Shown: positions 1 to 64,000 of the stretch, in pieces
How positions within the stretch are numbered: position 1 is the first letter of the stretch
Layout: the number at the start of each line of letters is the position of its first letter
Origin: Bacteroides caecigallinarum
GTDB lineage: Bacteria > Bacteroidota > Bacteroidia > Bacteroidales > Bacteroidaceae
DNA length: 64,000 bases
NCBI RefSeq assembly: GCF_016901995.1
Contig: NZ_JACJLE010000012.1
Span: 1-64,000, forward strand
Direction of reading: 5' to 3'
Notes under the pieces: generated by a model
Told to the model about the DNA's origin: nothing
Databases searched by the model: none
Seen by the model: the letters and a program-made list of their open reading frames with translations, nothing else
Position numbers and translations under genes: made by a program

Positions 1-44
1 GGGCCGCATCATTACTCAATACAGAGTTTGATACGGCCCCTTTT
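1..44. terminator. Probable intrinsic terminator at left edge
   Basis: Arms 1-10 and 30-39 pair with one mismatch, and a short T-run (41-44) follows on the plus strand. It could end a plus-strand gene lying outside the window and, as a hairpin, also the GH3 transcript coming from the right. The left arm may continue outside the window. Positions 45-116 hold nothing recognisable. Confidence 0.5.
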
Positions 45-116
45 AAATATTATAGTTATAATCTGTAACTTTAGGGAGTAGTCATTTTAGTTTTGACACA
101 CCCTCTTTTTTGTCAA

Positions 117-2468
117 TTATTTATTCGGAGTTTCCCAAACCTTAGTTTCTGAACAGCTTAAATCAATCCACTTATCGCCACATTTAAGCTTGAAGTCACC
201 TTTCTCCAGACGCCACTTGCCGTCATAACCTACAAAGGCCAGATCACTTCCCTTTATCTTCATGCTTACAGTCTTAGTCTCACCAGGCTGTAATGAAACC
301 TTCTCAAAGTTACGAAGACGGATGTTGTCCGGAGTACTGCTTGCAACCATGTCTTTTGAATACAGAAGAACGGCCTCTTTACCTGCTACACTTCCAGTAT
401 TAGTTACATCTACAGACACCGTTATTTCATCAACTGCAGTGAAAGAAGTCTTGTCTGCACGGAGATTATCATAACTGTATGTTGTATAGCTCAAACCGAA
501 ACCGAACGGCCACTGGACATCCATCACTGAATCATAGTTATAGTTACCGCCCATCTGACCCATATTCTCACAAGGCTTGTAATCATAGGTAGCTATGGCA
601 TTGATATATTTAGGATATGTAAATGGCATCTTAGCACTGAAATTGGCATCACCGGACATAAGGTTAGCTAAAGCGTCACCACCGTAGTTGCTTGGAAGCA
701 TTACGTTGATTACTCCCTGAGCCAATGGTTCTATATCATTTATGATACGTGGACGTCCCTGATTCAATACCAAAACAATAGGTTTGCCGGTCTTTGAAAG
801 TGCCTTAACCAGATTGCGCTGATTTTCTGAAAGGGTAAGATCGGTAAGATTACCCGGTGTCTCGCAATAGGAGTTCTCACCTATACATGCAACTATGACA
901 TCGGCACGGGAAGCTGCTGATACGGCCTTACCTATTTCTGGAGCGTTCTCCTCCCACCAATTGTCATTCTTATAAGGAGCATATGTAACACCTGGTTCAT
1001 AAATTATATTTTCCTTTCCATACTTATTGCACAAAGACTCATATATGGTATTATATGCCTGGGCACACTCGTCGGCACGGTGTCCCTGCCAGCTGTATGA
1101 CCATCCGCCATTAAGACAACGCATGGATTTTGCATTTGGACCGGTCAACAGAATCTTACTACCTTTTTTTATTGGAAGGATATTGTTCTCATTCTTTAAA
1201 AGAACTTCAGATTCTTCGGCTGCCTGAAGAGCTACTGCAGCGAATTCTGAAGAACCGAACTTGTCATACTTCTTGATATCCCAGTATGGATTCTCAAACA
1301 GTCCCAAACGATATTTGAGACGAAGGACACGTGATACGGCATCATCGATACGGCTCATTGGTACTTCTCCCTCCTCTACCAATTCTTTCAGATAAGTGCA
1401 GAAACTTACCTCGTATGGAACCATAGACATATCTATACCCGCATTGATTGCTATCTTTATAGCTTCCTTCTTAGTGGCGGCAATATGGTCGCGGGTACAA
1501 AGATTGTTGATGTCGGCCCAGTCGGTTACTATCATACCGTCCCAGTTCAGGTCTTCTTTCAACCATTCGGTAAGGAACTCACGGTTGGCATGGAAAGGCA
1601 TACCGTTGTCAACACCGGAATTTACCATTACACTCAATGCTCCGTTACGGATAGCTGCAAGGAAAGGAGCAAAATGTTTCTCACGCATGTCACTGCGTGA
1701 TATTGATGAAGGTGTACGGTCCTTGCCGGAAACAGGGACACCGTATCCCATATAGTGTTTCATACAAGCGGCTACATTATACTCACCGATATGGTTAGGA
1801 TCTTCTCCCTGGAAACCGGCAACAGCTGCCTTACCCATCTCGGCATTTACATAGCAGTCCTCACCGTAGTTCTCCCACATACGCGACCAGCGTGGGTCAC
1901 GGCCCAAATCAACGACAGGAGCATATGTCCATGGAATGCATCCGGCCTTGGTCTCGTAGGCAGAAATTTCTGCTCCCTTACGGACAAGGTCACGGTTAAA
2001 AGAAGAAGCCATGTTTATACCTTGTGGGAACATGGTACCGCCAAGGGTATAGGTTGTTCCATGTATCTGATCGACACCATATATACAAGGGATTCCTATT
2101 TCCTTCATGGAAATGTCCTGAATCTGCTTTATTGCCTCGGCCCATTTCTCCTTGGTCTGTGCGATACTCAAAGGGACATTAAGAAGTGAACCTACCTTAT
2201 ATTTCCCTATTACCGTGTCGAGCATAGCAGGATTAAGCACAAAGCCGTGCTTCTTGCTTTCCTCAAAATCACTTACCACATCTATTGTTATTTCACACAT
2301 CTGACCTATCTTTTCTTCCAAGGTCATCTTGCCAAGCCATTCCTTTATGTTGGCTTCAATCTCAGGATCTGATGGGATGGCAGCAGGAACTTTTTTCTCC
2401 GGTCCGCTGCACGAACTCACGCCTACGCATAAAGCAGAGGCGATAAACAGGTTCTTTAGTTGATTCAT
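117..2468 (-). CDS. GH3 beta-glucosidase, lipoprotein
   Basis: Family 3 glycoside hydrolase that should remove non-reducing beta-linked glucose from xyloglucan oligosaccharides once the xylose branches are gone. The 783 residues start with a lipoprotein signal (lipobox VSSC, Cys20) with no acidic run after the Cys, so it is probably periplasm-facing. The (beta/alpha)8 domain spans about 45-390 with the KH motif at 237-238 and the catalytic nucleophile Asp316 in IVTDW. The second GH3 domain (about 420-640) and a C-terminal fibronectin-III-like domain (about 690-770) are both present. It is the last gene of the left PUL arm, 2 bp after the GH95 gene. The [10 protein letters not shown] type resembles exo-beta-glucosidases of known XyGULs; exact specificity is inferred. 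Confidence 0.93.
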
Positions 2469-2470
2469 AG

Positions 2471-5400
2471 TTATTTATATTTGAAATTTATAATGTAATC
2501 TTTATCTCTCTCTGTATCAAGTTGTAAGATTCCTTTGGAACTATACTCTTTACCATTAACCGTTATCATACTACAATATTCCGGAAGTTTAATCTTTAAT
2601 TCAGGCATCCAACCACCTTTTATTATAGCCTGCACCACTTTACCATTCTTCCATTTCAGTCCAACGGTAGCTCCGCCTCTCACCTTCATTCCATAGAATT
2701 CACCTTCTTGCCAGCTATCCGGTATTGCCGGTAGCAAACTAACGAAACCATCCTGACTTTGAAGAAGCATTTCTCCTATACCCGAAGTTCCACCCCAGTT
2801 TCCATCCATTTGAAATGGCGGATGCGAACAAAACAGATTTGGGAATGTACCACTGCCATGCTGTTTAGGGTTATCATGAGTGTATGCAGGATACAGCAGG
2901 CTCTTAAACAGTTTATAAGCTCTATTACCATCACCCAAACGTGCCCAAAAATTAATTTTCCATGCACGACTCCATCCGGTACCTTCATCTCCACGTCTGT
3001 TTAAAGTCACCTTACATGCCTCAGCCAACTCCGGAGTATTATAAACCGAAATCTGATTGCCTGGATGCAATCCATATAAATGCGACACATGACGATGATG
3101 TACATCTGTTTCCTCATAATCTTCAAGCCATTCCATCAGGTAACCTTTCTTACTAATCTGATGAGGAGGAAGCTGACATATAGCCTTCTTCAAAGAGTCT
3201 GCATACAATGAATCGACAGACAATATATGTGATGCCGTTATTACATTAGAATACAACTCCCTAACCAGCTGTATGTCCATAGTAGGTCCCATACAGACAC
3301 TTATAGGTGTACGGTCTTTTCCTTTAAGATAGAAAGAATTTTCAGGCGATGATGTAGGAGCAGTTACCAGCCATCCATGTTTTGGTTCTTTTACCATAGT
3401 AGAATAGAAAAATTCGGATGCTCCTTTAAGAATAGGATAAATCTCCGACAGATAGTTTCTGTCTCCGGTAAAAAGATAATGTTCCCAAAGATGCGCACAG
3501 AGCCATGCACCACCTGTATTTGTAGCTCCCCACGACGGATGTTCTCCGGGAGCAGTGTAATTCCACACATTTGTCATCATATGAAGTACCCATCCCCTGG
3601 CGTTTTCTCCATAAAAGGACTTGGCACTTTCCTCACCACTCTCAACCAGACGTTTTACCAAATCAATCAATGGAAGATAAAGTTCTGTCAGGTTACCCTG
3701 TTCCAATGGCCAATGGTTCATCTGGACATTAATATTTGTATGATAATCTCCATTCCATGGAGTGCCAGGCTCATTTGCCCATAAGCCCTGCAAATTTGGA
3801 GGAAGGCTACCCGGACGTGTACTGCTTATCAACAGATACCTTCCATAATTATAATATAGTGCAGCCAGTGAAGGGTCGTCGTACGACTGAAAACTCTCTA
3901 TACGTTTGTCTGTAGTAAGATGTGAAGTATTGGAATTCTCAGGCAAATGAATACCCACACGGTGAAAATAATCGCCATATGCCGAAATTGTTTCCGCTTT
4001 AAGTTTGTTCCAGTCATAATCCAAAACATTATCCAGAACACGCTCAGCCTCGGTAGAATACACTTCTCCATTCAGATACGAAGTCTTGGCTGATACAAAT
4101 ACCCATGCTTCATCCGCATTTCGTACAGATATATAACCCTCTCCTGTTTCTCTCTCCGCTTTATCTCCAATACCTACAACACTTGTTATGGCCGAGTATC
4201 GTACGCCTCTTGCCTTGCTTCCGCTATCAAGTTCACCCGATATAAGAAACTTGCCGTCCGAAGGACTTTCTACCTCTCCCCTCTCAGGTCTGCTCAGACT
4301 CATTTTGAAAGATATTGAATTTCCTTTATCTGCCTTTATATGTAAAACCATAACATCTGCAGTTCTGGAAACATAATACTCGCGTACATAATTTACCCCA
4401 CCTTTTCTGAAAGAAGTATAAGCGACACTCTCACTCAAATCCAGCCAACGTCTGTAATCACTCATGCTTTCATCAGCAAGAGGATAAGAATATTCTATAT
4501 TCATATCAGCAAGCATCTGATAAGCACCGTAAGTACCACCCTTTTCAGGTTTCTTAGGTACAAAGCTTTTATACATAAGTTCCTGTGCTTCCTTGTTTTT
4601 CCCTTTAAAAAGCAGTCTGCGTATTTCAGACAAACTGGTTGATGCCTCAGGATTAAGATAATCAGCCTCCGAACCGCTCCACATACTAATCTCATTAAGG
4701 ACAATCCGTTCTTTTTCAGTTCCGCCGTCAGGCATCATTCCAAGTCTTCCATTTCCCAAAGGTAAAGTTTCCTCCCACTGTGCAGCCGGTTCATCATACC
4801 ATAATACCATCTCAGGACGCCTTAGTTCAGGCAAAAGATCCATTCCTGTAATAGATTTATAAATAGACTCAGCAATTATCCTTGCACCATATTTGTTCGG
4901 ATGTACTCCGTCCTGATATTCATTCGGATAATAAGGTTTCATAGCTGTATTGAGGTCTATCATACTGATGTTCCGTTCCACAGCCACTTCTTTTATAATC
5001 GGAATTATACAATTATGTATTATACTGTCATTAATTCCCCATATATTGTTTTCAGAAGGGATAGGCAAACACAAGTATATTTTAGGTGAAGACGACAAAG
5101 CAGAAAAACTATCCAACAATGTATTCAAGTCATGCTTAAAATCATCCTTATGCAGCCAGTTATGAGGTTTGGAATCGTTTGTACCAAGTTTTATTGTAAC
5201 AATATCCGGTAGAAATTCAAGTGCATCCTTAAAACGCTGTTCCTTCATATAAGGCAAATCGCCTTTCATGAGCAATGTTCTGGCACTGAGTCCAAAATTT
5301 CCCACTTCGTAATCATAACCCAACAAAGACTGAAGAACAGCCGGATAACTTTCCTGCGACGGATTTTCCAGCCCAAAGCCTTCTGTTATACTGTTACCTA

Positions 5401-5488
5401 CACATGCAATTTTAATATTGTCTGCTTTAACAGAAAACACAATAAAGGTGAATAATAAAAATGACAATATATGTTTTAACATTCTCAT
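2471..5488 (-). CDS. SGNH esterase - GH95 alpha-L-fucosidase fusion
   Basis: Two-enzyme protein of 1005 residues with a type I signal peptide. The N-terminal SGNH/GDSL domain (about 24-215) shows block I GNSIT (Ser33), block III LGTND (102-105) and the block V DGVH dyad (Asp193, His196). A complete GH95 domain (about 225-1000) follows, with [16 protein letters not shown], the SPENSF acid segment and the DGNWGG segment known in this family. GH95 enzymes are inverting alpha-1,2-L-fucosidases, fitting the Fuc-alpha1,2-Gal side chain of xyloglucan; the esterase half probably removes O-acetyl groups, which on fucosylated xyloglucan sit on the galactose. The joint activity is inference. It lies between the acetylesterase and GH3 genes. 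An in-frame ATG two codons downstream is an alternative start. Confidence 0.92.
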
Positions 5489-5547
5489 TAGATTTTGATA
5501 TTTTCAGTTTTCAAAAAAACATCTTTTTATGGAATTATCCAATAAAA

Positions 5548-5609
5548 CCATTTATAAATGGTCAATTTTATAAATGCAAAGCGCTCCACCAATATAAAAA
5601 TGATGGAGC
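5548..5609. other. Intercistronic palindrome and small hairpin
   Basis: The 134-bp gap between the acetylesterase and GH95 genes contains a perfect 14-bp palindrome, CCATTTATAAATGG (5548-5561), and an 8-bp stem (5583-5590 with 5602-5609). No T-run follows in the direction of transcription, so this looks like an mRNA-processing or protein-binding element rather than a terminator. Function unknown. Confidence 0.35.
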
Positions 5610-5622
5610 ACCTTCAAATATT

Positions 5623-7038
5623 TTATTCCCAATTATCTGTTCTGAATGGATATAAAGGAAGACCACGAAGGTTTGCTACATTACCCGGTTTATAATCGCG
5701 GAATCCATACCTTACGGCAACAGGATTTTTTACATTTTCACATGTTACTTTTATCTGATTACCACACGCTTCAGCCTCTGCGGGATAGAACACTTTGTCT
5801 TCGCCTGCCATCTCAAAACCTTCCATGTCTGACATGCGATTGAAGCCTTCCGGAGCATTATCAAATGTGAGGTAAACATCACCATCCTTCATATACATTG
5901 ACTTATAAACTGGTCCATACGCCTCAATACCACGTACACCATAGGTTTTGCTCAACGCCATATAAGCAAGTCTTTTCCCAACATCTGTCTTATTCTTCGG
6001 ATGAATATTTTTCATTTCATAAGGCATAACCAAATCATTTGTAGAAATCATACCACTGTTAGGAATCATGGACTGAGCTTTGAACTGAGACTCTCGGAGA
6101 AGAGCAAATAAATTTGTTTCTGGAGAGTTGAAAGGTGCTATCTCCACATAGTAAAAAGGAAGTTCACCAAGCCCCCATTCTTTACGCCATAATTCAACCA
6201 TTGTCCTCAAGCGTTCGGCATAAGTGTTATGTTTTCCCACATTGGCTTCACCCTGATACCATAAGAAACCTTTAATAGTATAATTTTGTAATGGATGTAA
6301 CATACCATTATACATCAATGTAGGGCTAGTATAATGCCACCATCCGTCTTCTCTCCTTATATCACGTTCCAGGTCAATATCAGGATATTCTGCCACTATT
6401 TCACGAGGTAACCATCCTTCTACGGTAGAACCGCCCCAACTACAATTTATAATACCAATAGGAATATCCAAAACCTGATTCATCATCATAGCAAAATTAA
6501 ACCCTGTGGCACTAAATTCAGGAGCATTTTCAGGATTACTGACTTTCCAACTGCCCCTACAGTAATCAACAGGTTCTGTCTGCCCGTCCCTACCTATTGT
6601 AGCAACTCGTATGCCTTTCCACTTCGAGGCCGTAGCTATCAATTCATTTGCACCTTCTATTGGAGCATTCCAAAAACCCCTTAAAGGCATTTCCATATTA
6701 GACTGTCCGGAGCAAAACCAAACCTCACCTATCAGAATATTACTCAACTTAGTTTCCTCGCCATCGGATAATGTTATGGCATAAGTCTGGTAACTTGCAG
6801 ATGGAGTCTCTATTTTTATTATCCATTTGCCATCCTTATCTGACATTGTTCTATAAACATTATTCGTCCAAGAAGGACAAATTGTTATTTCCTTGTCACT
6901 ATCTGCTTTCCCCCACAGACAAACATCTGTTTGCTGCTGCAAAACCATATTGTCACTCAAGATTTCAGGCAATACTATTTTTGCCATTGCTCCAGCCTGC
7001 ATCATCATCAGGCATGTAATCGTAATTAATTTTTTCAT
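5623..7038 (-). CDS. SASA-family acetylesterase (CE20-like)
   Basis: Protein of 471 residues of the sialate O-acetylesterase (SASA) superfamily with a type I signal peptide. The diagnostic GEVWFCSGQSNMEMPL stretch holds the nucleophile Ser113; a NIHPKNK segment near residue 340 supplies the likely catalytic His. An N-terminal beta-sandwich region (about 20-100) precedes the SGNH core. Related xyloglucan acetylesterases (CE20, described in Xanthomonas) remove acetyl groups from galactosyl residues; substrate here is inferred from the PUL. The gene lies downstream of a MITE insertion and upstream of the SGNH-GH95 fusion, so the locus encodes two independent esterase domains. Acetylxylan esterase or true sialate esterase activity cannot be excluded from sequence. 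Confidence 0.88.
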   Translation of the reverse strand: MKKLITITCLMMMQAGAMAKIVLPEILSDNMVLQQQTDVCLWGKADSDKEITICPSWTNNVYRTMSDKDGKWIIKIETPSASYQTYAITLSDGEETKLSNILIGEVWFCSGQSNMEMPLRGFWNAPIEGANELIATASKWKGIRVATIGRDGQTEPVDYCRGSWKVSNPENAPEFSATGFNFAMMMNQVLDIPIGIINCSWGGSTVEGWLPREIVAEYPDIDLERDIRREDGWWHYTSPTLMYNGMLHPLQNYTIKGFLWYQGEANVGKHNTYAERLRTMVELWRKEWGLGELPFYYVEIAPFNSPETNLFALLRESQFKAQSMIPNSGMISTNDLVMPYEMKNIHPKNKTDVGKRLAYMALSKTYGVRGIEAYGPVYKSMYMKDGDVYLTFDNAPEGFNRMSDMEGFEMAGEDKVFYPAEAEACGNQIKVTCENVKNPVAVRYGFRDYKPGNVANLRGLPLYPFRTDNWE

Positions 7039-7354
7039 GTTTGAATTAATATTATATTATTCAAGTTTCGCAAATGCAAAACTTGAGTTTTAAAGTAATA
7101 AAGGAGGTATCAGCCCACCTAAAGTGGTCTTCAGTATGTAAAGTTTAATAGTAAGTACATTGACTGTATAATGCTGTTTGGCATTTAAGCTTTACCTTCT
7201 AAGTCAACTTGTTGACTGATAATACTTTATTACTTGCGAAACTTGAATTATATTAAACTTATTATTTATATTACTATTTACACTTTGCATAGCAGGTATT
7301 ATTTCATAACAGATTAATTTCAAAATAGGCTATTTTATTTTAAAATGTTACCAA
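7039..7354. other. 316-bp gap inside the left PUL arm
   Basis: No coding region is recognisable. Most of the gap is a MITE-like insertion (7060-7247) with its target duplications. The remaining 7256-7354 is AT-rich (roughly 75-80%) and holds nothing recognisable. Confidence 0.7.
7052..7255. mobile_element. MITE-like element with 8-bp target duplication
   Basis: Perfect 14-bp terminal inverted repeats TTCAAGTTTCGCAA at 7060-7073 and its complement at 7234-7247 bound a 188-bp element. The 8-bp sequence TTATATTA stands immediately outside both ends (7052-7059 and 7248-7255), the classic mark of a transposition event. Subterminal inverted repeats (7094-7103 with 7225-7234), a second partial copy of the end at 7078-7087 and the internal palindrome GTCAAC-TT-GTTGAC (7203-7216) are present. 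There is no transposase, so it is a non-autonomous element. The mobilising IS family is not identified. Confidence 0.75.
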
Positions 7355-13547
<6,193 letters not shown>

Positions 13548-13571
13548 ATTAACTTAACAATATTTTTTTTA

Positions 13572-16469
13572 TTATTCAAACTTCCATGAATCAAAACTAA
13601 TATTCTGTCCTCTCAACACAAAATAAAGATCCGTCTGCCCTTTGAACTTTCTGGTAACTTCGCTTTTTATGATTTCCATATTACCGTTATCAACCATCAA
13701 TGTGGCAATTGTCTCCCCTGAAGGAATGCCACGACGTACCTCAATAACTCCGTTTCCGCAAACCTTAGCCACAAAAGAAGAAGGTTTCTTGGAAAATTTC
13801 ACACCTCTCAGACATATCAGTCCCTCTTCGCCATTTGAAATTCCCGCATACATGTTACCCACTTCAGGCGACTGCGTGAATTTTATGTTTTGTGTTGCGG
13901 CTGTAGTCTCTGCCTCATGAAATACAAATGGATTTAACGGCTGTATCTGTTCAACCCCTTTCAAGGTCTGGTTTCCCATGGAAATACGCACACTCTTTTC
14001 ATCCACATTTATTTCATCCACACATACATTACGGAATCCTCCGTCGGTATTGAAACTACTTTGCAATGTCAATGTGTGATAAAACAAATACCATTTGTCA
14101 CGGAATTTATGCAAATGTGTATGATTGTTACTGAATCCAAGTCCATAGTCACCAGGATTCTTCAGGTAATTATTATGATATTTCCAGCTCGTATTGTCAA
14201 GAGGCGTTTTGCTCGTCATATAGAACATACTACATTTCGTCGGTTTCTCTGTAGTATAGTTCCAATCGCTATAATCCTGCCAATCAGTATTATAAGTATA
14301 GACGTATGTACCGTTTATAAAATTCAACTCATTTGCCTCGAAATGATGAGGAGCATTCATTTTCACGATTTCACTGTCTATGCTTAGCATATCCTTTCCC
14401 AGACGCATGATACACGAAGAACCTGCACCTACCGCAAGCCATCCGGTACCATTGTCATCAATCACTGTCCCCGGATCAAAAGGGACTTTACAATCTCCAA
14501 GTCCCGGAGTATTGGCGTCAATCAAGCTTTTATCAAGAGGACTGCTCCAAGGACCTACCGGTGATGTAGCTGTCAAGACCCCTGTTCCAAACCCACTGTT
14601 TGAGAAATAAAGATAAAAATGTGTTTTCCCGTCACTCTCCTTACGTTTTACGATAGACGGTGCCCATGATGCCATAATCCATGGAGCTATGCTGTTTACA
14701 TCTATGACTCCATGATAAGTCCAGTTCACCATATCATCAGTTGACATCATGACGAGAGATTTTATACGTTCGTAAGTGTTACGTCCATCACGTCCTACAG
14801 CCTCATATTGCTGGTTGTCGTTTGTAGCATACACATAGAGTCTTCCTTCATGTTCCACGGCAGTAGGATCTGCCGTAAACATAAAATCAAGCAAAGGATT
14901 GGCATCTCCGGACATCAATTTAGGAGAAACTTCCGGAACAATAGGCATATACTTGAAATTGTCATAGTCCGCCTGAACTTCCCCCTCCGCAAAAAGTCCG
15001 ATATATACCCCAGTGAAACCTCCGTTGGTCTCGGTACTAAGATAGCGGGTATTCATACGTCCGGCTTCCGAATAATGTGTACCGTCAATGGAATACATCA
15101 GTGAATAAACCTCTTCACTCCCCTTTATTCTCAGATATATGAAATCATCAGGTATCTGACAGATGTCCTCCACATGGCAGAGTTCGTTCAGACGATAACG
15201 GAGTTTCAATTGTCCGTCAGCTACATAAAGGTCGTAATGAGCAGAAGGGCAAAGATAAGCAGTCATTCCTACATTCCCGTTTCCCTTTGCCTTCATCCTC
15301 GTAGTGGCTTGGAAATTAATATCCTCCTGCCGGCGTCCCACAAACGTAGGTGAGACTCCATAATCATCCAGTTTTTTGTCACTTCCTTTTATACGGAGAA
15401 AACCCTTGTTTTCCGTAAGAGAATAATTTTCCTTTACAGGAATACCTATCCAGTTCCATTCCACTCCCAGTTCAGGATTGTTAAAGTCCCAATCCGGACT
15501 GTTTTTTATTGTTGCTTGCGGAAGCGTCTTCACATCCTTCATATCGAGATTTATGGTTCCGTCCACATTCACCACCGGCCATCCTTCTTTATTCCATTCC
15601 ACCGGTGCAAGGAATGTCTCTCTTCCCAATACATGGTGCTGACCGTTCTGCGTACGGAATCCAAGACATACCAGCCACCATGAACCGTCGTGCGCCTGTA
15701 CCATATCAGCGTGTCCTACTCCCTGAATCGGATTGTTCTGCCCATTTTGGTTTATATGTGTCAAAATCGGATTTGCCGGATTTCCCTCATAAGGACCTTC
15801 GATATTCCGGCTGCGTGCTATAGTTACCTTATGACCATATTCCGTACCTCCTTCACTTATCATCAGATAATACCATCCGTCGCGCTTATAGACATGCGGT
15901 CCTTCCGGGAAACGTCCGCCGGTACCGCCCCAAATGCGCTTCGATTCTGTCAACATTTCTCCCGTTTTCGGATTGATTTCACAGAGCCATATGGCACCGT
16001 CGGGATTGCTCACCATGTAACAATGACCATTTTCAAAATAAAGTGAAGGATCAATGCCTCCCTGCTTAATCCACACCGGCTCTGACCATTCTTCTCTTGG
16101 ATTATCCGTATATACCAAGAAATTTCCACGGTCTGAAGTATTGGTAGTAATCATATAATACGTTCCGTCATTATAACGGATAGTAGGAGCATAGATACCG
16201 CCCCACATATTTCCGCCTTTTATTTTCAATTGCGATTCGCGTGTCAGTACATGCCCTGTCTGTTCCCAGTTGACAAGGTCACGGCTGTGAAAAATAGGCA
16301 CACCAGGAAAATATTCGAACGAACTGTTTACAATATAATAGTCTTCTCCCACGCGGCAAATACTTGGATCAGGATGGAATCCGGGAATAACAGGATTCTT
16401 ATACCCCTGTGCCATACCGCAAAAGGTTAATAAAAATAAGACAATGAAGATACTTGATGTCCTTTTCAT
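13572..16469 (-). CDS. Tandem GH43-GH43-CBM6 enzyme
   Basis: Bimodular glycosidase of 965 residues with a type I signal peptide (about 1-21). The first GH43 propeller (22-310) has the base Asp34 in HPDPS, pKa modulator Asp140 and acid Glu189 in FPEGPH, followed by the concanavalin-like beta-sandwich typical of GH43 xylosidase/arabinofuranosidase proteins (325-508). A second full GH43 propeller (about 520-840) has Asp534 in FTADPTA, Asp665 in VPFDPGT and Glu711 in HHFEAN. A CBM6-like domain ends the protein (850-965). Both catalytic triads are intact. Probable role: removal of alpha-L-arabinofuranose (and perhaps beta-xylose) from xyloglucan side chains; the two domains may differ in linkage preference. 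Confidence 0.92.
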   Translation of the reverse strand: MKRTSSIFIVLFLLTFCGMAQGYKNPVIPGFHPDPSICRVGEDYYIVNSSFEYFPGVPIFHSRDLVNWEQTGHVLTRESQLKIKGGNMWGGIYAPTIRYNDGTYYMITTNTSDRGNFLVYTDNPREEWSEPVWIKQGGIDPSLYFENGHCYMVSNPDGAIWLCEINPKTGEMLTESKRIWGGTGGRFPEGPHVYKRDGWYYLMISEGGTEYGHKVTIARSRNIEGPYEGNPANPILTHINQNGQNNPIQGVGHADMVQAHDGSWWLVCLGFRTQNGQHHVLGRETFLAPVEWNKEGWPVVNVDGTINLDMKDVKTLPQATIKNSPDWDFNNPELGVEWNWIGIPVKENYSLTENKGFLRIKGSDKKLDDYGVSPTFVGRRQEDINFQATTRMKAKGNGNVGMTAYLCPSAHYDLYVADGQLKLRYRLNELCHVEDICQIPDDFIYLRIKGSEEVYSLMYSIDGTHYSEAGRMNTRYLSTETNGGFTGVYIGLFAEGEVQADYDNFKYMPIVPEVSPKLMSGDANPLLDFMFTADPTAVEHEGRLYVYATNDNQQYEAVGRDGRNTYERIKSLVMMSTDDMVNWTYHGVIDVNSIAPWIMASWAPSIVKRKESDGKTHFYLYFSNSGFGTGVLTATSPVGPWSSPLDKSLIDANTPGLGDCKVPFDPGTVIDDNGTGWLAVGAGSSCIMRLGKDMLSIDSEIVKMNAPHHFEANELNFINGTYVYTYNTDWQDYSDWNYTTEKPTKCSMFYMTSKTPLDNTSWKYHNNYLKNPGDYGLGFSNNHTHLHKFRDKWYLFYHTLTLQSSFNTDGGFRNVCVDEINVDEKSVRISMGNQTLKGVEQIQPLNPFVFHEAETTAATQNIKFTQSPEVGNMYAGISNGEEGLICLRGVKFSKKPSSFVAKVCGNGVIEVRRGIPSGETIATLMVDNGNMEIIKSEVTRKFKGQTDLYFVLRGQNISFDSWKFE

Positions 16470-16518
16470 GTGATTCAGTTTTTCTTATTCTGCTTTTATA
16501 GTTAGGTTAAACAAAAGA

Positions 16519-16581
16519 CACAGAGACACTATATTAAAAAACGATTGATACTTACAACTTATACGCTTTTGTGTCCCTGTG
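16519..16581 (-). other. Intercistronic inverted repeat
   Basis: CACAGAGACAC at 16,519-16,529 pairs 10 of 11 with GTGTCCCTGTG at 16,571-16,581, with a 41-nt loop, in the 133-bp gap between the GH5 and GH43 genes. No T-run is seen. It may affect transcript stability; this is a weak call. Confidence 0.3.
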
Positions 16582-16602
16582 CCATCGAAAAATCTGTTAT
16601 TG

Positions 16603-18138
16603 TCAATATGGATATTGACCATTAGCAGCACCATCCATCAGCATCTGGTGGATAACAGGAACGATAATACTCAGAGTATTACGGTCAAAGAAACGTGCTC
16701 CCTGAATATCCCACAGGAATGGAACACAGCCGTAGTTCTTCGCCTGCTCTGCCACATAACCGAGGAAGTAGCCTTCGGATTCTTCACATTTTTCCTGAAG
16801 CATATCCATATTTGCCAAAATCTTGTCATAGTTCTTATAGTCTTCAAGTAACGGATCGCTTTCATATACACGATATGCCAAGCCAAATTCTCCAATGATT
16901 ACAGGAACCCCCAAGTCAACGAACTTGGTCTTCATCTTATTCATCTGATTGTGAACATATCCTTCCTGGTTGTCATAATCGAATTTTCCGTCCATGTATT
17001 CAAGGGCATACTGTTCGTAAGGTTCGCCCCAAAAATATGTCATACTTGCCGCCAAATCGCTGGACGGGTCGTTTATACAGAAATTGTATGGCGTATAGTA
17101 GTGTACTTCCACCATCAGACGTGCCGGTGTCGGGTCTTCAGGGAGCTCGAACCAGTCGTATGTCTTGTCTATATTGGTGTCAGGTCCCTGCACGATCAAG
17201 TTACGGTAAGTGTTGTTTCCACCCGTGTCGCGTACTGCATTCACGAACGCCTGTTCGTATCGACGCAGAACAGCCATATCCTCACGATTTGCGACAGCAG
17301 GTTCGTTTGCTCCGGCAAACAAAAGACGTCCGTCATAATCACGGAATGCAGTAGCAATTTGTTCCCAAAAATCATAGACTTTAGCCTCGACTGTAGCTAT
17401 AGAATCTGCTGTCAGAGCAGAAGCATCACAACTCCGTTCCAGCCATCCTCCATCCCAGTGAATATTGACAATGGCATACATATCTGCATTCAGACAGAAA
17501 TCAACTACTTCTTTCACACGGTTTAACCAATCAGCCTTGAGTGTCTTTCCATCCGGTTCCAGATATTGAGGCTGATTCCATGCACACGGAATACGTACTG
17601 CATTGAAACCCATCTCCTTTACTTTATCAATAATAGCTTGGGTTGTATGAGGTGCTCCCCAAGTATCCTCTCCGTCCGGTGCTTCGAGCGTATTACCCAG
17701 ATTCCATCCTATATCAATTGATTTGGCAACTTCTATTGCATCCTTTTCCATGCCTTCCGGATATATCGTATCATATTTGGAGCCTTGGGTAACTACATAT
17801 TGTTTGATGTTCCCACCTGCATTCATAGTGATTGTTGCCTTACGCGCCTGCTCTCCAGTATTTCTTTCGTAAGTTATTTTTATGTACTGTTCTTTTGTGG
17901 CTTTACCGGAAACATTAGAAAGAGTACACCACGACTGGTCGCTTGCCAGTGTCCATCCTGTATTCGAAGCAAGTGCTACCATAAGATGTCCTTGTCCGTA
18001 ACCAAACGAGAAATCCGTTACCTCCTGTCCGTCACGGCTGAGGGAAAACACAGCTCCCTCAACTATGCTGTCATCCTTGCATCCCTGAAACATTGTGGCA
18101 AGGATGATGAAGAATAAATATAGATAGTTCTTTTTCAT
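16603..18138 (-). CDS. Surface BACON-GH5 endo-xyloglucanase
   Basis: Lipoprotein of 511 residues. Lipobox MFQGC (Cys20) is followed by KDD, which fits the Bacteroidetes surface-export signal, so the enzyme is probably on the cell surface. A BACON domain (about 28-118) acts as a spacer before a GH5 barrel (about 125-505) of the subfamily 4 type, with acid/base Glu279 in AGANEP and nucleophile Glu417 in IIGEFG. Its layout matches the endo-xyloglucanase that starts xyloglucan breakdown in known XyGULs. It sits directly downstream of the SusC, SusD and TIG-protein genes, as expected for the depolymerase of the surface complex. Mixed-linkage glucanase activity is the main alternative. Confidence 0.93.
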   Translation of the reverse strand: MKKNYLYLFFIILATMFQGCKDDSIVEGAVFSLSRDGQEVTDFSFGYGQGHLMVALASNTGWTLASDQSWCTLSNVSGKATKEQYIKITYERNTGEQARKATITMNAGGNIKQYVVTQGSKYDTIYPEGMEKDAIEVAKSIDIGWNLGNTLEAPDGEDTWGAPHTTQAIIDKVKEMGFNAVRIPCAWNQPQYLEPDGKTLKADWLNRVKEVVDFCLNADMYAIVNIHWDGGWLERSCDASALTADSIATVEAKVYDFWEQIATAFRDYDGRLLFAGANEPAVANREDMAVLRRYEQAFVNAVRDTGGNNTYRNLIVQGPDTNIDKTYDWFELPEDPTPARLMVEVHYYTPYNFCINDPSSDLAASMTYFWGEPYEQYALEYMDGKFDYDNQEGYVHNQMNKMKTKFVDLGVPVIIGEFGLAYRVYESDPLLEDYKNYDKILANMDMLQEKCEESEGYFLGYVAEQAKNYGCVPFLWDIQGARFFDRNTLSIIVPVIHQMLMDGAANGQYPY

Positions 18139-18149
18139 ATTTCATTATT

Positions 18150-19634
18150 TTAGTCTTTTGATTCTTGAATTGGCATAATTCGGAAATTATCCAGATAGAT
18201 TTCCACTTTAGTCTCATCAGGGCAGTTTGGATAGGTGACATAGAAATTCAAAACCTCACTATGCTCAGCTATGAAGTCGCTCCATAAATTTTCTTCCACA
18301 AGCAACTCCAATGGAATACTGCACTGCATCCATTTTCCGATTTCGGTTTTTCCGGTGAAAGCACTGACTGGAACATAACCACTGACACCATTTCCTTCTC
18401 CCATTGTAATTTGGATGACAGGACCTTCCATTTTTTCACCCAGATAACACTCGAACTGTAGTTCCAAATCTGAAATCTTGGCGTTGTCCGGTATTGCATT
18501 TGAGCCTGGCCAGACCGGTTTATTGAGCACTTGTTGCCACCACCATTGTGTGGCAGTGTCTATAGTTCCTTTCATACCAGTACAATTTCCGGTAGAAGTG
18601 TAAGGAGCCTCTTTTCCATCAGCCACAAATAATCCCAGATTAGCACCACTCCAGCTTGGGTCAAGTCCACCTCTTCCGTCATAATCTATTACCACGTTTT
18701 CAAGAGGATAGAAATTATCCATTTCGGCAGTTCCACCTATGGCTGTCACTGAAATCTTGCCCGGACTTGTAGGTGCCGAAGGCATAGTGAAAGTAACAGA
18801 GTTAAATAATTCCGATACTTCTATGTCTTCTTGCGGAACAGTGATTTCACCGTTGATATCGATTCCTGACACATCAATGAAGTTCTTTCCCACAATAGTT
18901 ACTTTACTTCCTACAACCGGCATAGTAGAACTGATTCCTGTGATTACAGGTTTAGGACCATCATACACAAATTCAATGCTTGCATCGCTAGTATAACATT
19001 CCATTATTATATAACCTTCTTTCATCACATCAGCGGCAGAAAACGTAACACGGTCATAGTCTGCACTTACCTGATAGTCGGTGATAGGAAACGTAACCTC
19101 AACCGAATCTTTGGTAAAGTAAATTCGTTTGATTTCATAGAAATTTTCCCCTATCAGATTAATTTCATCTCCAGGATCAACAGGATATAGAGCTGATATG
19201 TAAGAGATAATCGGACCTGGCGAAAGTACATGCAACGGATATGTTGCTACTCCATGGTCTGTTACAATACGTAGTTCAGATGTAATATCAGGATTCGGCC
19301 CTGACAACATAAAGTCTTCATCGGAAGGGACAGTAATAATCAGACTTGTAGATGTCCCGTAATTGGCATTAAAGCTGATTTTCTGGTTGTTGATATATAC
19401 CTCCTTTACACCTGTCAGGTTCTCTCCAATTACGGCTATCATTGTACCAGGACTTACATCAGTGAATGTACTATCCGCCAATGCCGGATCTGTAACTCGT
19501 ATATAATGTATGACTGGCAGACCGTTTCCATCTCTGCCATCCTTACAGGATGTAGTGGTTAGAATTGTTATAAAAGCCAGTATGAACAGGCTTAACCATA
19601 CGCCTCTATTTATTTGTTTATTCAATTTTTTCAT
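18150..19634 (-). CDS. TIG-domain surface glycan-binding protein (SGBP-B type)
   Basis: Lipoprotein of 494 residues (lipobox TTSC, Cys30, followed by KDGRD). Three IPT/TIG immunoglobulin-like domains follow at roughly 40-135, 138-230 and 231-310, recognisable by the PG-x-x-(V/I)-x-(L/V)-x-G-x-(N/K)-F pattern (for example PGDEINLIGENF, VGSKVTIVGKNF). The C-terminal region (about 312-490) contains WWW at the TQWWWQQV stretch and several other exposed-type aromatics, typical of the xyloglucan-binding end domain of SGBP-B. It has no catalytic motif. Position directly after SusD and before the surface GH5 supports a role in holding polysaccharide at the cell surface. Ligand identity is inferred. 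Confidence 0.9.
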   Translation of the reverse strand: MKKLNKQINRGVWLSLFILAFITILTTTSCKDGRDGNGLPVIHYIRVTDPALADSTFTDVSPGTMIAVIGENLTGVKEVYINNQKISFNANYGTSTSLIITVPSDEDFMLSGPNPDITSELRIVTDHGVATYPLHVLSPGPIISYISALYPVDPGDEINLIGENFYEIKRIYFTKDSVEVTFPITDYQVSADYDRVTFSAADVMKEGYIIMECYTSDASIEFVYDGPKPVITGISSTMPVVGSKVTIVGKNFIDVSGIDINGEITVPQEDIEVSELFNSVTFTMPSAPTSPGKISVTAIGGTAEMDNFYPLENVVIDYDGRGGLDPSWSGANLGLFVADGKEAPYTSTGNCTGMKGTIDTATQWWWQQVLNKPVWPGSNAIPDNAKISDLELQFECYLGEKMEGPVIQITMGEGNGVSGYVPVSAFTGKTEIGKWMQCSIPLELLVEENLWSDFIAEHSEVLNFYVTYPNCPDETKVEIYLDNFRIMPIQESKD

Positions 19635-19645
19635 GGCTTTTCTAT

Positions 19646-21301
19646 TTATTCGTTAAACGTATATGGGACAGGTTCTTCTTTCAACAATGGATTTTGGATA
19701 ACATCAGATTCTGGATAAGGGAAAAATATGTCATCATCGGCAATATTTATTTCTATTTGCGGTTCTTCATATTCTCCTTCATGGAATTCTCCGGTGTAGT
19801 CCTCAGTACCAAGAAGCAGTCTTCCTGCCTGATCTTCATCTCTCTTTATCACAGTAGCCCGCTCTCCGCGCTTCTGGCTGTTGAAATATTTCAGCATGTA
19901 ATCCGGTTTCCAACAATACCATGATACCATGTCGTACCAGTTGCAATATTCCATACAAAACTCAACCCTGCGTTCACGTATGATATCATCAAAGTCAATG
20001 GACATTTTCTCCCAATCGCCTTTTCCGTTAAAAGCACGATATCTTACCTTGTTGAAATATTCCAGTCCCGGTCCCTCTGTCAGTTTCTCATTGTTACCCA
20101 AACAAGCTTCCGCGTATGTCAGATACACATCCGCCAGACGCAGGATATAGGTGTTTAGCGGAGAATTCATAGACTGCACATATCCGTCATTGTCATCATC
20201 AGGACCTCCGACTACTCCTTTCTTTATAGGCGCGCCGGTATATGTATAAGTGTATCCACCGTCCGAAATACAAATATAATCATAATATGTTCCTTGAGTG
20301 AAGAATGTTGCATTTCGACGCAGTGTGTCTCCAGGCTCCTCATTATATATTTCCAACATCTCTACACTGGCCGCATAACTGCTCCATACGTTAACACCTC
20401 CGGTCACTTCTGTAGAGAATGCCAGGTCTGCAAACAAGGTGTTGCATACTCCCCATTCACCCAGCGGCACCCACTGCATGGCTAACAGCGACTCTTGGTT
20501 GTTGTTCTGTTTATACTTGAATAAATCTTCATAATCGGGCAGAAGTTCCAAACCGCTGTTTTCACATACATCGGCTGCATACTGCTTTGCCAGTTCCAGG
20601 TCGGCATTGTCACGCTGTCCGCCTTTCTTCCATCCTGAACGTGCCAGATAAACCTTGGCAAGCATTCCTTTAGCTGCCCAACAGGTAGCCCGTCCAGGTT
20701 GGTCTCCCTTTTCCGGCAAATTCTCTGCCGCATAAATAAAGTCATTTATGATGAACTGGAACACGTCTTCTTCCCTGTTCAACGGAAGAACAGGATTATC
20801 CACTACAGTCTGATTGTCCTCAATAAGGATAACCGGTCCCCATGCACGCAACATATAGAAATAGGCACACCCACGCATCAGACGGGCTTCGGCTATGGCC
20901 CTCGCTTTTGCTTCCTCGCTGACATCGCCTGTAGATTTTTCTTTTACATCCGAAATGACAGAATTCGACATGGTGATTACTGAATAGAACGATTTCCATG
21001 CAGCGGACAGCAGTTCGTTAAGGGCTGTCACCTGGAAAGTGGTAAATTCGGGACTTCCCCACGGGCTGTACATGTCGTTGGCACGTCCGCTTCCTATAGG
21101 AACAATGGCACGCTGGTTATAGTCGAACCATGCACGATTGTATAACGGGGCTGTCGCCGCTTCCAAAGCTTCGTCGGAAGCATAGAAATTCGCGTCCGTA
21201 TATGAGCCTTCAGGTGTCCTGTCAAGGAAACTGTCGCTGCATCCCGTCAGGATTCCTGCCATAAGGAATAATGTTGAGAATATTTTAGTTTTACTTTTCA
21301 T
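19646..21301 (-). CDS. SusD-like glycan-binding lipoprotein
   Basis: SusD/RagB-family lipoprotein of 551 residues, the lid of the SusC transporter. Lipobox LTGC (Cys21) is followed by SDSFLDRTPEG, the usual SusD start. The N-terminal SusD_3-like half and the C-terminal half with TPR-derived helices (for example PLNTYILRLADVYLTYAEAC and FDDIIRERRVEFCMEY motifs) are complete. It lies 19 bp downstream of the SusC gene, as is nearly universal, and forms a one-to-one complex with it. Equivalent to SGBP-A of described XyGULs; xyloglucan oligosaccharide binding is inferred from the locus. Confidence 0.95.
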   Translation of the reverse strand: MKSKTKIFSTLFLMAGILTGCSDSFLDRTPEGSYTDANFYASDEALEAATAPLYNRAWFDYNQRAIVPIGSGRANDMYSPWGSPEFTTFQVTALNELLSAAWKSFYSVITMSNSVISDVKEKSTGDVSEEAKARAIAEARLMRGCAYFYMLRAWGPVILIEDNQTVVDNPVLPLNREEDVFQFIINDFIYAAENLPEKGDQPGRATCWAAKGMLAKVYLARSGWKKGGQRDNADLELAKQYAADVCENSGLELLPDYEDLFKYKQNNNQESLLAMQWVPLGEWGVCNTLFADLAFSTEVTGGVNVWSSYAASVEMLEIYNEEPGDTLRRNATFFTQGTYYDYICISDGGYTYTYTGAPIKKGVVGGPDDDNDGYVQSMNSPLNTYILRLADVYLTYAEACLGNNEKLTEGPGLEYFNKVRYRAFNGKGDWEKMSIDFDDIIRERRVEFCMEYCNWYDMVSWYCWKPDYMLKYFNSQKRGERATVIKRDEDQAGRLLLGTEDYTGEFHEGEYEEPQIEINIADDDIFFPYPESDVIQNPLLKEEPVPYTFNE

Positions 21302-21320
21302 TGCTGTAATATTATTAAGG

Positions 21321-24300
21321 TTAGAAACTCAAATTCAGTCCGACAGTATAAATGCGTTGTGACGGGTAACGCGCATAATCCACACCACGAAGCAACACAT
21401 TGTAGTTATACGCTCCAACTTCAGGGTCATATCCCTTGTATTTGGTGAATGTGAATGCATTCTGTATGTTCATATACACACGCAGGTTCTCAATATGCCA
21501 TTTGCGTGTCCATTTTTGCGGGAATGTATATCCCAGCGAGATATTCTTGATTCGCAGATAAGAACCATCTTCCACAAAACGGCTGCTCATACGGTTGTTG
21601 TCATTACCATCCGCCGTATTGAGACGCTGCACTGTAGCCGATTCAGGATTGGATACATGCACATTCCATATTTCCTCAGGCTGTGCCGGGTCAATCAGTT
21701 CCACATGTGCTATGCCTGTAGCTTCCTTCAGCAGGTTACTGTTACGCATAGGATTTGTAAAGTCCTGGCGGAACAGGTTTACAAGTTTGTTGCCATACAC
21801 ACCGTTGATGAAGATATTCATATCAAAGCCTTTATAAGTAAAAGTATTGTTGAAACCGTAAGAGAATTTAGGTTCAGGATTTCCAAGATATGTGCGGTCT
21901 TGTTCGTCAATAACTCCGTCACCGTTCAAATCCTCAAAGATATAGTCGCCCACCCAGACTTCATCCTTGGCTATATGCTGGTTCTCAGGGAGTGCCACAG
22001 GAAGCCTGTTACCGTTCTGGTCAAGCAGGAAGTTTCCGTCAGCGTCACGCTGGTAAAAATCGCTTTCCTCCTTGAACATTCCAACTACCTTATATCCATA
22101 GTATTGTCCTACCGGCTGACCAACTGTAGAGTAAGTCAGCGTTTGTGATCCGTCAACTGTCCCTGAAAGCCCTGCTGTTTCAGTATAAAGTTTCGTTATC
22201 TTGTTTTTATTGAATGAGATGGTAATTCCTGTACGCCATGTGAAATCCTTTTTGGATATATTTACAGTGTTCAATGTAAATTCGGCACCTTTGTTTTCCA
22301 TTGCACCCGCATTCACCCATGGCGAATTGATAATTCCTGTTACGTATGATGGCAATGATGCTTGCATCAGCAAGTTGTCGGTATTCTTCAGATAAGTATC
22401 GAAAATGAATTCAACCCGATTGTCGAAGAGATTAAGGTCAAGACCTGCGTTCCATGCTCTGGTCTCTTCCCATTTCAGTTTGTCGTTCGGATAATTTCCT
22501 GCATAAAACCCTGTTCCCCAAATACTGGCAGCCGATGCCATTGTTACTCCATAAGCATAACTTGAAGCCGACTGGTTACCTACAAGTCCCCAACCTAACC
22601 TCAATTTCAGGTTATTGAGCCATTTCACGCCTTTCAGGAATTTCTCGTTATTGATTTTCCATGCAAGTGCCATTGACGGGAACACACCCCAACGGTTTGC
22701 CGGACCGAAACTGGAAGAACCGTCGCCACGGACAGTAAAAGTAGCCAGATAACGGTCGTCATACCCGTAATTCAATCGTCCATAGTATGACTCGATGGCA
22801 GATGAACCTCTTCCGCTACTGTTTTTTGCAGTAGAAGAATCTCCCATGTTCAGTTCATGAATGGTATTGAACAGATAATTGTCACGACTTGCATAAAGGG
22901 TTTCATAACTGTTCTCCTGAGCTTCGTGACCTGCCATGACGGAAACATTATGCTTCCCGAACGTACCGTTATAGGTCAGGTAAGTCTTGAGAGTCCAGTT
23001 TGAACCGTTGTTTGCTCCTCGGCTTCCTGTAGATGACTGTACATAATGTCCGTAATCATACGATGGAGTGTAAGTGTAACTATTGCTGTAATAATAGTTT
23101 CCCGCATATTCGGCACGGAACACCAGCCCTTTCCATAATGTAACATCTGTAAAGAAGTCAACATACATTTGCAATCCCCTGTTATAGTTTTCACGCATGA
23201 GCGCTTCTGCCACAGGATTAGAGAAATAAGTGCCATACATGTTTTCTGCCTGTGCTCCCCAACTTCCATCAGGATTTCGCGCCGGAGTATCGGGCAACTG
23301 TTCGATAGCTGTACGGATGATGTTACCGCTGTCTATCGTGTTATTCTGTGTAGTTTGTGCCACAGAAGCCCTAAGGCCTGTTGACAGCCACTTCGTTATT
23401 TTGTTATCCATATTGACACGTGCAGAAAAACGTTCAAAATCCGAGCCGATGGCTATACCTTCCTGCGACAAATATCCGGCGGAAATAGAGTATTTCACAT
23501 TGTCGTTTCCTCCCGAGATATTCAGCTGGTGGTTATGCATCGACGCATTCTGGAAAATCTCCCCCTGCCAGTCTGTACCTTCGCCCAACAGACTGATGTC
23601 GGCAAATTCAGCACGTTCGCCGAAACCAATTACTTCCGCACGCAGGTTCTGGTATTCTGCATACTCGCGCAGGTTCATCACACCCAACTTTTTAGGGAGC
23701 TGTTGCAAACCATAATATCCTTCATAGCTGATACGTGTCTTTCCCGCTTGTCCCTGTTTGGTTGTGATAAGCACCACGCCATTAGACGCACGCGAACCAT
23801 ATATGGCCGTGGCTGATGCATCTTTCAATATTTCCATGGAAACCACATCCGAAGGGTTAATGGATGACAGTACACTTGAATTTGAGTTATTGTTACCCGA
23901 AATCGCCACACCGTCTATCACATAAAGCGGTTCATTTCCATTCAAGGAGTTGATACCTCGGATGCTCACTGATATACCTCCACCCGGTGTTCCAGAGTTT
24001 TGGGTCACCGACACTCCGGCCGCCTTGCTTTGTAGCGCCTGGTCGAGCGAGGTGACTATGGATTGCTTGATTTCATCTTCTCCAACGGAAACCACAGAAC
24101 CTGTAAGGTCGCTACGTTTCATCGTTCCATATCCGACAACCACAACCTCGTCCAAAATTTCGGAGTCTTCCTCCATTTCCACGTTTATTACCGTTTTTGA
24201 AGCCTTCACTTCCTGTGGTTTAAAACCGATATAAGAAAAAACAATGGTTTCATTGGATTTGACCTGCAATGAATACCTTCCTTCAAAATCCGTAATAGTT

Positions 24301-24506
24301 CCCGCCTGAGGCCTCTCTTTAACCTGGACACTCACGCCTATTAACGCTTCACCATCTGTTCCCGACGTTACAATTCCGGTAACAGTCCTTTCCTGCAAAA
24401 TCTCTGCATAGGAGAATTCCATGCCCACAATACATGATATTACGAATACCAATGCGATGCGGTAGCAACAAAAGGTTTTGCACCATTTTAGAAACTCGTT
24501 TCTCAT
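21321..24506 (-). CDS. SusC-like TonB-dependent oligosaccharide transporter
   Basis: Outer-membrane TonB-dependent transporter of 1061 residues. Signal peptide about 1-34, then a carboxypeptidase-regulatory-like domain (about 40-115, ending near VINVEM), the TonB box region DEVVVVGYGTMKR, the plug domain (about 135-255, with YVIDGV) and a 22-strand barrel ending in the aromatic-terminated YTVGLNLSF, which suits BAM insertion. It imports the oligosaccharides released by the surface GH5 and, as first gene of the minus-strand arm, is fed by the promoter near 24,578-24,606. No sigma/anti-sigma domain is attached, consistent with control by the HTCS instead. Confidence 0.96.
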   Translation of the reverse strand: MRNEFLKWCKTFCCYRIALVFVISCIVGMEFSYAEILQERTVTGIVTSGTDGEALIGVSVQVKERPQAGTITDFEGRYSLQVKSNETIVFSYIGFKPQEVKASKTVINVEMEEDSEILDEVVVVGYGTMKRSDLTGSVVSVGEDEIKQSIVTSLDQALQSKAAGVSVTQNSGTPGGGISVSIRGINSLNGNEPLYVIDGVAISGNNNSNSSVLSSINPSDVVSMEILKDASATAIYGSRASNGVVLITTKQGQAGKTRISYEGYYGLQQLPKKLGVMNLREYAEYQNLRAEVIGFGERAEFADISLLGEGTDWQGEIFQNASMHNHQLNISGGNDNVKYSISAGYLSQEGIAIGSDFERFSARVNMDNKITKWLSTGLRASVAQTTQNNTIDSGNIIRTAIEQLPDTPARNPDGSWGAQAENMYGTYFSNPVAEALMRENYNRGLQMYVDFFTDVTLWKGLVFRAEYAGNYYYSNSYTYTPSYDYGHYVQSSTGSRGANNGSNWTLKTYLTYNGTFGKHNVSVMAGHEAQENSYETLYASRDNYLFNTIHELNMGDSSTAKNSSGRGSSAIESYYGRLNYGYDDRYLATFTVRGDGSSSFGPANRWGVFPSMALAWKINNEKFLKGVKWLNNLKLRLGWGLVGNQSASSYAYGVTMASAASIWGTGFYAGNYPNDKLKWEETRAWNAGLDLNLFDNRVEFIFDTYLKNTDNLLMQASLPSYVTGIINSPWVNAGAMENKGAEFTLNTVNISKKDFTWRTGITISFNKNKITKLYTETAGLSGTVDGSQTLTYSTVGQPVGQYYGYKVVGMFKEESDFYQRDADGNFLLDQNGNRLPVALPENQHIAKDEVWVGDYIFEDLNGDGVIDEQDRTYLGNPEPKFSYGFNNTFTYKGFDMNIFINGVYGNKLVNLFRQDFTNPMRNSNLLKEATGIAHVELIDPAQPEEIWNVHVSNPESATVQRLNTADGNDNNRMSSRFVEDGSYLRIKNISLGYTFPQKWTRKWHIENLRVYMNIQNAFTFTKYKGYDPEVGAYNYNVLLRGVDYARYPSQRIYTVGLNLSF

Positions 24507-24577
24507 TTCAGCTTATCATTTTTAAAATTAACAAATTAACATTCTCAACAAGCAATACTTCGCCAAAATCATCACTG

Positions 24578-24606
24578 CAAAAGTAAAGAAAATAAAAAGA
24601 CACAAA
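24578..24606 (-). promoter_or_regulatory. Promoter of the susC arm
   Basis: On the minus strand, TACTTTTG (24,585 to 24,578) matches the Bacteroides -7 element TAnnTTTG exactly, and TTTG (24,606 to 24,603) lies 17 bp upstream as the -33 element. Predicted leader of about 65 nt. The spacer is a little short, consistent with an activator-dependent promoter. Confidence 0.6.
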
Positions 24607-24801
24607 CTCAAAACGTGTTTTACGAATATGGCATGTTTGTTAATATGAAGTACACGTATGTTGCCACACATGGTATAGAATGTTACATTCCATCGCCAGA
24701 ATACTGTACAAGCATCATTTTATCATAAAAACAAGATTTAATTATCCTCATCACGTCATATAGAACCATGCGATAGCGATTCACCATAAAGCATGTTTTG
24801 T

Positions 24802-24931
24802 GCATACATAAAATATATTCTGTGCTTATATTTTCTCTAAATACAGCTTATGTTTTTATAAATACAAGTTATATTTATAAAGATACAAATTGTATTTACA
24901 TATATATGTATTGTATTTACAGAATATAAGC
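24802..24931. repeat. Phased, outward-facing 21-22-bp repeat array
   Basis: Centred on ATACAA-A-TTGTAT (24,883-24,895). To the right, on the plus strand, units begin at 24,890 and 24,911, both starting TTGTATTTACA; the second ends ATATAAGC. To the left, on the minus strand, units begin at 24,889, 24,867, 24,845 and 24,823; the second starts TTGTATTTATAAAAACATAA and the third contains TGTATTTAGAGAAAATATAA and ends AAGC. Spacing is 21-22 bp, two helical turns, so sites fall on one face of the DNA. The centre lies about 320 bp from the predicted start of the susC arm and 290 bp from that of the plus arm. Confidence 0.7.
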
Positions 24932-25166
24932 ATGCGAAATCTCTTTTTCATATATACATTATTAATATATTCTCAATATCATGTTTCAAAAAGTGTTCTC
25001 TCAGCATTTTCATAACGTTCAAACCACGCTTTAACAGCACATAAAACAACAATACACGGGCACCGGTTACATATCATACTGTCATTGATAACATTTTGGC
25101 AACACACCATAACAAACGCCTGTGCTACAGTTACGATTTATACCCTTATTTAAATATTATATTCGA

Positions 25167-25174
25167 TAACTTTG
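25167..25174 (+). promoter_or_regulatory. Promoter -7 element of the right PUL arm
   Basis: TAACTTTG is an exact TAnnTTTG match, giving a leader of roughly 43 nt before the ATG at 25,224. No TTTG is found at the -33 position, which suggests an activated promoter. Confidence 0.6.
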
Positions 25175-25223
25175 CAACAGTGATTTTAGAATTATTTTTG
25201 TTTAATCGTTAAACATTTTTATT

Positions 25224-27236
25224 ATGAGAAAGACTTTTATTTTAGGCTTTGGATTAGCAACCACATTGATTGCAACGTCTTGCGTAAAAGACAATAGCTT
25301 CAATCAGGAATTGATGAATGAAGGAATTGTCTTTAGCAGTTCAATCAGTTCGCGAGCAACAGACACTTCATTTGAAGCAAATGATGAGATTGGCATTTCC
25401 ATGAGTCCGGGAGATGCAAACAATGTACTTTATTCCACAACAGACGGAACCAATTTCACATCGACAGCTCCGATTACCTATAATATGGCTGGTGCCGTTG
25501 AAACTGTTGACTTCTACGGAGTATATCCATACAAAGAAAATTCAATAAGCAATAATGCTTATAATTTTACACTTTCAACAGATGCAGCAACACCATTGAC
25601 AAAAAATGACGTGATGATGGCAACGGCAAAAGGGGTAACATTAGGAGCTAAAAATGTAAGTTTGGATTTCAAACATAAATTGGTAAAAATAGTTGTCCAA
25701 CTTTCCAACGCTAACGGCCAGCCCATTACCGATGCACAATTAAAAATAAACAATCAACAGTTGGCTGGTACATTAAACATGACTGACGAAACTGTAACAG
25801 CAACCGACGCGGCAGATGATGAAATGCCTTTTGCATACAACACTTCAATTAGCGGACAATACCAAACAATTGTAATGCCGTCAGCCCCGGTACAAGGACG
25901 TTACATTGAAATTACACACAACGGCAAGACCTATACATTACCTGTAGATAATCAGGATTTCGTTTCCGGTAAAAAACTCACTTTCACGGCAACTCTTAAT
26001 GTAGATGGTACAGTAGAACAAGGAACACCTATAACTGTAGTTCCATCAGTGTCAGACTGGGATGAAGAGAAAATAAACTCCGGATGGCTTCTGAGTGGAG
26101 AAATCCAGGTAACAGGTAAAACACCAAAACAATTGGTCAGCAACATACAATTAAACAACGGAACAACCACTGTAATCAATAATTTTACTGGAACATTAAA
26201 CCAAGATGATGTTTACTGCATATCATATACATGTGGAAATGGCTCTTTATTATCAACAGATACACAGACTGCAAGTATTACCATAACTCCGGTAGCTGGT
26301 GGAACCGGAATAAGATACACTTTACAACAGCCTGAAGGAAAACTTCTGATTAAAGTTGGAGATGGCACAGCAGGAATAAGCATAAAAGCCAATGATAGCG
26401 ACATTACCTTAAATGAGGTAACTGTATATACGTCATCCAATAATGTGATTGTCCCCATTACTCTATGGGAAGGAAATGCGGAAAACAAAGAAGTATACAA
26501 TGTTTTAGGCCTGGTTAATATCCAAATTAAAGAAGCTGACTTGGCAGAACTTAAACTTGGATCAAAACTACGTATTTACTATACACCGTGCGACGCAAAT
26601 CAAGGAGCAAGCTTATATTCCGCACAATATACTGAAGGAAATTATACATCTTCAAAAACTATAATTTATGACAGCTATAATTCCATAGAACCTTACAATA
26701 ATGAATACATCACTGTTTATGTATTGAATCAATGGCTTAAAGAATTCAAAGAAAACAATAATTCAATAGGCATAAGCGGAACAAACTGTAAGATTACAAA
26801 AGTTATTCTCATCCCGGCATCAGGAGGTGAAGATGTAAATGAAAACATGTTATGGAAAGGAAGATGTCAAACATTTAGCATATGGAATAGTGTAAACTTA
26901 TGGCTACCTGAAGAAATCTCAACAGGAGGAACACTACGTGTCAATTTTGAACCTGCTCAACATAAAGTTGATGGAGATGGAGATGGAGCAATAATTACCA
27001 AGCCATTACTCGGAGGATTTGTAATAACATACCCTGAAGGTGGAGAGACACGAACAGAAATCCTCACACCGGTAGAGATTGAAGAAAATGCTACATCACA
27101 AGACTTTGTAATAACAGATGAAGTATTACAGAAATTACAGGAAAATATCTTTAACATAAACCGACTTTCAATATATGATAAAAATGAAACAGGCGGACTT
27201 GCAATTACCAGCGTAGAATACATCCCAGCCCAATAA
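25224..27236 (+). CDS. Fimbrillin-like surface lipoprotein with tandem C-terminal modules
   Basis: Lipoprotein of 670 residues (lipobox ATSC, Cys20, followed by VKDNS), probably surface-exposed. Residues about 30-290 resemble the fimbrillin/Mfa-like fold (for example FYGVYPY, NDVMMATAKGV, LDFKHKLVKIVV). A middle region (290-400) is followed by two related modules, about 410-533 and 540-670: each starts with LWEG or LWKG, has LR(I/V)x(Y/F)xP near its middle and ends with ITKVILIPA or ITSVEYIPA. No catalytic motif is visible. As first gene of the right arm, upstream of a GH5 and a fucosidase, it is best explained as an additional surface glycan-binding protein rather than a pilus subunit. The ligand is unknown. 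Confidence 0.75.
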   Translation: MRKTFILGFGLATTLIATSCVKDNSFNQELMNEGIVFSSSISSRATDTSFEANDEIGISMSPGDANNVLYSTTDGTNFTSTAPITYNMAGAVETVDFYGVYPYKENSISNNAYNFTLSTDAATPLTKNDVMMATAKGVTLGAKNVSLDFKHKLVKIVVQLSNANGQPITDAQLKINNQQLAGTLNMTDETVTATDAADDEMPFAYNTSISGQYQTIVMPSAPVQGRYIEITHNGKTYTLPVDNQDFVSGKKLTFTATLNVDGTVEQGTPITVVPSVSDWDEEKINSGWLLSGEIQVTGKTPKQLVSNIQLNNGTTTVINNFTGTLNQDDVYCISYTCGNGSLLSTDTQTASITITPVAGGTGIRYTLQQPEGKLLIKVGDGTAGISIKANDSDITLNEVTVYTSSNNVIVPITLWEGNAENKEVYNVLGLVNIQIKEADLAELKLGSKLRIYYTPCDANQGASLYSAQYTEGNYTSSKTIIYDSYNSIEPYNNEYITVYVLNQWLKEFKENNNSIGISGTNCKITKVILIPASGGEDVNENMLWKGRCQTFSIWNSVNLWLPEEISTGGTLRVNFEPAQHKVDGDGDGAIITKPLLGGFVITYPEGGETRTEILTPVEIEENATSQDFVITDEVLQKLQENIFNINRLSIYDKNETGGLAITSVEYIPAQ

Positions 27237-27288
27237 GAACAATAAAGACAGATAATTTTTTATTGTGGTAAACTCTTTATATTTTTCA

Positions 27289-27344
27289 CTTGCCGGTCTA
27301 TGGGGTATTGTAGGGGAATTCAATGCCTCATAGATTCCGGCAAG
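27289..27344 (+). terminator. Intercistronic hairpin, possible attenuator
   Basis: CTTGCCGGTCTATG (27,289-27,302) pairs with CATAGA-tt-CCGGCAAG (27,329-27,344): a 14-bp stem with a 2-nt bulge. Only a weak T-stretch follows. It sits between the fimbrillin-like gene and the GH5, so it may lower expression of the downstream enzymes or protect the upstream mRNA. Confidence 0.5.
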
Positions 27345-27384
27345 TAATTTTATAGGCATCACCAGATTAATCAAAACATCTTGC

Positions 27385-28590
27385 ATGAAAAGACATATAC
27401 TACTTTTAAAACTATGTATATTTATTTTAACTATAAATACATGGCCGGCACTACACGCCGTAACAAAATCAAAGATTCCTTATGAAACAGCCAAAGAATT
27501 GGGGCTAGGGTGGAACTTGGGCAATCAACTCGATGCTTTCCAAGACGGTAAAGCACAAGAAACGGTATGGGGAAATCCACCTGTGACACAAAAATTCTTC
27601 TATCGATTGGCCGAGGTCGGATTTACCTCCGTACGTATCCCAATAACATGGGTAGGACATTTTGGTGAGGGTCCTGAATATAAAATTTCGGACAGTTATA
27701 TGAACCGGGTAGCAGAAGTTGTAAACTACGCAGAAAATGCAGGCTTAAACACAATTATAAACATACACCATGACGGAGTGGAAAGTTACTTCTGGCTTGA
27801 CATCAAAAATGCAGCACTAAACGAAGAAGCAAACGATACTATTAAAAACATGATAAAGTCTATATGGACTCAGATAGCAAACCGTTTCAAGGATAAAGGT
27901 GATTTCCTTATATTTGAATCAATGAACGAAATCCATGACGGTAAATGGGGATGGGGAGCAAACCTTAGCGACGGTGGACGCCAATATGCTGTTTTAAATG
28001 AATGGAATCAAGTATTCGTAGATGCGGTACGTTCCACAGGAGGGAATAACGCAAACCGTTTTCTGGCAATACCTGGCTATGCCACCAATATAGATTTGAC
28101 AGTAAAACACTTCAAATTACCTAAAGACAAAACTCCCAACCGACTGATGGTGTCAATCCACTATTATGACCCAATGGATTACACAATGGGAGATATTTAT
28201 TCAGAATGGGGACATACAGCGAGTCAGGATATGAAATATAAAGGAATGGATGAAGAATATATGCAGGAACAATTCAAGTCAATAAAATCAACTTTCATTG
28301 ACAATGGTATTCCGGTTTATATAGGAGAAATGGGATGCAAATACCGTGAGGATAAACGCTCTGAAAGTTTTAGAGAATATTTTCTAGAATATCTTTGCAA
28401 GGCAGCCAAAGAAAACGGTATGGCTCCATTCTATTGGGACAACGGAAAAGACCGCTCATGCATTTTTGACCGGTCGAACGGGAAGCTGGTACATAACGGA
28501 AAACGTGTGATAAAACTTATGAAACGCGCTGTTTTTACAGACAAAAAATCATATACACTCCAAACAGTTTACGAAAACGCGCCACAATAG
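27385..28590 (+). CDS. Second GH5 endo-glucanase (secreted)
   Basis: GH5 enzyme of 401 residues with a type I signal peptide (about 1-25) and no lipobox, so probably periplasmic. The barrel occupies almost the whole mature chain; LGLGWNLGNQLD near the N-terminus and IHHDG are typical of subfamily 4. Acid/base Glu182 in ESMNEIHD, nucleophile Glu315 in YIGEMG. Unlike the surface GH5 at 16,603 it has no BACON domain. It may shorten imported xyloglucan oligosaccharides. It follows the fimbrillin-like gene and precedes GH29 by about 50 bp. Confidence 0.9.
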   Translation: MKRHILLLKLCIFILTINTWPALHAVTKSKIPYETAKELGLGWNLGNQLDAFQDGKAQETVWGNPPVTQKFFYRLAEVGFTSVRIPITWVGHFGEGPEYKISDSYMNRVAEVVNYAENAGLNTIINIHHDGVESYFWLDIKNAALNEEANDTIKNMIKSIWTQIANRFKDKGDFLIFESMNEIHDGKWGWGANLSDGGRQYAVLNEWNQVFVDAVRSTGGNNANRFLAIPGYATNIDLTVKHFKLPKDKTPNRLMVSIHYYDPMDYTMGDIYSEWGHTASQDMKYKGMDEEYMQEQFKSIKSTFIDNGIPVYIGEMGCKYREDKRSESFREYFLEYLCKAAKENGMAPFYWDNGKDRSCIFDRSNGKLVHNGKRVIKLMKRAVFTDKKSYTLQTVYENAPQ

Positions 28591-28641
28591 TCTCAATAAA
28601 ATAATACAGAAATAAATTTGTTAATAAAGATTTATTATGCG

Positions 28642-30168
28642 ATGAAAAAACTATTCTATTCTATCATTATGCTTTTGTTTGTTTCTTGTAGCACAAACGA
28701 GAAAAAAACAGATGTGATGTCCGTTGAATCTCCGAAAGGAACAAATGTATTTCAGGACAACTGGGAAAACATAGCCGAGAATTACCATTTCCCTGAATGG
28801 TTCTCTGATGCCAAATTTGGAATATTCATCCACTGGGGAGTATATTCAGTCCCCGCATACGGAAGTGAATGGTATTCCAGAAATATGTATCAGAAAGGGT
28901 CTGACGAATATAAACACCATATTGAGACATATGGCCCACAGGACAAATTCGGATACAAAGATTTCATACCAATGTTCAAAGCAGAGAAATTTGATGCAGA
29001 TGAATGGGTGAAATTATTCAAAGAAGCAGGGGCAAAATACATAGTGCCGGTTGCGGAACATCATGACGGCTTCGCCATGTATAATAGCGAACACAACCCA
29101 TGGAATGCAGTTAAAATGGGCCCCAAAAGAGATATTATAGGTTTATTGAAAAAAGCTGCGGAAAAAGAAGGGATAATATTCGGATTATCCAGCCACAGAC
29201 TTGAGAATGCATGGTTCTTTAACGGTGGTATGGAATTTCCATCTGATGTACAGGATACTACAATTACACTATATGGTAAGCGTTCAGAAAAAGAAGTGTA
29301 TTCAGACGAAGTATGTATAGACTTCCTTATACATACACATGAACTTATTGACAAATATCAACCACAGCTTATATATTTCGACTGGACTGTAAACAAGATA
29401 CCGGAATATTTTAACAAATTCCTTGCATATTATTACAATTGTTCGTTAGACTGGGGCAAAGGTGTTGTTGTTAACACAAAGCATGGCTATCCTACAAACA
29501 TACTGGTTGGAGACGTGGAACGTGGAAAACTAAATGAAATGAGAAAATATCCATGGCAGACTGACACCTCAATAGGTAAACATTCATGGGGATATGTAAA
29601 CGGAGAAGAAAATAAAACTCCTGACCAGATAATACACGACCTAGTGGATATAGTAAGCAAGAACGGCAATCTCCTGTTGAATATAGGGCCACACCCTGAC
29701 GGAACTATTACGGACGAACAAAAGCAAGTACTGCTATCAATAGGTAAATGGTTAAAGATAAACGGTGATGCCATATATGGTACACGTTGTTGGATTAAGT
29801 CCGGTGAAGGTGAATCAAAAGGTACTTCTGGTTCATTTTCCGACAATGAAGCAACAAAATATAATTGCCAAGATATACGTTTTACCACTAAAGACAACAC
29901 TCTATATGCCATCACTTTAGATTGGGGCAAACGAGTAATGATAAAATCTTTGAACAAGGATGTTGTACGTGATGCAAAGATTCTTAACGTGAAAATGCTC
30001 GGCTCTGATGAAAAAATAGCATGGCAACAAACAGACAAGGGCCTCTTAATAACTTTCCCTTCCAAAAAGCCATGCGAAACCGCATATTCATTTAAAATCT
30101 CTTTTGACAAAAAAGTAGGTGAAGGATTAGAATCCGAAATGATTGATATACCATTCAAACATGGATAA
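28642..30168 (+). CDS. GH29 alpha-L-fucosidase, lipoprotein
   Basis: Retaining alpha-L-fucosidase of 508 residues. The ATG at 28,642 is chosen because a lipoprotein signal starts there (lipobox FVSC, Cys16); a TTG eight codons upstream is less likely. The catalytic barrel starts with WFSDAKFGIFIHWGVYSVP, includes the substrate-binding HHDGFAMY, and has the nucleophile Asp247 in LIYFDW; a C-terminal beta-sandwich follows. It acts on terminal fucose and is the second fucosidase of the locus next to GH95, which is inverting. The gene ends the first plus-strand transcript, before a hairpin at 30,209. Confidence 0.92.
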   Translation: MKKLFYSIIMLLFVSCSTNEKKTDVMSVESPKGTNVFQDNWENIAENYHFPEWFSDAKFGIFIHWGVYSVPAYGSEWYSRNMYQKGSDEYKHHIETYGPQDKFGYKDFIPMFKAEKFDADEWVKLFKEAGAKYIVPVAEHHDGFAMYNSEHNPWNAVKMGPKRDIIGLLKKAAEKEGIIFGLSSHRLENAWFFNGGMEFPSDVQDTTITLYGKRSEKEVYSDEVCIDFLIHTHELIDKYQPQLIYFDWTVNKIPEYFNKFLAYYYNCSLDWGKGVVVNTKHGYPTNILVGDVERGKLNEMRKYPWQTDTSIGKHSWGYVNGEENKTPDQIIHDLVDIVSKNGNLLLNIGPHPDGTITDEQKQVLLSIGKWLKINGDAIYGTRCWIKSGEGESKGTSGSFSDNEATKYNCQDIRFTTKDNTLYAITLDWGKRVMIKSLNKDVVRDAKILNVKMLGSDEKIAWQQTDKGLLITFPSKKPCETAYSFKISFDKKVGEGLESEMIDIPFKHG

Positions 30169-30208
30169 AAACATGGATTTATTAATTTAATTTGTTGATG
30201 TATATGTT

Positions 30209-30241
30209 TTGCCCGGCTTAAATTATTTTTAAGTCGGGCAA
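30209..30241 (+). terminator. Hairpin terminator after GH29
   Basis: 12-bp stem with one G-T pair (30,209-30,220 with 30,230-30,241) followed by an AT-rich stretch. Separates the enzyme transcript from the regulator gene. Confidence 0.6.
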
Positions 30242-30265
30242 TTAATTATATATAGTTGTTATGTT

Positions 30266-30297
30266 TTTGGTTTTTTGCTTACTTTTTATTTCTTTTG
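30266..30297 (+). promoter_or_regulatory. Promoter of the HTCS gene
   Basis: TTTG (30,266-30,269), 20-bp spacer, TTCTTTTG (30,290-30,297), one base off TAnnTTTG. The predicted leader is about 20 nt. Independent promoter for the regulator is usual in PULs. Confidence 0.5.
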
Positions 30298-30323
30298 TAA
30301 AATAAAAAAATAAATTGATTTAT

Positions 30324-33300
30324 ATGAAAAGATTGTCTTTGGTCATATTATGGCAGATTATATTCGTTTCTTTGTATTCGCAACCTTTCAATTTCAAACA
30401 CCTTGAAGTGGCTGACGGATTATCCAACAATTCAGTTTATGCCATATTGAAAGACAAAGACGGTTTTATGTGGTTCGGAACCAACGCCGGACTGAACCGT
30501 TTTGACGGATATACATTCAAGGTTTTCCGTCATTTACATGATGATAAACATTCACTTCCTGACAATTACGTAAAAGAAATAATAGAAAGTCCCAATGGAA
30601 ATTTATGGATAAAAATGGGGACAGGATACACTATGTTCGATAAAGCGGCCAACCAGTTCAATAACGATACCAAAAATTTTATGAAAAAACTAGGCAGCAA
30701 TGGTTTACCTGAATGTATTTATGTAGATTCAAATGAACAGACATGGTTCTTTGTAGGATGGGAAGGTTTTTATCGTTATGACAAAAATAATAATACAAAA
30801 TTCGTTTCATTATATAACTTTGGATTGCCTGAATTTGGTGTCAGCGCTATCAATGAATGTAACGATGGAATTTTATTCCAATACAACAACGGAATACTTG
30901 TCTGCATTGACCCGTCTGAGATGAAACCTAAATGGATAAAGGATGAAATATCTCTTCAAATGAACGGGAAACAAGCATTTTATTCATTATTCGTAGATAA
31001 AGAACAATGCATTTGGATTTCCAATAATTCAAATTTATATGTATATGATACAGTTTCAGACGAATGGAGACACGATTTGGAAGAACCATGGAAAAGCCAG
31101 AATGATATTATACATTCAGTTTCACAAGATAACATTGGTAGAATATGGGTAGGCAAAGACTACGGAGGCATAGATGTTTTTGATAAAAAAACCGGTCATT
31201 TAACAAATCTTGTAAATGATAAAAATAATACTCGCAGTTTATCACATAACACCGTTTACAAAATATATACAGACAAATATGGAACAACATGGATTGGAAC
31301 ATATAAAAAAGGTATTTCATATTATAGCGAAAGTATGTTCAAATTCAACATGTATGAACTTGGTGATATTACATGCGTAGAACAGGCCGATGATAAGCAT
31401 GTGTGGTTAGGAACAAATAATGATGGACTATTTTTATGGAATATCGAAGAGGCGAAAGTAAAAAAACACTACAACTTTACCTCACCCATAGTTTCACTAT
31501 TAAAAACAAGTGATAACAGATTATGGATAGGCACATTCAACAATGGTCTGTACAGTCTTGACATAAAAGGATTAACCAAATACACAGTAAACAATAACGG
31601 GTTATTGGGCAATAACGTATGGTCCATGGCAGAAGCTGACGGAAAACTATGGATAGGTTTCTTAGACGGAGGAATCCAATATATTGATATGAAAAGCAAC
31701 AAACTTACCAAGTACGATGAAATAAATGGGATGGTACCATCACTATGCGTAACAAAAGACAATATCCTTGTAGTAGGAAAGCCACAATTAGCTTTAGTAG
31801 ATCTGGAAACACTCAAATTAAAAGAAACAATCAGAAATACATCTTTAAGCGGACATGGTGTAAATCAGGTATATAGTGACAGCCGTGGATTAATATGGAT
31901 AGCGACAAACGAAGGTCTTGAAATGTATAACAGAAAACGTCACGCAACTACAAATTTTACAGAAACAACAAATGCAGAAGGCGAAGTCATATCGGGTATA
32001 ACAGAAGATAATAATCACGATATCTGGGTTACATCTACACGTCACATGATCCACATAAAGGTATCAAAAGATGCAAACGGAAAATATGTATTCGAATCAC
32101 ACATTTACAATGAGAAAGACGGACTACAAAACTGCGATTTCAATCTAAGGGCAATTAAGACATTGAAAGACGGTACAATTATTGCAGGAGGACTTTATGG
32201 ACTAAACACATTTAATCCTGATAAAATACATTATAACACAATACCTCCTAAAATAATGTTTTCCGAATTATATCTGTTTAATCAGAAGATTGAAGCTGGA
32301 GTAGAATACAATGGCAATATCATACTGACTAAAGACATAAACTCAACAAGAAAAGTAGAACTTAAAAATACACAAAATATATTCTCATTAGAATTAAGTT
32401 CAGACAATTATAATCTACCTGAAAAAACATGCTATAAATACAAAATGGAAGGTGTAAATGATGAATGGCTTACATTGCCTATAGGATTAAACAGGCTTAC
32501 ATTCACAAATTTAACCCCGAAAAAATACATTTTATATGTAAAAGCCATAAACAGCGACGGATATGAAAGTATAGAAACTGCAAAACTGGAAATCGTGGTA
32601 CATCCTCCTTTCTGGTTATCTTGGTGGGCATATTCATGTTATACCTTAATAGCAATATGTATATTGTTATCAGCACGTAAAATGATTTTAAAACGTGAGC
32701 GTGAAAAATTCCGTTTACAACAAATAGAACAAGAGGCTGTAAAAAATGAAGAAATAAACCAAATGAAGTTTCGTTTCTTTACAAATATCAGCCATGAGCT
32801 TCGCACTCCTCTGACATTGATTATATCACCATTAGAAGACTTGTTGAAAAGTACAAAAGATGAATCACAAAAATCAATGCTCATGCTTATATACAGAAAC
32901 GCACAACGCCTACTGATACTTGTAAACCAGCTACTTGATTTCAGAAAAAGTGAAATGACAGGACATACTCTATCGTTATCAGAAAGTGATATCGTAGCAT
33001 ATATTCGCGAAGTATGTAACTCATTTCTGCTAATGGCAAACAAAAAACATATTCAGTTCTTTTTCTTTTCAGGAATAGACAATTTCCATATGGCATTCGA
33101 TGCTGATAAAATAAGTAAAATAGTTACTAACTTACTTTCAAACGCATTTAAGTTTACACCTGACGGCGGACGAGTAACTGTCATGATAGAACACATTGAG
33201 GGAACACAGGAAATGCTGGAAATAAAAGTATCAGATACAGGTATTGGTATCCCAGACTCTGAGAAAGAGCATATTTTCGAACGATTCTATCAAGCTGGAC

Positions 33301-34307
33301 ATAAAGGAATTGAAGAAAGTACAGGTAGCGGTATAGGACTTAGCCTGGTACGTGATTTTGTAAACTTACATGATGGAAGTGTAGAAGTATTCGACAATAT
33401 AGGGACAGGAACAGTTTTTGTAATACAACTTCCTGTAAAACATGTAGACTTAATATCGGAACATATTGTCAGTGCTGTTGAAAATACAAATGAAAAAAAT
33501 AATGAAGATACAGAAAAAGTAATAGAGCAAACAGACCGTAGAGACTTCCCATTAATACTAATAGTAGATGATAATGAAGATTTCCGTATTTTCATGCAAC
33601 ATAGTTTAGAATTACAATACAATGTTGAAATAGCATCCAATGGAGAAGAAGCATGGGAAATGATACAACAGAAACGCCCTGATCTTATTATAAGCGATGT
33701 AATGATGCCTGTAATGGATGGCATAGAACTATGCAAACTAATAAAAAACAATCAGCCAACAGCACACATACCTGTAATATTACTAACTGCACGACAGGCT
33801 GTTGAATCAAAAGTTGAAGGCTTGGAAATAGGTGCAGATGATTATGTAACCAAACCTTTTAACATGACGGTATTGACATTACGTATCAGGAAATTGATTG
33901 AGTTAAGTCATTACAAACAAATATCACACTCAACAATAGATCCTACGCCAAGCAACATAGTAATAACATCATTAGATGAAAAACTAGTAGAAAAAGCTAT
34001 TAAATACGTAGAAGACAATATATCTAGGAGTGAACTTTCAGTTGAAGAACTTAGTAGCGAACTTGGAATGAGTAGAGTACATCTGTATAAAAAGTTATTA
34101 CAGATAACTGGAAAAACGCCAATAGAGTTTATACGTACAATCAGACTGAAAAGAGCAGCTCAATTATTACGCGAAAGTCAGTTATATGTATCCGAGATTG
34201 CTTATGAAGTAGGATTTAACAACCCCAAATATTTCAGCAAATATTTCAAGGATGAATTTGGAGTTTTACCTTCAGCATATCAGTTAAAAGAGAAAAATAA
34301 CAAATAA
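30324..34307 (+). CDS. Hybrid two-component system regulator (HTCS)
   Basis: One-protein sensor and transcription activator, 1327 residues from the ATG at 30,324 (signal MKRLSLVILWQIIFVSLYSQ). Periplasmic part: two seven-bladed Reg_prop propellers (about 25-660; repeated (I/L)W(I/F)GT motifs) and a Y_Y_Y domain (about 690-760). One membrane helix (about 763-785). Cytoplasmic part: HisKA with phospho-acceptor His824 in NISHELRTP, HATPase with N-box NLLSNAFKF and DTGIGIP/GSGIGL, receiver domain with Asp1125 in IISDVMMP and Lys in VTKPF, and an AraC-type HTH (about 1220-1320). It should bind an oligosaccharide released in the periplasm and activate both PUL arms. All catalytic motifs are intact. 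Confidence 0.97.
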   Translation: MKRLSLVILWQIIFVSLYSQPFNFKHLEVADGLSNNSVYAILKDKDGFMWFGTNAGLNRFDGYTFKVFRHLHDDKHSLPDNYVKEIIESPNGNLWIKMGTGYTMFDKAANQFNNDTKNFMKKLGSNGLPECIYVDSNEQTWFFVGWEGFYRYDKNNNTKFVSLYNFGLPEFGVSAINECNDGILFQYNNGILVCIDPSEMKPKWIKDEISLQMNGKQAFYSLFVDKEQCIWISNNSNLYVYDTVSDEWRHDLEEPWKSQNDIIHSVSQDNIGRIWVGKDYGGIDVFDKKTGHLTNLVNDKNNTRSLSHNTVYKIYTDKYGTTWIGTYKKGISYYSESMFKFNMYELGDITCVEQADDKHVWLGTNNDGLFLWNIEEAKVKKHYNFTSPIVSLLKTSDNRLWIGTFNNGLYSLDIKGLTKYTVNNNGLLGNNVWSMAEADGKLWIGFLDGGIQYIDMKSNKLTKYDEINGMVPSLCVTKDNILVVGKPQLALVDLETLKLKETIRNTSLSGHGVNQVYSDSRGLIWIATNEGLEMYNRKRHATTNFTETTNAEGEVISGITEDNNHDIWVTSTRHMIHIKVSKDANGKYVFESHIYNEKDGLQNCDFNLRAIKTLKDGTIIAGGLYGLNTFNPDKIHYNTIPPKIMFSELYLFNQKIEAGVEYNGNIILTKDINSTRKVELKNTQNIFSLELSSDNYNLPEKTCYKYKMEGVNDEWLTLPIGLNRLTFTNLTPKKYILYVKAINSDGYESIETAKLEIVVHPPFWLSWWAYSCYTLIAICILLSARKMILKREREKFRLQQIEQEAVKNEEINQMKFRFFTNISHELRTPLTLIISPLEDLLKSTKDESQKSMLMLIYRNAQRLLILVNQLLDFRKSEMTGHTLSLSESDIVAYIREVCNSFLLMANKKHIQFFFFSGIDNFHMAFDADKISKIVTNLLSNAFKFTPDGGRVTVMIEHIEGTQEMLEIKVSDTGIGIPDSEKEHIFERFYQAGHKGIEESTGSGIGLSLVRDFVNLHDGSVEVFDNIGTGTVFVIQLPVKHVDLISEHIVSAVENTNEKNNEDTEKVIEQTDRRDFPLILIVDDNEDFRIFMQHSLELQYNVEIASNGEEAWEMIQQKRPDLIISDVMMPVMDGIELCKLIKNNQPTAHIPVILLTARQAVESKVEGLEIGADDYVTKPFNMTVLTLRIRKLIELSHYKQISHSTIDPTPSNIVITSLDEKLVEKAIKYVEDNISRSELSVEELSSELGMSRVHLYKKLLQITGKTPIEFIRTIRLKRAAQLLRESQLYVSEIAYEVGFNNPKYFSKYFKDEFGVLPSAYQLKEKNNK

Positions 34308-34357
34308 TACCCTTGCATGAAACAAACAGACCTCTGAGGAACAAGATAATACCCTTG
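34304..34357 (+). promoter_or_regulatory. 12-bp direct repeat upstream of GH31, possible operator
   Basis: ATAATACCCTTG occurs at 34,304-34,315 (overlapping the last codon of the HTCS gene) and at 34,346-34,357, exactly 42 bp apart (four helical turns). Each copy is followed by a related tail, cATGAAAC or tATAAAAC. The second copy ends 39 bp before the -7 element, the usual place for an activator site. Confidence 0.55.
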
Positions 34358-34396
34358 TATAAAACATTATAAATCTTAACTCCTAACAATAAACAG

Positions 34397-34404
34397 TATT
34401 TTTG
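34397..34404 (+). promoter_or_regulatory. Promoter -7 element of the GH31 operon
   Basis: TATTTTTG, exact TAnnTTTG match, about 47 bp before the ATG at 34,452. No -33 TTTG is seen, consistent with dependence on an activator bound at the upstream direct repeat. Confidence 0.6.
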
Positions 34405-34451
34405 CATATGAGAAAAGTTTTATAGAATTAACTAATTAAATACTTGGGTAT

Positions 34452-37331
34452 ATGAATGCGAGAAATATCTTTTATTGTCTCCTTGCCGTAGGGATGTCAT
34501 TCGGATGTTCGAATGTCTATGAAGAAACAGACTATGGCGTAATAGTTAAAGTTAAACCTAAAAACGAAACGGATGCACATCTGGTTCGTATGGAAGTAAT
34601 GGGTGACAAACTATTTCATGTATCGGCTACAAAGGAAAATAAATTTGCCGATTCTAAAAGTTTGATAATTGTTCCACAAACAAAAAAAATACCTTTTACT
34701 GTTAAACAACAAGGAGATACCGTAATTGTTTCTACTGGGAAAATAAACGCCTCCGTGTTAAGTTCCACGGGAGAAGTATGGTTTACTAACAAGAAAGGAG
34801 AGATAATTCTGCAGGAAAACAAAGGTGGAGGAAAGACTTTTACCCCTATAGAAATTGAAGGCACAAAAGGATATTCTATAAGACAAGTTTTTGAATCGCC
34901 GAAAGATGAAGCATTCTACGGACTCGGACAGCACCAGTCTGAAGAGTTTAACTACAAAGGTAAAAACGAAGAACTATTCCAGTACAACACTAAAGTTTCA
35001 ATACCTTTCATCGTATCTAATAAAAACTATGGTGTTTTGCTGGACAGCTATTCACTATGCCGTTTCGGAAATCCTAATGACTATTCGCAACTTGGAGAAG
35101 TGTTCAAACTATACGACAAAGAAGGTGTTGAGGGTGCGATTACAGGTACATACGTTCCAGAAAAGAATGCATCATCAGGAACTATAGTCAGACGTGAGCC
35201 TCAGCTATACTTCGAACACCTGAAAAGAAAGGATTTGTCTAAAGTAGTGAATCTTCCTGAAAACTTCCCGTTCATGGGAGCAAACGTAACATACGAAGGT
35301 ATGATTGAACCTTCCGAAACAGGTGAATTCAAATTTATACTTTATTACGCAGGATATACAAAAGTATATATCGACAATAAACTGGTAGTACCTGAAAGAT
35401 GGCGTACTGCATGGAATCCTAACAGTTATAAATTCTCCGTCAATCTGGAAAAAGGAAAAAGAGTTCATCTTAAAATTGAATGGAAACCGGACGGTGCCGT
35501 ATCTTATTCAGGATTACGTGTAATGAGTCCTGTAGCTCCTGAAGAACAGGGAAAACAGTCATGGTGGAGCGAAATGACAAAACAGCTTGACTACTACTTC
35601 ATCGCAGGAGATGATATGGACGACGTAATCAGCGGATACAGAACTCTTACCGGGAAATCACCTATCATGCCTAAATGGGCTATGGGTTTCTGGCAGAGCA
35701 GGGAAAAATATAACACTGCAGATGAAATGCTGGGAGCACTGAAAGGTTTCAGAGACAGAAACATTCCTATCGACAATATCGTGCTTGACTGGAATCACTG
35801 GCCGGAAGATGCATGGGGAAGCCATGAATTCGACAAGAACCGTTTCCCTAATCCTAAAGCTATGGTTGACTCAATACATGCGATGAACGCACATATGATG
35901 ATATCAGTTTGGCCTAAATTCTATACTACAACCGAACATTATAAAGAGTTCGACAAGAACGGATGGATTTATCAGCAGTCTGTAAAAGACAGCCTGAGAG
36001 ACTGGGTTGGCCCTGGTTATACTTACGGATTCTACGATGCATACGATGCAGACGCACGCAAGCTGTTCTGGAATCAGATGTATGAACATTATTATCTGTT
36101 GGGTATAGACGCATGGTGGATGGATGCCAGCGAACCTAATGTGAGAGACTGTACAGACCTGCAATACAGAAAAGACTTGTGCGGACCTACTGCACTTGGT
36201 CCTTCTGCAGAATATTTTAATGCATACGCACTCATGAACGCTGAAGCAATCTATGACGGTCAGAGAAGCGTGGACAACAACAAACGTGTATTCTTGCTTA
36301 CACGTTCTGGATTTGCCGGACTGCAAAGATACTCAACTGCCACATGGAGCGGTGACATAGGTACAAGATGGGAAGACATGAAAGCACAGATTATGGCCGG
36401 ACTTAACTTTGCAATAAGCGGAATTCCATACTGGACCATGGATATTGGCGGTTTCTGTGTAGAAAACAGATATGTAGCCGGACAACAGCAGTGGAACAAT
36501 AACAAGACAGAAAATGCCGACTATAAGGAATGGAGAGAGCTGAATGCAAGATGGTATCAGTTCGGAGCATTCTGTCCGCTATACCGTGCACACGGACAAT
36601 ACCCATTCCGTGAAATCTGGGAAATTGCCCCTGAAGGACACCCGGCATATAATTCTGTAGTTTACTATTCTAAACTGAGATATAGCCTTATGCCATATAT
36701 TTACTCACTGGCAGGTATGACTTGGTTCAACGATTACACTATCATGCGTCCTCTTGTAATGGATTTCACTGCCGATACAAATGTAAATAATATTGGTGAC
36801 CAATACATGTTCGGTCCGTCAATCATGGTATCACCGGTATATAAATATGGAGAACGCCAGCGTGAAGTATATTTCCCTAAATCTGCAGGATGGTATGATT
36901 TTTATACAGGAGAATTCCAGCAGGGTGGAGAAAAAAAACAGGTTGACGCACCATACGAACGTATGCCTTTGTTCGTACGTGCCGGTTCAATCATTCCTTT
37001 CGGTCCTGATATACAATTTACTTCTGAGAAACAGCCTGAACATATAAAACTTTATGTTTATCAAGGTGACGACGCTTCATTTACTTTATACGAAGACGAA
37101 GGTGTAAACTACAACTACGAACAGGGTAAATACAGTATGATTGATATAAATTATAATGAAAACACCAAAGAACTTGTAATATCAGACAGAAAAGGTGAAT
37201 ACGACGGAATGTTGAAAGAACGCACATTCGAAATCGTAAAAGTGAACAAGGAAAACTCTGATGCTTTCGACAAAAAATCAAAAGGTATAATCGTCAAGTA
37301 TGACGGTAAATCACAAACAGTCAAATTGTAA
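34452..37331 (+). CDS. GH31 alpha-xylosidase with PA14 insert, lipoprotein
   Basis: Lipoprotein of 959 residues (lipobox FGC, Cys19). The N-terminal GH31 beta-sandwich (about 25-225) is interrupted by a PA14 domain (about 235-370), then the catalytic barrel (about 385-720) with nucleophile Asp558 in WWMDASEP and acid/base Asp635 in WSGDIG, and C-terminal sandwiches. The PA14-in-GH31 layout and catalytic spacing match the characterised xyloglucan alpha-xylosidase of Bacteroides ovatus (recalled residues 553 and 630). It removes the non-reducing-end alpha-1,6-xylose from oligosaccharides; PA14 in that family extends the active site to favour longer oligosaccharides. First gene of the last PUL operon, 3 bp before the GH2 gene. 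Confidence 0.95.
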   Translation: MNARNIFYCLLAVGMSFGCSNVYEETDYGVIVKVKPKNETDAHLVRMEVMGDKLFHVSATKENKFADSKSLIIVPQTKKIPFTVKQQGDTVIVSTGKINASVLSSTGEVWFTNKKGEIILQENKGGGKTFTPIEIEGTKGYSIRQVFESPKDEAFYGLGQHQSEEFNYKGKNEELFQYNTKVSIPFIVSNKNYGVLLDSYSLCRFGNPNDYSQLGEVFKLYDKEGVEGAITGTYVPEKNASSGTIVRREPQLYFEHLKRKDLSKVVNLPENFPFMGANVTYEGMIEPSETGEFKFILYYAGYTKVYIDNKLVVPERWRTAWNPNSYKFSVNLEKGKRVHLKIEWKPDGAVSYSGLRVMSPVAPEEQGKQSWWSEMTKQLDYYFIAGDDMDDVISGYRTLTGKSPIMPKWAMGFWQSREKYNTADEMLGALKGFRDRNIPIDNIVLDWNHWPEDAWGSHEFDKNRFPNPKAMVDSIHAMNAHMMISVWPKFYTTTEHYKEFDKNGWIYQQSVKDSLRDWVGPGYTYGFYDAYDADARKLFWNQMYEHYYLLGIDAWWMDASEPNVRDCTDLQYRKDLCGPTALGPSAEYFNAYALMNAEAIYDGQRSVDNNKRVFLLTRSGFAGLQRYSTATWSGDIGTRWEDMKAQIMAGLNFAISGIPYWTMDIGGFCVENRYVAGQQQWNNNKTENADYKEWRELNARWYQFGAFCPLYRAHGQYPFREIWEIAPEGHPAYNSVVYYSKLRYSLMPYIYSLAGMTWFNDYTIMRPLVMDFTADTNVNNIGDQYMFGPSIMVSPVYKYGERQREVYFPKSAGWYDFYTGEFQQGGEKKQVDAPYERMPLFVRAGSIIPFGPDIQFTSEKQPEHIKLYVYQGDDASFTLYEDEGVNYNYEQGKYSMIDINYNENTKELVISDRKGEYDGMLKERTFEIVKVNKENSDAFDKKSKGIIVKYDGKSQTVKL

Positions 37332-37334
37332 TCA

Positions 37335-39833
37335 ATGAAATTATTTACATACATAGGTATATTTTGCTGCATGCTCCTGGGGGCATGCAGCTCTGTATCT
37401 GTATCCCCAAGGGAAAAGATATGCTTCAATGACAACTGGTCATTCTCTCTGAGTGACAATCCCAAAGCATCAGAAACAGATTTCGATGATAAGGAATGGA
37501 GAGTATTAAACCTTCCTCACGATTGGGCCATAGAAGGTGATTTCAGTAAGGACAATCCATCGGGAACAGGCGGTGGCGCTTTACCTGGAGGAATAGGTTG
37601 GTACAGAAAAACATTTATTCCAAGTAATGAAGATTCCGACAAGATAATAAGAATAGATTTTGACGGTATATATATGAACAGTGAAGTGTTCATAAACGGC
37701 CAATCATTGGGTAAACGTCCATACGGCTATATCTCATTCGGTTACGACATAACTCCATATTTGAAATGGAATGAAAAGAATGTGATAGCAGTCCGTGTAG
37801 ATAACTCGGAACAGCCGAATTCCAGATGGTATTCCGGATGTGGCATATACAGAAATGTATGGTTGACCAAAACAAACCCTTTACATGTTGACGAATGGGG
37901 AACTTATGTAACAACTTCTGAAATCAGTAAAGATGCGACATTAAACATTGTGACCACAGTACAAAACTCAGGGAATAACAATGAAACAGTAACCCTGAAG
38001 TCTATACTGAACGATATGGATGGCGCTGTTGTTGCCGAGACAGAATCATCAGTTTCTGTTGTTGCAGGACAGAAATCCGATGTCAGCCAAACCCTGAATA
38101 TCTCATCACCTAGATTATGGGATACAGAGAATCCGTATTTGTACTCCCTCGTCACAGAAGTTATCAAAGACGGCAAATGTATTGACAGATACACCACAAC
38201 CACGGGAGTACGTGATTTCAAGTTTGATGCCGAAAAAGGATTTATCCTGAACGGCAAACAGACTAAAATTAATGGTGTGTGTATGCACCACGACCTTGGA
38301 TGTCTTGGAGCTGCAGTAAACACCAGAGCTATAGAAAGACAGCTGCAGATTCTGAAGGAGATGGGATGCAACGGTATCCGCTGTTCACACAACCCGCCTG
38401 CACCTGAATTGCTTGACTTATGCGACAAGATGGGATTCATTGTAATGGACGAGGCATTCGACATGTGGCGCAAGAAAAAGACTTCGCACGACTATGCAAG
38501 ATACTTCAACGAATGGCATGAAAAAGATCTTCGTGATTTTATATTACGCGACCGCAACCATCCTTCCATATTCGTATGGAGTATAGGCAACGAAGTGTTG
38601 GAGCAATGGAGTGACGCAAAAGCAGATACTCTTTCATTGGAAGAGGCAAACCTTATACTTAACTTCGGACACTCTGCTGACATGCTGGCTAAAGACGGAG
38701 AAATGAGTGTAAATTCACTATTGACAAAAAAGCTGGCAGACTTTGTAAAAGAACTTGATCCCACACGTCCGATCACCGCTGGATGCAATGAGCCTAATCC
38801 AGGAAACCATCTGTTCAAATCAGGAGCACTTGATATCATAGGATACAACTATCATAATGTAAATATTCCTGACGTACCAAAGAACTTCCCCGGTAAACCT
38901 TTTATTATTACAGAAAGTAATTCAGCACTAATGACAAGAGGATACTACCGTATGCCTAGTAATGATATGTTCATATGGCCTGAACGTTGGGATAAACCTT
39001 TCTATGATGAAAGTTTCTCATGTTCTTCATATGACAATTGCCATGCTCCATGGGGTAACACTCACGAGGAAAACATAAAACTGGTAAGAAACAATGATTT
39101 TATCAGCGGACAGTACATCTGGACAGGATTTGACTATATAGGCGAACCTACTCCATACGGATGGCCTGCAAGAAGTTCCTACTTTGGAATCGTCGATCTG
39201 GCAGGTTTCCCTAAAGACGTTTATTATCTGTATCAGGCAGAATGGACAAACAAACAAGTACTGCACCTGTTCCCTCACTGGAACTGGACTGAAGGACAGG
39301 AAATAGACATGTGGTGCTACTACAACAATGCCGATGAGGTTGAACTTTTCATAAATGGCGAGTCGCAAGGAATACGCAGTAAAGACGAGGACAACCTGCA
39401 CGTGGTATGGAGGGTTAAGTTCATACCAGGTACTGTTAAGGTCGTTGCAAGAAAGAATGGCAACATTATTGCTGAAAAAGAAATACATACAGCCGGAACT
39501 CCACATAAGATAAGACTTACTCCTGACAGAAATATCATAACAGCGGACGGAAAGGATTTGAGCTTTGTCACTGTAGAAGTGCTGGATAAAGACAATAATT
39601 TGTGTCCTCTTTCTGAAAATCTTATTAATTTTGAAGTTAAAGGTAATGCTTTCATTGCCGGTGTTGACAATGGTTACCAAACATCAATGGAACGTTTCAA
39701 GGACAATAAACGCAAGGCGTTTAACGGAAAATGTCTGGTTGTATTACAGAATAACGGAGAAAAAGGAACAGCCACATTAACAGCAAATTCCAATGGTTTG
39801 GAAAGTTCAACTATAGAAATCAAATCAAAATAA
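37335..39833 (+). CDS. GH2 beta-galactosidase-like lipoprotein
   Basis: GH2 enzyme of 832 residues with lipobox GAC (Cys18). The jelly-roll domain (about 25-180), Ig-like domain and barrel are complete, with acid/base Glu420 in SIGNEVLEQ and nucleophile Glu527 in IITESNS; DUF4982 and a further C-terminal Ig-like domain follow (about 620-830). It is the third GH2 of the locus. Likely beta-galactosidase acting on galactose exposed after defucosylation. It lies between the alpha-xylosidase and GH3 genes, 3 and 14 bp away, so is co-transcribed with both. Confidence 0.92.
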   Translation: MKLFTYIGIFCCMLLGACSSVSVSPREKICFNDNWSFSLSDNPKASETDFDDKEWRVLNLPHDWAIEGDFSKDNPSGTGGGALPGGIGWYRKTFIPSNEDSDKIIRIDFDGIYMNSEVFINGQSLGKRPYGYISFGYDITPYLKWNEKNVIAVRVDNSEQPNSRWYSGCGIYRNVWLTKTNPLHVDEWGTYVTTSEISKDATLNIVTTVQNSGNNNETVTLKSILNDMDGAVVAETESSVSVVAGQKSDVSQTLNISSPRLWDTENPYLYSLVTEVIKDGKCIDRYTTTTGVRDFKFDAEKGFILNGKQTKINGVCMHHDLGCLGAAVNTRAIERQLQILKEMGCNGIRCSHNPPAPELLDLCDKMGFIVMDEAFDMWRKKKTSHDYARYFNEWHEKDLRDFILRDRNHPSIFVWSIGNEVLEQWSDAKADTLSLEEANLILNFGHSADMLAKDGEMSVNSLLTKKLADFVKELDPTRPITAGCNEPNPGNHLFKSGALDIIGYNYHNVNIPDVPKNFPGKPFIITESNSALMTRGYYRMPSNDMFIWPERWDKPFYDESFSCSSYDNCHAPWGNTHEENIKLVRNNDFISGQYIWTGFDYIGEPTPYGWPARSSYFGIVDLAGFPKDVYYLYQAEWTNKQVLHLFPHWNWTEGQEIDMWCYYNNADEVELFINGESQGIRSKDEDNLHVVWRVKFIPGTVKVVARKNGNIIAEKEIHTAGTPHKIRLTPDRNIITADGKDLSFVTVEVLDKDNNLCPLSENLINFEVKGNAFIAGVDNGYQTSMERFKDNKRKAFNGKCLVVLQNNGEKGTATLTANSNGLESSTIEIKSK

Positions 39834-39847
39834 ATATATACATAACC

Positions 39848-42067
39848 ATGAAAAATACATTTATTACAACAGGTCTATTGGCTTTGTCATTTATATCAAC
39901 AAACGCACAGAACAACAGCGTACCTGTATATCTAGATGACAAACAGCCTATAGAGTTAAGGATAGAGGACGCATTAAAGCGTATGACTCTTGAGGAAAAA
40001 ACACGTTTAAGCTACGCACAGGGAAAATTCAGTTCTCCTGGTTGCCCTCGTTTGGGTATTCCTGAACTTTGGATGAGCGACGGCCCTCACGGTGTACGTG
40101 CAGAAATAAACTGGAATGACTGGGGTTACGCAGGATGGACAAGCGACAGCTGTACAGCCTTCCCTGCATTGACATGTCTTGCAGCCAGCTGGAATACGAC
40201 TCTTGCAGCTGACTATGGTAAAGCAATAGGTGAAGAAGCAAGGTATCGTGAGAAAGATGTACTGCTCGGCCCTGGAGTAAATATCTATCGTACTCCATTG
40301 AACGGACGTAACTTCGAATACCTGGGTGAAGATCCTTATCTGGCAGCTGAATTATGTGTGCCATATATCCAGGAAGTTCAAAAGAACGGTGTGGCAGCTT
40401 GTGTAAAGCACTACGCACTGAATAATCAGGAACTATGGCGTGGACATATCGACGTGCAGTTGAGCGACAGAGCTTTGCGCGAAATATATCTTCCTGCCTT
40501 CCAGGCTGCAGTTGAGAGAGGTGGAGTATGGAGCATAATGGGAGCGTACAACAAAGTAAGAGGAACTCACGCTACACACCACAAACTGCTCAACAACGAC
40601 ATTCTGAAAGGTGAATGGAATTTCGACGGATGTGTAATTACCGACTGGGGAGCTGCACACGACACATACGAAGCAGCAATGTACGGGCTTGATATAGAAA
40701 TGGGGTCATATACCAACGGGCTGACTTCAGAATCTGAATTCGGTTACGACGATTACTATCTGGGAAAGAATTACCTGCAGATGGTAAAGGACGGAAAAAT
40801 TCCAATGGAAGTGGTAAATGAAAAAGCGGCACGAGTATTAAGACTTATATTCCGCACAGCCATGAACAGAGAAAAGCCTTTCGGTTCAATTACAAGTGAG
40901 GAACATTACAAGACTGCATATAACATTGCTACCGAGGGAATAGTACTTCTCAAGAACAAATCATCAAAGAAAGCTCCTGCACTTCTTCCGATAGATATGA
41001 ACAAATATAATAAGGTACTTGTAGTCGGAGATAATGCTGTGAGAAATCTTATGGCAGGAGGAGGTTCGTCAGAGCTGAAACCAAAACTTGTAGTGACTCC
41101 ACTTGACGCACTTAAAAAAGAGTTCGGAACAAAAATAGAGTTTGCTCAAGGATACATGGCAGGAAGACCTATGTACGGAAATGAAGAAGTCATTCCACAG
41201 GCTACTATGGATTCACTGCGTAATGATGCTGTACAAAAAGCAGGTAAAGCAGATCTGGTGATTTTCATCGGAGGTCTAAACAAGAATCATTTCCAGGATT
41301 GTGAGGGTGGAGACAGAAAGACATTCGGTCTCCCATTCGGACAAGATGAGTTAATCGAAGAAATGATGAAGGTAAACAAGAATATCGTGGTAGTGATAAC
41401 AAGCGGTAACGCAGTAGAAATGCCATGGGAAAAAGAAGTGCCTTCAATAGTACAATCATGGTATCTTGGTTCTATAGGCGGATCAGCATTGGCCGATGTC
41501 CTTACAGGAAAAGTAAATCCTAGCGGCAAACTTCCTTTCTCTTATCCTGTGAAACTGGAAGACTGTCCGGCACACTATTATGGCGAAATGAGTTATCCTG
41601 GCGATAGTATCAAACAGGAATATAAGGAAGACATCCTAGTAGGCTACCGTTGGTACGATACTAAAAACATAAAGCCTCTGTACTCATTCGGCCACGGTAT
41701 CAGCTATACCACTTACACCTATTCAAAACCTTCTATTTCAGGAAAATCAATATCTGAAAACGGAGAACTGACAATATCTGTCAAAGTAAAGAATACTGGT
41801 AAAGTTAAAGGTAAAGAAACCGTGCAGCTATATATAGGAGACGAAAAATGCAGTCTTCTACGCCCTGAAAAAGAGCTGAAAGGTTTCTGCAAGGTTGAAC
41901 TTGCTCCAAACGAAGAAAAAGAAGTCAAGTTCACCATTGACGCTAATGACTTGAAGTTTTTTAATGACAGAACCCAGAAATGGACAGTAGAACCCGGAAA
42001 ATTCAAAGCTTATATTGCTGCGGCTTCTGATGATGTACGAGGCGTTTTAGAGTTCGAATATAAATAA
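39848..42067 (+). CDS. GH3 beta-glucosidase (secreted)
   Basis: GH3 enzyme of 739 residues with a type I signal peptide (cleavage near TNAQ). N-terminal barrel with SDGPHGVR, KHYALNNQE and nucleophile Asp266 in VITDWGA; C-terminal alpha/beta domain with the insert carrying GGLNKNHFQDCEGGDR; fibronectin-III-like end (about 660-739). The type with the MSDGPHGVR motif includes classical beta-glucosidases. It would degrade the deblocked glucan ends after GH31 has removed xylose. Different subtype from the lipoprotein GH3 at 117-2468. Confidence 0.93.
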   Translation: MKNTFITTGLLALSFISTNAQNNSVPVYLDDKQPIELRIEDALKRMTLEEKTRLSYAQGKFSSPGCPRLGIPELWMSDGPHGVRAEINWNDWGYAGWTSDSCTAFPALTCLAASWNTTLAADYGKAIGEEARYREKDVLLGPGVNIYRTPLNGRNFEYLGEDPYLAAELCVPYIQEVQKNGVAACVKHYALNNQELWRGHIDVQLSDRALREIYLPAFQAAVERGGVWSIMGAYNKVRGTHATHHKLLNNDILKGEWNFDGCVITDWGAAHDTYEAAMYGLDIEMGSYTNGLTSESEFGYDDYYLGKNYLQMVKDGKIPMEVVNEKAARVLRLIFRTAMNREKPFGSITSEEHYKTAYNIATEGIVLLKNKSSKKAPALLPIDMNKYNKVLVVGDNAVRNLMAGGGSSELKPKLVVTPLDALKKEFGTKIEFAQGYMAGRPMYGNEEVIPQATMDSLRNDAVQKAGKADLVIFIGGLNKNHFQDCEGGDRKTFGLPFGQDELIEEMMKVNKNIVVVITSGNAVEMPWEKEVPSIVQSWYLGSIGGSALADVLTGKVNPSGKLPFSYPVKLEDCPAHYYGEMSYPGDSIKQEYKEDILVGYRWYDTKNIKPLYSFGHGISYTTYTYSKPSISGKSISENGELTISVKVKNTGKVKGKETVQLYIGDEKCSLLRPEKELKGFCKVELAPNEEKEVKFTIDANDLKFFNDRTQKWTVEPGKFKAYIAAASDDVRGVLEFEYK

Positions 42068-42097
42068 AAAACTATAAATTACTTAAACCTATTACAC

Positions 42098-44038
42098 ATG
42101 AACAAATATTTACTATTCTGTACACTTGCTTTATCATGTTCTCTCCTGTCAGCACAACAGGCAACTGTCACAGGACCTGACAAAAACTTAAAAGTAGATA
42201 TATCTGTAAAATCAGGTAAACCATTTTACAGTGTTACTTATAAGAATAATATAATTCTAGAAAATTCTCCGCTTGGATTTATTACCGATATAGGTGATTT
42301 CAGTAATAACATATCTTACGTGGAACAAAAATCATCTTCAATAAATAAGACCTATGTTCAAGACAGAATAAAGCATTCGGTCATAAAATATAATGCAAAC
42401 GAATTGAAGATTACATTCTGTAATGCAGATAAACATCCTTTCGATGTGGTATTCAGAGTCAGCAATAATGACATAGCTTTCCGATATGAGATACCACAAC
42501 ATGGTGAAAGAGCTTCCATTGTAATGAAATCTGAAACTACCGGCTTTGATTTTCCAGAAAACACCACTACTTTCATTTGCCCTCAAAGTAAGCCTATGGT
42601 TGGATGGAAAAGAGCAAGACCAAGCTACGAAGAAGAATATAAACCGGACGAACCGATATCTACTCCATCACAATTTGGCGAAGGATACACTTTCCCGTGT
42701 CTTTTCCATATAGGAAACAACTGGGCACTGGTATCAGAAACCGGAGTAAGAAGCAAATATTGTGCTTCACATCTTAGCGATGCCAGTGATAATGGACTTT
42801 ATACAATAACATTCCCTAATGAAAACGAAATGAACGGACTTGGAAGTTCTACACCTGGACTAGCCCTTCCTGGAGAAACTCCATGGCGTACAATAACCGT
42901 TGGAGACAACTTAAAACCAATTGTAGAAACAACAGTTCCTTTTGATGTTGTTGAACCATTGTACGAACCTTCACAGAAATATGAATTCGGACGTTCCACT
43001 TGGAGCTGGATTGTATGGCAAGACCCAAGCATTAACTATGATGACCAGATAAAATTTATAGATCTTGCTGCACAAATGGGATATGAATTTACACTCATTG
43101 ACGGTGGATGGGAGAAAAACATAGGACGCAAACGAATGGAAGAACTTTTCAAATATGCCCAAAGCAAAGGCGTAGGAGTATTTGTATGGTACAACTCTAA
43201 CGGATATTGGAATGATGCCCCACAATGCGCCAAACAGTGCATGAGCAACTCTATAGACCGCAAGCGTGAAATGAAATGGCTACAGGAATGTGGTGTAAAA
43301 GGGCTTAAAGTAGATTTCTTCGGAGGAGACAAACAACAGATGATGGGGTTATATGAAGACATTCTAAGCGATGCTAATGACCATGGACTTATGATAATAT
43401 TCCACGGTTGTACCATCCCTCGCGGATGGGAAAGAATGTTCCCTAACTATGTAGGAAGTGAAGCCGTTCTTGCATCAGAGAACTTGATTTTTAATCAATA
43501 TTATGATGATAATGAAGCATATAATGCAACATTACATCCCTTTATCCGTAACACTATAGGTTGCATGGAGTTTGGTGGTACAGTATTAAATAAATACCTT
43601 AACAAAACAAATGATGGTGGAGCAATACGCCGTACGACAGACGTATTTCAAATTGCAACAGCCGTTTTGTTTCAAAATCCTATACAGAACTTTGCAATAA
43701 CTCCTAATAACATGTACGACGCACCTTCCTCCATGATAGAGTTTATGAAAGATGTTCCTACCACTTGGGATGAAACAAGATTTATAGACGGATATCCGGG
43801 TAAATATTGTGTTTTGGCACGCCGTCATAACAACAAATGGTATATAGCAGGAGTCAATGCATTGAAAGAGCCACTAAAACTGAAGCTAAATTTATCAATG
43901 CTTGATAACGGTAACGAATGCACATATTATTATGACAATAAAAACCGTCAACCTCAGAAAGAAGTTCTTAAAATTAAAGATACATCCTCTGTTAATGTTG
44001 TTATCCAACCCGAAGGCGGCATAGTTATTGTAAAATAA
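42098..44038 (+). CDS. GH97 glycosidase, retaining alpha-galactosidase type
   Basis: GH97 enzyme of 646 residues with a type I signal peptide (cleavage near LSAQ). The N-terminal beta-super-sandwich (about 22-280), (beta/alpha)8 barrel (290-550) and C-terminal beta-sheet domain are all present. The barrel carries Asp406 in GLKVDFF, the position of the nucleophile in retaining GH97 alpha-galactosidases, so it is unlikely to be the SusB-like inverting alpha-glucosidase type. Related enzymes can also cleave beta-L-arabinopyranose. Which side chain it serves in this locus is unclear. Last gene of the operon, ended by a strong hairpin. Confidence 0.9.
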   Translation: MNKYLLFCTLALSCSLLSAQQATVTGPDKNLKVDISVKSGKPFYSVTYKNNIILENSPLGFITDIGDFSNNISYVEQKSSSINKTYVQDRIKHSVIKYNANELKITFCNADKHPFDVVFRVSNNDIAFRYEIPQHGERASIVMKSETTGFDFPENTTTFICPQSKPMVGWKRARPSYEEEYKPDEPISTPSQFGEGYTFPCLFHIGNNWALVSETGVRSKYCASHLSDASDNGLYTITFPNENEMNGLGSSTPGLALPGETPWRTITVGDNLKPIVETTVPFDVVEPLYEPSQKYEFGRSTWSWIVWQDPSINYDDQIKFIDLAAQMGYEFTLIDGGWEKNIGRKRMEELFKYAQSKGVGVFVWYNSNGYWNDAPQCAKQCMSNSIDRKREMKWLQECGVKGLKVDFFGGDKQQMMGLYEDILSDANDHGLMIIFHGCTIPRGWERMFPNYVGSEAVLASENLIFNQYYDDNEAYNATLHPFIRNTIGCMEFGGTVLNKYLNKTNDGGAIRRTTDVFQIATAVLFQNPIQNFAITPNNMYDAPSSMIEFMKDVPTTWDETRFIDGYPGKYCVLARRHNNKWYIAGVNALKEPLKLKLNLSMLDNGNECTYYYDNKNRQPQKEVLKIKDTSSVNVVIQPEGGIVIVK

Positions 44039-44049
44039 AAATATAAAAT

Positions 44050-44100
44050 TAATGAAATTCATCTATAGTTTGAGACTCAAATCATAGATGAATTTCATTA
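44050..44100. terminator. Bidirectional terminator between GH97 and PspC-like gene
   Basis: Perfect 17-bp stem (44,050-44,066 with 44,084-44,100), with a further small inverted repeat TTTGAG-A-CTCAAA in its loop. Lies between convergent genes and marks the right end of the PUL. Confidence 0.8.
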
Positions 44101-44168
44101 ACCCCCAAAAGGAATAAATCATTTATTGCCAAGAACAAAGTCTTATTACATTATCATCATCTGTATTA

Positions 44169-44360
44169 TCACCATCTCCTCTCCGGCATCACAATCATAA
44201 GTATAAGAAATACTATCACTCCGGAAAATGCAGTAAATACAGTAAGCAAAGCATAGCCTACTCTTACTAAAGTAGTATCCAAACCGAAATACTCTGCCAG
44301 ACCGGCGCAAACTCCGGCTATCATGCGGTCGTTAGAACGCGAAAGTTTTCTATTATCCAT
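44169..44360 (-). CDS. PspC-domain small membrane protein
   Basis: 63-residue protein with a full PspC domain: KLSRSNDRMIAGVCAGLAEYFGLD, then a single membrane helix (VFTAFSGVIVFLILMIVMP). PspC proteins work in envelope-stress responses; in Bacteroidetes such short forms are common and their function is not established. The ATG at 44,360 is preferred over a GTG two codons upstream. It faces the PUL end and is divergent from the methyltransferase gene. Confidence 0.9.
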   Translation of the reverse strand: MDNRKLSRSNDRMIAGVCAGLAEYFGLDTTLVRVGYALLTVFTAFSGVIVFLILMIVMPERRW

Positions 44361-44490
44361 AATCACTGATTAATTTTTTATACGAAGATAAGAAAAAACA
44401 CTGAATATACATTCTTACTCTTAAAAACTTTTAAATAAATGCCATATATACCTATTTATTTTGTTATTTTGCAACAAATTAGGGATAAAA

Positions 44491-45393
44491 GTGAGTAAAC
44501 TATATATAGATAAGTGTCCCATCTGCGGACAAAGCCAGTTTGAAAAGGTTATGACATGTACTGACCACTATGCTACGGGCGAATCATTCGATTTGTGCCG
44601 ATGTACTAACTGTAACTTTTTGTTTACTCAAAATGCTCCTGTCGAATCCGAGATCGGCAGATATTACGAATCACCGGACTATATTTCACACAGCGATACT
44701 CACAAGGGCCTTATGAATTCGGTATATCATAAGGTAAGAAAGTATATGCTTTCCGAAAAAGCCAAACTCGTTGGTAAAAGCAGCAATCTTACATGCGGAA
44801 GAATTCTTGACATAGGAACAGGAACAGGATATTTTGCCGACAAGATGAAAAGAGAAGGCTGGCAGGTGTCTGCCATCGAAAAAAGTCCTCAGGCAAGAGA
44901 ATTCGCAAAAGAGCATTTCGGAATAAAGGTCAACCCTCCGGAAGATTTGTTTACCATTAAGGACAAAACATTCGATGTTATCACCCTATGGCACGTAATG
45001 GAACATTTGGAACAACTGAACCGTACATGGGAGACCTTGGGTAAAATACTTAAAGATAGCGGAGCATTGATAATAGCGGTACCTAATGCGGCGTCTTATG
45101 ATGCGGAAAAGTATAAAAATATGTGGGCAGCATATGATGTTCCAAGGCACTTATGGCACTTTACTCCTACTACAATCAAGAAAATAGCCTCAAAACATGG
45201 TTTTGTGATGACAGAAAGATATCCTATGCCATTCGATGCATTTTATGTGTCAATGCTTAGCGAGAAGTACATGAAAAGGTCGAATACCTTTATTCGAGGA
45301 CTATTGACAGGAGCAAAAGCATGGATAGCATCTATAAACCATAAGGACAAGAGCAGTTCAATGATTTATATATTCAGAAAGAAACAGTTATGA
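44491..45393 (+). CDS. Class I SAM-dependent methyltransferase with zinc-ribbon N-terminus
   Basis: Methyltransferase of about 300 residues starting at a GTG (44,491; VSKLYIDKCPICG). Two cysteine pairs (CPIC and CRCTNC) form a rubredoxin-like zinc ribbon; the Rossmann domain (about 95-220) has the SAM motif ILDIGTGTGYF and the post-motif LWHVMEHL. The target is unknown; similar proteins are found beside ftsX in Bacteroidales. The stop overlaps the ftsX start by 4 bp (ATGA), so translation is coupled. Confidence 0.85.
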   Translation: MSKLYIDKCPICGQSQFEKVMTCTDHYATGESFDLCRCTNCNFLFTQNAPVESEIGRYYESPDYISHSDTHKGLMNSVYHKVRKYMLSEKAKLVGKSSNLTCGRILDIGTGTGYFADKMKREGWQVSAIEKSPQAREFAKEHFGIKVNPPEDLFTIKDKTFDVITLWHVMEHLEQLNRTWETLGKILKDSGALIIAVPNAASYDAEKYKNMWAAYDVPRHLWHFTPTTIKKIASKHGFVMTERYPMPFDAFYVSMLSEKYMKRSNTFIRGLLTGAKAWIASINHKDKSSSMIYIFRKKQL

Positions 45394-46250
45394 GAAAACA
45401 TAAGTCTATATTCGACATGCAATTTATAACGGCAGGAATAAGTACCACAATGGTATTGTTTCTGTTGGGACTGGTAGTCTTTTTCGTACTGACGGCAAAC
45501 AATCTTTCTGTGTATATCAGAGAAAACATAGCCTTCAGCGCTATACTTGACGACGGAATAAAGGAGACTTCCATAATAAAGCTTCAGGAAAGCCTCAACA
45601 AGAAAGATTACGTTAAACAGACAGTCTATATATCGAAGGATCAGGCTCTTAAAGAACAAATAGAAGCCATGGGAACAGATCCTAGTGAATTTTTGGGACA
45701 TAATCCGTTCAACGCTTCCATAGAGATAAAGCTTAACGCTGGATATACTAATCCGGACAGCATAAAATGGATCGAGAAAGAGCTTATGGCTAACAAGAGC
45801 ATATTGGAAATAAGTTATCCTCAAAATCTGCTTGACTCCGTAAACAGGAACCTTCAGAAAATAAGCGCTTTCCTGCTGGGACTTGCAGTTCTGCTCTCTC
45901 TGATATCATTCTCGCTGATAAACAATACCATACGTCTGACCATCTATTCCAAAAGGTTTCTGATACACACCATGAAGCTGGTAGGTGCAAGCTGGGGGTT
46001 CATACGCCGTCCGTTCATCACCAGAAACCTGTGGATAGGAATACTTTCCGGAGCTGTGGCAAACGCCATTCTTACTGCATCGGCATATACGGCAGTGAAA
46101 TACGAGCCTGAACTTTTGGCTATCGTATCGCCTAAAAGCATAATGATTGTAGCGGCTGCAGTAATGGTATTCGGTATGATAATAACCACACTGTGCGCAT
46201 ATATATCAATCAACAAATATCTGCGCATGAAAATAAGCGAACTGTATTGA
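45390..46250 (+). CDS. ftsX: Cell-division protein FtsX
   Basis: FtsX of 286 residues, the permease-like partner of the FtsE ATPase, which controls peptidoglycan hydrolases at the septum. One membrane helix near residues 17-37, an extracytoplasmic domain (about 40-150) and three C-terminal helices (about 155-178, 205-228 and 245-270), the standard FtsX order. FtsE is not adjacent, which is usual in this phylum. Start overlaps the methyltransferase stop. Confidence 0.92.
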   Translation: MRKHKSIFDMQFITAGISTTMVLFLLGLVVFFVLTANNLSVYIRENIAFSAILDDGIKETSIIKLQESLNKKDYVKQTVYISKDQALKEQIEAMGTDPSEFLGHNPFNASIEIKLNAGYTNPDSIKWIEKELMANKSILEISYPQNLLDSVNRNLQKISAFLLGLAVLLSLISFSLINNTIRLTIYSKRFLIHTMKLVGASWGFIRRPFITRNLWIGILSGAVANAILTASAYTAVKYEPELLAIVSPKSIMIVAAAVMVFGMIITTLCAYISINKYLRMKISELY

Positions 46251-46271
46251 AAACAATAACATTATCAAGAT

Positions 46272-46517
46272 ATGGACAGAACTAAATTTGCATTCGACAA
46301 GACAAACTTCATCCTCCTGGGGATAGGGATGGCAGTCATCATCATCGGCTTTCTGCTGATGACAGGACCGGGTTCGACAGAAACAGCATTCGAGCCGGAC
46401 ATTTTCAGTGTGCGCCGCATCAAAGTGGCTCCTTTTGTATGCTTCGTAGGATTTATTTTCATGATATACGGCATACTGCGCAAACCAAAATCAATTTCAG
46501 AAAATATCGAAAACTAA
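46272..46517 (+). CDS. DUF3098 small membrane protein
   Basis: 81-residue protein with two membrane helices (about 12-31 and 53-70) and the segment FSVRRIKVAPFVCF between them, typical of DUF3098. It is found between ftsX and uppP in Bacteroidetes; function unknown. 21 bp after ftsX and 12 bp before uppP. Confidence 0.88.
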   Translation: MDRTKFAFDKTNFILLGIGMAVIIIGFLLMTGPGSTETAFEPDIFSVRRIKVAPFVCFVGFIFMIYGILRKPKSISENIEN

Positions 46518-46529
46518 GAATAACAAAAC

Positions 46530-47333
46530 ATGACTTGGATTGAAGCTATTATTCTGGGAATCCTTCAAGGACTCACAGAATACCTGCCTGTGAGCAGTAG
46601 TGGGCATCTTGCCATCGGCTCTGCACTTTTTGGAATAGAAGGTGAAGAAAACTTGACATTCACCATTGTGGTGCATGTGGCGACCGTACTTAGTACTCTG
46701 GTAATATTGTGGAAAGAGATAGACTGGATTTTCCGTGGTCTGTTCAAATTCCAGATGAACGAAGAGACAAAATATGTATTGAACATCATAGTTTCCATGA
46801 TTCCTGTGGGTATTGTAGGAGTGTTCTTCAAAGACTATGTAGAAGACATATTCAGTTCAGGACTTCTGATTGTAGGAATAATGCTGTTGGTCACTGCATC
46901 TCTGTTGGTATTCTCTTATTATGCCAAGCCTCGCACCAAAGAGAAAATCAGCATGAAAGACGCGTTCATTATCGGTTTGGCACAGGCTTGTGCAGTAATG
47001 CCGGGATTGTCACGTTCAGGCTCTACCATAGCCACAGGATTGTTATTAGGCAACAAGAAAGAGACACTTGCGCAATTCTCATTCCTTATGGTTATTCCTC
47101 CGATACTGGGTGAAGCATTATTGAGCGGAATGGAAATAGTGAAAGATGCGTCAGCAGCCAACGCAGAAATGTCCATTGGTGCACTTATTGCAGGTTTCCT
47201 TGCAGCCTTCATTTCCGGATGTATCGCCTGCAAATGGATGATTAACATTGTCAAGAAAGGAAAACTGGTTTACTTTGGTATTTATTGTGCCATAGCCGGA
47301 GCCATAACTATAGCTGTATCATTATTGAACTAA
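46530..47333 (+). CDS. uppP: Undecaprenyl-diphosphate phosphatase UppP (BacA)
   Basis: Integral membrane phosphatase of 267 residues that recycles undecaprenyl diphosphate to the lipid carrier for peptidoglycan and O-antigen synthesis. Both family motifs are present: [16 protein letters not shown] near the N-terminus and [14 protein letters not shown] near residue 160. About eight membrane helices. High-level expression of this protein gives bacitracin resistance in other bacteria. Sits in the ftsX-folK gene run. Confidence 0.96.
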
Positions 47334-47343
47334 AACGGTCTGT

Positions 47344-48051
47344 ATGCTGGATTTTAAGGAAGGAGAAATTCTATACATAGACAAACCGCTGAAGTGGACA
47401 TCATTTGCTGTAGTAAACAAGCTTAGATATCACATAAGCCGTAAACTGGGGGTGAAGAAAATAAAAGTGGGACATGCCGGAACACTCGACCCTCTTGCCA
47501 CAGGAGTGATGATTATATGCACAGGAAAGGCAACCAAGAGAATAGAGGAATTTCAGTATCACACCAAGGAATATATCGCCACTCTGCAACTGGGAGCAAC
47601 CACTCCGTCGTTCGACCTTGAAAAGGAGATAGATGCGACATATCCTACCGAACATATCACACGCGAAATGGTGGAGGAGGTACTGAAAAAATTCATAGGA
47701 ACCATAGAACAGGTGCCACCGGTATTCTCGGCATGTAAGGTTGACGGTAAAAGAGCATACGACCTTGCAAGAAAAGGCGATGAAGTTGAACTAAAAGCCA
47801 AGACACTTGTTATAGATGATATAGAGCTACTGGAATGCAACCTGCCTGAAATAAAAATCAGAGTAGTCTGCAGCAAAGGAACTTACATCAGGGCTCTGGC
47901 AAGGGATATCGGACAAGCCCTAGACAGCGGCGCACACCTCACGGGACTGATACGTACCCGAGTGGGAGATGTGAAACTGGAAGACTGTATGAAGCCTGAA
48001 GATTTCGAGCAATGGCTCGACAAGCAAGATATTAAAGTTACAAACGATTAA
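47344..48051 (+). CDS. truB: tRNA pseudouridine(55) synthase TruB
   Basis: Makes pseudouridine 55 in the T-loop of tRNAs. 235 residues, the short form without a C-terminal PUA domain that is normal for Bacteroidetes. Catalytic Asp49 in [11 protein letters not shown]; the [19 protein letters not shown] segment and the [13 protein letters not shown] motif are present. 10 bp after uppP and 19 bp before queA. Confidence 0.96.
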
Positions 48052-48070
48052 GGAAAGAAAGGAACAAAAG

Positions 48071-49126
48071 ATGAAACTGTCACAATTCAAATTCAAATTG
48101 CCGGATGAAAAAATTGCTCTGTATCCTACCGACTACAGAGACGAGTCGCGCCTGATGGTGGTACATAAATCAACAGGCGAAATAGAGCACAAAGTGTTCA
48201 AGGACATCCTGAATTATTTCGACGACAAGGATGTGTTTATCTTTAACGACACTAAAGTATTCCCTGCGCGTTTGTACGGAAACAAAGAAAAGACCGGAGC
48301 CAATATCGAAGTTTTCCTGCTCAGGGAACTGAACGAAGAGCTACGTCTGTGGGACGTTCTTGTCGATCCAGCACGTAAGATACGTATCGGTAACAAGCTG
48401 TATTTCGGCGAAGATGACTCTATGGTAGCCGAAGTTATAGACAACACAACTTCAAGAGGACGTACACTACGCTTCCTTTACGACGGTCCGCATGATGAGT
48501 TCAAGAAAGCCCTTTATGCGCTTGGCGAACCACCATTGCCTCCATTCATACACCGTCGTGCTGAAAAGATTGACGAGGAACGCTTCCAGAATATCTTTGC
48601 AAAGAATGAAGGAGCCGTAACCGTTCCTGCTTCAGGATTACACTTCAGCCGCGAGCTTATGAAGCGTATGGAAATCAAAGGTATCGACTTTGCATTCATC
48701 ACAATGCATGCAGGACTTGGCAACTTCCGCGAAATAGACGTTGAAGACCTTACAAAACATAAAGTTGATTCTGAGCAGATGTTTGTCAATGCAGAAGCAT
48801 GCCGCATCGTCAACAATGCCAAAGACAACGGTCACAATATCTGTGCCGTAGGTACTACTGTAATGAGGACAATCGAAACTGCAGTAAGTACAGACGGCCA
48901 CCTCAAGGAATACGAAGGCTGGACAAACAAGTTCATCTTCCCTCCATACGATTTCAGCGTGGCAAACTCAATGGTGAGCAACTTCAACATGCCTATGTCA
49001 ACAATGCTTATGCTGGTTTGCTCGTACGGTGGATACGAACTGATAATGGATGCCTACAACATCGCCCTTAAAGAAGACTACCGCTTCGGAACTTACGGCG
49101 ATGCAATGCTTATACTCGACAAATAA
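48071..49126 (+). CDS. queA: S-adenosylmethionine:tRNA ribosyltransferase-isomerase QueA
   Basis: Transfers the ribosyl part of SAM to preQ1 in tRNA to form epoxyqueuosine. 351 residues, full length. Characteristic motifs: [47 protein letters not shown] and [11 protein letters not shown]-dependent like the nearby metK product. 2 bp before folK. Confidence 0.97.
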
Positions 49127-49128
49127 TT

Positions 49129-49584
49129 ATGGCAAAAGTATTCTTGGGCCTTGGTACCAACCTTGGCGACAAAAGAAACAATCTGCTTACTGCAGTAAAC
49201 CATATAGAAGAAAAGATAGGGAGGGTAACTTCCCTATCTTCTTTTTATGTGACAGAACCTTGGGGATTCGAATCAGACAACTCATTCCTGAATGCAGCCC
49301 TTTGTGTGGATACATCGCTCGAACCTGCGGCTATTCTTCATATTATAAAAGAAATAGAAATAGAAATGGGCAGAACACAGAAATCTGTAAACAAAGTATA
49401 TTCCGACCGACCTATTGACATCGACATCCTCCTTTACGATGATATGATTATGAAGTCAGATGAACTGACCATCCCCCACCCGCTTATGACAGAAAGGGAT
49501 TTCGTTATGAAACCATTAGTAGAAATTGCAGGTGATGCCGTACATCCTGTTTTTAAGAAGAGACTAAAAGAAATATCACATTAG
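49129..49584 (+). CDS. folK: Hydroxymethyl-dihydropterin pyrophosphokinase FolK
   Basis: Folate-synthesis enzyme that adds pyrophosphate from ATP to 6-hydroxymethyl-7,8-dihydropterin. 151 residues, normal length. Motifs GLGTNLGDK at the N-terminus, FYVTEPWG, EMGRTQ and RPIDIDILLYD. Last gene of the run, ended by the hairpin at 49,603. Confidence 0.95.
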   Translation: MAKVFLGLGTNLGDKRNNLLTAVNHIEEKIGRVTSLSSFYVTEPWGFESDNSFLNAALCVDTSLEPAAILHIIKEIEIEMGRTQKSVNKVYSDRPIDIDILLYDDMIMKSDELTIPHPLMTERDFVMKPLVEIAGDAVHPVFKKRLKEISH

Positions 49585-49602
49585 TGTAGAGTGAATTTCT
49601 TA

Positions 49603-49645
49603 TATAATTTGAGCTGTCGCAAATTATTCGACAGCTCAAATTATA
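49603..49645. terminator. Terminator after folK
   Basis: Long stem of about 17 bp (49,603-49,619 with 49,629-49,645) built from TATAATTTGAGCTGTCG and its complement, with a 9-nt loop. Downstream is AT-rich without a clean T-run. The hairpin is symmetric and could act both ways. Confidence 0.75.
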
Positions 49646-49676
49646 ATATCAACACAAAACAAAAAAACTAAAACAT

Positions 49677-49828
49677 CTTGAATAAATCTATAAACCACAC
49701 TGTTGTTTATATAAATATCACTGTGATTTTTATAAACAACAGTGTTGTTTATAAAAACACAAGTTTGATTTATAGGTTACGACAGCATATTTATAAGTTT
49801 TTTCCAGCACATCTATAACTTTCCTAGG
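49677..49828. repeat. Phased, outward-facing 21-22-bp repeat array upstream of metK
   Basis: Centre: TATAAACAACA and TGTTGTTTATA around a single G at 49,742. To the right, plus-strand units start at 49,743, 49,764, 49,786 and 49,808 and end in ACAAG, GACAG, CCAG and CTAGG. To the left, minus-strand units start at 49,741, 49,720 and 49,699 and end in CACAG, AACAG and CAAG. The unit begins T(G/T)(T/A)(T/G)(G/A)TTTATA. Spacing of 21-22 bp places the sites on one DNA face. The unit GTTGTTTATAAAAACACAAG closely matches TGTATTTATAAAAACATAAG in the array upstream of susC. Confidence 0.75.
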
Positions 49829-49853
49829 CCAAGTATGTTAAAATAATATGCAT

Positions 49854-49887
49854 TTTGTAATTATTCCAATTAATATGCGTATCTTTG
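49854..49887 (+). promoter_or_regulatory. Promoter of metK
   Basis: TTTG (49,854-49,857), 22-bp spacer, TATCTTTG (49,880-49,887), an exact TAnnTTTG match. The predicted start near 49,895 leaves the whole SAM-II aptamer in the leader. Confidence 0.7.
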
Positions 49888-49902
49888 CAGGCGAAAATAA
49901 AA

Positions 49903-49950
49903 AGTGGAAAGATTTGAGTAGCTTGCAACCACGGAAAAAAATGCTAAAAC
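49903..49950 (+). ncRNA. SAM-II riboswitch
   Basis: Matches the SAM-II consensus: stem P1 GTGG (49,904-49,907) with CCAC (49,929-49,932), conserved loop GATTTGA, conserved CTTGCAA just before the 3' P1 strand, and GCTAAAA after an A-rich linker. A pseudoknot TAGC (49,919-49,922) with GCTA (49,943-49,946) completes the H-type fold. It senses S-adenosylmethionine and fits repression of metK, the SAM synthetase. The aptamer ends about 80 nt before the ATG, farther than in SAM-II leaders where the aptamer covers the ribosome-binding region, so the output mechanism may differ. Confidence 0.85.
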
Positions 49951-50029
49951 ACATATATTTATTCCAACATTCCTACTCTGTCCGTACACGGATAATTACA
50001 ATCACTAATTTTTTAATTTAAAACGTAAA

Positions 50030-51322
50030 ATGGGATATTTATTCACATCCGAATCAGTGTCTGAAGGACACCCCGACAAAGTAGCCGATCAAATATCGGA
50101 TGCTGTGCTTGACAAACTGTTGGCTTATGACCCCAGTTCTAAAGTAGCTTGCGAAACATTGGTAACTACCGGACAGGTGGTACTGGCAGGAGAAGTGAAA
50201 ACCAATGCGTACATCGACTTGCAGCGTGTAGCCAGAGAGGTTATCAACAAGATTGGCTATACAAAGAGCGAGTATATGTTTGAAGGAAACTCATGCGGAG
50301 TACTTTCTGCAATCCACGAACAGAGTGCAGATATCAACCGCGGAGTGGAACGCGAAGAACCAATGGATCAGGGTGCAGGCGACCAGGGTATGATGTTCGG
50401 TTACGCTACAAACGAAACTGAAAACTACATGCCTCTTTCGCTCGACCTTGCTCACAAGATACTTAGAGTACTTGCCGATATCCGTCGCGAAGGCAAAGTA
50501 ATGACTTACCTCCGTCCGGACTCAAAAAGCCAGGTTACTATCGAATACGATGACGACCGCCGTCCTGTAAGAATAGACACTATCGTAGTTTCTACACAGC
50601 ACGATGAGTTCGTTGCTCCTGCTGATTCTTCTAAAGAAGCTCAATTGAAGGCTGACGAAGAAATGCTTGCAACAATCCGTAAGGACGTTATCGAAGTACT
50701 TATGCCAAGAGTGATAGCAGAGATACACAATCCTGCAGTATTGGCTCTGTTCAACGACAATATCAAGTATCACGTAAACCCTACAGGCAAGTTCGTTATC
50801 GGTGGTCCTCACGGTGATACAGGTCTGACCGGACGTAAGATTATCGTTGACACATACGGTGGAGCCGGTGCTCACGGTGGTGGTGCTTTCTCCGGTAAAG
50901 ACCCAAGTAAGGTTGACCGTAGCGCAGCATATGCTGCTCGCCACATCGCTAAGAACCTTGTAGCGGCAGGTGTAGCAGATGAAATACTGGTACAGGTATC
51001 ATACGCAATCGGTGTTGCGAAACCTATCAACATCTACGTAAACACTTACGGAAGAAGCAATGTAAAAATGACCGACGGTGAGATAGCCAAGAAGATTGAC
51101 GAAATATTCGACATGAGACCTAAAGCTATCGAACAGCGCCTGAAACTCCGTAACCCTATCTACAGCGAAACAGCTGCTTACGGACACATGGGACGCGAAC
51201 CAAAAGTTGTTACAAAAACATTCGAATCTGTTTACGAAGGCAACAAGACTGTTGAGGTAGAACTCTTCACATGGGAGAAACTGGATTATGTTGACAAAGT
51301 AAAAGAAGCTTTCGGACTATAA
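50030..51322 (+). CDS. metK: S-adenosylmethionine synthetase MetK
   Basis: Makes SAM from methionine and ATP. 430 residues, the slightly long Bacteroidetes form. Signature [23 protein letters not shown] at the N-terminus, the [12 protein letters not shown] flap segment, the [21 protein letters not shown] motif and [16 protein letters not shown]. Single-gene transcript with its own promoter, riboswitch and terminator. Confidence 0.98.
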
Positions 51323-51335
51323 TCCAATAAGATAT

Positions 51336-51382
51336 AAAATGAAGAATGAATGGCACATAGTGTCTTCATTCTTCATTTTTTT
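51336..51382 (+). terminator. Terminator of metK
   Basis: 15-bp stem (51,336-51,350 with 51,365-51,379) followed directly by a T-run. Strong intrinsic terminator. Confidence 0.85.
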
Positions 51383-51453
51383 GTATTGACAGGTTACAAT
51401 GTCATTCGCTGTTATCTTCTAACAACTAAAAACTAACAACTAAAATTAAAGAC

Positions 51454-52041
51454 TTGGAAAATATAAAATCAGTATGCGTTTATTGCGCATCAAGCACAAA
51501 GATAGACGAGGCTTACTTCGAAGCAGCAAGACAATTAGGTAAACTGCTGGCAGAAAAAGGTATAAATGTAATAAACGGAGCCGGATGTCAGGGACTAATG
51601 GCAGCCGTATCGGATTCAGCTCTTGAAGCAGGAGGAAAAGTGACAGGAGTTATTCCACACTTCATGGTAGAGCAAGGCTGGAACCATACAGGACTGACAC
51701 AGACCGTTGAAACCGAGACAATGCACGAAAGAAAAAGCCTCATGGCCGAAATGAGTGATGCAGTAATCACACTACCGGGAGGATGCGGCACACTGGAGGA
51801 ACTGCTGGAAATAATCACATGGAAGCAGCTTGGGCTGTATCTCAAGCCTATAGTAGTTCTGAACATAAACGGATATTTCACCCCCCTACTCAATATGCTT
51901 GAAAAAGCCATTGAAGAAAACTTTATGAGACCGGAACATGTAAAACTGTGGGAAGTGGCAAATACTCCGGAAGAGGCAGTAGATTTATTATATACAATAC
52001 CGATATGGAACAAAGAATTTCGTAAATTTGCGGCTATATAA
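51454..52041 (+). CDS. LOG-family protein (TIGR00730)
   Basis: 195 residues of the Rossmann-fold LOG/lysine-decarboxylase-like family; members are nucleoside 5'-monophosphate phosphoribohydrolases of the cytokinin-activating type. The PGGCGTLEE motif (PGGxGTxxE) and the upstream MHERKS segment with catalytic Arg/Glu are intact. Start appears to be TTG (51,454), since no in-frame ATG lies upstream and the family N-terminus (KSVCVYCASS) begins here. Physiological role in this organism is unknown. Confidence 0.88.
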   Translation: MENIKSVCVYCASSTKIDEAYFEAARQLGKLLAEKGINVINGAGCQGLMAAVSDSALEAGGKVTGVIPHFMVEQGWNHTGLTQTVETETMHERKSLMAEMSDAVITLPGGCGTLEELLEIITWKQLGLYLKPIVVLNINGYFTPLLNMLEKAIEENFMRPEHVKLWEVANTPEEAVDLLYTIPIWNKEFRKFAAI

Positions 52042-52062
52042 GCATTTATACAGATAGCAGAT

Positions 52063-52845
52063 ATGAATGAGTGGAAATTATTCAACGACAGTGTATGCGT
52101 AAAACCTGAAACCGAAGAAATCTCAGTACCGCCAGACAGCGGTATGCAAGGTGAGGCAATGCCTTACAAATTGGTTTCGGACAGTAACGTCATGCTTGCC
52201 ATAGTGTCAGGTCTTCTCCTCATTGTCATAGCCCTTCAAAACGAGAAAAAAGGAATTATCAGAATATTACGCAACTGCTTTTCCACTTCATCAGAAAGGA
52301 CCAATATATTCGACGACAGCTACAACTCCACATCCAACATTCCTACTGTACTGCTGTGTGGTGTGTCATGTATAATGGGAGGCTTGCTTATTTATCATTA
52401 CTATTCATACTCCGATCCTGATTTCTTTTTCAAGACAAAGCATACTGTAATGTTGGGAATATACATAGGAGTATTAATATCATATCTGATAATCAAATGG
52501 TTTATATATTCTTTCATAAACTGGGTTTTCTTCGAAAAAGAGAAAAACAAATTATGGATTGAAGCCGTTTTTAACATAATTGCCGCACTGGGATTTATAC
52601 TTTTTATCACTGCGCTTTACATCGTATTTCTTGACTCGGAATTTCATTTTTCCGCGAAAATCATACTAATTATCATCTTTATAAGTAAAATATTGTTATT
52701 TTACAAGTGTTTTAGGTACTTTTTCAGAGGTTTTCATGGCGTTTTACATTTAATTTTGTACTTTTGCACCCTCGAAATAATACCCGACCTGTTTCTGTGG
52801 AAAGGTATAGAATTAATTAACAGCATATTGATATTAAAAATTTAA
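52063..52845 (+). CDS. DUF4271 membrane protein
   Basis: 260 residues with about six membrane helices, first near residue 42-60, and the C-terminal segment HLILYFCTLEIIPDLFLWK typical of DUF4271. The family is restricted to Bacteroidetes and lies next to hemD in many genomes. Function unknown. 4 bp before hemD. Confidence 0.85.
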   Translation: MNEWKLFNDSVCVKPETEEISVPPDSGMQGEAMPYKLVSDSNVMLAIVSGLLLIVIALQNEKKGIIRILRNCFSTSSERTNIFDDSYNSTSNIPTVLLCGVSCIMGGLLIYHYYSYSDPDFFFKTKHTVMLGIYIGVLISYLIIKWFIYSFINWVFFEKEKNKLWIEAVFNIIAALGFILFITALYIVFLDSEFHFSAKIILIIIFISKILLFYKCFRYFFRGFHGVLHLILYFCTLEIIPDLFLWKGIELINSILILKI

Positions 52846-52849
52846 AGCA

Positions 52850-53596
52850 TTGAAGATAAAGAAAGTTCTTGTTTCTCAGCCAAAACCGACAACAGAGAAG
52901 TCTCCTTATTTTGACATTGCTGAGAAATACGGAGTGAAGATAGATTTTCGCCCGTTTATAAAAGTAGAGAGCCTGACTGCAAAGGAATTCAGACAGCAGA
53001 AAGTTTCTATCTTGGACCATACAGCTATCGTGTTCACATCACGCCATGCAATAGACCACTTCTTTAATCTTTGTGTGGATTTGCGTGTTACGATACCGGA
53101 AACAATGAAGTATTTCTGTACATCAGAAGCTATAGCACTCTACATACAGAAATATGTACAGTACAGAAAACGCAAAGTATTCTTCGGACCAAGCGGAAAG
53201 TTTGCAGACTTGCTTCCTACAATCATCAAACACAATACAGAGAAGTATTTTATCCCTATGTCGGATGTTCACAACGATGAGGTAAAAGATTTGCTCGACA
53301 AGCATAAGATACAGCACACTGAAGCTGTTATGTATCGTACAGTAAGCAATGACTTCACACCTGAAGAAAGCTTCGATTACGACATGCTGGTATTCTTCAG
53401 CCCTGCGGGAATACAGTCGTTAATGAAGAACTTCCCTGACTTCGAACAGAAAGATATCGCTATAGGATGCTTCGGACCTACAACAGCCAAAGCTGTGAAA
53501 GATGCAGGATTGCGTCTGGATCTTGAAGCTCCATCTGCAACAGCTCCATCAATGCCTGCTGCACTTGATTCTTTCATTCGCGAACATAATAAGTAA
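52850..53596 (+). CDS. hemD: Uroporphyrinogen-III synthase-like protein HemD
   Basis: 248 residues of the HemD fold: two alpha/beta domains with AIVFTSRHAIDHFF, YFCTSEAIA, VFFSPAGIQSLM and IGCFGPTTAKAVKDAGL. It cyclises hydroxymethylbilane to uroporphyrinogen III for tetrapyrrole synthesis. A TTG (52,850) is the likely start because the conserved KIKKVLVSQP follows at once. Many Bacteroidales lack parts of the haem pathway, and no other heme genes are seen here, so the true role deserves caution. Confidence 0.8.
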   Translation: MKIKKVLVSQPKPTTEKSPYFDIAEKYGVKIDFRPFIKVESLTAKEFRQQKVSILDHTAIVFTSRHAIDHFFNLCVDLRVTIPETMKYFCTSEAIALYIQKYVQYRKRKVFFGPSGKFADLLPTIIKHNTEKYFIPMSDVHNDEVKDLLDKHKIQHTEAVMYRTVSNDFTPEESFDYDMLVFFSPAGIQSLMKNFPDFEQKDIAIGCFGPTTAKAVKDAGLRLDLEAPSATAPSMPAALDSFIREHNK

Positions 53597-53618
53597 TAAA
53601 AGAACAAATATCACCCAT

Positions 53619-53680
53619 AATCGGGAGTTTTGTATCGGGAAAGTTTTTAACTTTGCGGTGCGGAACTCCCGATTTGTTTT
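53619..53680 (+). terminator. Terminator after hemD, enclosing the rnpA promoter
   Basis: AATCGGGAGTT (53,619-53,629) pairs with AACTCCCGATT (53,664-53,674), followed by a T-run. A second copy of the left arm, ATCGGGA at 53,634-53,640, can compete. The loop contains the -7 element of the next promoter. Confidence 0.7.
53648..53655 (+). promoter_or_regulatory. Promoter -7 element of rnpA
   Basis: TAACTTTG, exact TAnnTTTG match, inside the loop of the preceding terminator. A TTTG at 53,629-53,632 is only 15 bp upstream, shorter than usual. Predicted start near 53,662. Confidence 0.55.
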
Positions 53681-53701
53681 TTAACTATAAAATAAAGATT
53701 A

Positions 53702-54097
53702 ATGAGCGAGAAGAAAATATTCACATTACAGAAGGAAGAGAGACTGAACAGCAAGATAATCATAGAAAAGCTGTTTTCAGGCGGAAGCAAGTCTCTGCCC
53801 GCATTCCCGCTCAGAATAGTCTATATGCCTGTAGAGGAAGAATCGCTTCCCACAATTTCACTTCTGATAAGTGTCCCGAAAAAGAAATTCAAAAGAGCCG
53901 TAAAAAGAAACCGTGTCAAGAGGCAGATAAGAGAGGCATACAGGAAAAACAAATTTATACTGAAAGACTTTCTGGAAAAGGAAAACAAGAAAGCCGCAAT
54001 AGCCTTCATCTGGCTTGGAAATGAGCTGTACGACTCGTCTGAAATAGAAAGCAAAGTAATAAAACTGCTACAACTCACTGCCGAGAAGCTTGTCTGA
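53702..54097 (+). CDS. rnpA: Ribonuclease P protein component
   Basis: 131-residue protein subunit that helps the RNase P ribozyme trim the 5' end of tRNA precursors. The RNA-binding signature KRAVKRNRVKRQIREAYR is present near residues 62-79, after SLLISVPKKKF. Very basic. It is followed by yidD 3 bp downstream, the usual neighbour; rpmH is not in the window. Confidence 0.93.
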   Translation: MSEKKIFTLQKEERLNSKIIIEKLFSGGSKSLPAFPLRIVYMPVEEESLPTISLLISVPKKKFKRAVKRNRVKRQIREAYRKNKFILKDFLEKENKKAAIAFIWLGNELYDSSEIESKVIKLLQLTAEKLV

Positions 54098-54100
54098 AAG

Positions 54101-54331
54101 ATGAAAACCATCAAACTTATATTGACATACATACTCCTGATTCCGGTCTATTTCTACAGAAATTGCATATCGCCATTCACACCTCCGTCATGCAGGTTCA
54201 CCCCAACATGCTCACAATATGCCATCGAAGCTCTGAAAAAGCACGGTCCTGTAAAAGGTTTGTACCTCACAATAAGAAGAATCTTGCGATGCCATCCGTG
54301 GGGTGGTTCAGGATATGATCCGGTACCCTAA
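54101..54331 (+). CDS. yidD: Membrane-protein insertion efficiency factor YidD
   Basis: 76 residues with the conserved [23 protein letters not shown] segment (three Cys) and [18 protein letters not shown] end. Thought to assist YidC-dependent insertion of membrane proteins; bound to the inner face of the membrane by an N-terminal amphipathic helix. Confidence 0.95.
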
Positions 54332-54348
54332 TATTATATCCAACTATC

Positions 54349-54993
54349 ATGATTATAGATATCCATTCACACAATGTCTCTTCCATGCATGAATATAAAA
54401 TAAACAGTTTTTGCATGAAAGACAAGGATACCGTAGATTTCATATCGGCAAAACAGATTTCGATAGGTATCCATCCGTGGTATGTCACCGCAGACGATAT
54501 AGAGCAACAGACAGAATGGATAAAACATACTGCTATCAACGACAAGCGCGTAATTGCAATAGGCGAATGCGGAACAGACAAACTGTGCAATACAGATATG
54601 AATATTCAGAATGAAGCTTTCTGCAACTGTATAACCTTATCGGAAGAACTAAAACTCCCCCTCATAATACACTCCGTAAAGACATCTAACGAAATAATAA
54701 GACTCCGAAAATCCATAAGGCCAAAACAGCCTTGGATTATACATGGTTTCCGTGGAAAACCGGAGCAGGCATTACAATATACAAGCAACGGATTCTACCT
54801 GTCTTTCGGAAAGTTATACAACGCCGAATCGATAAAAATAATACCTCTTGACAAACTTCTGTTTGAAACTGACGAGTACACAGGAAACATCACAGAAATA
54901 ATCAGAAATGCAGCAGAAACGCTTGACATTCCGAGCGATAAAATACAGGACATCGCATCAGAAAATGCTAAACGTCTCTTTTTTAATAGATAA
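54349..54993 (+). CDS. TatD-family metal-dependent hydrolase
   Basis: 214 residues, shorter than the usual 255-265 of TatD. Metal ligands are visible: HSH in DIHSHN (N-terminus), Glu in AIGECG, His in LIIHSVK, His in WIIHGF and Asp in FETDEY. The IGIHPWYV segment is the family GxHP motif. Predicted deoxyribonuclease or exonuclease of unknown cellular role. Shortness comes from compact loops; all ligand positions appear kept. Confidence 0.88.
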   Translation: MIIDIHSHNVSSMHEYKINSFCMKDKDTVDFISAKQISIGIHPWYVTADDIEQQTEWIKHTAINDKRVIAIGECGTDKLCNTDMNIQNEAFCNCITLSEELKLPLIIHSVKTSNEIIRLRKSIRPKQPWIIHGFRGKPEQALQYTSNGFYLSFGKLYNAESIKIIPLDKLLFETDEYTGNITEIIRNAAETLDIPSDKIQDIASENAKRLFFNR

Positions 54994-54996
54994 AAA

Positions 54997-55027
54997 TTGG
55001 TTATTCAGATAAAGTGTCGTAATTTTG
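54997..55027 (+). promoter_or_regulatory. Promoter of tyrS
   Basis: TTG at 54,997-54,999, 20-bp spacer, TAATTTTG at 55,020-55,027 (exact TAnnTTTG match). Confidence 0.6.
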
Positions 55028-55095
55028 CCATCAACAACTAACGGTAAACGAAGTTAAACCAAAAATTTTATATGTTAAACTAAGAATTTCATTCG

Positions 55096-56388
55096 ATGAA
55101 CTTTGTAGAAGAATTAAGATGGCGCGGAATGGTACACACCATGATGCCAGGCACAGAAGAACTACTTGAAAAAGAAATGGTAACAGCTTACCTCGGTATT
55201 GACCCTACTGCAGACTCTTTGCACATCGGTCACTTATGCGGCGTTATGATGTTAAGACATTTCCAGCGTTGCGGCCACAAGCCGTTGGCTCTAGTAGGTG
55301 GTGCTACAGGTATGATTGGCGACCCATCCGGAAAATCACAGGAACGTAACCTGCTGGATGAAGAGACATTGCGCCATAATCAGGAGTGTATCAAGAAGCA
55401 GTTGGGCAAATTCCTCGATTTCGAATCGGACGCCCCAAACAAGGCAGAACTGGTAAACAACTATGACTGGATGAAAGACTTCTCATTCCTCGACTTCGCA
55501 CGTACAGTAGGAAAGCACATCACCGTAAACTACATGATGGCAAAAGATTCTGTACAGAAACGTCTTAACGGGGAGGCACGCGACGGACTTTCATTCACTG
55601 AATTTACTTATCAGTTGTTGCAAGGATATGACTTCCTGCATCTGTATGAAACCAAGAACTGTAAACTTCAGTTGGGCGGTTCCGACCAGTGGGGTAACAT
55701 CACCACAGGTGCCGAACTGATTCGCCGTACAAACGGTGGTGAGGTTTACGCACTTACATGTCCGCTTATAACAAAAGCCGACGGTGGTAAGTTCGGTAAG
55801 ACAGAATCAGGAAATATATGGTTGGATCCTCGATATACATCTCCATATAAATTCTATCAGTTCTGGCTCAACGTTAGCGATGAAGACGCTAAGAAATATA
55901 TCAAGATTTTCACTTCAATATCAAAAGAAGAAATCGACAGCCTGATAGCTGAACATGAGGCAGCTCCTCACTTGCGCGTTCTTCAGAAACGTCTTGCCAA
56001 GGAAGTTACTATCATGGTTCACTCTGAGGAAGACTACAACGCTTCAGTCGAAGCATCAGGAATCCTGTTCGGCAATGCAACTTCAGAAGCTCTGAAGAAA
56101 CTTGACGAAGATACTCTTCTTTCTGTATTCGAAGGTGTTCCACAGTTCGAAGTTGCCAAATCAGATATCGAAGCCGGAATAAAGGCTGTTGACCTGTTTG
56201 CTGAAAAGACAAACATCTTCCCTTCAAAAGGCGAAATGAGAAAGATGGTACAGGGCGGTGGCGTTTCTTTGAACAAAGAGAAACTTACTGCATTCGATCA
56301 GACTATCACAAGCGAAGATCTGCTTGACGGTAAATATCTTCTCGTACAGCGTGGAAAGAAAAACTATTATCTTATAATAGCAAAATAA
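55096..56388 (+). CDS. tyrS: Tyrosyl-tRNA synthetase
   Basis: Class I aminoacyl-tRNA synthetase, 430 residues. HIGH motif in [16 protein letters not shown], the [11 protein letters not shown] tyrosine-binding segment and the KMSKS-equivalent KFGKT; a C-terminal S4 RNA-binding domain with [15 protein letters not shown]-like end ([18 protein letters not shown]). Transcribed alone between its promoter and a strong terminator. Confidence 0.97.
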
Positions 56389-56409
56389 AAAACATTATCT
56401 ACCTCATTT

Positions 56410-56449
56410 AAAGACTGCAGAAGCATCCGTTTCTGCAGTCTTTATTTTT
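56410..56449 (+). terminator. Terminator of tyrS
   Basis: Perfect 13-bp stem (56,410-56,422 with 56,431-56,443) and a following T-rich tail. Strong intrinsic terminator. Confidence 0.88.
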
Positions 56450-56467
56450 ATTTATACCCTAATTTGT

Positions 56468-56475
56468 TATCTTTG
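56468..56475 (+). promoter_or_regulatory. Promoter -7 element of the heparinase-like gene
   Basis: TATCTTTG, exact TAnnTTTG match, 35 bp before the ATG at 56,511. Confidence 0.6.
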
Positions 56476-56510
56476 CATCAAATACTATAATCTAATTAAT
56501 TTTATCAACA

Positions 56511-58436
56511 ATGAAGAATCACTCTTTACTTCGTATGTGGACTATATGCTGTATGTTGCTATTCACGACAGCTATGTTTGCATATACCGAAAGAAATCTG
56601 CTGCAAAACTCTGTAACCAAAGAACAGCTAAAGGAAGCTTTGGTAATGAACGGTGCCTGGGTACCATATCCGGCATACTCCGACCGTGAAGGCTGGAACT
56701 CTCTGCTTAATGACGAAGACAGACAAACTCTTATCAACGCCGGAGAGAAGATGCTTGACTACAAATGGCAGGTAATCCGCGCTACAGACTATCTGGAATA
56801 CGAACGTAGCGGCGAAAGAAACATTATGCAGAATCCATACGAAGCAAACCGCAAAGCCATAAACGTACTTATGATGGCCGAACTTGCCGAAGGAAAAGGA
56901 CGTTTTATCGACCAACTTATAAACGGTGTATTCTTCAGCTGCGAAATGACTTCATGGGTTCTGTCGGCACACCTGCCAAGACAAAGCACCAAACGCTCAA
57001 TGCCTGACTGGCGCGAGCAAATCATTGACCTTGGTTCCGGTAACTACGGTTCTATGCTGGCATGGGTATATTATTTCTTCCACGATACATTCGACAAGGC
57101 TGATCCTGTTATATCACTTCGTATGCGCCATGAGCTTCAGGAACGTATTCTTGACCCTTACATGGAAAACGACCGCGAATGGTGGATGGCTTTCTACTGG
57201 AAACCTGGAGAAATCATAAACAACTGGAATCCTTGGTGTAACTCTAATGTACTTCAGTGCTATCTCCTTCTTGAAAATGACCGCGACAAACTTACCGATG
57301 CGGTATGGCGTACAATGCAGTCTGTTGATAAATTCATCAATTTCGTGAAATCAGACGGCGCATGCGAGGAAGGCACTTCATACTGGGGACATGCTGCGGG
57401 AAAGATGTACGACTATCTCCAAATTCTTTCTGACGGAACTAACGGAAAAGTATCCCTGTTCAATAATCCTATGATACGCCGTATGGGAGAATATATCAGC
57501 CGTTCGTACGTTGGCGACGGTTGGGTAGTAAACTTTGCTGACGCTTCGGCAAAAGGTGGCGGCGATACTCCATTGATTTACCGATACGGACGTGCAGTAG
57601 GCAGCGAAGAGATGATGCAGTTCGCAGCATATCTGCTCAAGGGCAAACGTCCTACAATTCCTCTTGGCAATGATGCTTTCCGTACATTACAATGTGTATT
57701 ACTGAATAAGGAACTGGAGCAGACTAAACCTGCACATAACGTTCCTGCATGTACATGGTATCCGGAAACGGAATTCTGCTATCTGACAAACAACTCAGGA
57801 TGGTTCCTTGCCACAAAGGGAGGTTTCAACAACGAGAGCCATAATCATAACGATGCAGGAACATTCTCACTCTACATCAATAATACTCCTATGCTAATAG
57901 ATGCAGGAGTAGGAACATACACACGACAGACATTCAGTAGCGAGAGATACTCCATCTGGACTATGCAGAGCAACTACCATAATCTGCCTATGATAAACGG
58001 TGTTCCACAACGCTTCGGACAGGAATACAAGGCAACAAATGTAGTATGCAAGGAAAAACAGCGTTTCTTCTCTGCCGATATTTCTACAGCATACCCTGAA
58101 GAAGCAGCGGTAAACAGCTGGATTCGTTCATATAAATTAGAAAACAAACGTCTTGTGATAACCGACAAGTTCTCACTGAAAGAAACCAAGGCTGCCAATC
58201 AGGTGAACTTCCTCGTTTGGGGAGATATTGATATAAGCAAAGCCGGTGAAATAAGTATAAAAGTGGGCGACGAACATGCCACCCTGGAATATCCTACAAA
58301 CTTCAAGGCTACGCTTGAGACTATAGAACTTCCTGATACACGACTCTCAAACGTATGGGGAAAGCAGATATACCGTATCGTATTAATTGACACACAAAAG
58401 AAACTTGAGGGAAACTACAAGTTCATTATAAAGTAG
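56511..58436 (+). CDS. Heparinase II/III-family protein
   Basis: Secreted protein of 641 residues with a signal peptide ending near MFAY. An alpha-helical toroid part (about 40-390, with NWNPWCNSN and DGACEEGTSYWGHAAGKMYDYL split across two motifs) precedes a beta-sheet part with the Hepar_II_III signature ESHNHNDAGTFSLYINNTPM and LIDAGVGTYT. The Tyr, His and Asn residues expected for polysaccharide lyase activity are present. The family cleaves uronic-acid polysaccharides, but the substrate cannot be read from sequence. It stands alone with its own promoter, outside any PUL. Confidence 0.8.
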   Translation: MKNHSLLRMWTICCMLLFTTAMFAYTERNLLQNSVTKEQLKEALVMNGAWVPYPAYSDREGWNSLLNDEDRQTLINAGEKMLDYKWQVIRATDYLEYERSGERNIMQNPYEANRKAINVLMMAELAEGKGRFIDQLINGVFFSCEMTSWVLSAHLPRQSTKRSMPDWREQIIDLGSGNYGSMLAWVYYFFHDTFDKADPVISLRMRHELQERILDPYMENDREWWMAFYWKPGEIINNWNPWCNSNVLQCYLLLENDRDKLTDAVWRTMQSVDKFINFVKSDGACEEGTSYWGHAAGKMYDYLQILSDGTNGKVSLFNNPMIRRMGEYISRSYVGDGWVVNFADASAKGGGDTPLIYRYGRAVGSEEMMQFAAYLLKGKRPTIPLGNDAFRTLQCVLLNKELEQTKPAHNVPACTWYPETEFCYLTNNSGWFLATKGGFNNESHNHNDAGTFSLYINNTPMLIDAGVGTYTRQTFSSERYSIWTMQSNYHNLPMINGVPQRFGQEYKATNVVCKEKQRFFSADISTAYPEEAAVNSWIRSYKLENKRLVITDKFSLKETKAANQVNFLVWGDIDISKAGEISIKVGDEHATLEYPTNFKATLETIELPDTRLSNVWGKQIYRIVLIDTQKKLEGNYKFIIK

Positions 58437-58496
58437 TATTGAACGATGTTTGCAAACTGTTTTAAAAATGTTTGCAAATATACATTCCGATAAAAA

Positions 58497-58549
58497 GGGC
58501 AAATATCCTATATTGGTAAAATCACCAATTATTCTATGGATATTTGCCC
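58497..58549. terminator. Double-hairpin terminator
   Basis: Outer 12-bp stem GGGCAAATATCC (58,497-58,508) with GGATATTTGCCC (58,538-58,549); inside it a second hairpin, ATTGGT (58,512-58,517) with ACCAAT (58,524-58,529). Symmetric, probably bidirectional; it insulates the phosphate operon. Confidence 0.8.
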
Positions 58550-58590
58550 TTCTCTCATTATATACATATTAGAAATAAAGCCATATTTCA

Positions 58591-58619
58591 TGTAACATTT
58601 TTGTAACATATGCTACATT
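58591..58619 (+). promoter_or_regulatory. Pho box 1 (three repeats)
   Basis: TGTAACA-TTTT-TGTAACA at 58,591-58,608 with a third, weaker copy CTACATT at 58,613-58,619; 11-bp period, the arrangement of PhoB-type sites (7-bp repeats, 4-bp spacers). Confidence 0.75.
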
Positions 58620-58692
58620 TGTGTTTAATAAACTAATTATTAGATATATACATTCAGAAGATAAAACCAGATTAATATTAATGTTAAGCAAT

Positions 58693-58710
58693 TGTAACAT
58701 GTTTGTAACA
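58693..58710 (+). promoter_or_regulatory. Pho box 2
   Basis: TGTAACA-TGTT-TGTAACA, again 7-bp direct repeats with a 4-bp spacer, ending 10 bp before the -7 element. This replaces the -33 element, as PhoB sites replace -35 elements in other bacteria. Confidence 0.8.
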
Positions 58711-58719
58711 TCAAACAGT

Positions 58720-58727
58720 CATTTTTG
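58720..58727 (+). promoter_or_regulatory. -7 element of the phosphate operon
   Basis: CATTTTTG, one base off TAnnTTTG. Start expected near 58,734, leader about 22 nt before the ATG at 58,756. Confidence 0.5.
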
Positions 58728-58755
58728 CGTCGTGAAAATTAAGCAAGCTATAAAC

Positions 58756-59760
58756 ATGAGAAAGATTTTACTAAGTGTGATGTTGACACTTGCAATACCA
58801 ACACTGACATTTGCAAAGGAAAAGAAAGAAGAGAAAAAAGGAAGTGCAATCATTACTATCTATTCTGATTTGCATTCAGGATTCGGAACTGTGAACAACG
58901 ACAGAGGTTTTAATTTGGACAGAGCCTACATTGGCTACCAGTATAAATTACCTCACAATCTCTTGATAAAGGCGGTTATGGACTTCGACCAGTCAGACGA
59001 CGTTGATGACATACAGAGAGTAGGCTTTATCAAAAACGCAATGGTTTCATGGAAACACGAAGGACTGACATTGAACGGAGGTTTGATAAACACCACACAG
59101 TTCAAGACTCAGGAAGATTTCTGGGGCAAACGCTACGTTATGAAATCATTCCAGGATGAATATAAATTCGGTAGCAGCGCCGACCTCGCTGTATCTGCAG
59201 CATACAAATTTTGCGATATTTTTTCTGCCGACGTAATAGTAGCAAATGGTGAAGGCTACAAAAAAGTACAGGTGGACGACGGTCTCCAGTACGGTGCCGG
59301 CTTGACACTCACTCCGGTAAAAGGATTTATGGTACGTGCATACGGTTCATACAACGAAGCCGGACAGAGCATAAAAGATGCAGCACAGAACAAAGACGAT
59401 GTAAAAGGAACTACAAACCTCGCATTCTTTGCAGGATATAAAAACTCTGCATTCTCTCTTGGAGCAGAATACAACTGGATGAAGAACACCAAGTTTGCCA
59501 ATGGCAACGACAAGAGTGGTGCTTCTGTTTACACAACAATAAACCTTACAAAGAAAATCAACATATACGGACGCTGGGACTATCTCACATCAAAAGACTC
59601 ATGGGACAGCGCTAAAGACGGAATGGCCGGTATGGCTGGTGTAGAATTCAAGTTGGGCAAATATGTAAAGCTATCTCCTAACTTCAGAATATGGGCACCT
59701 AAGGCAGACGGAACGAAGAACCTTACATACGCATACTTAAACGCTTCATTCGCTCTCTAA
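58756..59760 (+). CDS. Phosphate-starvation outer-membrane porin (OprO/P-like)
   Basis: 334-residue beta-barrel porin; the ATG at 58,756 is chosen because a signal peptide (MRKILLSVMLTLAIPTLTFA) follows, whereas a GTG at 58,621 lies upstream of a Pho box and would have no signal. Alternating hydrophobic strands (for example GFNLDRAYIGYQYKL, LLIKAVMDFDQ) and a terminal YAYLNASFAL ending in an aliphatic residue after Phe fit the O/P porin family (PF07396). It likely lets phosphate through the outer membrane, feeding PstS. First gene of the operon under Pho-box control. Confidence 0.82.
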   Translation: MRKILLSVMLTLAIPTLTFAKEKKEEKKGSAIITIYSDLHSGFGTVNNDRGFNLDRAYIGYQYKLPHNLLIKAVMDFDQSDDVDDIQRVGFIKNAMVSWKHEGLTLNGGLINTTQFKTQEDFWGKRYVMKSFQDEYKFGSSADLAVSAAYKFCDIFSADVIVANGEGYKKVQVDDGLQYGAGLTLTPVKGFMVRAYGSYNEAGQSIKDAAQNKDDVKGTTNLAFFAGYKNSAFSLGAEYNWMKNTKFANGNDKSGASVYTTINLTKKINIYGRWDYLTSKDSWDSAKDGMAGMAGVEFKLGKYVKLSPNFRIWAPKADGTKNLTYAYLNASFAL

Positions 59761-59769
59761 TAAGAAATA

Positions 59770-59786
59770 TTCGGACAGTGTCCGAA
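59770..59786 (+). other. Hairpin between porin and pstS genes
   Basis: TTCGGACA-G-TGTCCGAA, 8-bp arms around one base; as RNA, a 6-bp stem with a 5-nt loop. No T-run. May tune relative expression of porin and pstS or act as a protein site. Confidence 0.45.
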
Positions 59787-59832
59787 CAATAATTAAACAA
59801 CTATAAAACAACAGAATATTAATTTTTAAGGT

Positions 59833-60882
59833 ATGAAAAAGATTTATTTATCACTCATTGCAGGTGTGTTTGCAGCAATAGTTTCTTCTTGCGGCGGACA
59901 GAAATCAAACGGAGTAGAACTTACAGGTGCCGGAGCAACATTCCCACTTCCTTTCTACACTATGTCATTTGACTCTTACGGAACAACAGGCAACAATAAA
60001 GTATCATACGGTGGTATCGGCAGTGGCGGCGGTGTCCGTAACCTTAAAGACGGTATCGTTGATTTCGCCGGTAGCGACGCTTTCCTTTCAGACAAGGAAA
60101 TGAGCGAAATGAAACCAGTTGTACACATCCCGACTTGTATGGGTGCCGTGGTATTGGCATACAACCTTCCTGAAGTTACAGCCTTGAACCTTTCAGGTGA
60201 TGTAATAGCTGACATCTTCGCAGGAAAAATTACAAAATGGAATGACGAACGTCTTCAGAAATTGAATCCTGATACAAAACTTCCTGAAAAGGATATCATC
60301 CCGGCATATCGTTCAGACGGTAGTGGTACAACTTTCGTATTCACAGACTATTTGAGCAAAGTAAGCGAAGACTGGAAAAACAACTTCGGTTGCGGTAAGA
60401 CAGTTGATTTCAAAGTTGGTCAGGCTGCTAAAGGTAACCCGGGTGTAGCAGGTATCATCCGTCAGACTCCATACTCAATCGGTTATATCGGTTCTGAATA
60501 TGCTTTCGCACAGAAAATACCATACGCAAGCGTTATGAATGTACGTGGCGAACTGGTTACTCCATCTACAGAAAGTATCTCTGCGGCTGCTGCAGGCGAA
60601 ATACCACAAGACACTCGCTGCTCAATCACAAATGCTGACGCTGCAGGTGCATATCCTATCAGTTGTTTCACTTGGTTGATTATCTACAAAGAACAGAACT
60701 ATTCAGACCGTACTATCGAACAGGCTAAAGCTACTCTTGACATGCTTCAGTACATGTTGAGTGCTGATGTTCAGAAAACTACTGAAACTGTACACTACGC
60801 TCCACTGCCACAGAGCGCAATCGAAAAGAGCCTCCAGAACTTGAAAGAAGTTACTTTCGACGGACAGGCTATCCTAAAATAA
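59833..60882 (+). CDS. pstS: Phosphate-binding lipoprotein PstS
   Basis: Periplasmic phosphate receptor of 349 residues, lipoprotein (lipobox VSSC, Cys20). Phosphate-binding motifs GAGATFPLPFY, IGSGGGVRNL, FAGSDAFL and YRSDGSGTTFVF are all present. Hands phosphate to the PstCA permease. Followed by a strong hairpin before pstC, as often seen where a binding protein must be made in excess. Confidence 0.96.
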   Translation: MKKIYLSLIAGVFAAIVSSCGGQKSNGVELTGAGATFPLPFYTMSFDSYGTTGNNKVSYGGIGSGGGVRNLKDGIVDFAGSDAFLSDKEMSEMKPVVHIPTCMGAVVLAYNLPEVTALNLSGDVIADIFAGKITKWNDERLQKLNPDTKLPEKDIIPAYRSDGSGTTFVFTDYLSKVSEDWKNNFGCGKTVDFKVGQAAKGNPGVAGIIRQTPYSIGYIGSEYAFAQKIPYASVMNVRGELVTPSTESISAAAAGEIPQDTRCSITNADAAGAYPISCFTWLIIYKEQNYSDRTIEQAKATLDMLQYMLSADVQKTTETVHYAPLPQSAIEKSLQNLKEVTFDGQAILK

Positions 60883-60902
60883 AATAATTAAGTTTTGACA
60901 AA

Positions 60903-60935
60903 AAAGTTGGCAAGGCAATATGCCATGCCAACTTT
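60903..60935 (+). other. Strong hairpin between pstS and pstC
   Basis: AAAGTTGGCA (60,903-60,912) with TGCCAACTTT (60,926-60,935), extended inward by GGCA-ata-TGCC across one A-A mismatch: 14 bp of stem. No T-run follows, so complete termination is unlikely; partial termination or protection of the pstS mRNA is the probable effect. Confidence 0.6.
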
Positions 60936-60972
60936 GTAAACTTATTAAAGCCTAACTAAAAAACAAATCAAC

Positions 60973-61830
60973 ATGCAAGACAAGATATTCAGGGCATTAC
61001 TCATAATATCGGCAATAATAATACCGGTTATCGGTGTTGGGATTGTATTCTCTTTGGTGAATGATGCTTCAGGAGCATTCAAGGAATTCGGTTTCTGGAA
61101 TTTCATTTTCTCTGATGATTGGGTAACTACAGCCGGAAAAGAGAAATACGGTGCGCTGCCGTTCATAACAGGTACACTTCTCACCACACTTCTTGCACTG
61201 CTCATGTGTATTCCATTCTCGCTTCCTGTAGCACTATTTACCGGCGAATATTTCAAAGGAAAGAAAATAGCAACCATACTGAGTACCGTAGTAGATTTGC
61301 TTGCAGGTATCCCGTCTATCATATATGGTTTGTGGGGATTCTATGCTCTTCGCCATGTATTTATGCACCTTAACCTTTCTCCGCAAGGTTCCGGAATTCT
61401 GACAGCAGCTTTCGTACTTGCCATCATGATTGTGCCATACGCAGCATCGCTTAGTGCCGAATTCATAAAGATGGTTCCTTCTGATCTGAAAGAAGGAGCA
61501 TACGCTATGGGGGCAACCCGTGCCGAAGTAATCCGCCGCGTTATATTCCCTATGGCAGGTTCAGGTATCTTCTCGGCATATATCCTCGCTATCGGACGTG
61601 CATTGGGTGAAACTATGACAGTGACAATGCTTATCGGTAACACAAACCAGATGCCTGAGACACTGAGAACTACAGGAAACACCATGGCAAGTATCATTGC
61701 CAACCAGTTTGGTGAAGCTGACGGATTGAAACTTTCATCACTTATCGCAATCGGACTGCTGCTGTTCCTCATTACGGCAATAATAAACATGATAGGAAAG
61801 ATATTGATACGCCGCGCCCAGCACGTATAA
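60973..61830 (+). CDS. pstC: Phosphate ABC transporter permease PstC
   Basis: 285 residues with about six membrane helices and the cytoplasmic EAA loop (LKEGAYAMGATRAEVIRRVIFP, given here in parts: LKEGAYAMGATR then AEVIRRVIFP). Forms the membrane channel with PstA. The DLLAGIPSIIYGLWG segment is typical. 21 bp before pstA. Confidence 0.95.
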   Translation: MQDKIFRALLIISAIIIPVIGVGIVFSLVNDASGAFKEFGFWNFIFSDDWVTTAGKEKYGALPFITGTLLTTLLALLMCIPFSLPVALFTGEYFKGKKIATILSTVVDLLAGIPSIIYGLWGFYALRHVFMHLNLSPQGSGILTAAFVLAIMIVPYAASLSAEFIKMVPSDLKEGAYAMGATRAEVIRRVIFPMAGSGIFSAYILAIGRALGETMTVTMLIGNTNQMPETLRTTGNTMASIIANQFGEADGLKLSSLIAIGLLLFLITAIINMIGKILIRRAQHV

Positions 61831-61851
61831 CAATTCATCAATCAGAAGAAT

Positions 61852-62724
61852 ATGATAGTAAAAGACAATAAACTACAGATACGAAAATTCAAGAACGGAC
61901 TCCTGTTCTGGACCGTATGCATACTTTCCGGTCTGACAGCGATACCGTTGCTTGCCATCCTCGGAGAAGTGTTCATAAAAGGTTGGGAACAGTTGGGATG
62001 GTCATTTATCACAGAAGCCACACCGAACGCTTATAAGGCAATGCAGGCAATGGAAGCAGGCGAAACAATACCGGGAGGTATAGCCAACGGTATAGTGGGA
62101 ACTTTCCTTATGCTGTTCCTTGCCGCGATAGTAGCCATTCCTGTAGGAATATTCTGCGGTATCTGCCTTTCTGAGTACAGAGGAAACTGGTTCGCTACAA
62201 TAGTAAGTTACCTTACCGACCTTCTTCAGGGAACACCGTCCATCATCATCGGTATCATCACATACATCTGGGTAGTCGTTCCGATGAAAGGATATTCGGC
62301 TTTCGCCGGAAGTGTGGCACTGTTCATAATGATGCTTCCACTCATCATCCGTTCCACAGAAGAGACAATGAAAATTCTTCCGGAAACACTCAAGGAAGCA
62401 GGTCTTGCACTTGGGGGAAGCTACTGGAGAGTAATGCTTCAGGTCATGGTTCCATCGGCATTCGGAAGTATATTCACAGGTATCCTGCTTGCCATCTCGC
62501 GTGTGGTCGGCGAAACAGCACCACTCATGTTTACAGCACTTGGAGGCGCAGCAATAAGCTGGAATATGGCACGCCCGATGTCGGCAGTACCATTGCTTAT
62601 CTGGGAATTCTTCAACGACCCTAACCTCCAAAGCCTCATTTGGGGAGCATCGTTATTCCTGCTCACCTTCGTATTATGTTTAAACTTATTAGCTAAAAGA
62701 ATTGCAAAGAAATGGAAAATATAA
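61852..62724 (+). CDS. pstA: Phosphate ABC transporter permease PstA
   Basis: 290 residues with six membrane helices; the DLLQGTPSIIIGI segment and EAA loop (LPETLKEAGLALGGSYWRVM) match PstA. The gene overlaps pstB by 13 bp, so the two are translationally coupled. Confidence 0.95.
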   Translation: MIVKDNKLQIRKFKNGLLFWTVCILSGLTAIPLLAILGEVFIKGWEQLGWSFITEATPNAYKAMQAMEAGETIPGGIANGIVGTFLMLFLAAIVAIPVGIFCGICLSEYRGNWFATIVSYLTDLLQGTPSIIIGIITYIWVVVPMKGYSAFAGSVALFIMMLPLIIRSTEETMKILPETLKEAGLALGGSYWRVMLQVMVPSAFGSIFTGILLAISRVVGETAPLMFTALGGAAISWNMARPMSAVPLLIWEFFNDPNLQSLIWGASLFLLTFVLCLNLLAKRIAKKWKI

Positions 62725-63482
62725 AAGATCCTATCCTTCAAATACAGAACGTATCAATATCATATACAGGAAATATACTTGCAGTAAAGAATGTAAGTGC
62801 CGATGTTGAGAAAAATACTATCACAGCCATCATGGGACCTTCAGGCTGCGGTAAGAGTACATTGCTGCGTGCAGTAAACCGTATGCACGAGCTTTACAAG
62901 AATATCAACGTTACAGGCAAGATATTGCTTAACGGAGAAAACGTTCTCGAAATGGACCCTACGGAAGAACGCCGCCGCATCGGTATGGTGTTCCAGCGTC
63001 CTAATCCGTTCCCTACAATGAACATCTACGATAACGTACTTGCAGGATATATACTTAACGGTATAAAACTTCCTAAGAGCAAGAAAGACGAGATAGTGGA
63101 ACGCAACCTCCGCAACGTAATGCTTTGGGACGAAGTGAAAGACTCACTCACAAAACGTGGTACTTTCCTTTCGGGAGGTCAGCAGCAACGTCTGTGCATC
63201 GCACGTTCACTGGCATTGCAACCGGACATTCTGCTTATGGACGAGCCTACTTCTGCTCTTGACCCTATCGCTACAAAACACATCGAGGAGCTTCTTATCG
63301 AACTGAAGAAGGAAGTGACTATCCTTATCGTGACACACAATATGTCGCAGGCTAAACGTATATCAGACCGCTCAATGTTCATGTTCCTTGGCGAACTGAT
63401 TGAATACGATGAAACACAGAAGATGTTTACCAATCCTAATGATGAACGTACTCGTGCATACCTGACAGGTAAAATGGGATAA
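62712..63482 (+). CDS. pstB: Phosphate ABC transporter ATP-binding protein PstB
   Basis: 256-residue ATPase driving phosphate import. Walker A GPSGCGKST, signature LSGGQQQR, Walker B ILLMDEPTSALDP and the H-loop His in VTHNMSQAKR are intact. Last gene of the operon; phoU, often next in other bacteria, is absent. Confidence 0.97.
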   Translation: MENIKDPILQIQNVSISYTGNILAVKNVSADVEKNTITAIMGPSGCGKSTLLRAVNRMHELYKNINVTGKILLNGENVLEMDPTEERRRIGMVFQRPNPFPTMNIYDNVLAGYILNGIKLPKSKKDEIVERNLRNVMLWDEVKDSLTKRGTFLSGGQQQRLCIARSLALQPDILLMDEPTSALDPIATKHIEELLIELKKEVTILIVTHNMSQAKRISDRSMFMFLGELIEYDETQKMFTNPNDERTRAYLTGKMG

Positions 63483-63493
63483 TAATATTTATG

Positions 63494-63558
63494 TTGTAGT
63501 AGGAAAAGGACTGTTTCCCGGCATTGCAGGGATAACGGTCCTTTTTCATTCTACAACT
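63494..63558 (+). terminator. Terminator of the pst operon
   Basis: Inner stem AAAAGGAC (63,505-63,512) with GTCCTTTT (63,539-63,546), followed by T/AT-rich bases, and outer arms GTTGTAG (63,494-63,500) with CTACAAC (63,552-63,558). Confidence 0.7.
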
Positions 63559-63659
63559 CCTAGTACAAATATAAAATTAAAGCAAATCATAATGGACTAT
63601 TTATATTACAAAAGAGTTATTATAAAGAAAAATATTAATAATATAATAACTTTAGAACC

Positions 63660-63845
63660 ATGTTAAAAAAAGAAGATTTAATCATTGATGAAAAACAAGT
63701 GTACTTAAAACCTGAATGTGAGATATATGAGCTATATGTTGAAAGTTCAATATTAAATTCAAGTAACAACGAAGACGTTAATGGTGCCGATGCAGAAATA
63801 AACTCATTCCTTCAAGGCAGAAGTTATGACACATCTGTGTTTTAA
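63660..63845 (+). CDS. Small protein of unknown function (61 aa)
   Basis: 61 residues, acidic, no signal peptide and no membrane helix. Pattern: charged N-terminus, YLKPECEIYELYVESSILNSS, then an Asp/Asn-rich stretch (NNEDVNGADAE). It resembles a class of small Bacteroidales proteins that have a K-P-x-(I/V)-E-like middle followed by an LxxS and acidic tail; these have no known function. It is bounded by the pst terminator and its own terminator, supporting an independent gene. TAACTTTA 6 bp before the ATG may be a -7 element, which would make the transcript nearly leaderless. Real coding potential is likely but not proven. Confidence 0.6.
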   Translation: MLKKEDLIIDEKQVYLKPECEIYELYVESSILNSSNNEDVNGADAEINSFLQGRSYDTSVF

Positions 63846-63852
63846 ATAAATA

Positions 63853-63883
63853 AAAAAGCGCAACCATGTTAATTGCGCTTTTT
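63853..63883. terminator. Bidirectional terminator
   Basis: Perfect 11-bp stem AAAAAGCGCAA (63,853-63,863) with TTGCGCTTTTT (63,873-63,883), A-run on one side and T-run on the other; lies between two convergent genes. Confidence 0.88.
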
Positions 63884-63909
63884 ATATAAAATAATCGTCA
63901 AAAAATATA

Positions 63910-64000
63910 CTATCTATATCTGGCATTTATAAAGCCTTCAGCCCTACCTGGCGACAACATCTCCCATAATGATGCCACAACCCATCCGGGAGCGAAAATA
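63910..64000 (-). CDS. C-terminal end of an unidentified gene (partial)
   Basis: On the minus strand an open frame runs from the window edge to a TAG at 63,910-63,912: 29 residues, beginning IFAPGWVVASLWEML and ending EGFINARYR. The convergent terminator right after the stop supports a real gene end. Too short to assign a family. Confidence 0.45.
   Translation of the reverse strand, partial: IFAPGWVVASLWEMLSPGRAEGFINARYR

Follow-up and report, generated by a model that had tools for sequence, protein, structure and literature searches.

The two repeat arrays in the window (the 64,000-nucleotide stretch of Bacteroides caecigallinarum DNA analysed here), one in a PUL region and one upstream of metK, are members of a single dispersed family of elements that is apparently undescribed, and we found no earlier description of such an element in the open-access literature searched. 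The family core spans 96 bp and comprises four palindromes placed 21 bp centre to centre, with weaker 22-bp modules on both sides, giving a whole element of about 190 bp in Phocaeicola (with which the genome of the window was counted) and about 250 bp in Bacteroides. We propose, with a probability of roughly 0.5, that each element is the putative recognition array of a sequence-specific HU-HIG protein, combining a DNA-bending domain of the HU type with a winged helix. Judged by the family-wide analysis, a global DNA-binding protein acting with a dispersed repeat is the best account, both of these being among the options that the first-pass annotation preferred to an HTCS operator; its description of the repeat as possibly decayed does not fit, as the copies mostly keep their spacing and symmetry.

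The near-identical units quoted for the two loci were correctly placed, with 16 of their 20 letters the same when counted by eye, and the suggested period of two helical turns is borne out at both, where Tandem Repeats Finder and the autocorrelation maximum alike give 21 bp. Tandem Repeats Finder scores the PUL-side array at 70 (24824-24887, 21-bp period) and the metK-side array at 86 (49689-49759, 21-bp period) or, for a doubled 42-bp period, 110 (49689-49771); these are the top-scoring arrays of the window, the best elsewhere reaching 54. A common 14-mer with up to two mismatches has eight matches on both strands against 1.9 expected, a number reached in 0 of 100 shuffles, and seven of the eight fall inside the two arrays. 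The 10 strong copies in the window's own genome, of which one is truncated where a contig stops, put the resemblance between the loci beyond chance. The two cores align gap-free across 96 bp, placing both loci in one family as first supposed, but the anatomy is one of four tandem dyads per locus rather than a palindromic centre with outward units. The features are as follows, the flank limits being inferred for these copies from the family profile and the E values coming from two models of the family, R1 and R2.

24786 to 24829, minus strand: 3' flank modules of the PUL-side element (inferred limits).
24830 to 24925, minus strand: PUL-side core, four 21-bp dyads centred at 24910, 24889, 24868 and 24847 (R1 E 2.2e-16, R2 E 1.1e-6).
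24926 to 24970, minus strand: 5' flank modules of the PUL-side element (inferred limits).
49640 to 49684, plus strand: left flank modules of the metK-side element, in 22-bp steps (inferred limits).
49685 to 49780, plus strand: metK-side core, four 21-bp dyads centred at 49700, 49721, 49742 and 49763 (R1 E 9.8e-21, R2 E 9.0e-10).
49781 to 49824, plus strand: right flank modules of the metK-side element (inferred limits).
49898 to 49957, plus strand: SAM-II riboswitch aptamer of metK (RF01726, 65.9 bits, E 1.7e-10), given as context outside the element.

The PUL-side core sits between divergent ORFs starting at 24506 (minus strand) and 25224 (plus strand). About 100 bp downstream of the metK-side core lies TATCTTTG (49880 to 49887, plus strand), probably the -7 box of the metK promoter. 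The SAM-II aptamer is the only Rfam match at gathering score in the whole window, and none falls within either element.

A profile of the array was built and scanned as had been suggested, and it matches at far more than two places. A relative of the window's genome carries 22 copies, the maximum per genome, and B. finegoldii at least 12, and the copies are mostly intergenic. Of 67 cores classed by ORF context, 25 are divergent, 26 tandem and 9 convergent; another 5 sit where a contig or locus ends, and 2 lie under an ORF. Complete elements are also borne by the convergent 3' sites. Confinement to PUL promoters was not seen: the neighbors include metK, mnmA, clpS and dnaK (by eye) and topA, glmS and recA (by family search), and because copies adjoin so many other genes, the elements do not suit the role of a PUL-specific (HTCS) operator, as the first-pass annotation had anticipated. 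Core paralogues average 0.67-0.83 identity, the closest pair (0.948) being in genome G007, and orthologous sites differ in presence or absence of the element, by gain or loss, at cbpA, L089 and metK. A model trained on Phocaeicola copies matches the examined B. finegoldii copies end to end. R1 found no match in 24 genomes from other families of the order; it knows one dialect of the element only, and this result therefore does not show absence from those families. Likewise, species without R2 matches may carry dialects that the model misses.

A Cyclobacteriaceae match (L187) has no array and is due to chance, and a phage or plasmid operator was dismissed after three sequence patterns gave 0 matches in viral_contigs. 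The "phage" records MT835908 and MT836595, which gave BLAST matches, read by eye as bacterial chromosome, and B. finegoldii "plasmid" records with matches look like pieces of chromosome. In a third such "phage" record, MT836976, the element region matches the glmM-side region of B. finegoldii at 95.6% across 821 bp.

Four dyads are the rule, and variants with one to five occur, the B. finegoldii copy L241 being a five-dyad example. Two to three weaker modules stand on each side, making the element mirror-symmetric overall; symmetrised flank conservation peaks 22-23 and 44-45 bp beyond the core, fades by about 48 bp, and the modules were recovered in three dialects. Pairing within dyads occupies 80.6% of cells compared with 69.5% in shuffles, none of 500 of which was as high. 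Covariation of dyad mates across genomes is largely an effect of dialect; within genomes it is weak in G000/G022, and none was detected within G018 or within G015.

The link to HU-HIG comes from gene position. In six genomes (G022, G015, G018, G034, G007 and B. finegoldii) one copy lies 53-440 bp upstream of a gene for an HU-HIG protein (PF18291, an HU domain with a predicted winged helix; E 3.4e-18 to 4.2e-26), and all six proteins exceed the gathering cut-off of 26.2 bits, at 66.3-91.9 bits. The B. finegoldii protein is WP_022275387.1. Among 2,883 ORFs there were no homologues besides the element-linked genes, and 40 stretches of G007 chosen by coordinate held none among 1,534 ORFs; nor was an HU-HIG gene found near the window genome's own elements in the stretches examined around them. 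The C-terminal part (141-209) is modelled as H-H-H-E-E with pLDDT 74-88 by blocks, its winged-helix fold matches are weak (E 0.017 and weaker, none reaching E 0.001), and the full-length model is poor (mean pLDDT 58, pTM 0.36); PDB HU chains align to profile positions 29-80. The family was reportedly defined by Burroughs et al. in 2017, and we found no cognate DNA site of HU-HIG proteins described in the open-access literature searched.

The half-site sequence is lineage-specific, each lineage having its own "dialect", and between close relatives the dialect has switched jointly across copies, including those at a site that both possess and whose flanks are conserved. At least two NACA half-sites occur in 13 of 21 elements in G000 and G022 as opposed to 0 of 16 in G018 and G015 (p 7e-5), and locus C3 shows 23 differences over the 96 sites of the core compared with 11 over 155 in the adjoining flank (p 2e-4). 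Across the same divide, the HU-HIG protein of G022 is 57.6% and 60.2% identical to those of G018 and G015, where the ORF-pair medians are 91.3% and 90.9% (11 and 9 pairs), with identity of 0.42-0.47 in the C-terminal part and 0.65-0.67 in the HU part. In each comparison two other ORF pairs have identities close to or below that of HU-HIG (33.7 and 57.9; 33.3 and 64.3), and between G018 and G015, 5 of 33 ORF pairs are less identical than HU-HIG. The gene neighborhood of HU-HIG in G022 differs from that in G018 and G015, and the pair may therefore be paralogues.

It is plausible that the winged helices of HU-HIG read the half-sites, so that four dimers would lie on one helix face of the core, with the HU parts bending or wrapping the DNA by way of the flank modules. 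HU-HIG would regulate its own gene through the upstream array, and at other sites the complex might form a compact nucleoprotein node affecting local transcription or chromosome structure. We further suggest, somewhat more tentatively, that HU-HIG and its genome-wide phased arrays co-evolve as lock and key: recognition domain and dispersed copies would change dialect together, different dialects would keep the arrays of related genomes apart, and the bound arrays would serve as nodes of chromosome architecture.

The alternative that survives best, which we nevertheless consider unlikely, is a non-autonomous, MITE-like element, a symmetric unit copied by a transposase in trans whose palindromes are transposase-binding sites. 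The copy number is consistent with this, and so is the site between hsp20 and cbpA: empty in G015 and G018, it is occupied in G000 by a unit some 155-168 bp long, at whose edges an imperfect direct repeat of roughly 16 bp can be read by eye. Of the genes next to elements of G000, G015, G018 or G022, 12 were located in G007, and none of them is accompanied there by an element in the corresponding position. In B. finegoldii many copies terminate in CTATTAATAG or a variant, and L238 and L241 have 507 bp in common at 87% identity despite lying at different loci, their arrays flanked by inverted GGTGAAGGG-type repeats. However, no consistent target-site duplication was found among 14 Bacteroides copies examined, Phocaeicola copies are most conserved in the core and fade outward (in contrast to the CTATTAATAG-type ends of many Bacteroides copies), diverged copies retain spacing and symmetry, and the gene recurrently linked to the element encodes HU-HIG, not a transposase. 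REP/BIME sequences are dispersed intergenic palindromic units tied to RAYT transposases or gyrase; the arrays share their dispersed, intergenic, palindromic character but have a 21-bp phased four-dyad core that REP/BIME are not known to have. As described in PMC4596501, the BrickBuilt MITE of Porphyromonas gingivalis has 23-nt direct repeats, unlike leader and tail, IS-like terminal repeats and 19 copies in one strain. Like BrickBuilt, the arrays are dispersed, intergenic, found in Bacteroidales and built of units in tandem, each close to two turns of the helix in length; unlike it, they consist of 21-bp inverted units with mirror-symmetric flanks and show no 23-nt direct repeat framed by a leader and a tail.

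Slightly less probable is that the elements mark chromosome position, as sites of the Noc/SlmA/matS type do, with an effect on division or segregation. All 20 elements found in G007 fall within 1.22 Mb of parS, and a 1.69-Mb stretch, where skew places the terminus, has none (longest-gap p 6.7e-4), although the Rayleigh p is only 0.018. When element-neighbor genes of the other lineage were mapped on G007, 3 of 12 lay beyond 1.22 Mb, with about 4.8 expected if uniform, and the bias was not repeated; origin-side placement is thus strong in G007 only. SlmA, Noc and MatP sites are single short palindromes in tens of copies, each read by one protein. The arrays are likewise dispersed palindromic chromosomal sites, but they are multi-dyad units and show a positional bias in that one genome.

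The linkage could also mean that HU-HIG is merely one target of another regulator, and a still more doubtful version makes the elements operators of an ordinary global transcription factor with a stress or metabolic regulon. The divergent and tandem settings of most cores (25 and 26 of 67) would suit this, and some neighbors are proteostasis-like (hsp20-cbpA, clpS, dnaK and htpG by eye from translations; groES-groEL as annotated). Against it, the neighboring targets differ from lineage to lineage, complete elements also stand at convergent 3' sites, and dyad number is nearly constant. A heat-shock regulon, suggestive at five loci, is unsupported by the 38 of 40 G007 neighbor ORFs scanned: 12 of the 38 had no match at all, and no match of the others was to a chaperone or heat-shock family. 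Conservation as transcribed RNA hairpins or terminators is highly improbable and the stem model was rejected: both strands fold well in four copies tested (z -4.65 to -9.22), but divergent ORFs, too, have full elements between them, and G:T mismatches in the dyads are no commoner than A:C (112 versus 128), so that the symmetry is one of DNA, not RNA.

If lineage-private addressing by HU-HIG is true, the arrays would be the first defined DNA target for this orphan family. HU-HIG is a Bacteroidetes HU family, for which the arrays are a concrete candidate as DNA target, with predictions down to the single base, and B. finegoldii is a named species with annotated proteins that bears a candidate array-protein pair. 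Close relatives differing jointly in the HU-HIG protein and in dispersed DNA sites provide a natural experiment and, if the proposal is confirmed, the nucleoid organisation of abundant gut bacteria would become directly testable.

Both arrays that the first-pass annotation had picked out in the window, one beside a PUL and one upstream of metK, proved to be genuine by repeat finding and autocorrelation, and exceed what chance gives on shuffle comparison. Their positions are as follows.

24830-24925, minus strand: core of the PUL-side array, between divergent ORFs and beside the PUL
49685-49780, plus strand: core of the metK-side array, downstream of an ORF that ends at 49584 and before the probable promoter of metK
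49898-49957, plus strand: SAM-II riboswitch, directly upstream of metK

Because this riboswitch already precedes metK, an extra element is not needed for SAM control of the gene.

The two arrays belong to a dispersed family. With the metK array as BLASTN query, eight additional places were found in the window's genome (G000, a Phocaeicola), in which nine complete copies align without gaps across 96 bp. A model using sequence only, R1, returned ten strong copies there, one of them truncated by a contig end, with a steep fall below them to partial or weak matches. R1 matched 12 of 60 genomes, the window's included, all of the same genus, and none of 24 genomes from other families. The structured model R2 was built from 46 aligned copies (alignment A3), leaving out cut or weak loci (L013, L085, L093, L095, L107), three whose cores are identical to G018 copies already included (L100, L101, L105), L120 and the weak hits L113-L117. 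It found places in six of the 12 genomes searched (G023, 22; G007, 20; G000, 9; G030, 4; G012, 3; G034, 2). Under a strict threshold, 14 of the 61 genomes representing the genus gave matches. A pattern scan gave eight named records, six of them Phocaeicola; the array in Candidatus Phocaeicola faecipullorum is the same as the C197 copy of the window's genome. Twelve plasmid-labelled records from a single Bacteroides finegoldii assembly also contain the element, and R2 matched all 12 loci fetched from them. These PLSDB entries (NZ_OY7259xx) are chromosome-like pieces, and the fecal "phage" records MT835908 and MT836595 are, by eye, bacterial chromosome. An open-access literature search turned up no description of the element or of a DNA target for HU-HIG, a protein considered below; the BrickBuilt element is described in PMC4596501.

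In the first Phocaeicola dialect (a dialect being the lineage-specific half-site sequence), the core reads TCTRTAAA, then four palindromes, or dyads, with centres 21 bp apart, then TTTATAGA. Dyad symmetry greatly exceeds shuffled and slid controls, mirror symmetry extends to the entire unit, and G:T mismatches within dyads are about as frequent as A:C, which indicates that the symmetry belongs to double-stranded DNA. The number of dyads is usually four, with exceptions: L244 has three and is 21 bp shorter, while L241 has a fifth. By a simple symmetry score over 67 cores (A3, the remaining G007 copies and five of the 22 from G023), 14 contain one poor dyad (at most 4 of 10 pairs) and two a possible fifth. 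Flank conservation recurs 22-23 and 44-46 bp outside the core in two Phocaeicola dialects. In Bacteroides the corresponding distances are 22, 44 and 66 bp, and CTATTAATAG or a variant closes many units near 80 bp. When the three sets were compared by the information profiles of their flanks, correlation was highest in register, and none of 59 shifts equalled that value in any comparison. Contigs end inside or at a core in G015 (C5 and C333) and G000 (C199), so palindromic cores seem to break assemblies.

Dialects were called from the four bases adjoining the dyad centre in each half-site. CACA accounts for 136 of 160 half-sites in G007 and GCAA, AAAG or GAAG for 68 of 88 in B. finegoldii; those of G034 are CG-rich, those of G000 and G022 are mixed, and NACA is absent from 80 half-sites in G018 and 48 in G015. 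At the C3 locus, a site common to four relatives with flanks alignable as far as the core, the later dyads are rewritten in G018 and G015, and G000 differs from G018 at 23 of 96 core sites as against 11 of 155 adjoining ones. Much of the covariation in the whole alignment is dialect, and dyad mates inside one genome covary weakly or not at all.

Occupancy of individual sites also varies. A unit between hsp20 and cbpA (genes named by eye) is present in G000 and absent from G015 and G018; the metK site carries the element in G000 and G015, and G018 is without the core. At the L089 site G018 has four dyads, G000 a one-dyad remnant and G022 none, and two G015 contigs terminate at the core. From 18 query pieces, 12 neighbour genes could be located in G007, and at none of them does a G007 element occupy the matching site; mnmA has the element in both lineages, yet at opposite ends of the gene. 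Two different B. finegoldii loci, L238 and L241, have 507 bp in common at 87% identity. Together with the presence and absence at individual sites, this match indicates that units have been copied or moved. Mean identity between core paralogues is 0.67-0.83 (closest, 0.948), and that of four G007/G023 orthologue pairs is 0.85-0.96. Inverted GGTGAAGGG-type repeats enclose the array at L238 and L241, which gives the impression of nesting within a larger repeat. In G022 two different elements, L075 and L081, have the same sequence in their right flanks, close to contig ends; a further repeat, perhaps an IS, may have landed beside both.

Several neighbouring genes were noted. recA lies beside or near the element in two species (L120 in G007, L242 in B. 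finegoldii), and chaperone- or protease-like neighbours occur in different lineages at L015, L014, L092, L078 and L241 (hsp20-cbpA, clpS, dnaK and htpG by eye; groES-groEL annotated). Comparing L011 with L077, an ATPase-like ORF adjoins the G000 element, and alignment puts it beside those of G018 and G015 too, but G022 lacks it at that place.

Origin-side placement in G007 is a lead. The GC skew switches near 3.80 Mb, the sole exact parS lies at 3.858 Mb, and all 20 elements fall within 1.22 Mb of it, leaving an element-free stretch of 1.69 Mb in which the noisy skew also places the terminus (longest-gap p 6.7e-4; Rayleigh p 0.018). The bias was not repeated when the other lineage's neighbour genes were mapped to G007, with three of 12 beyond 1.22 Mb and 4.8 expected. 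A perfect parS 16-mer occurs exactly once each in G000, G064, G007, G068, G017, G023 and G011.

An ORF 53 bp from one G007 element encodes HU-HIG (PF18291), reportedly the subject of a study by Burroughs et al. in 2017. We compared three HU-HIG queries by BLASTP with 2,883 complete ATG-started ORFs of at least 80 aa from the fetched loci, excluding those truncated by locus ends, and homologues lay only next to elements, in G022, G015, G018, G034 (one place represented twice among the loci), G007 and B. finegoldii. The element is 5' of the gene by 53-93 bp, or 440 bp in G034, and all six linked proteins pass the PF18291 cut-off. A profile search found no further HU-HIG, with none among 1,534 ORFs in 40 coordinate-chosen 20-kb stretches of G007. 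Between differing dialects HU-HIG identity is 57.6% (G022 and G018) and 60.2% (G022 and G015), against median ORF-pair identities of 91.3% (11 pairs) and 90.9% (nine pairs); in each set two other pairs come close to the HU-HIG value or fall below it (33.7% and 57.9%; 33.3% and 64.3%), and are perhaps non-orthologous best hits. Between these dialects, divergence is greater in the C-terminal part than in the HU part. G018 and G015 share a dialect, and their HU-HIG proteins are 91.7% identical; the median over 33 ORF pairs is 97.7%, and five of those pairs are lower than HU-HIG. The C-terminal part is predicted to form a winged helix, for which the fold matches are weak. Against a role as reader, no HU-HIG gene turned up in the retrieved DNA surrounding the copies of the window's genome, and the neighbourhood of the G022 gene differs from that in G018 and G015. 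The linkage, the divergence and the predicted fold fit HU-HIG as a putative reader of the element.
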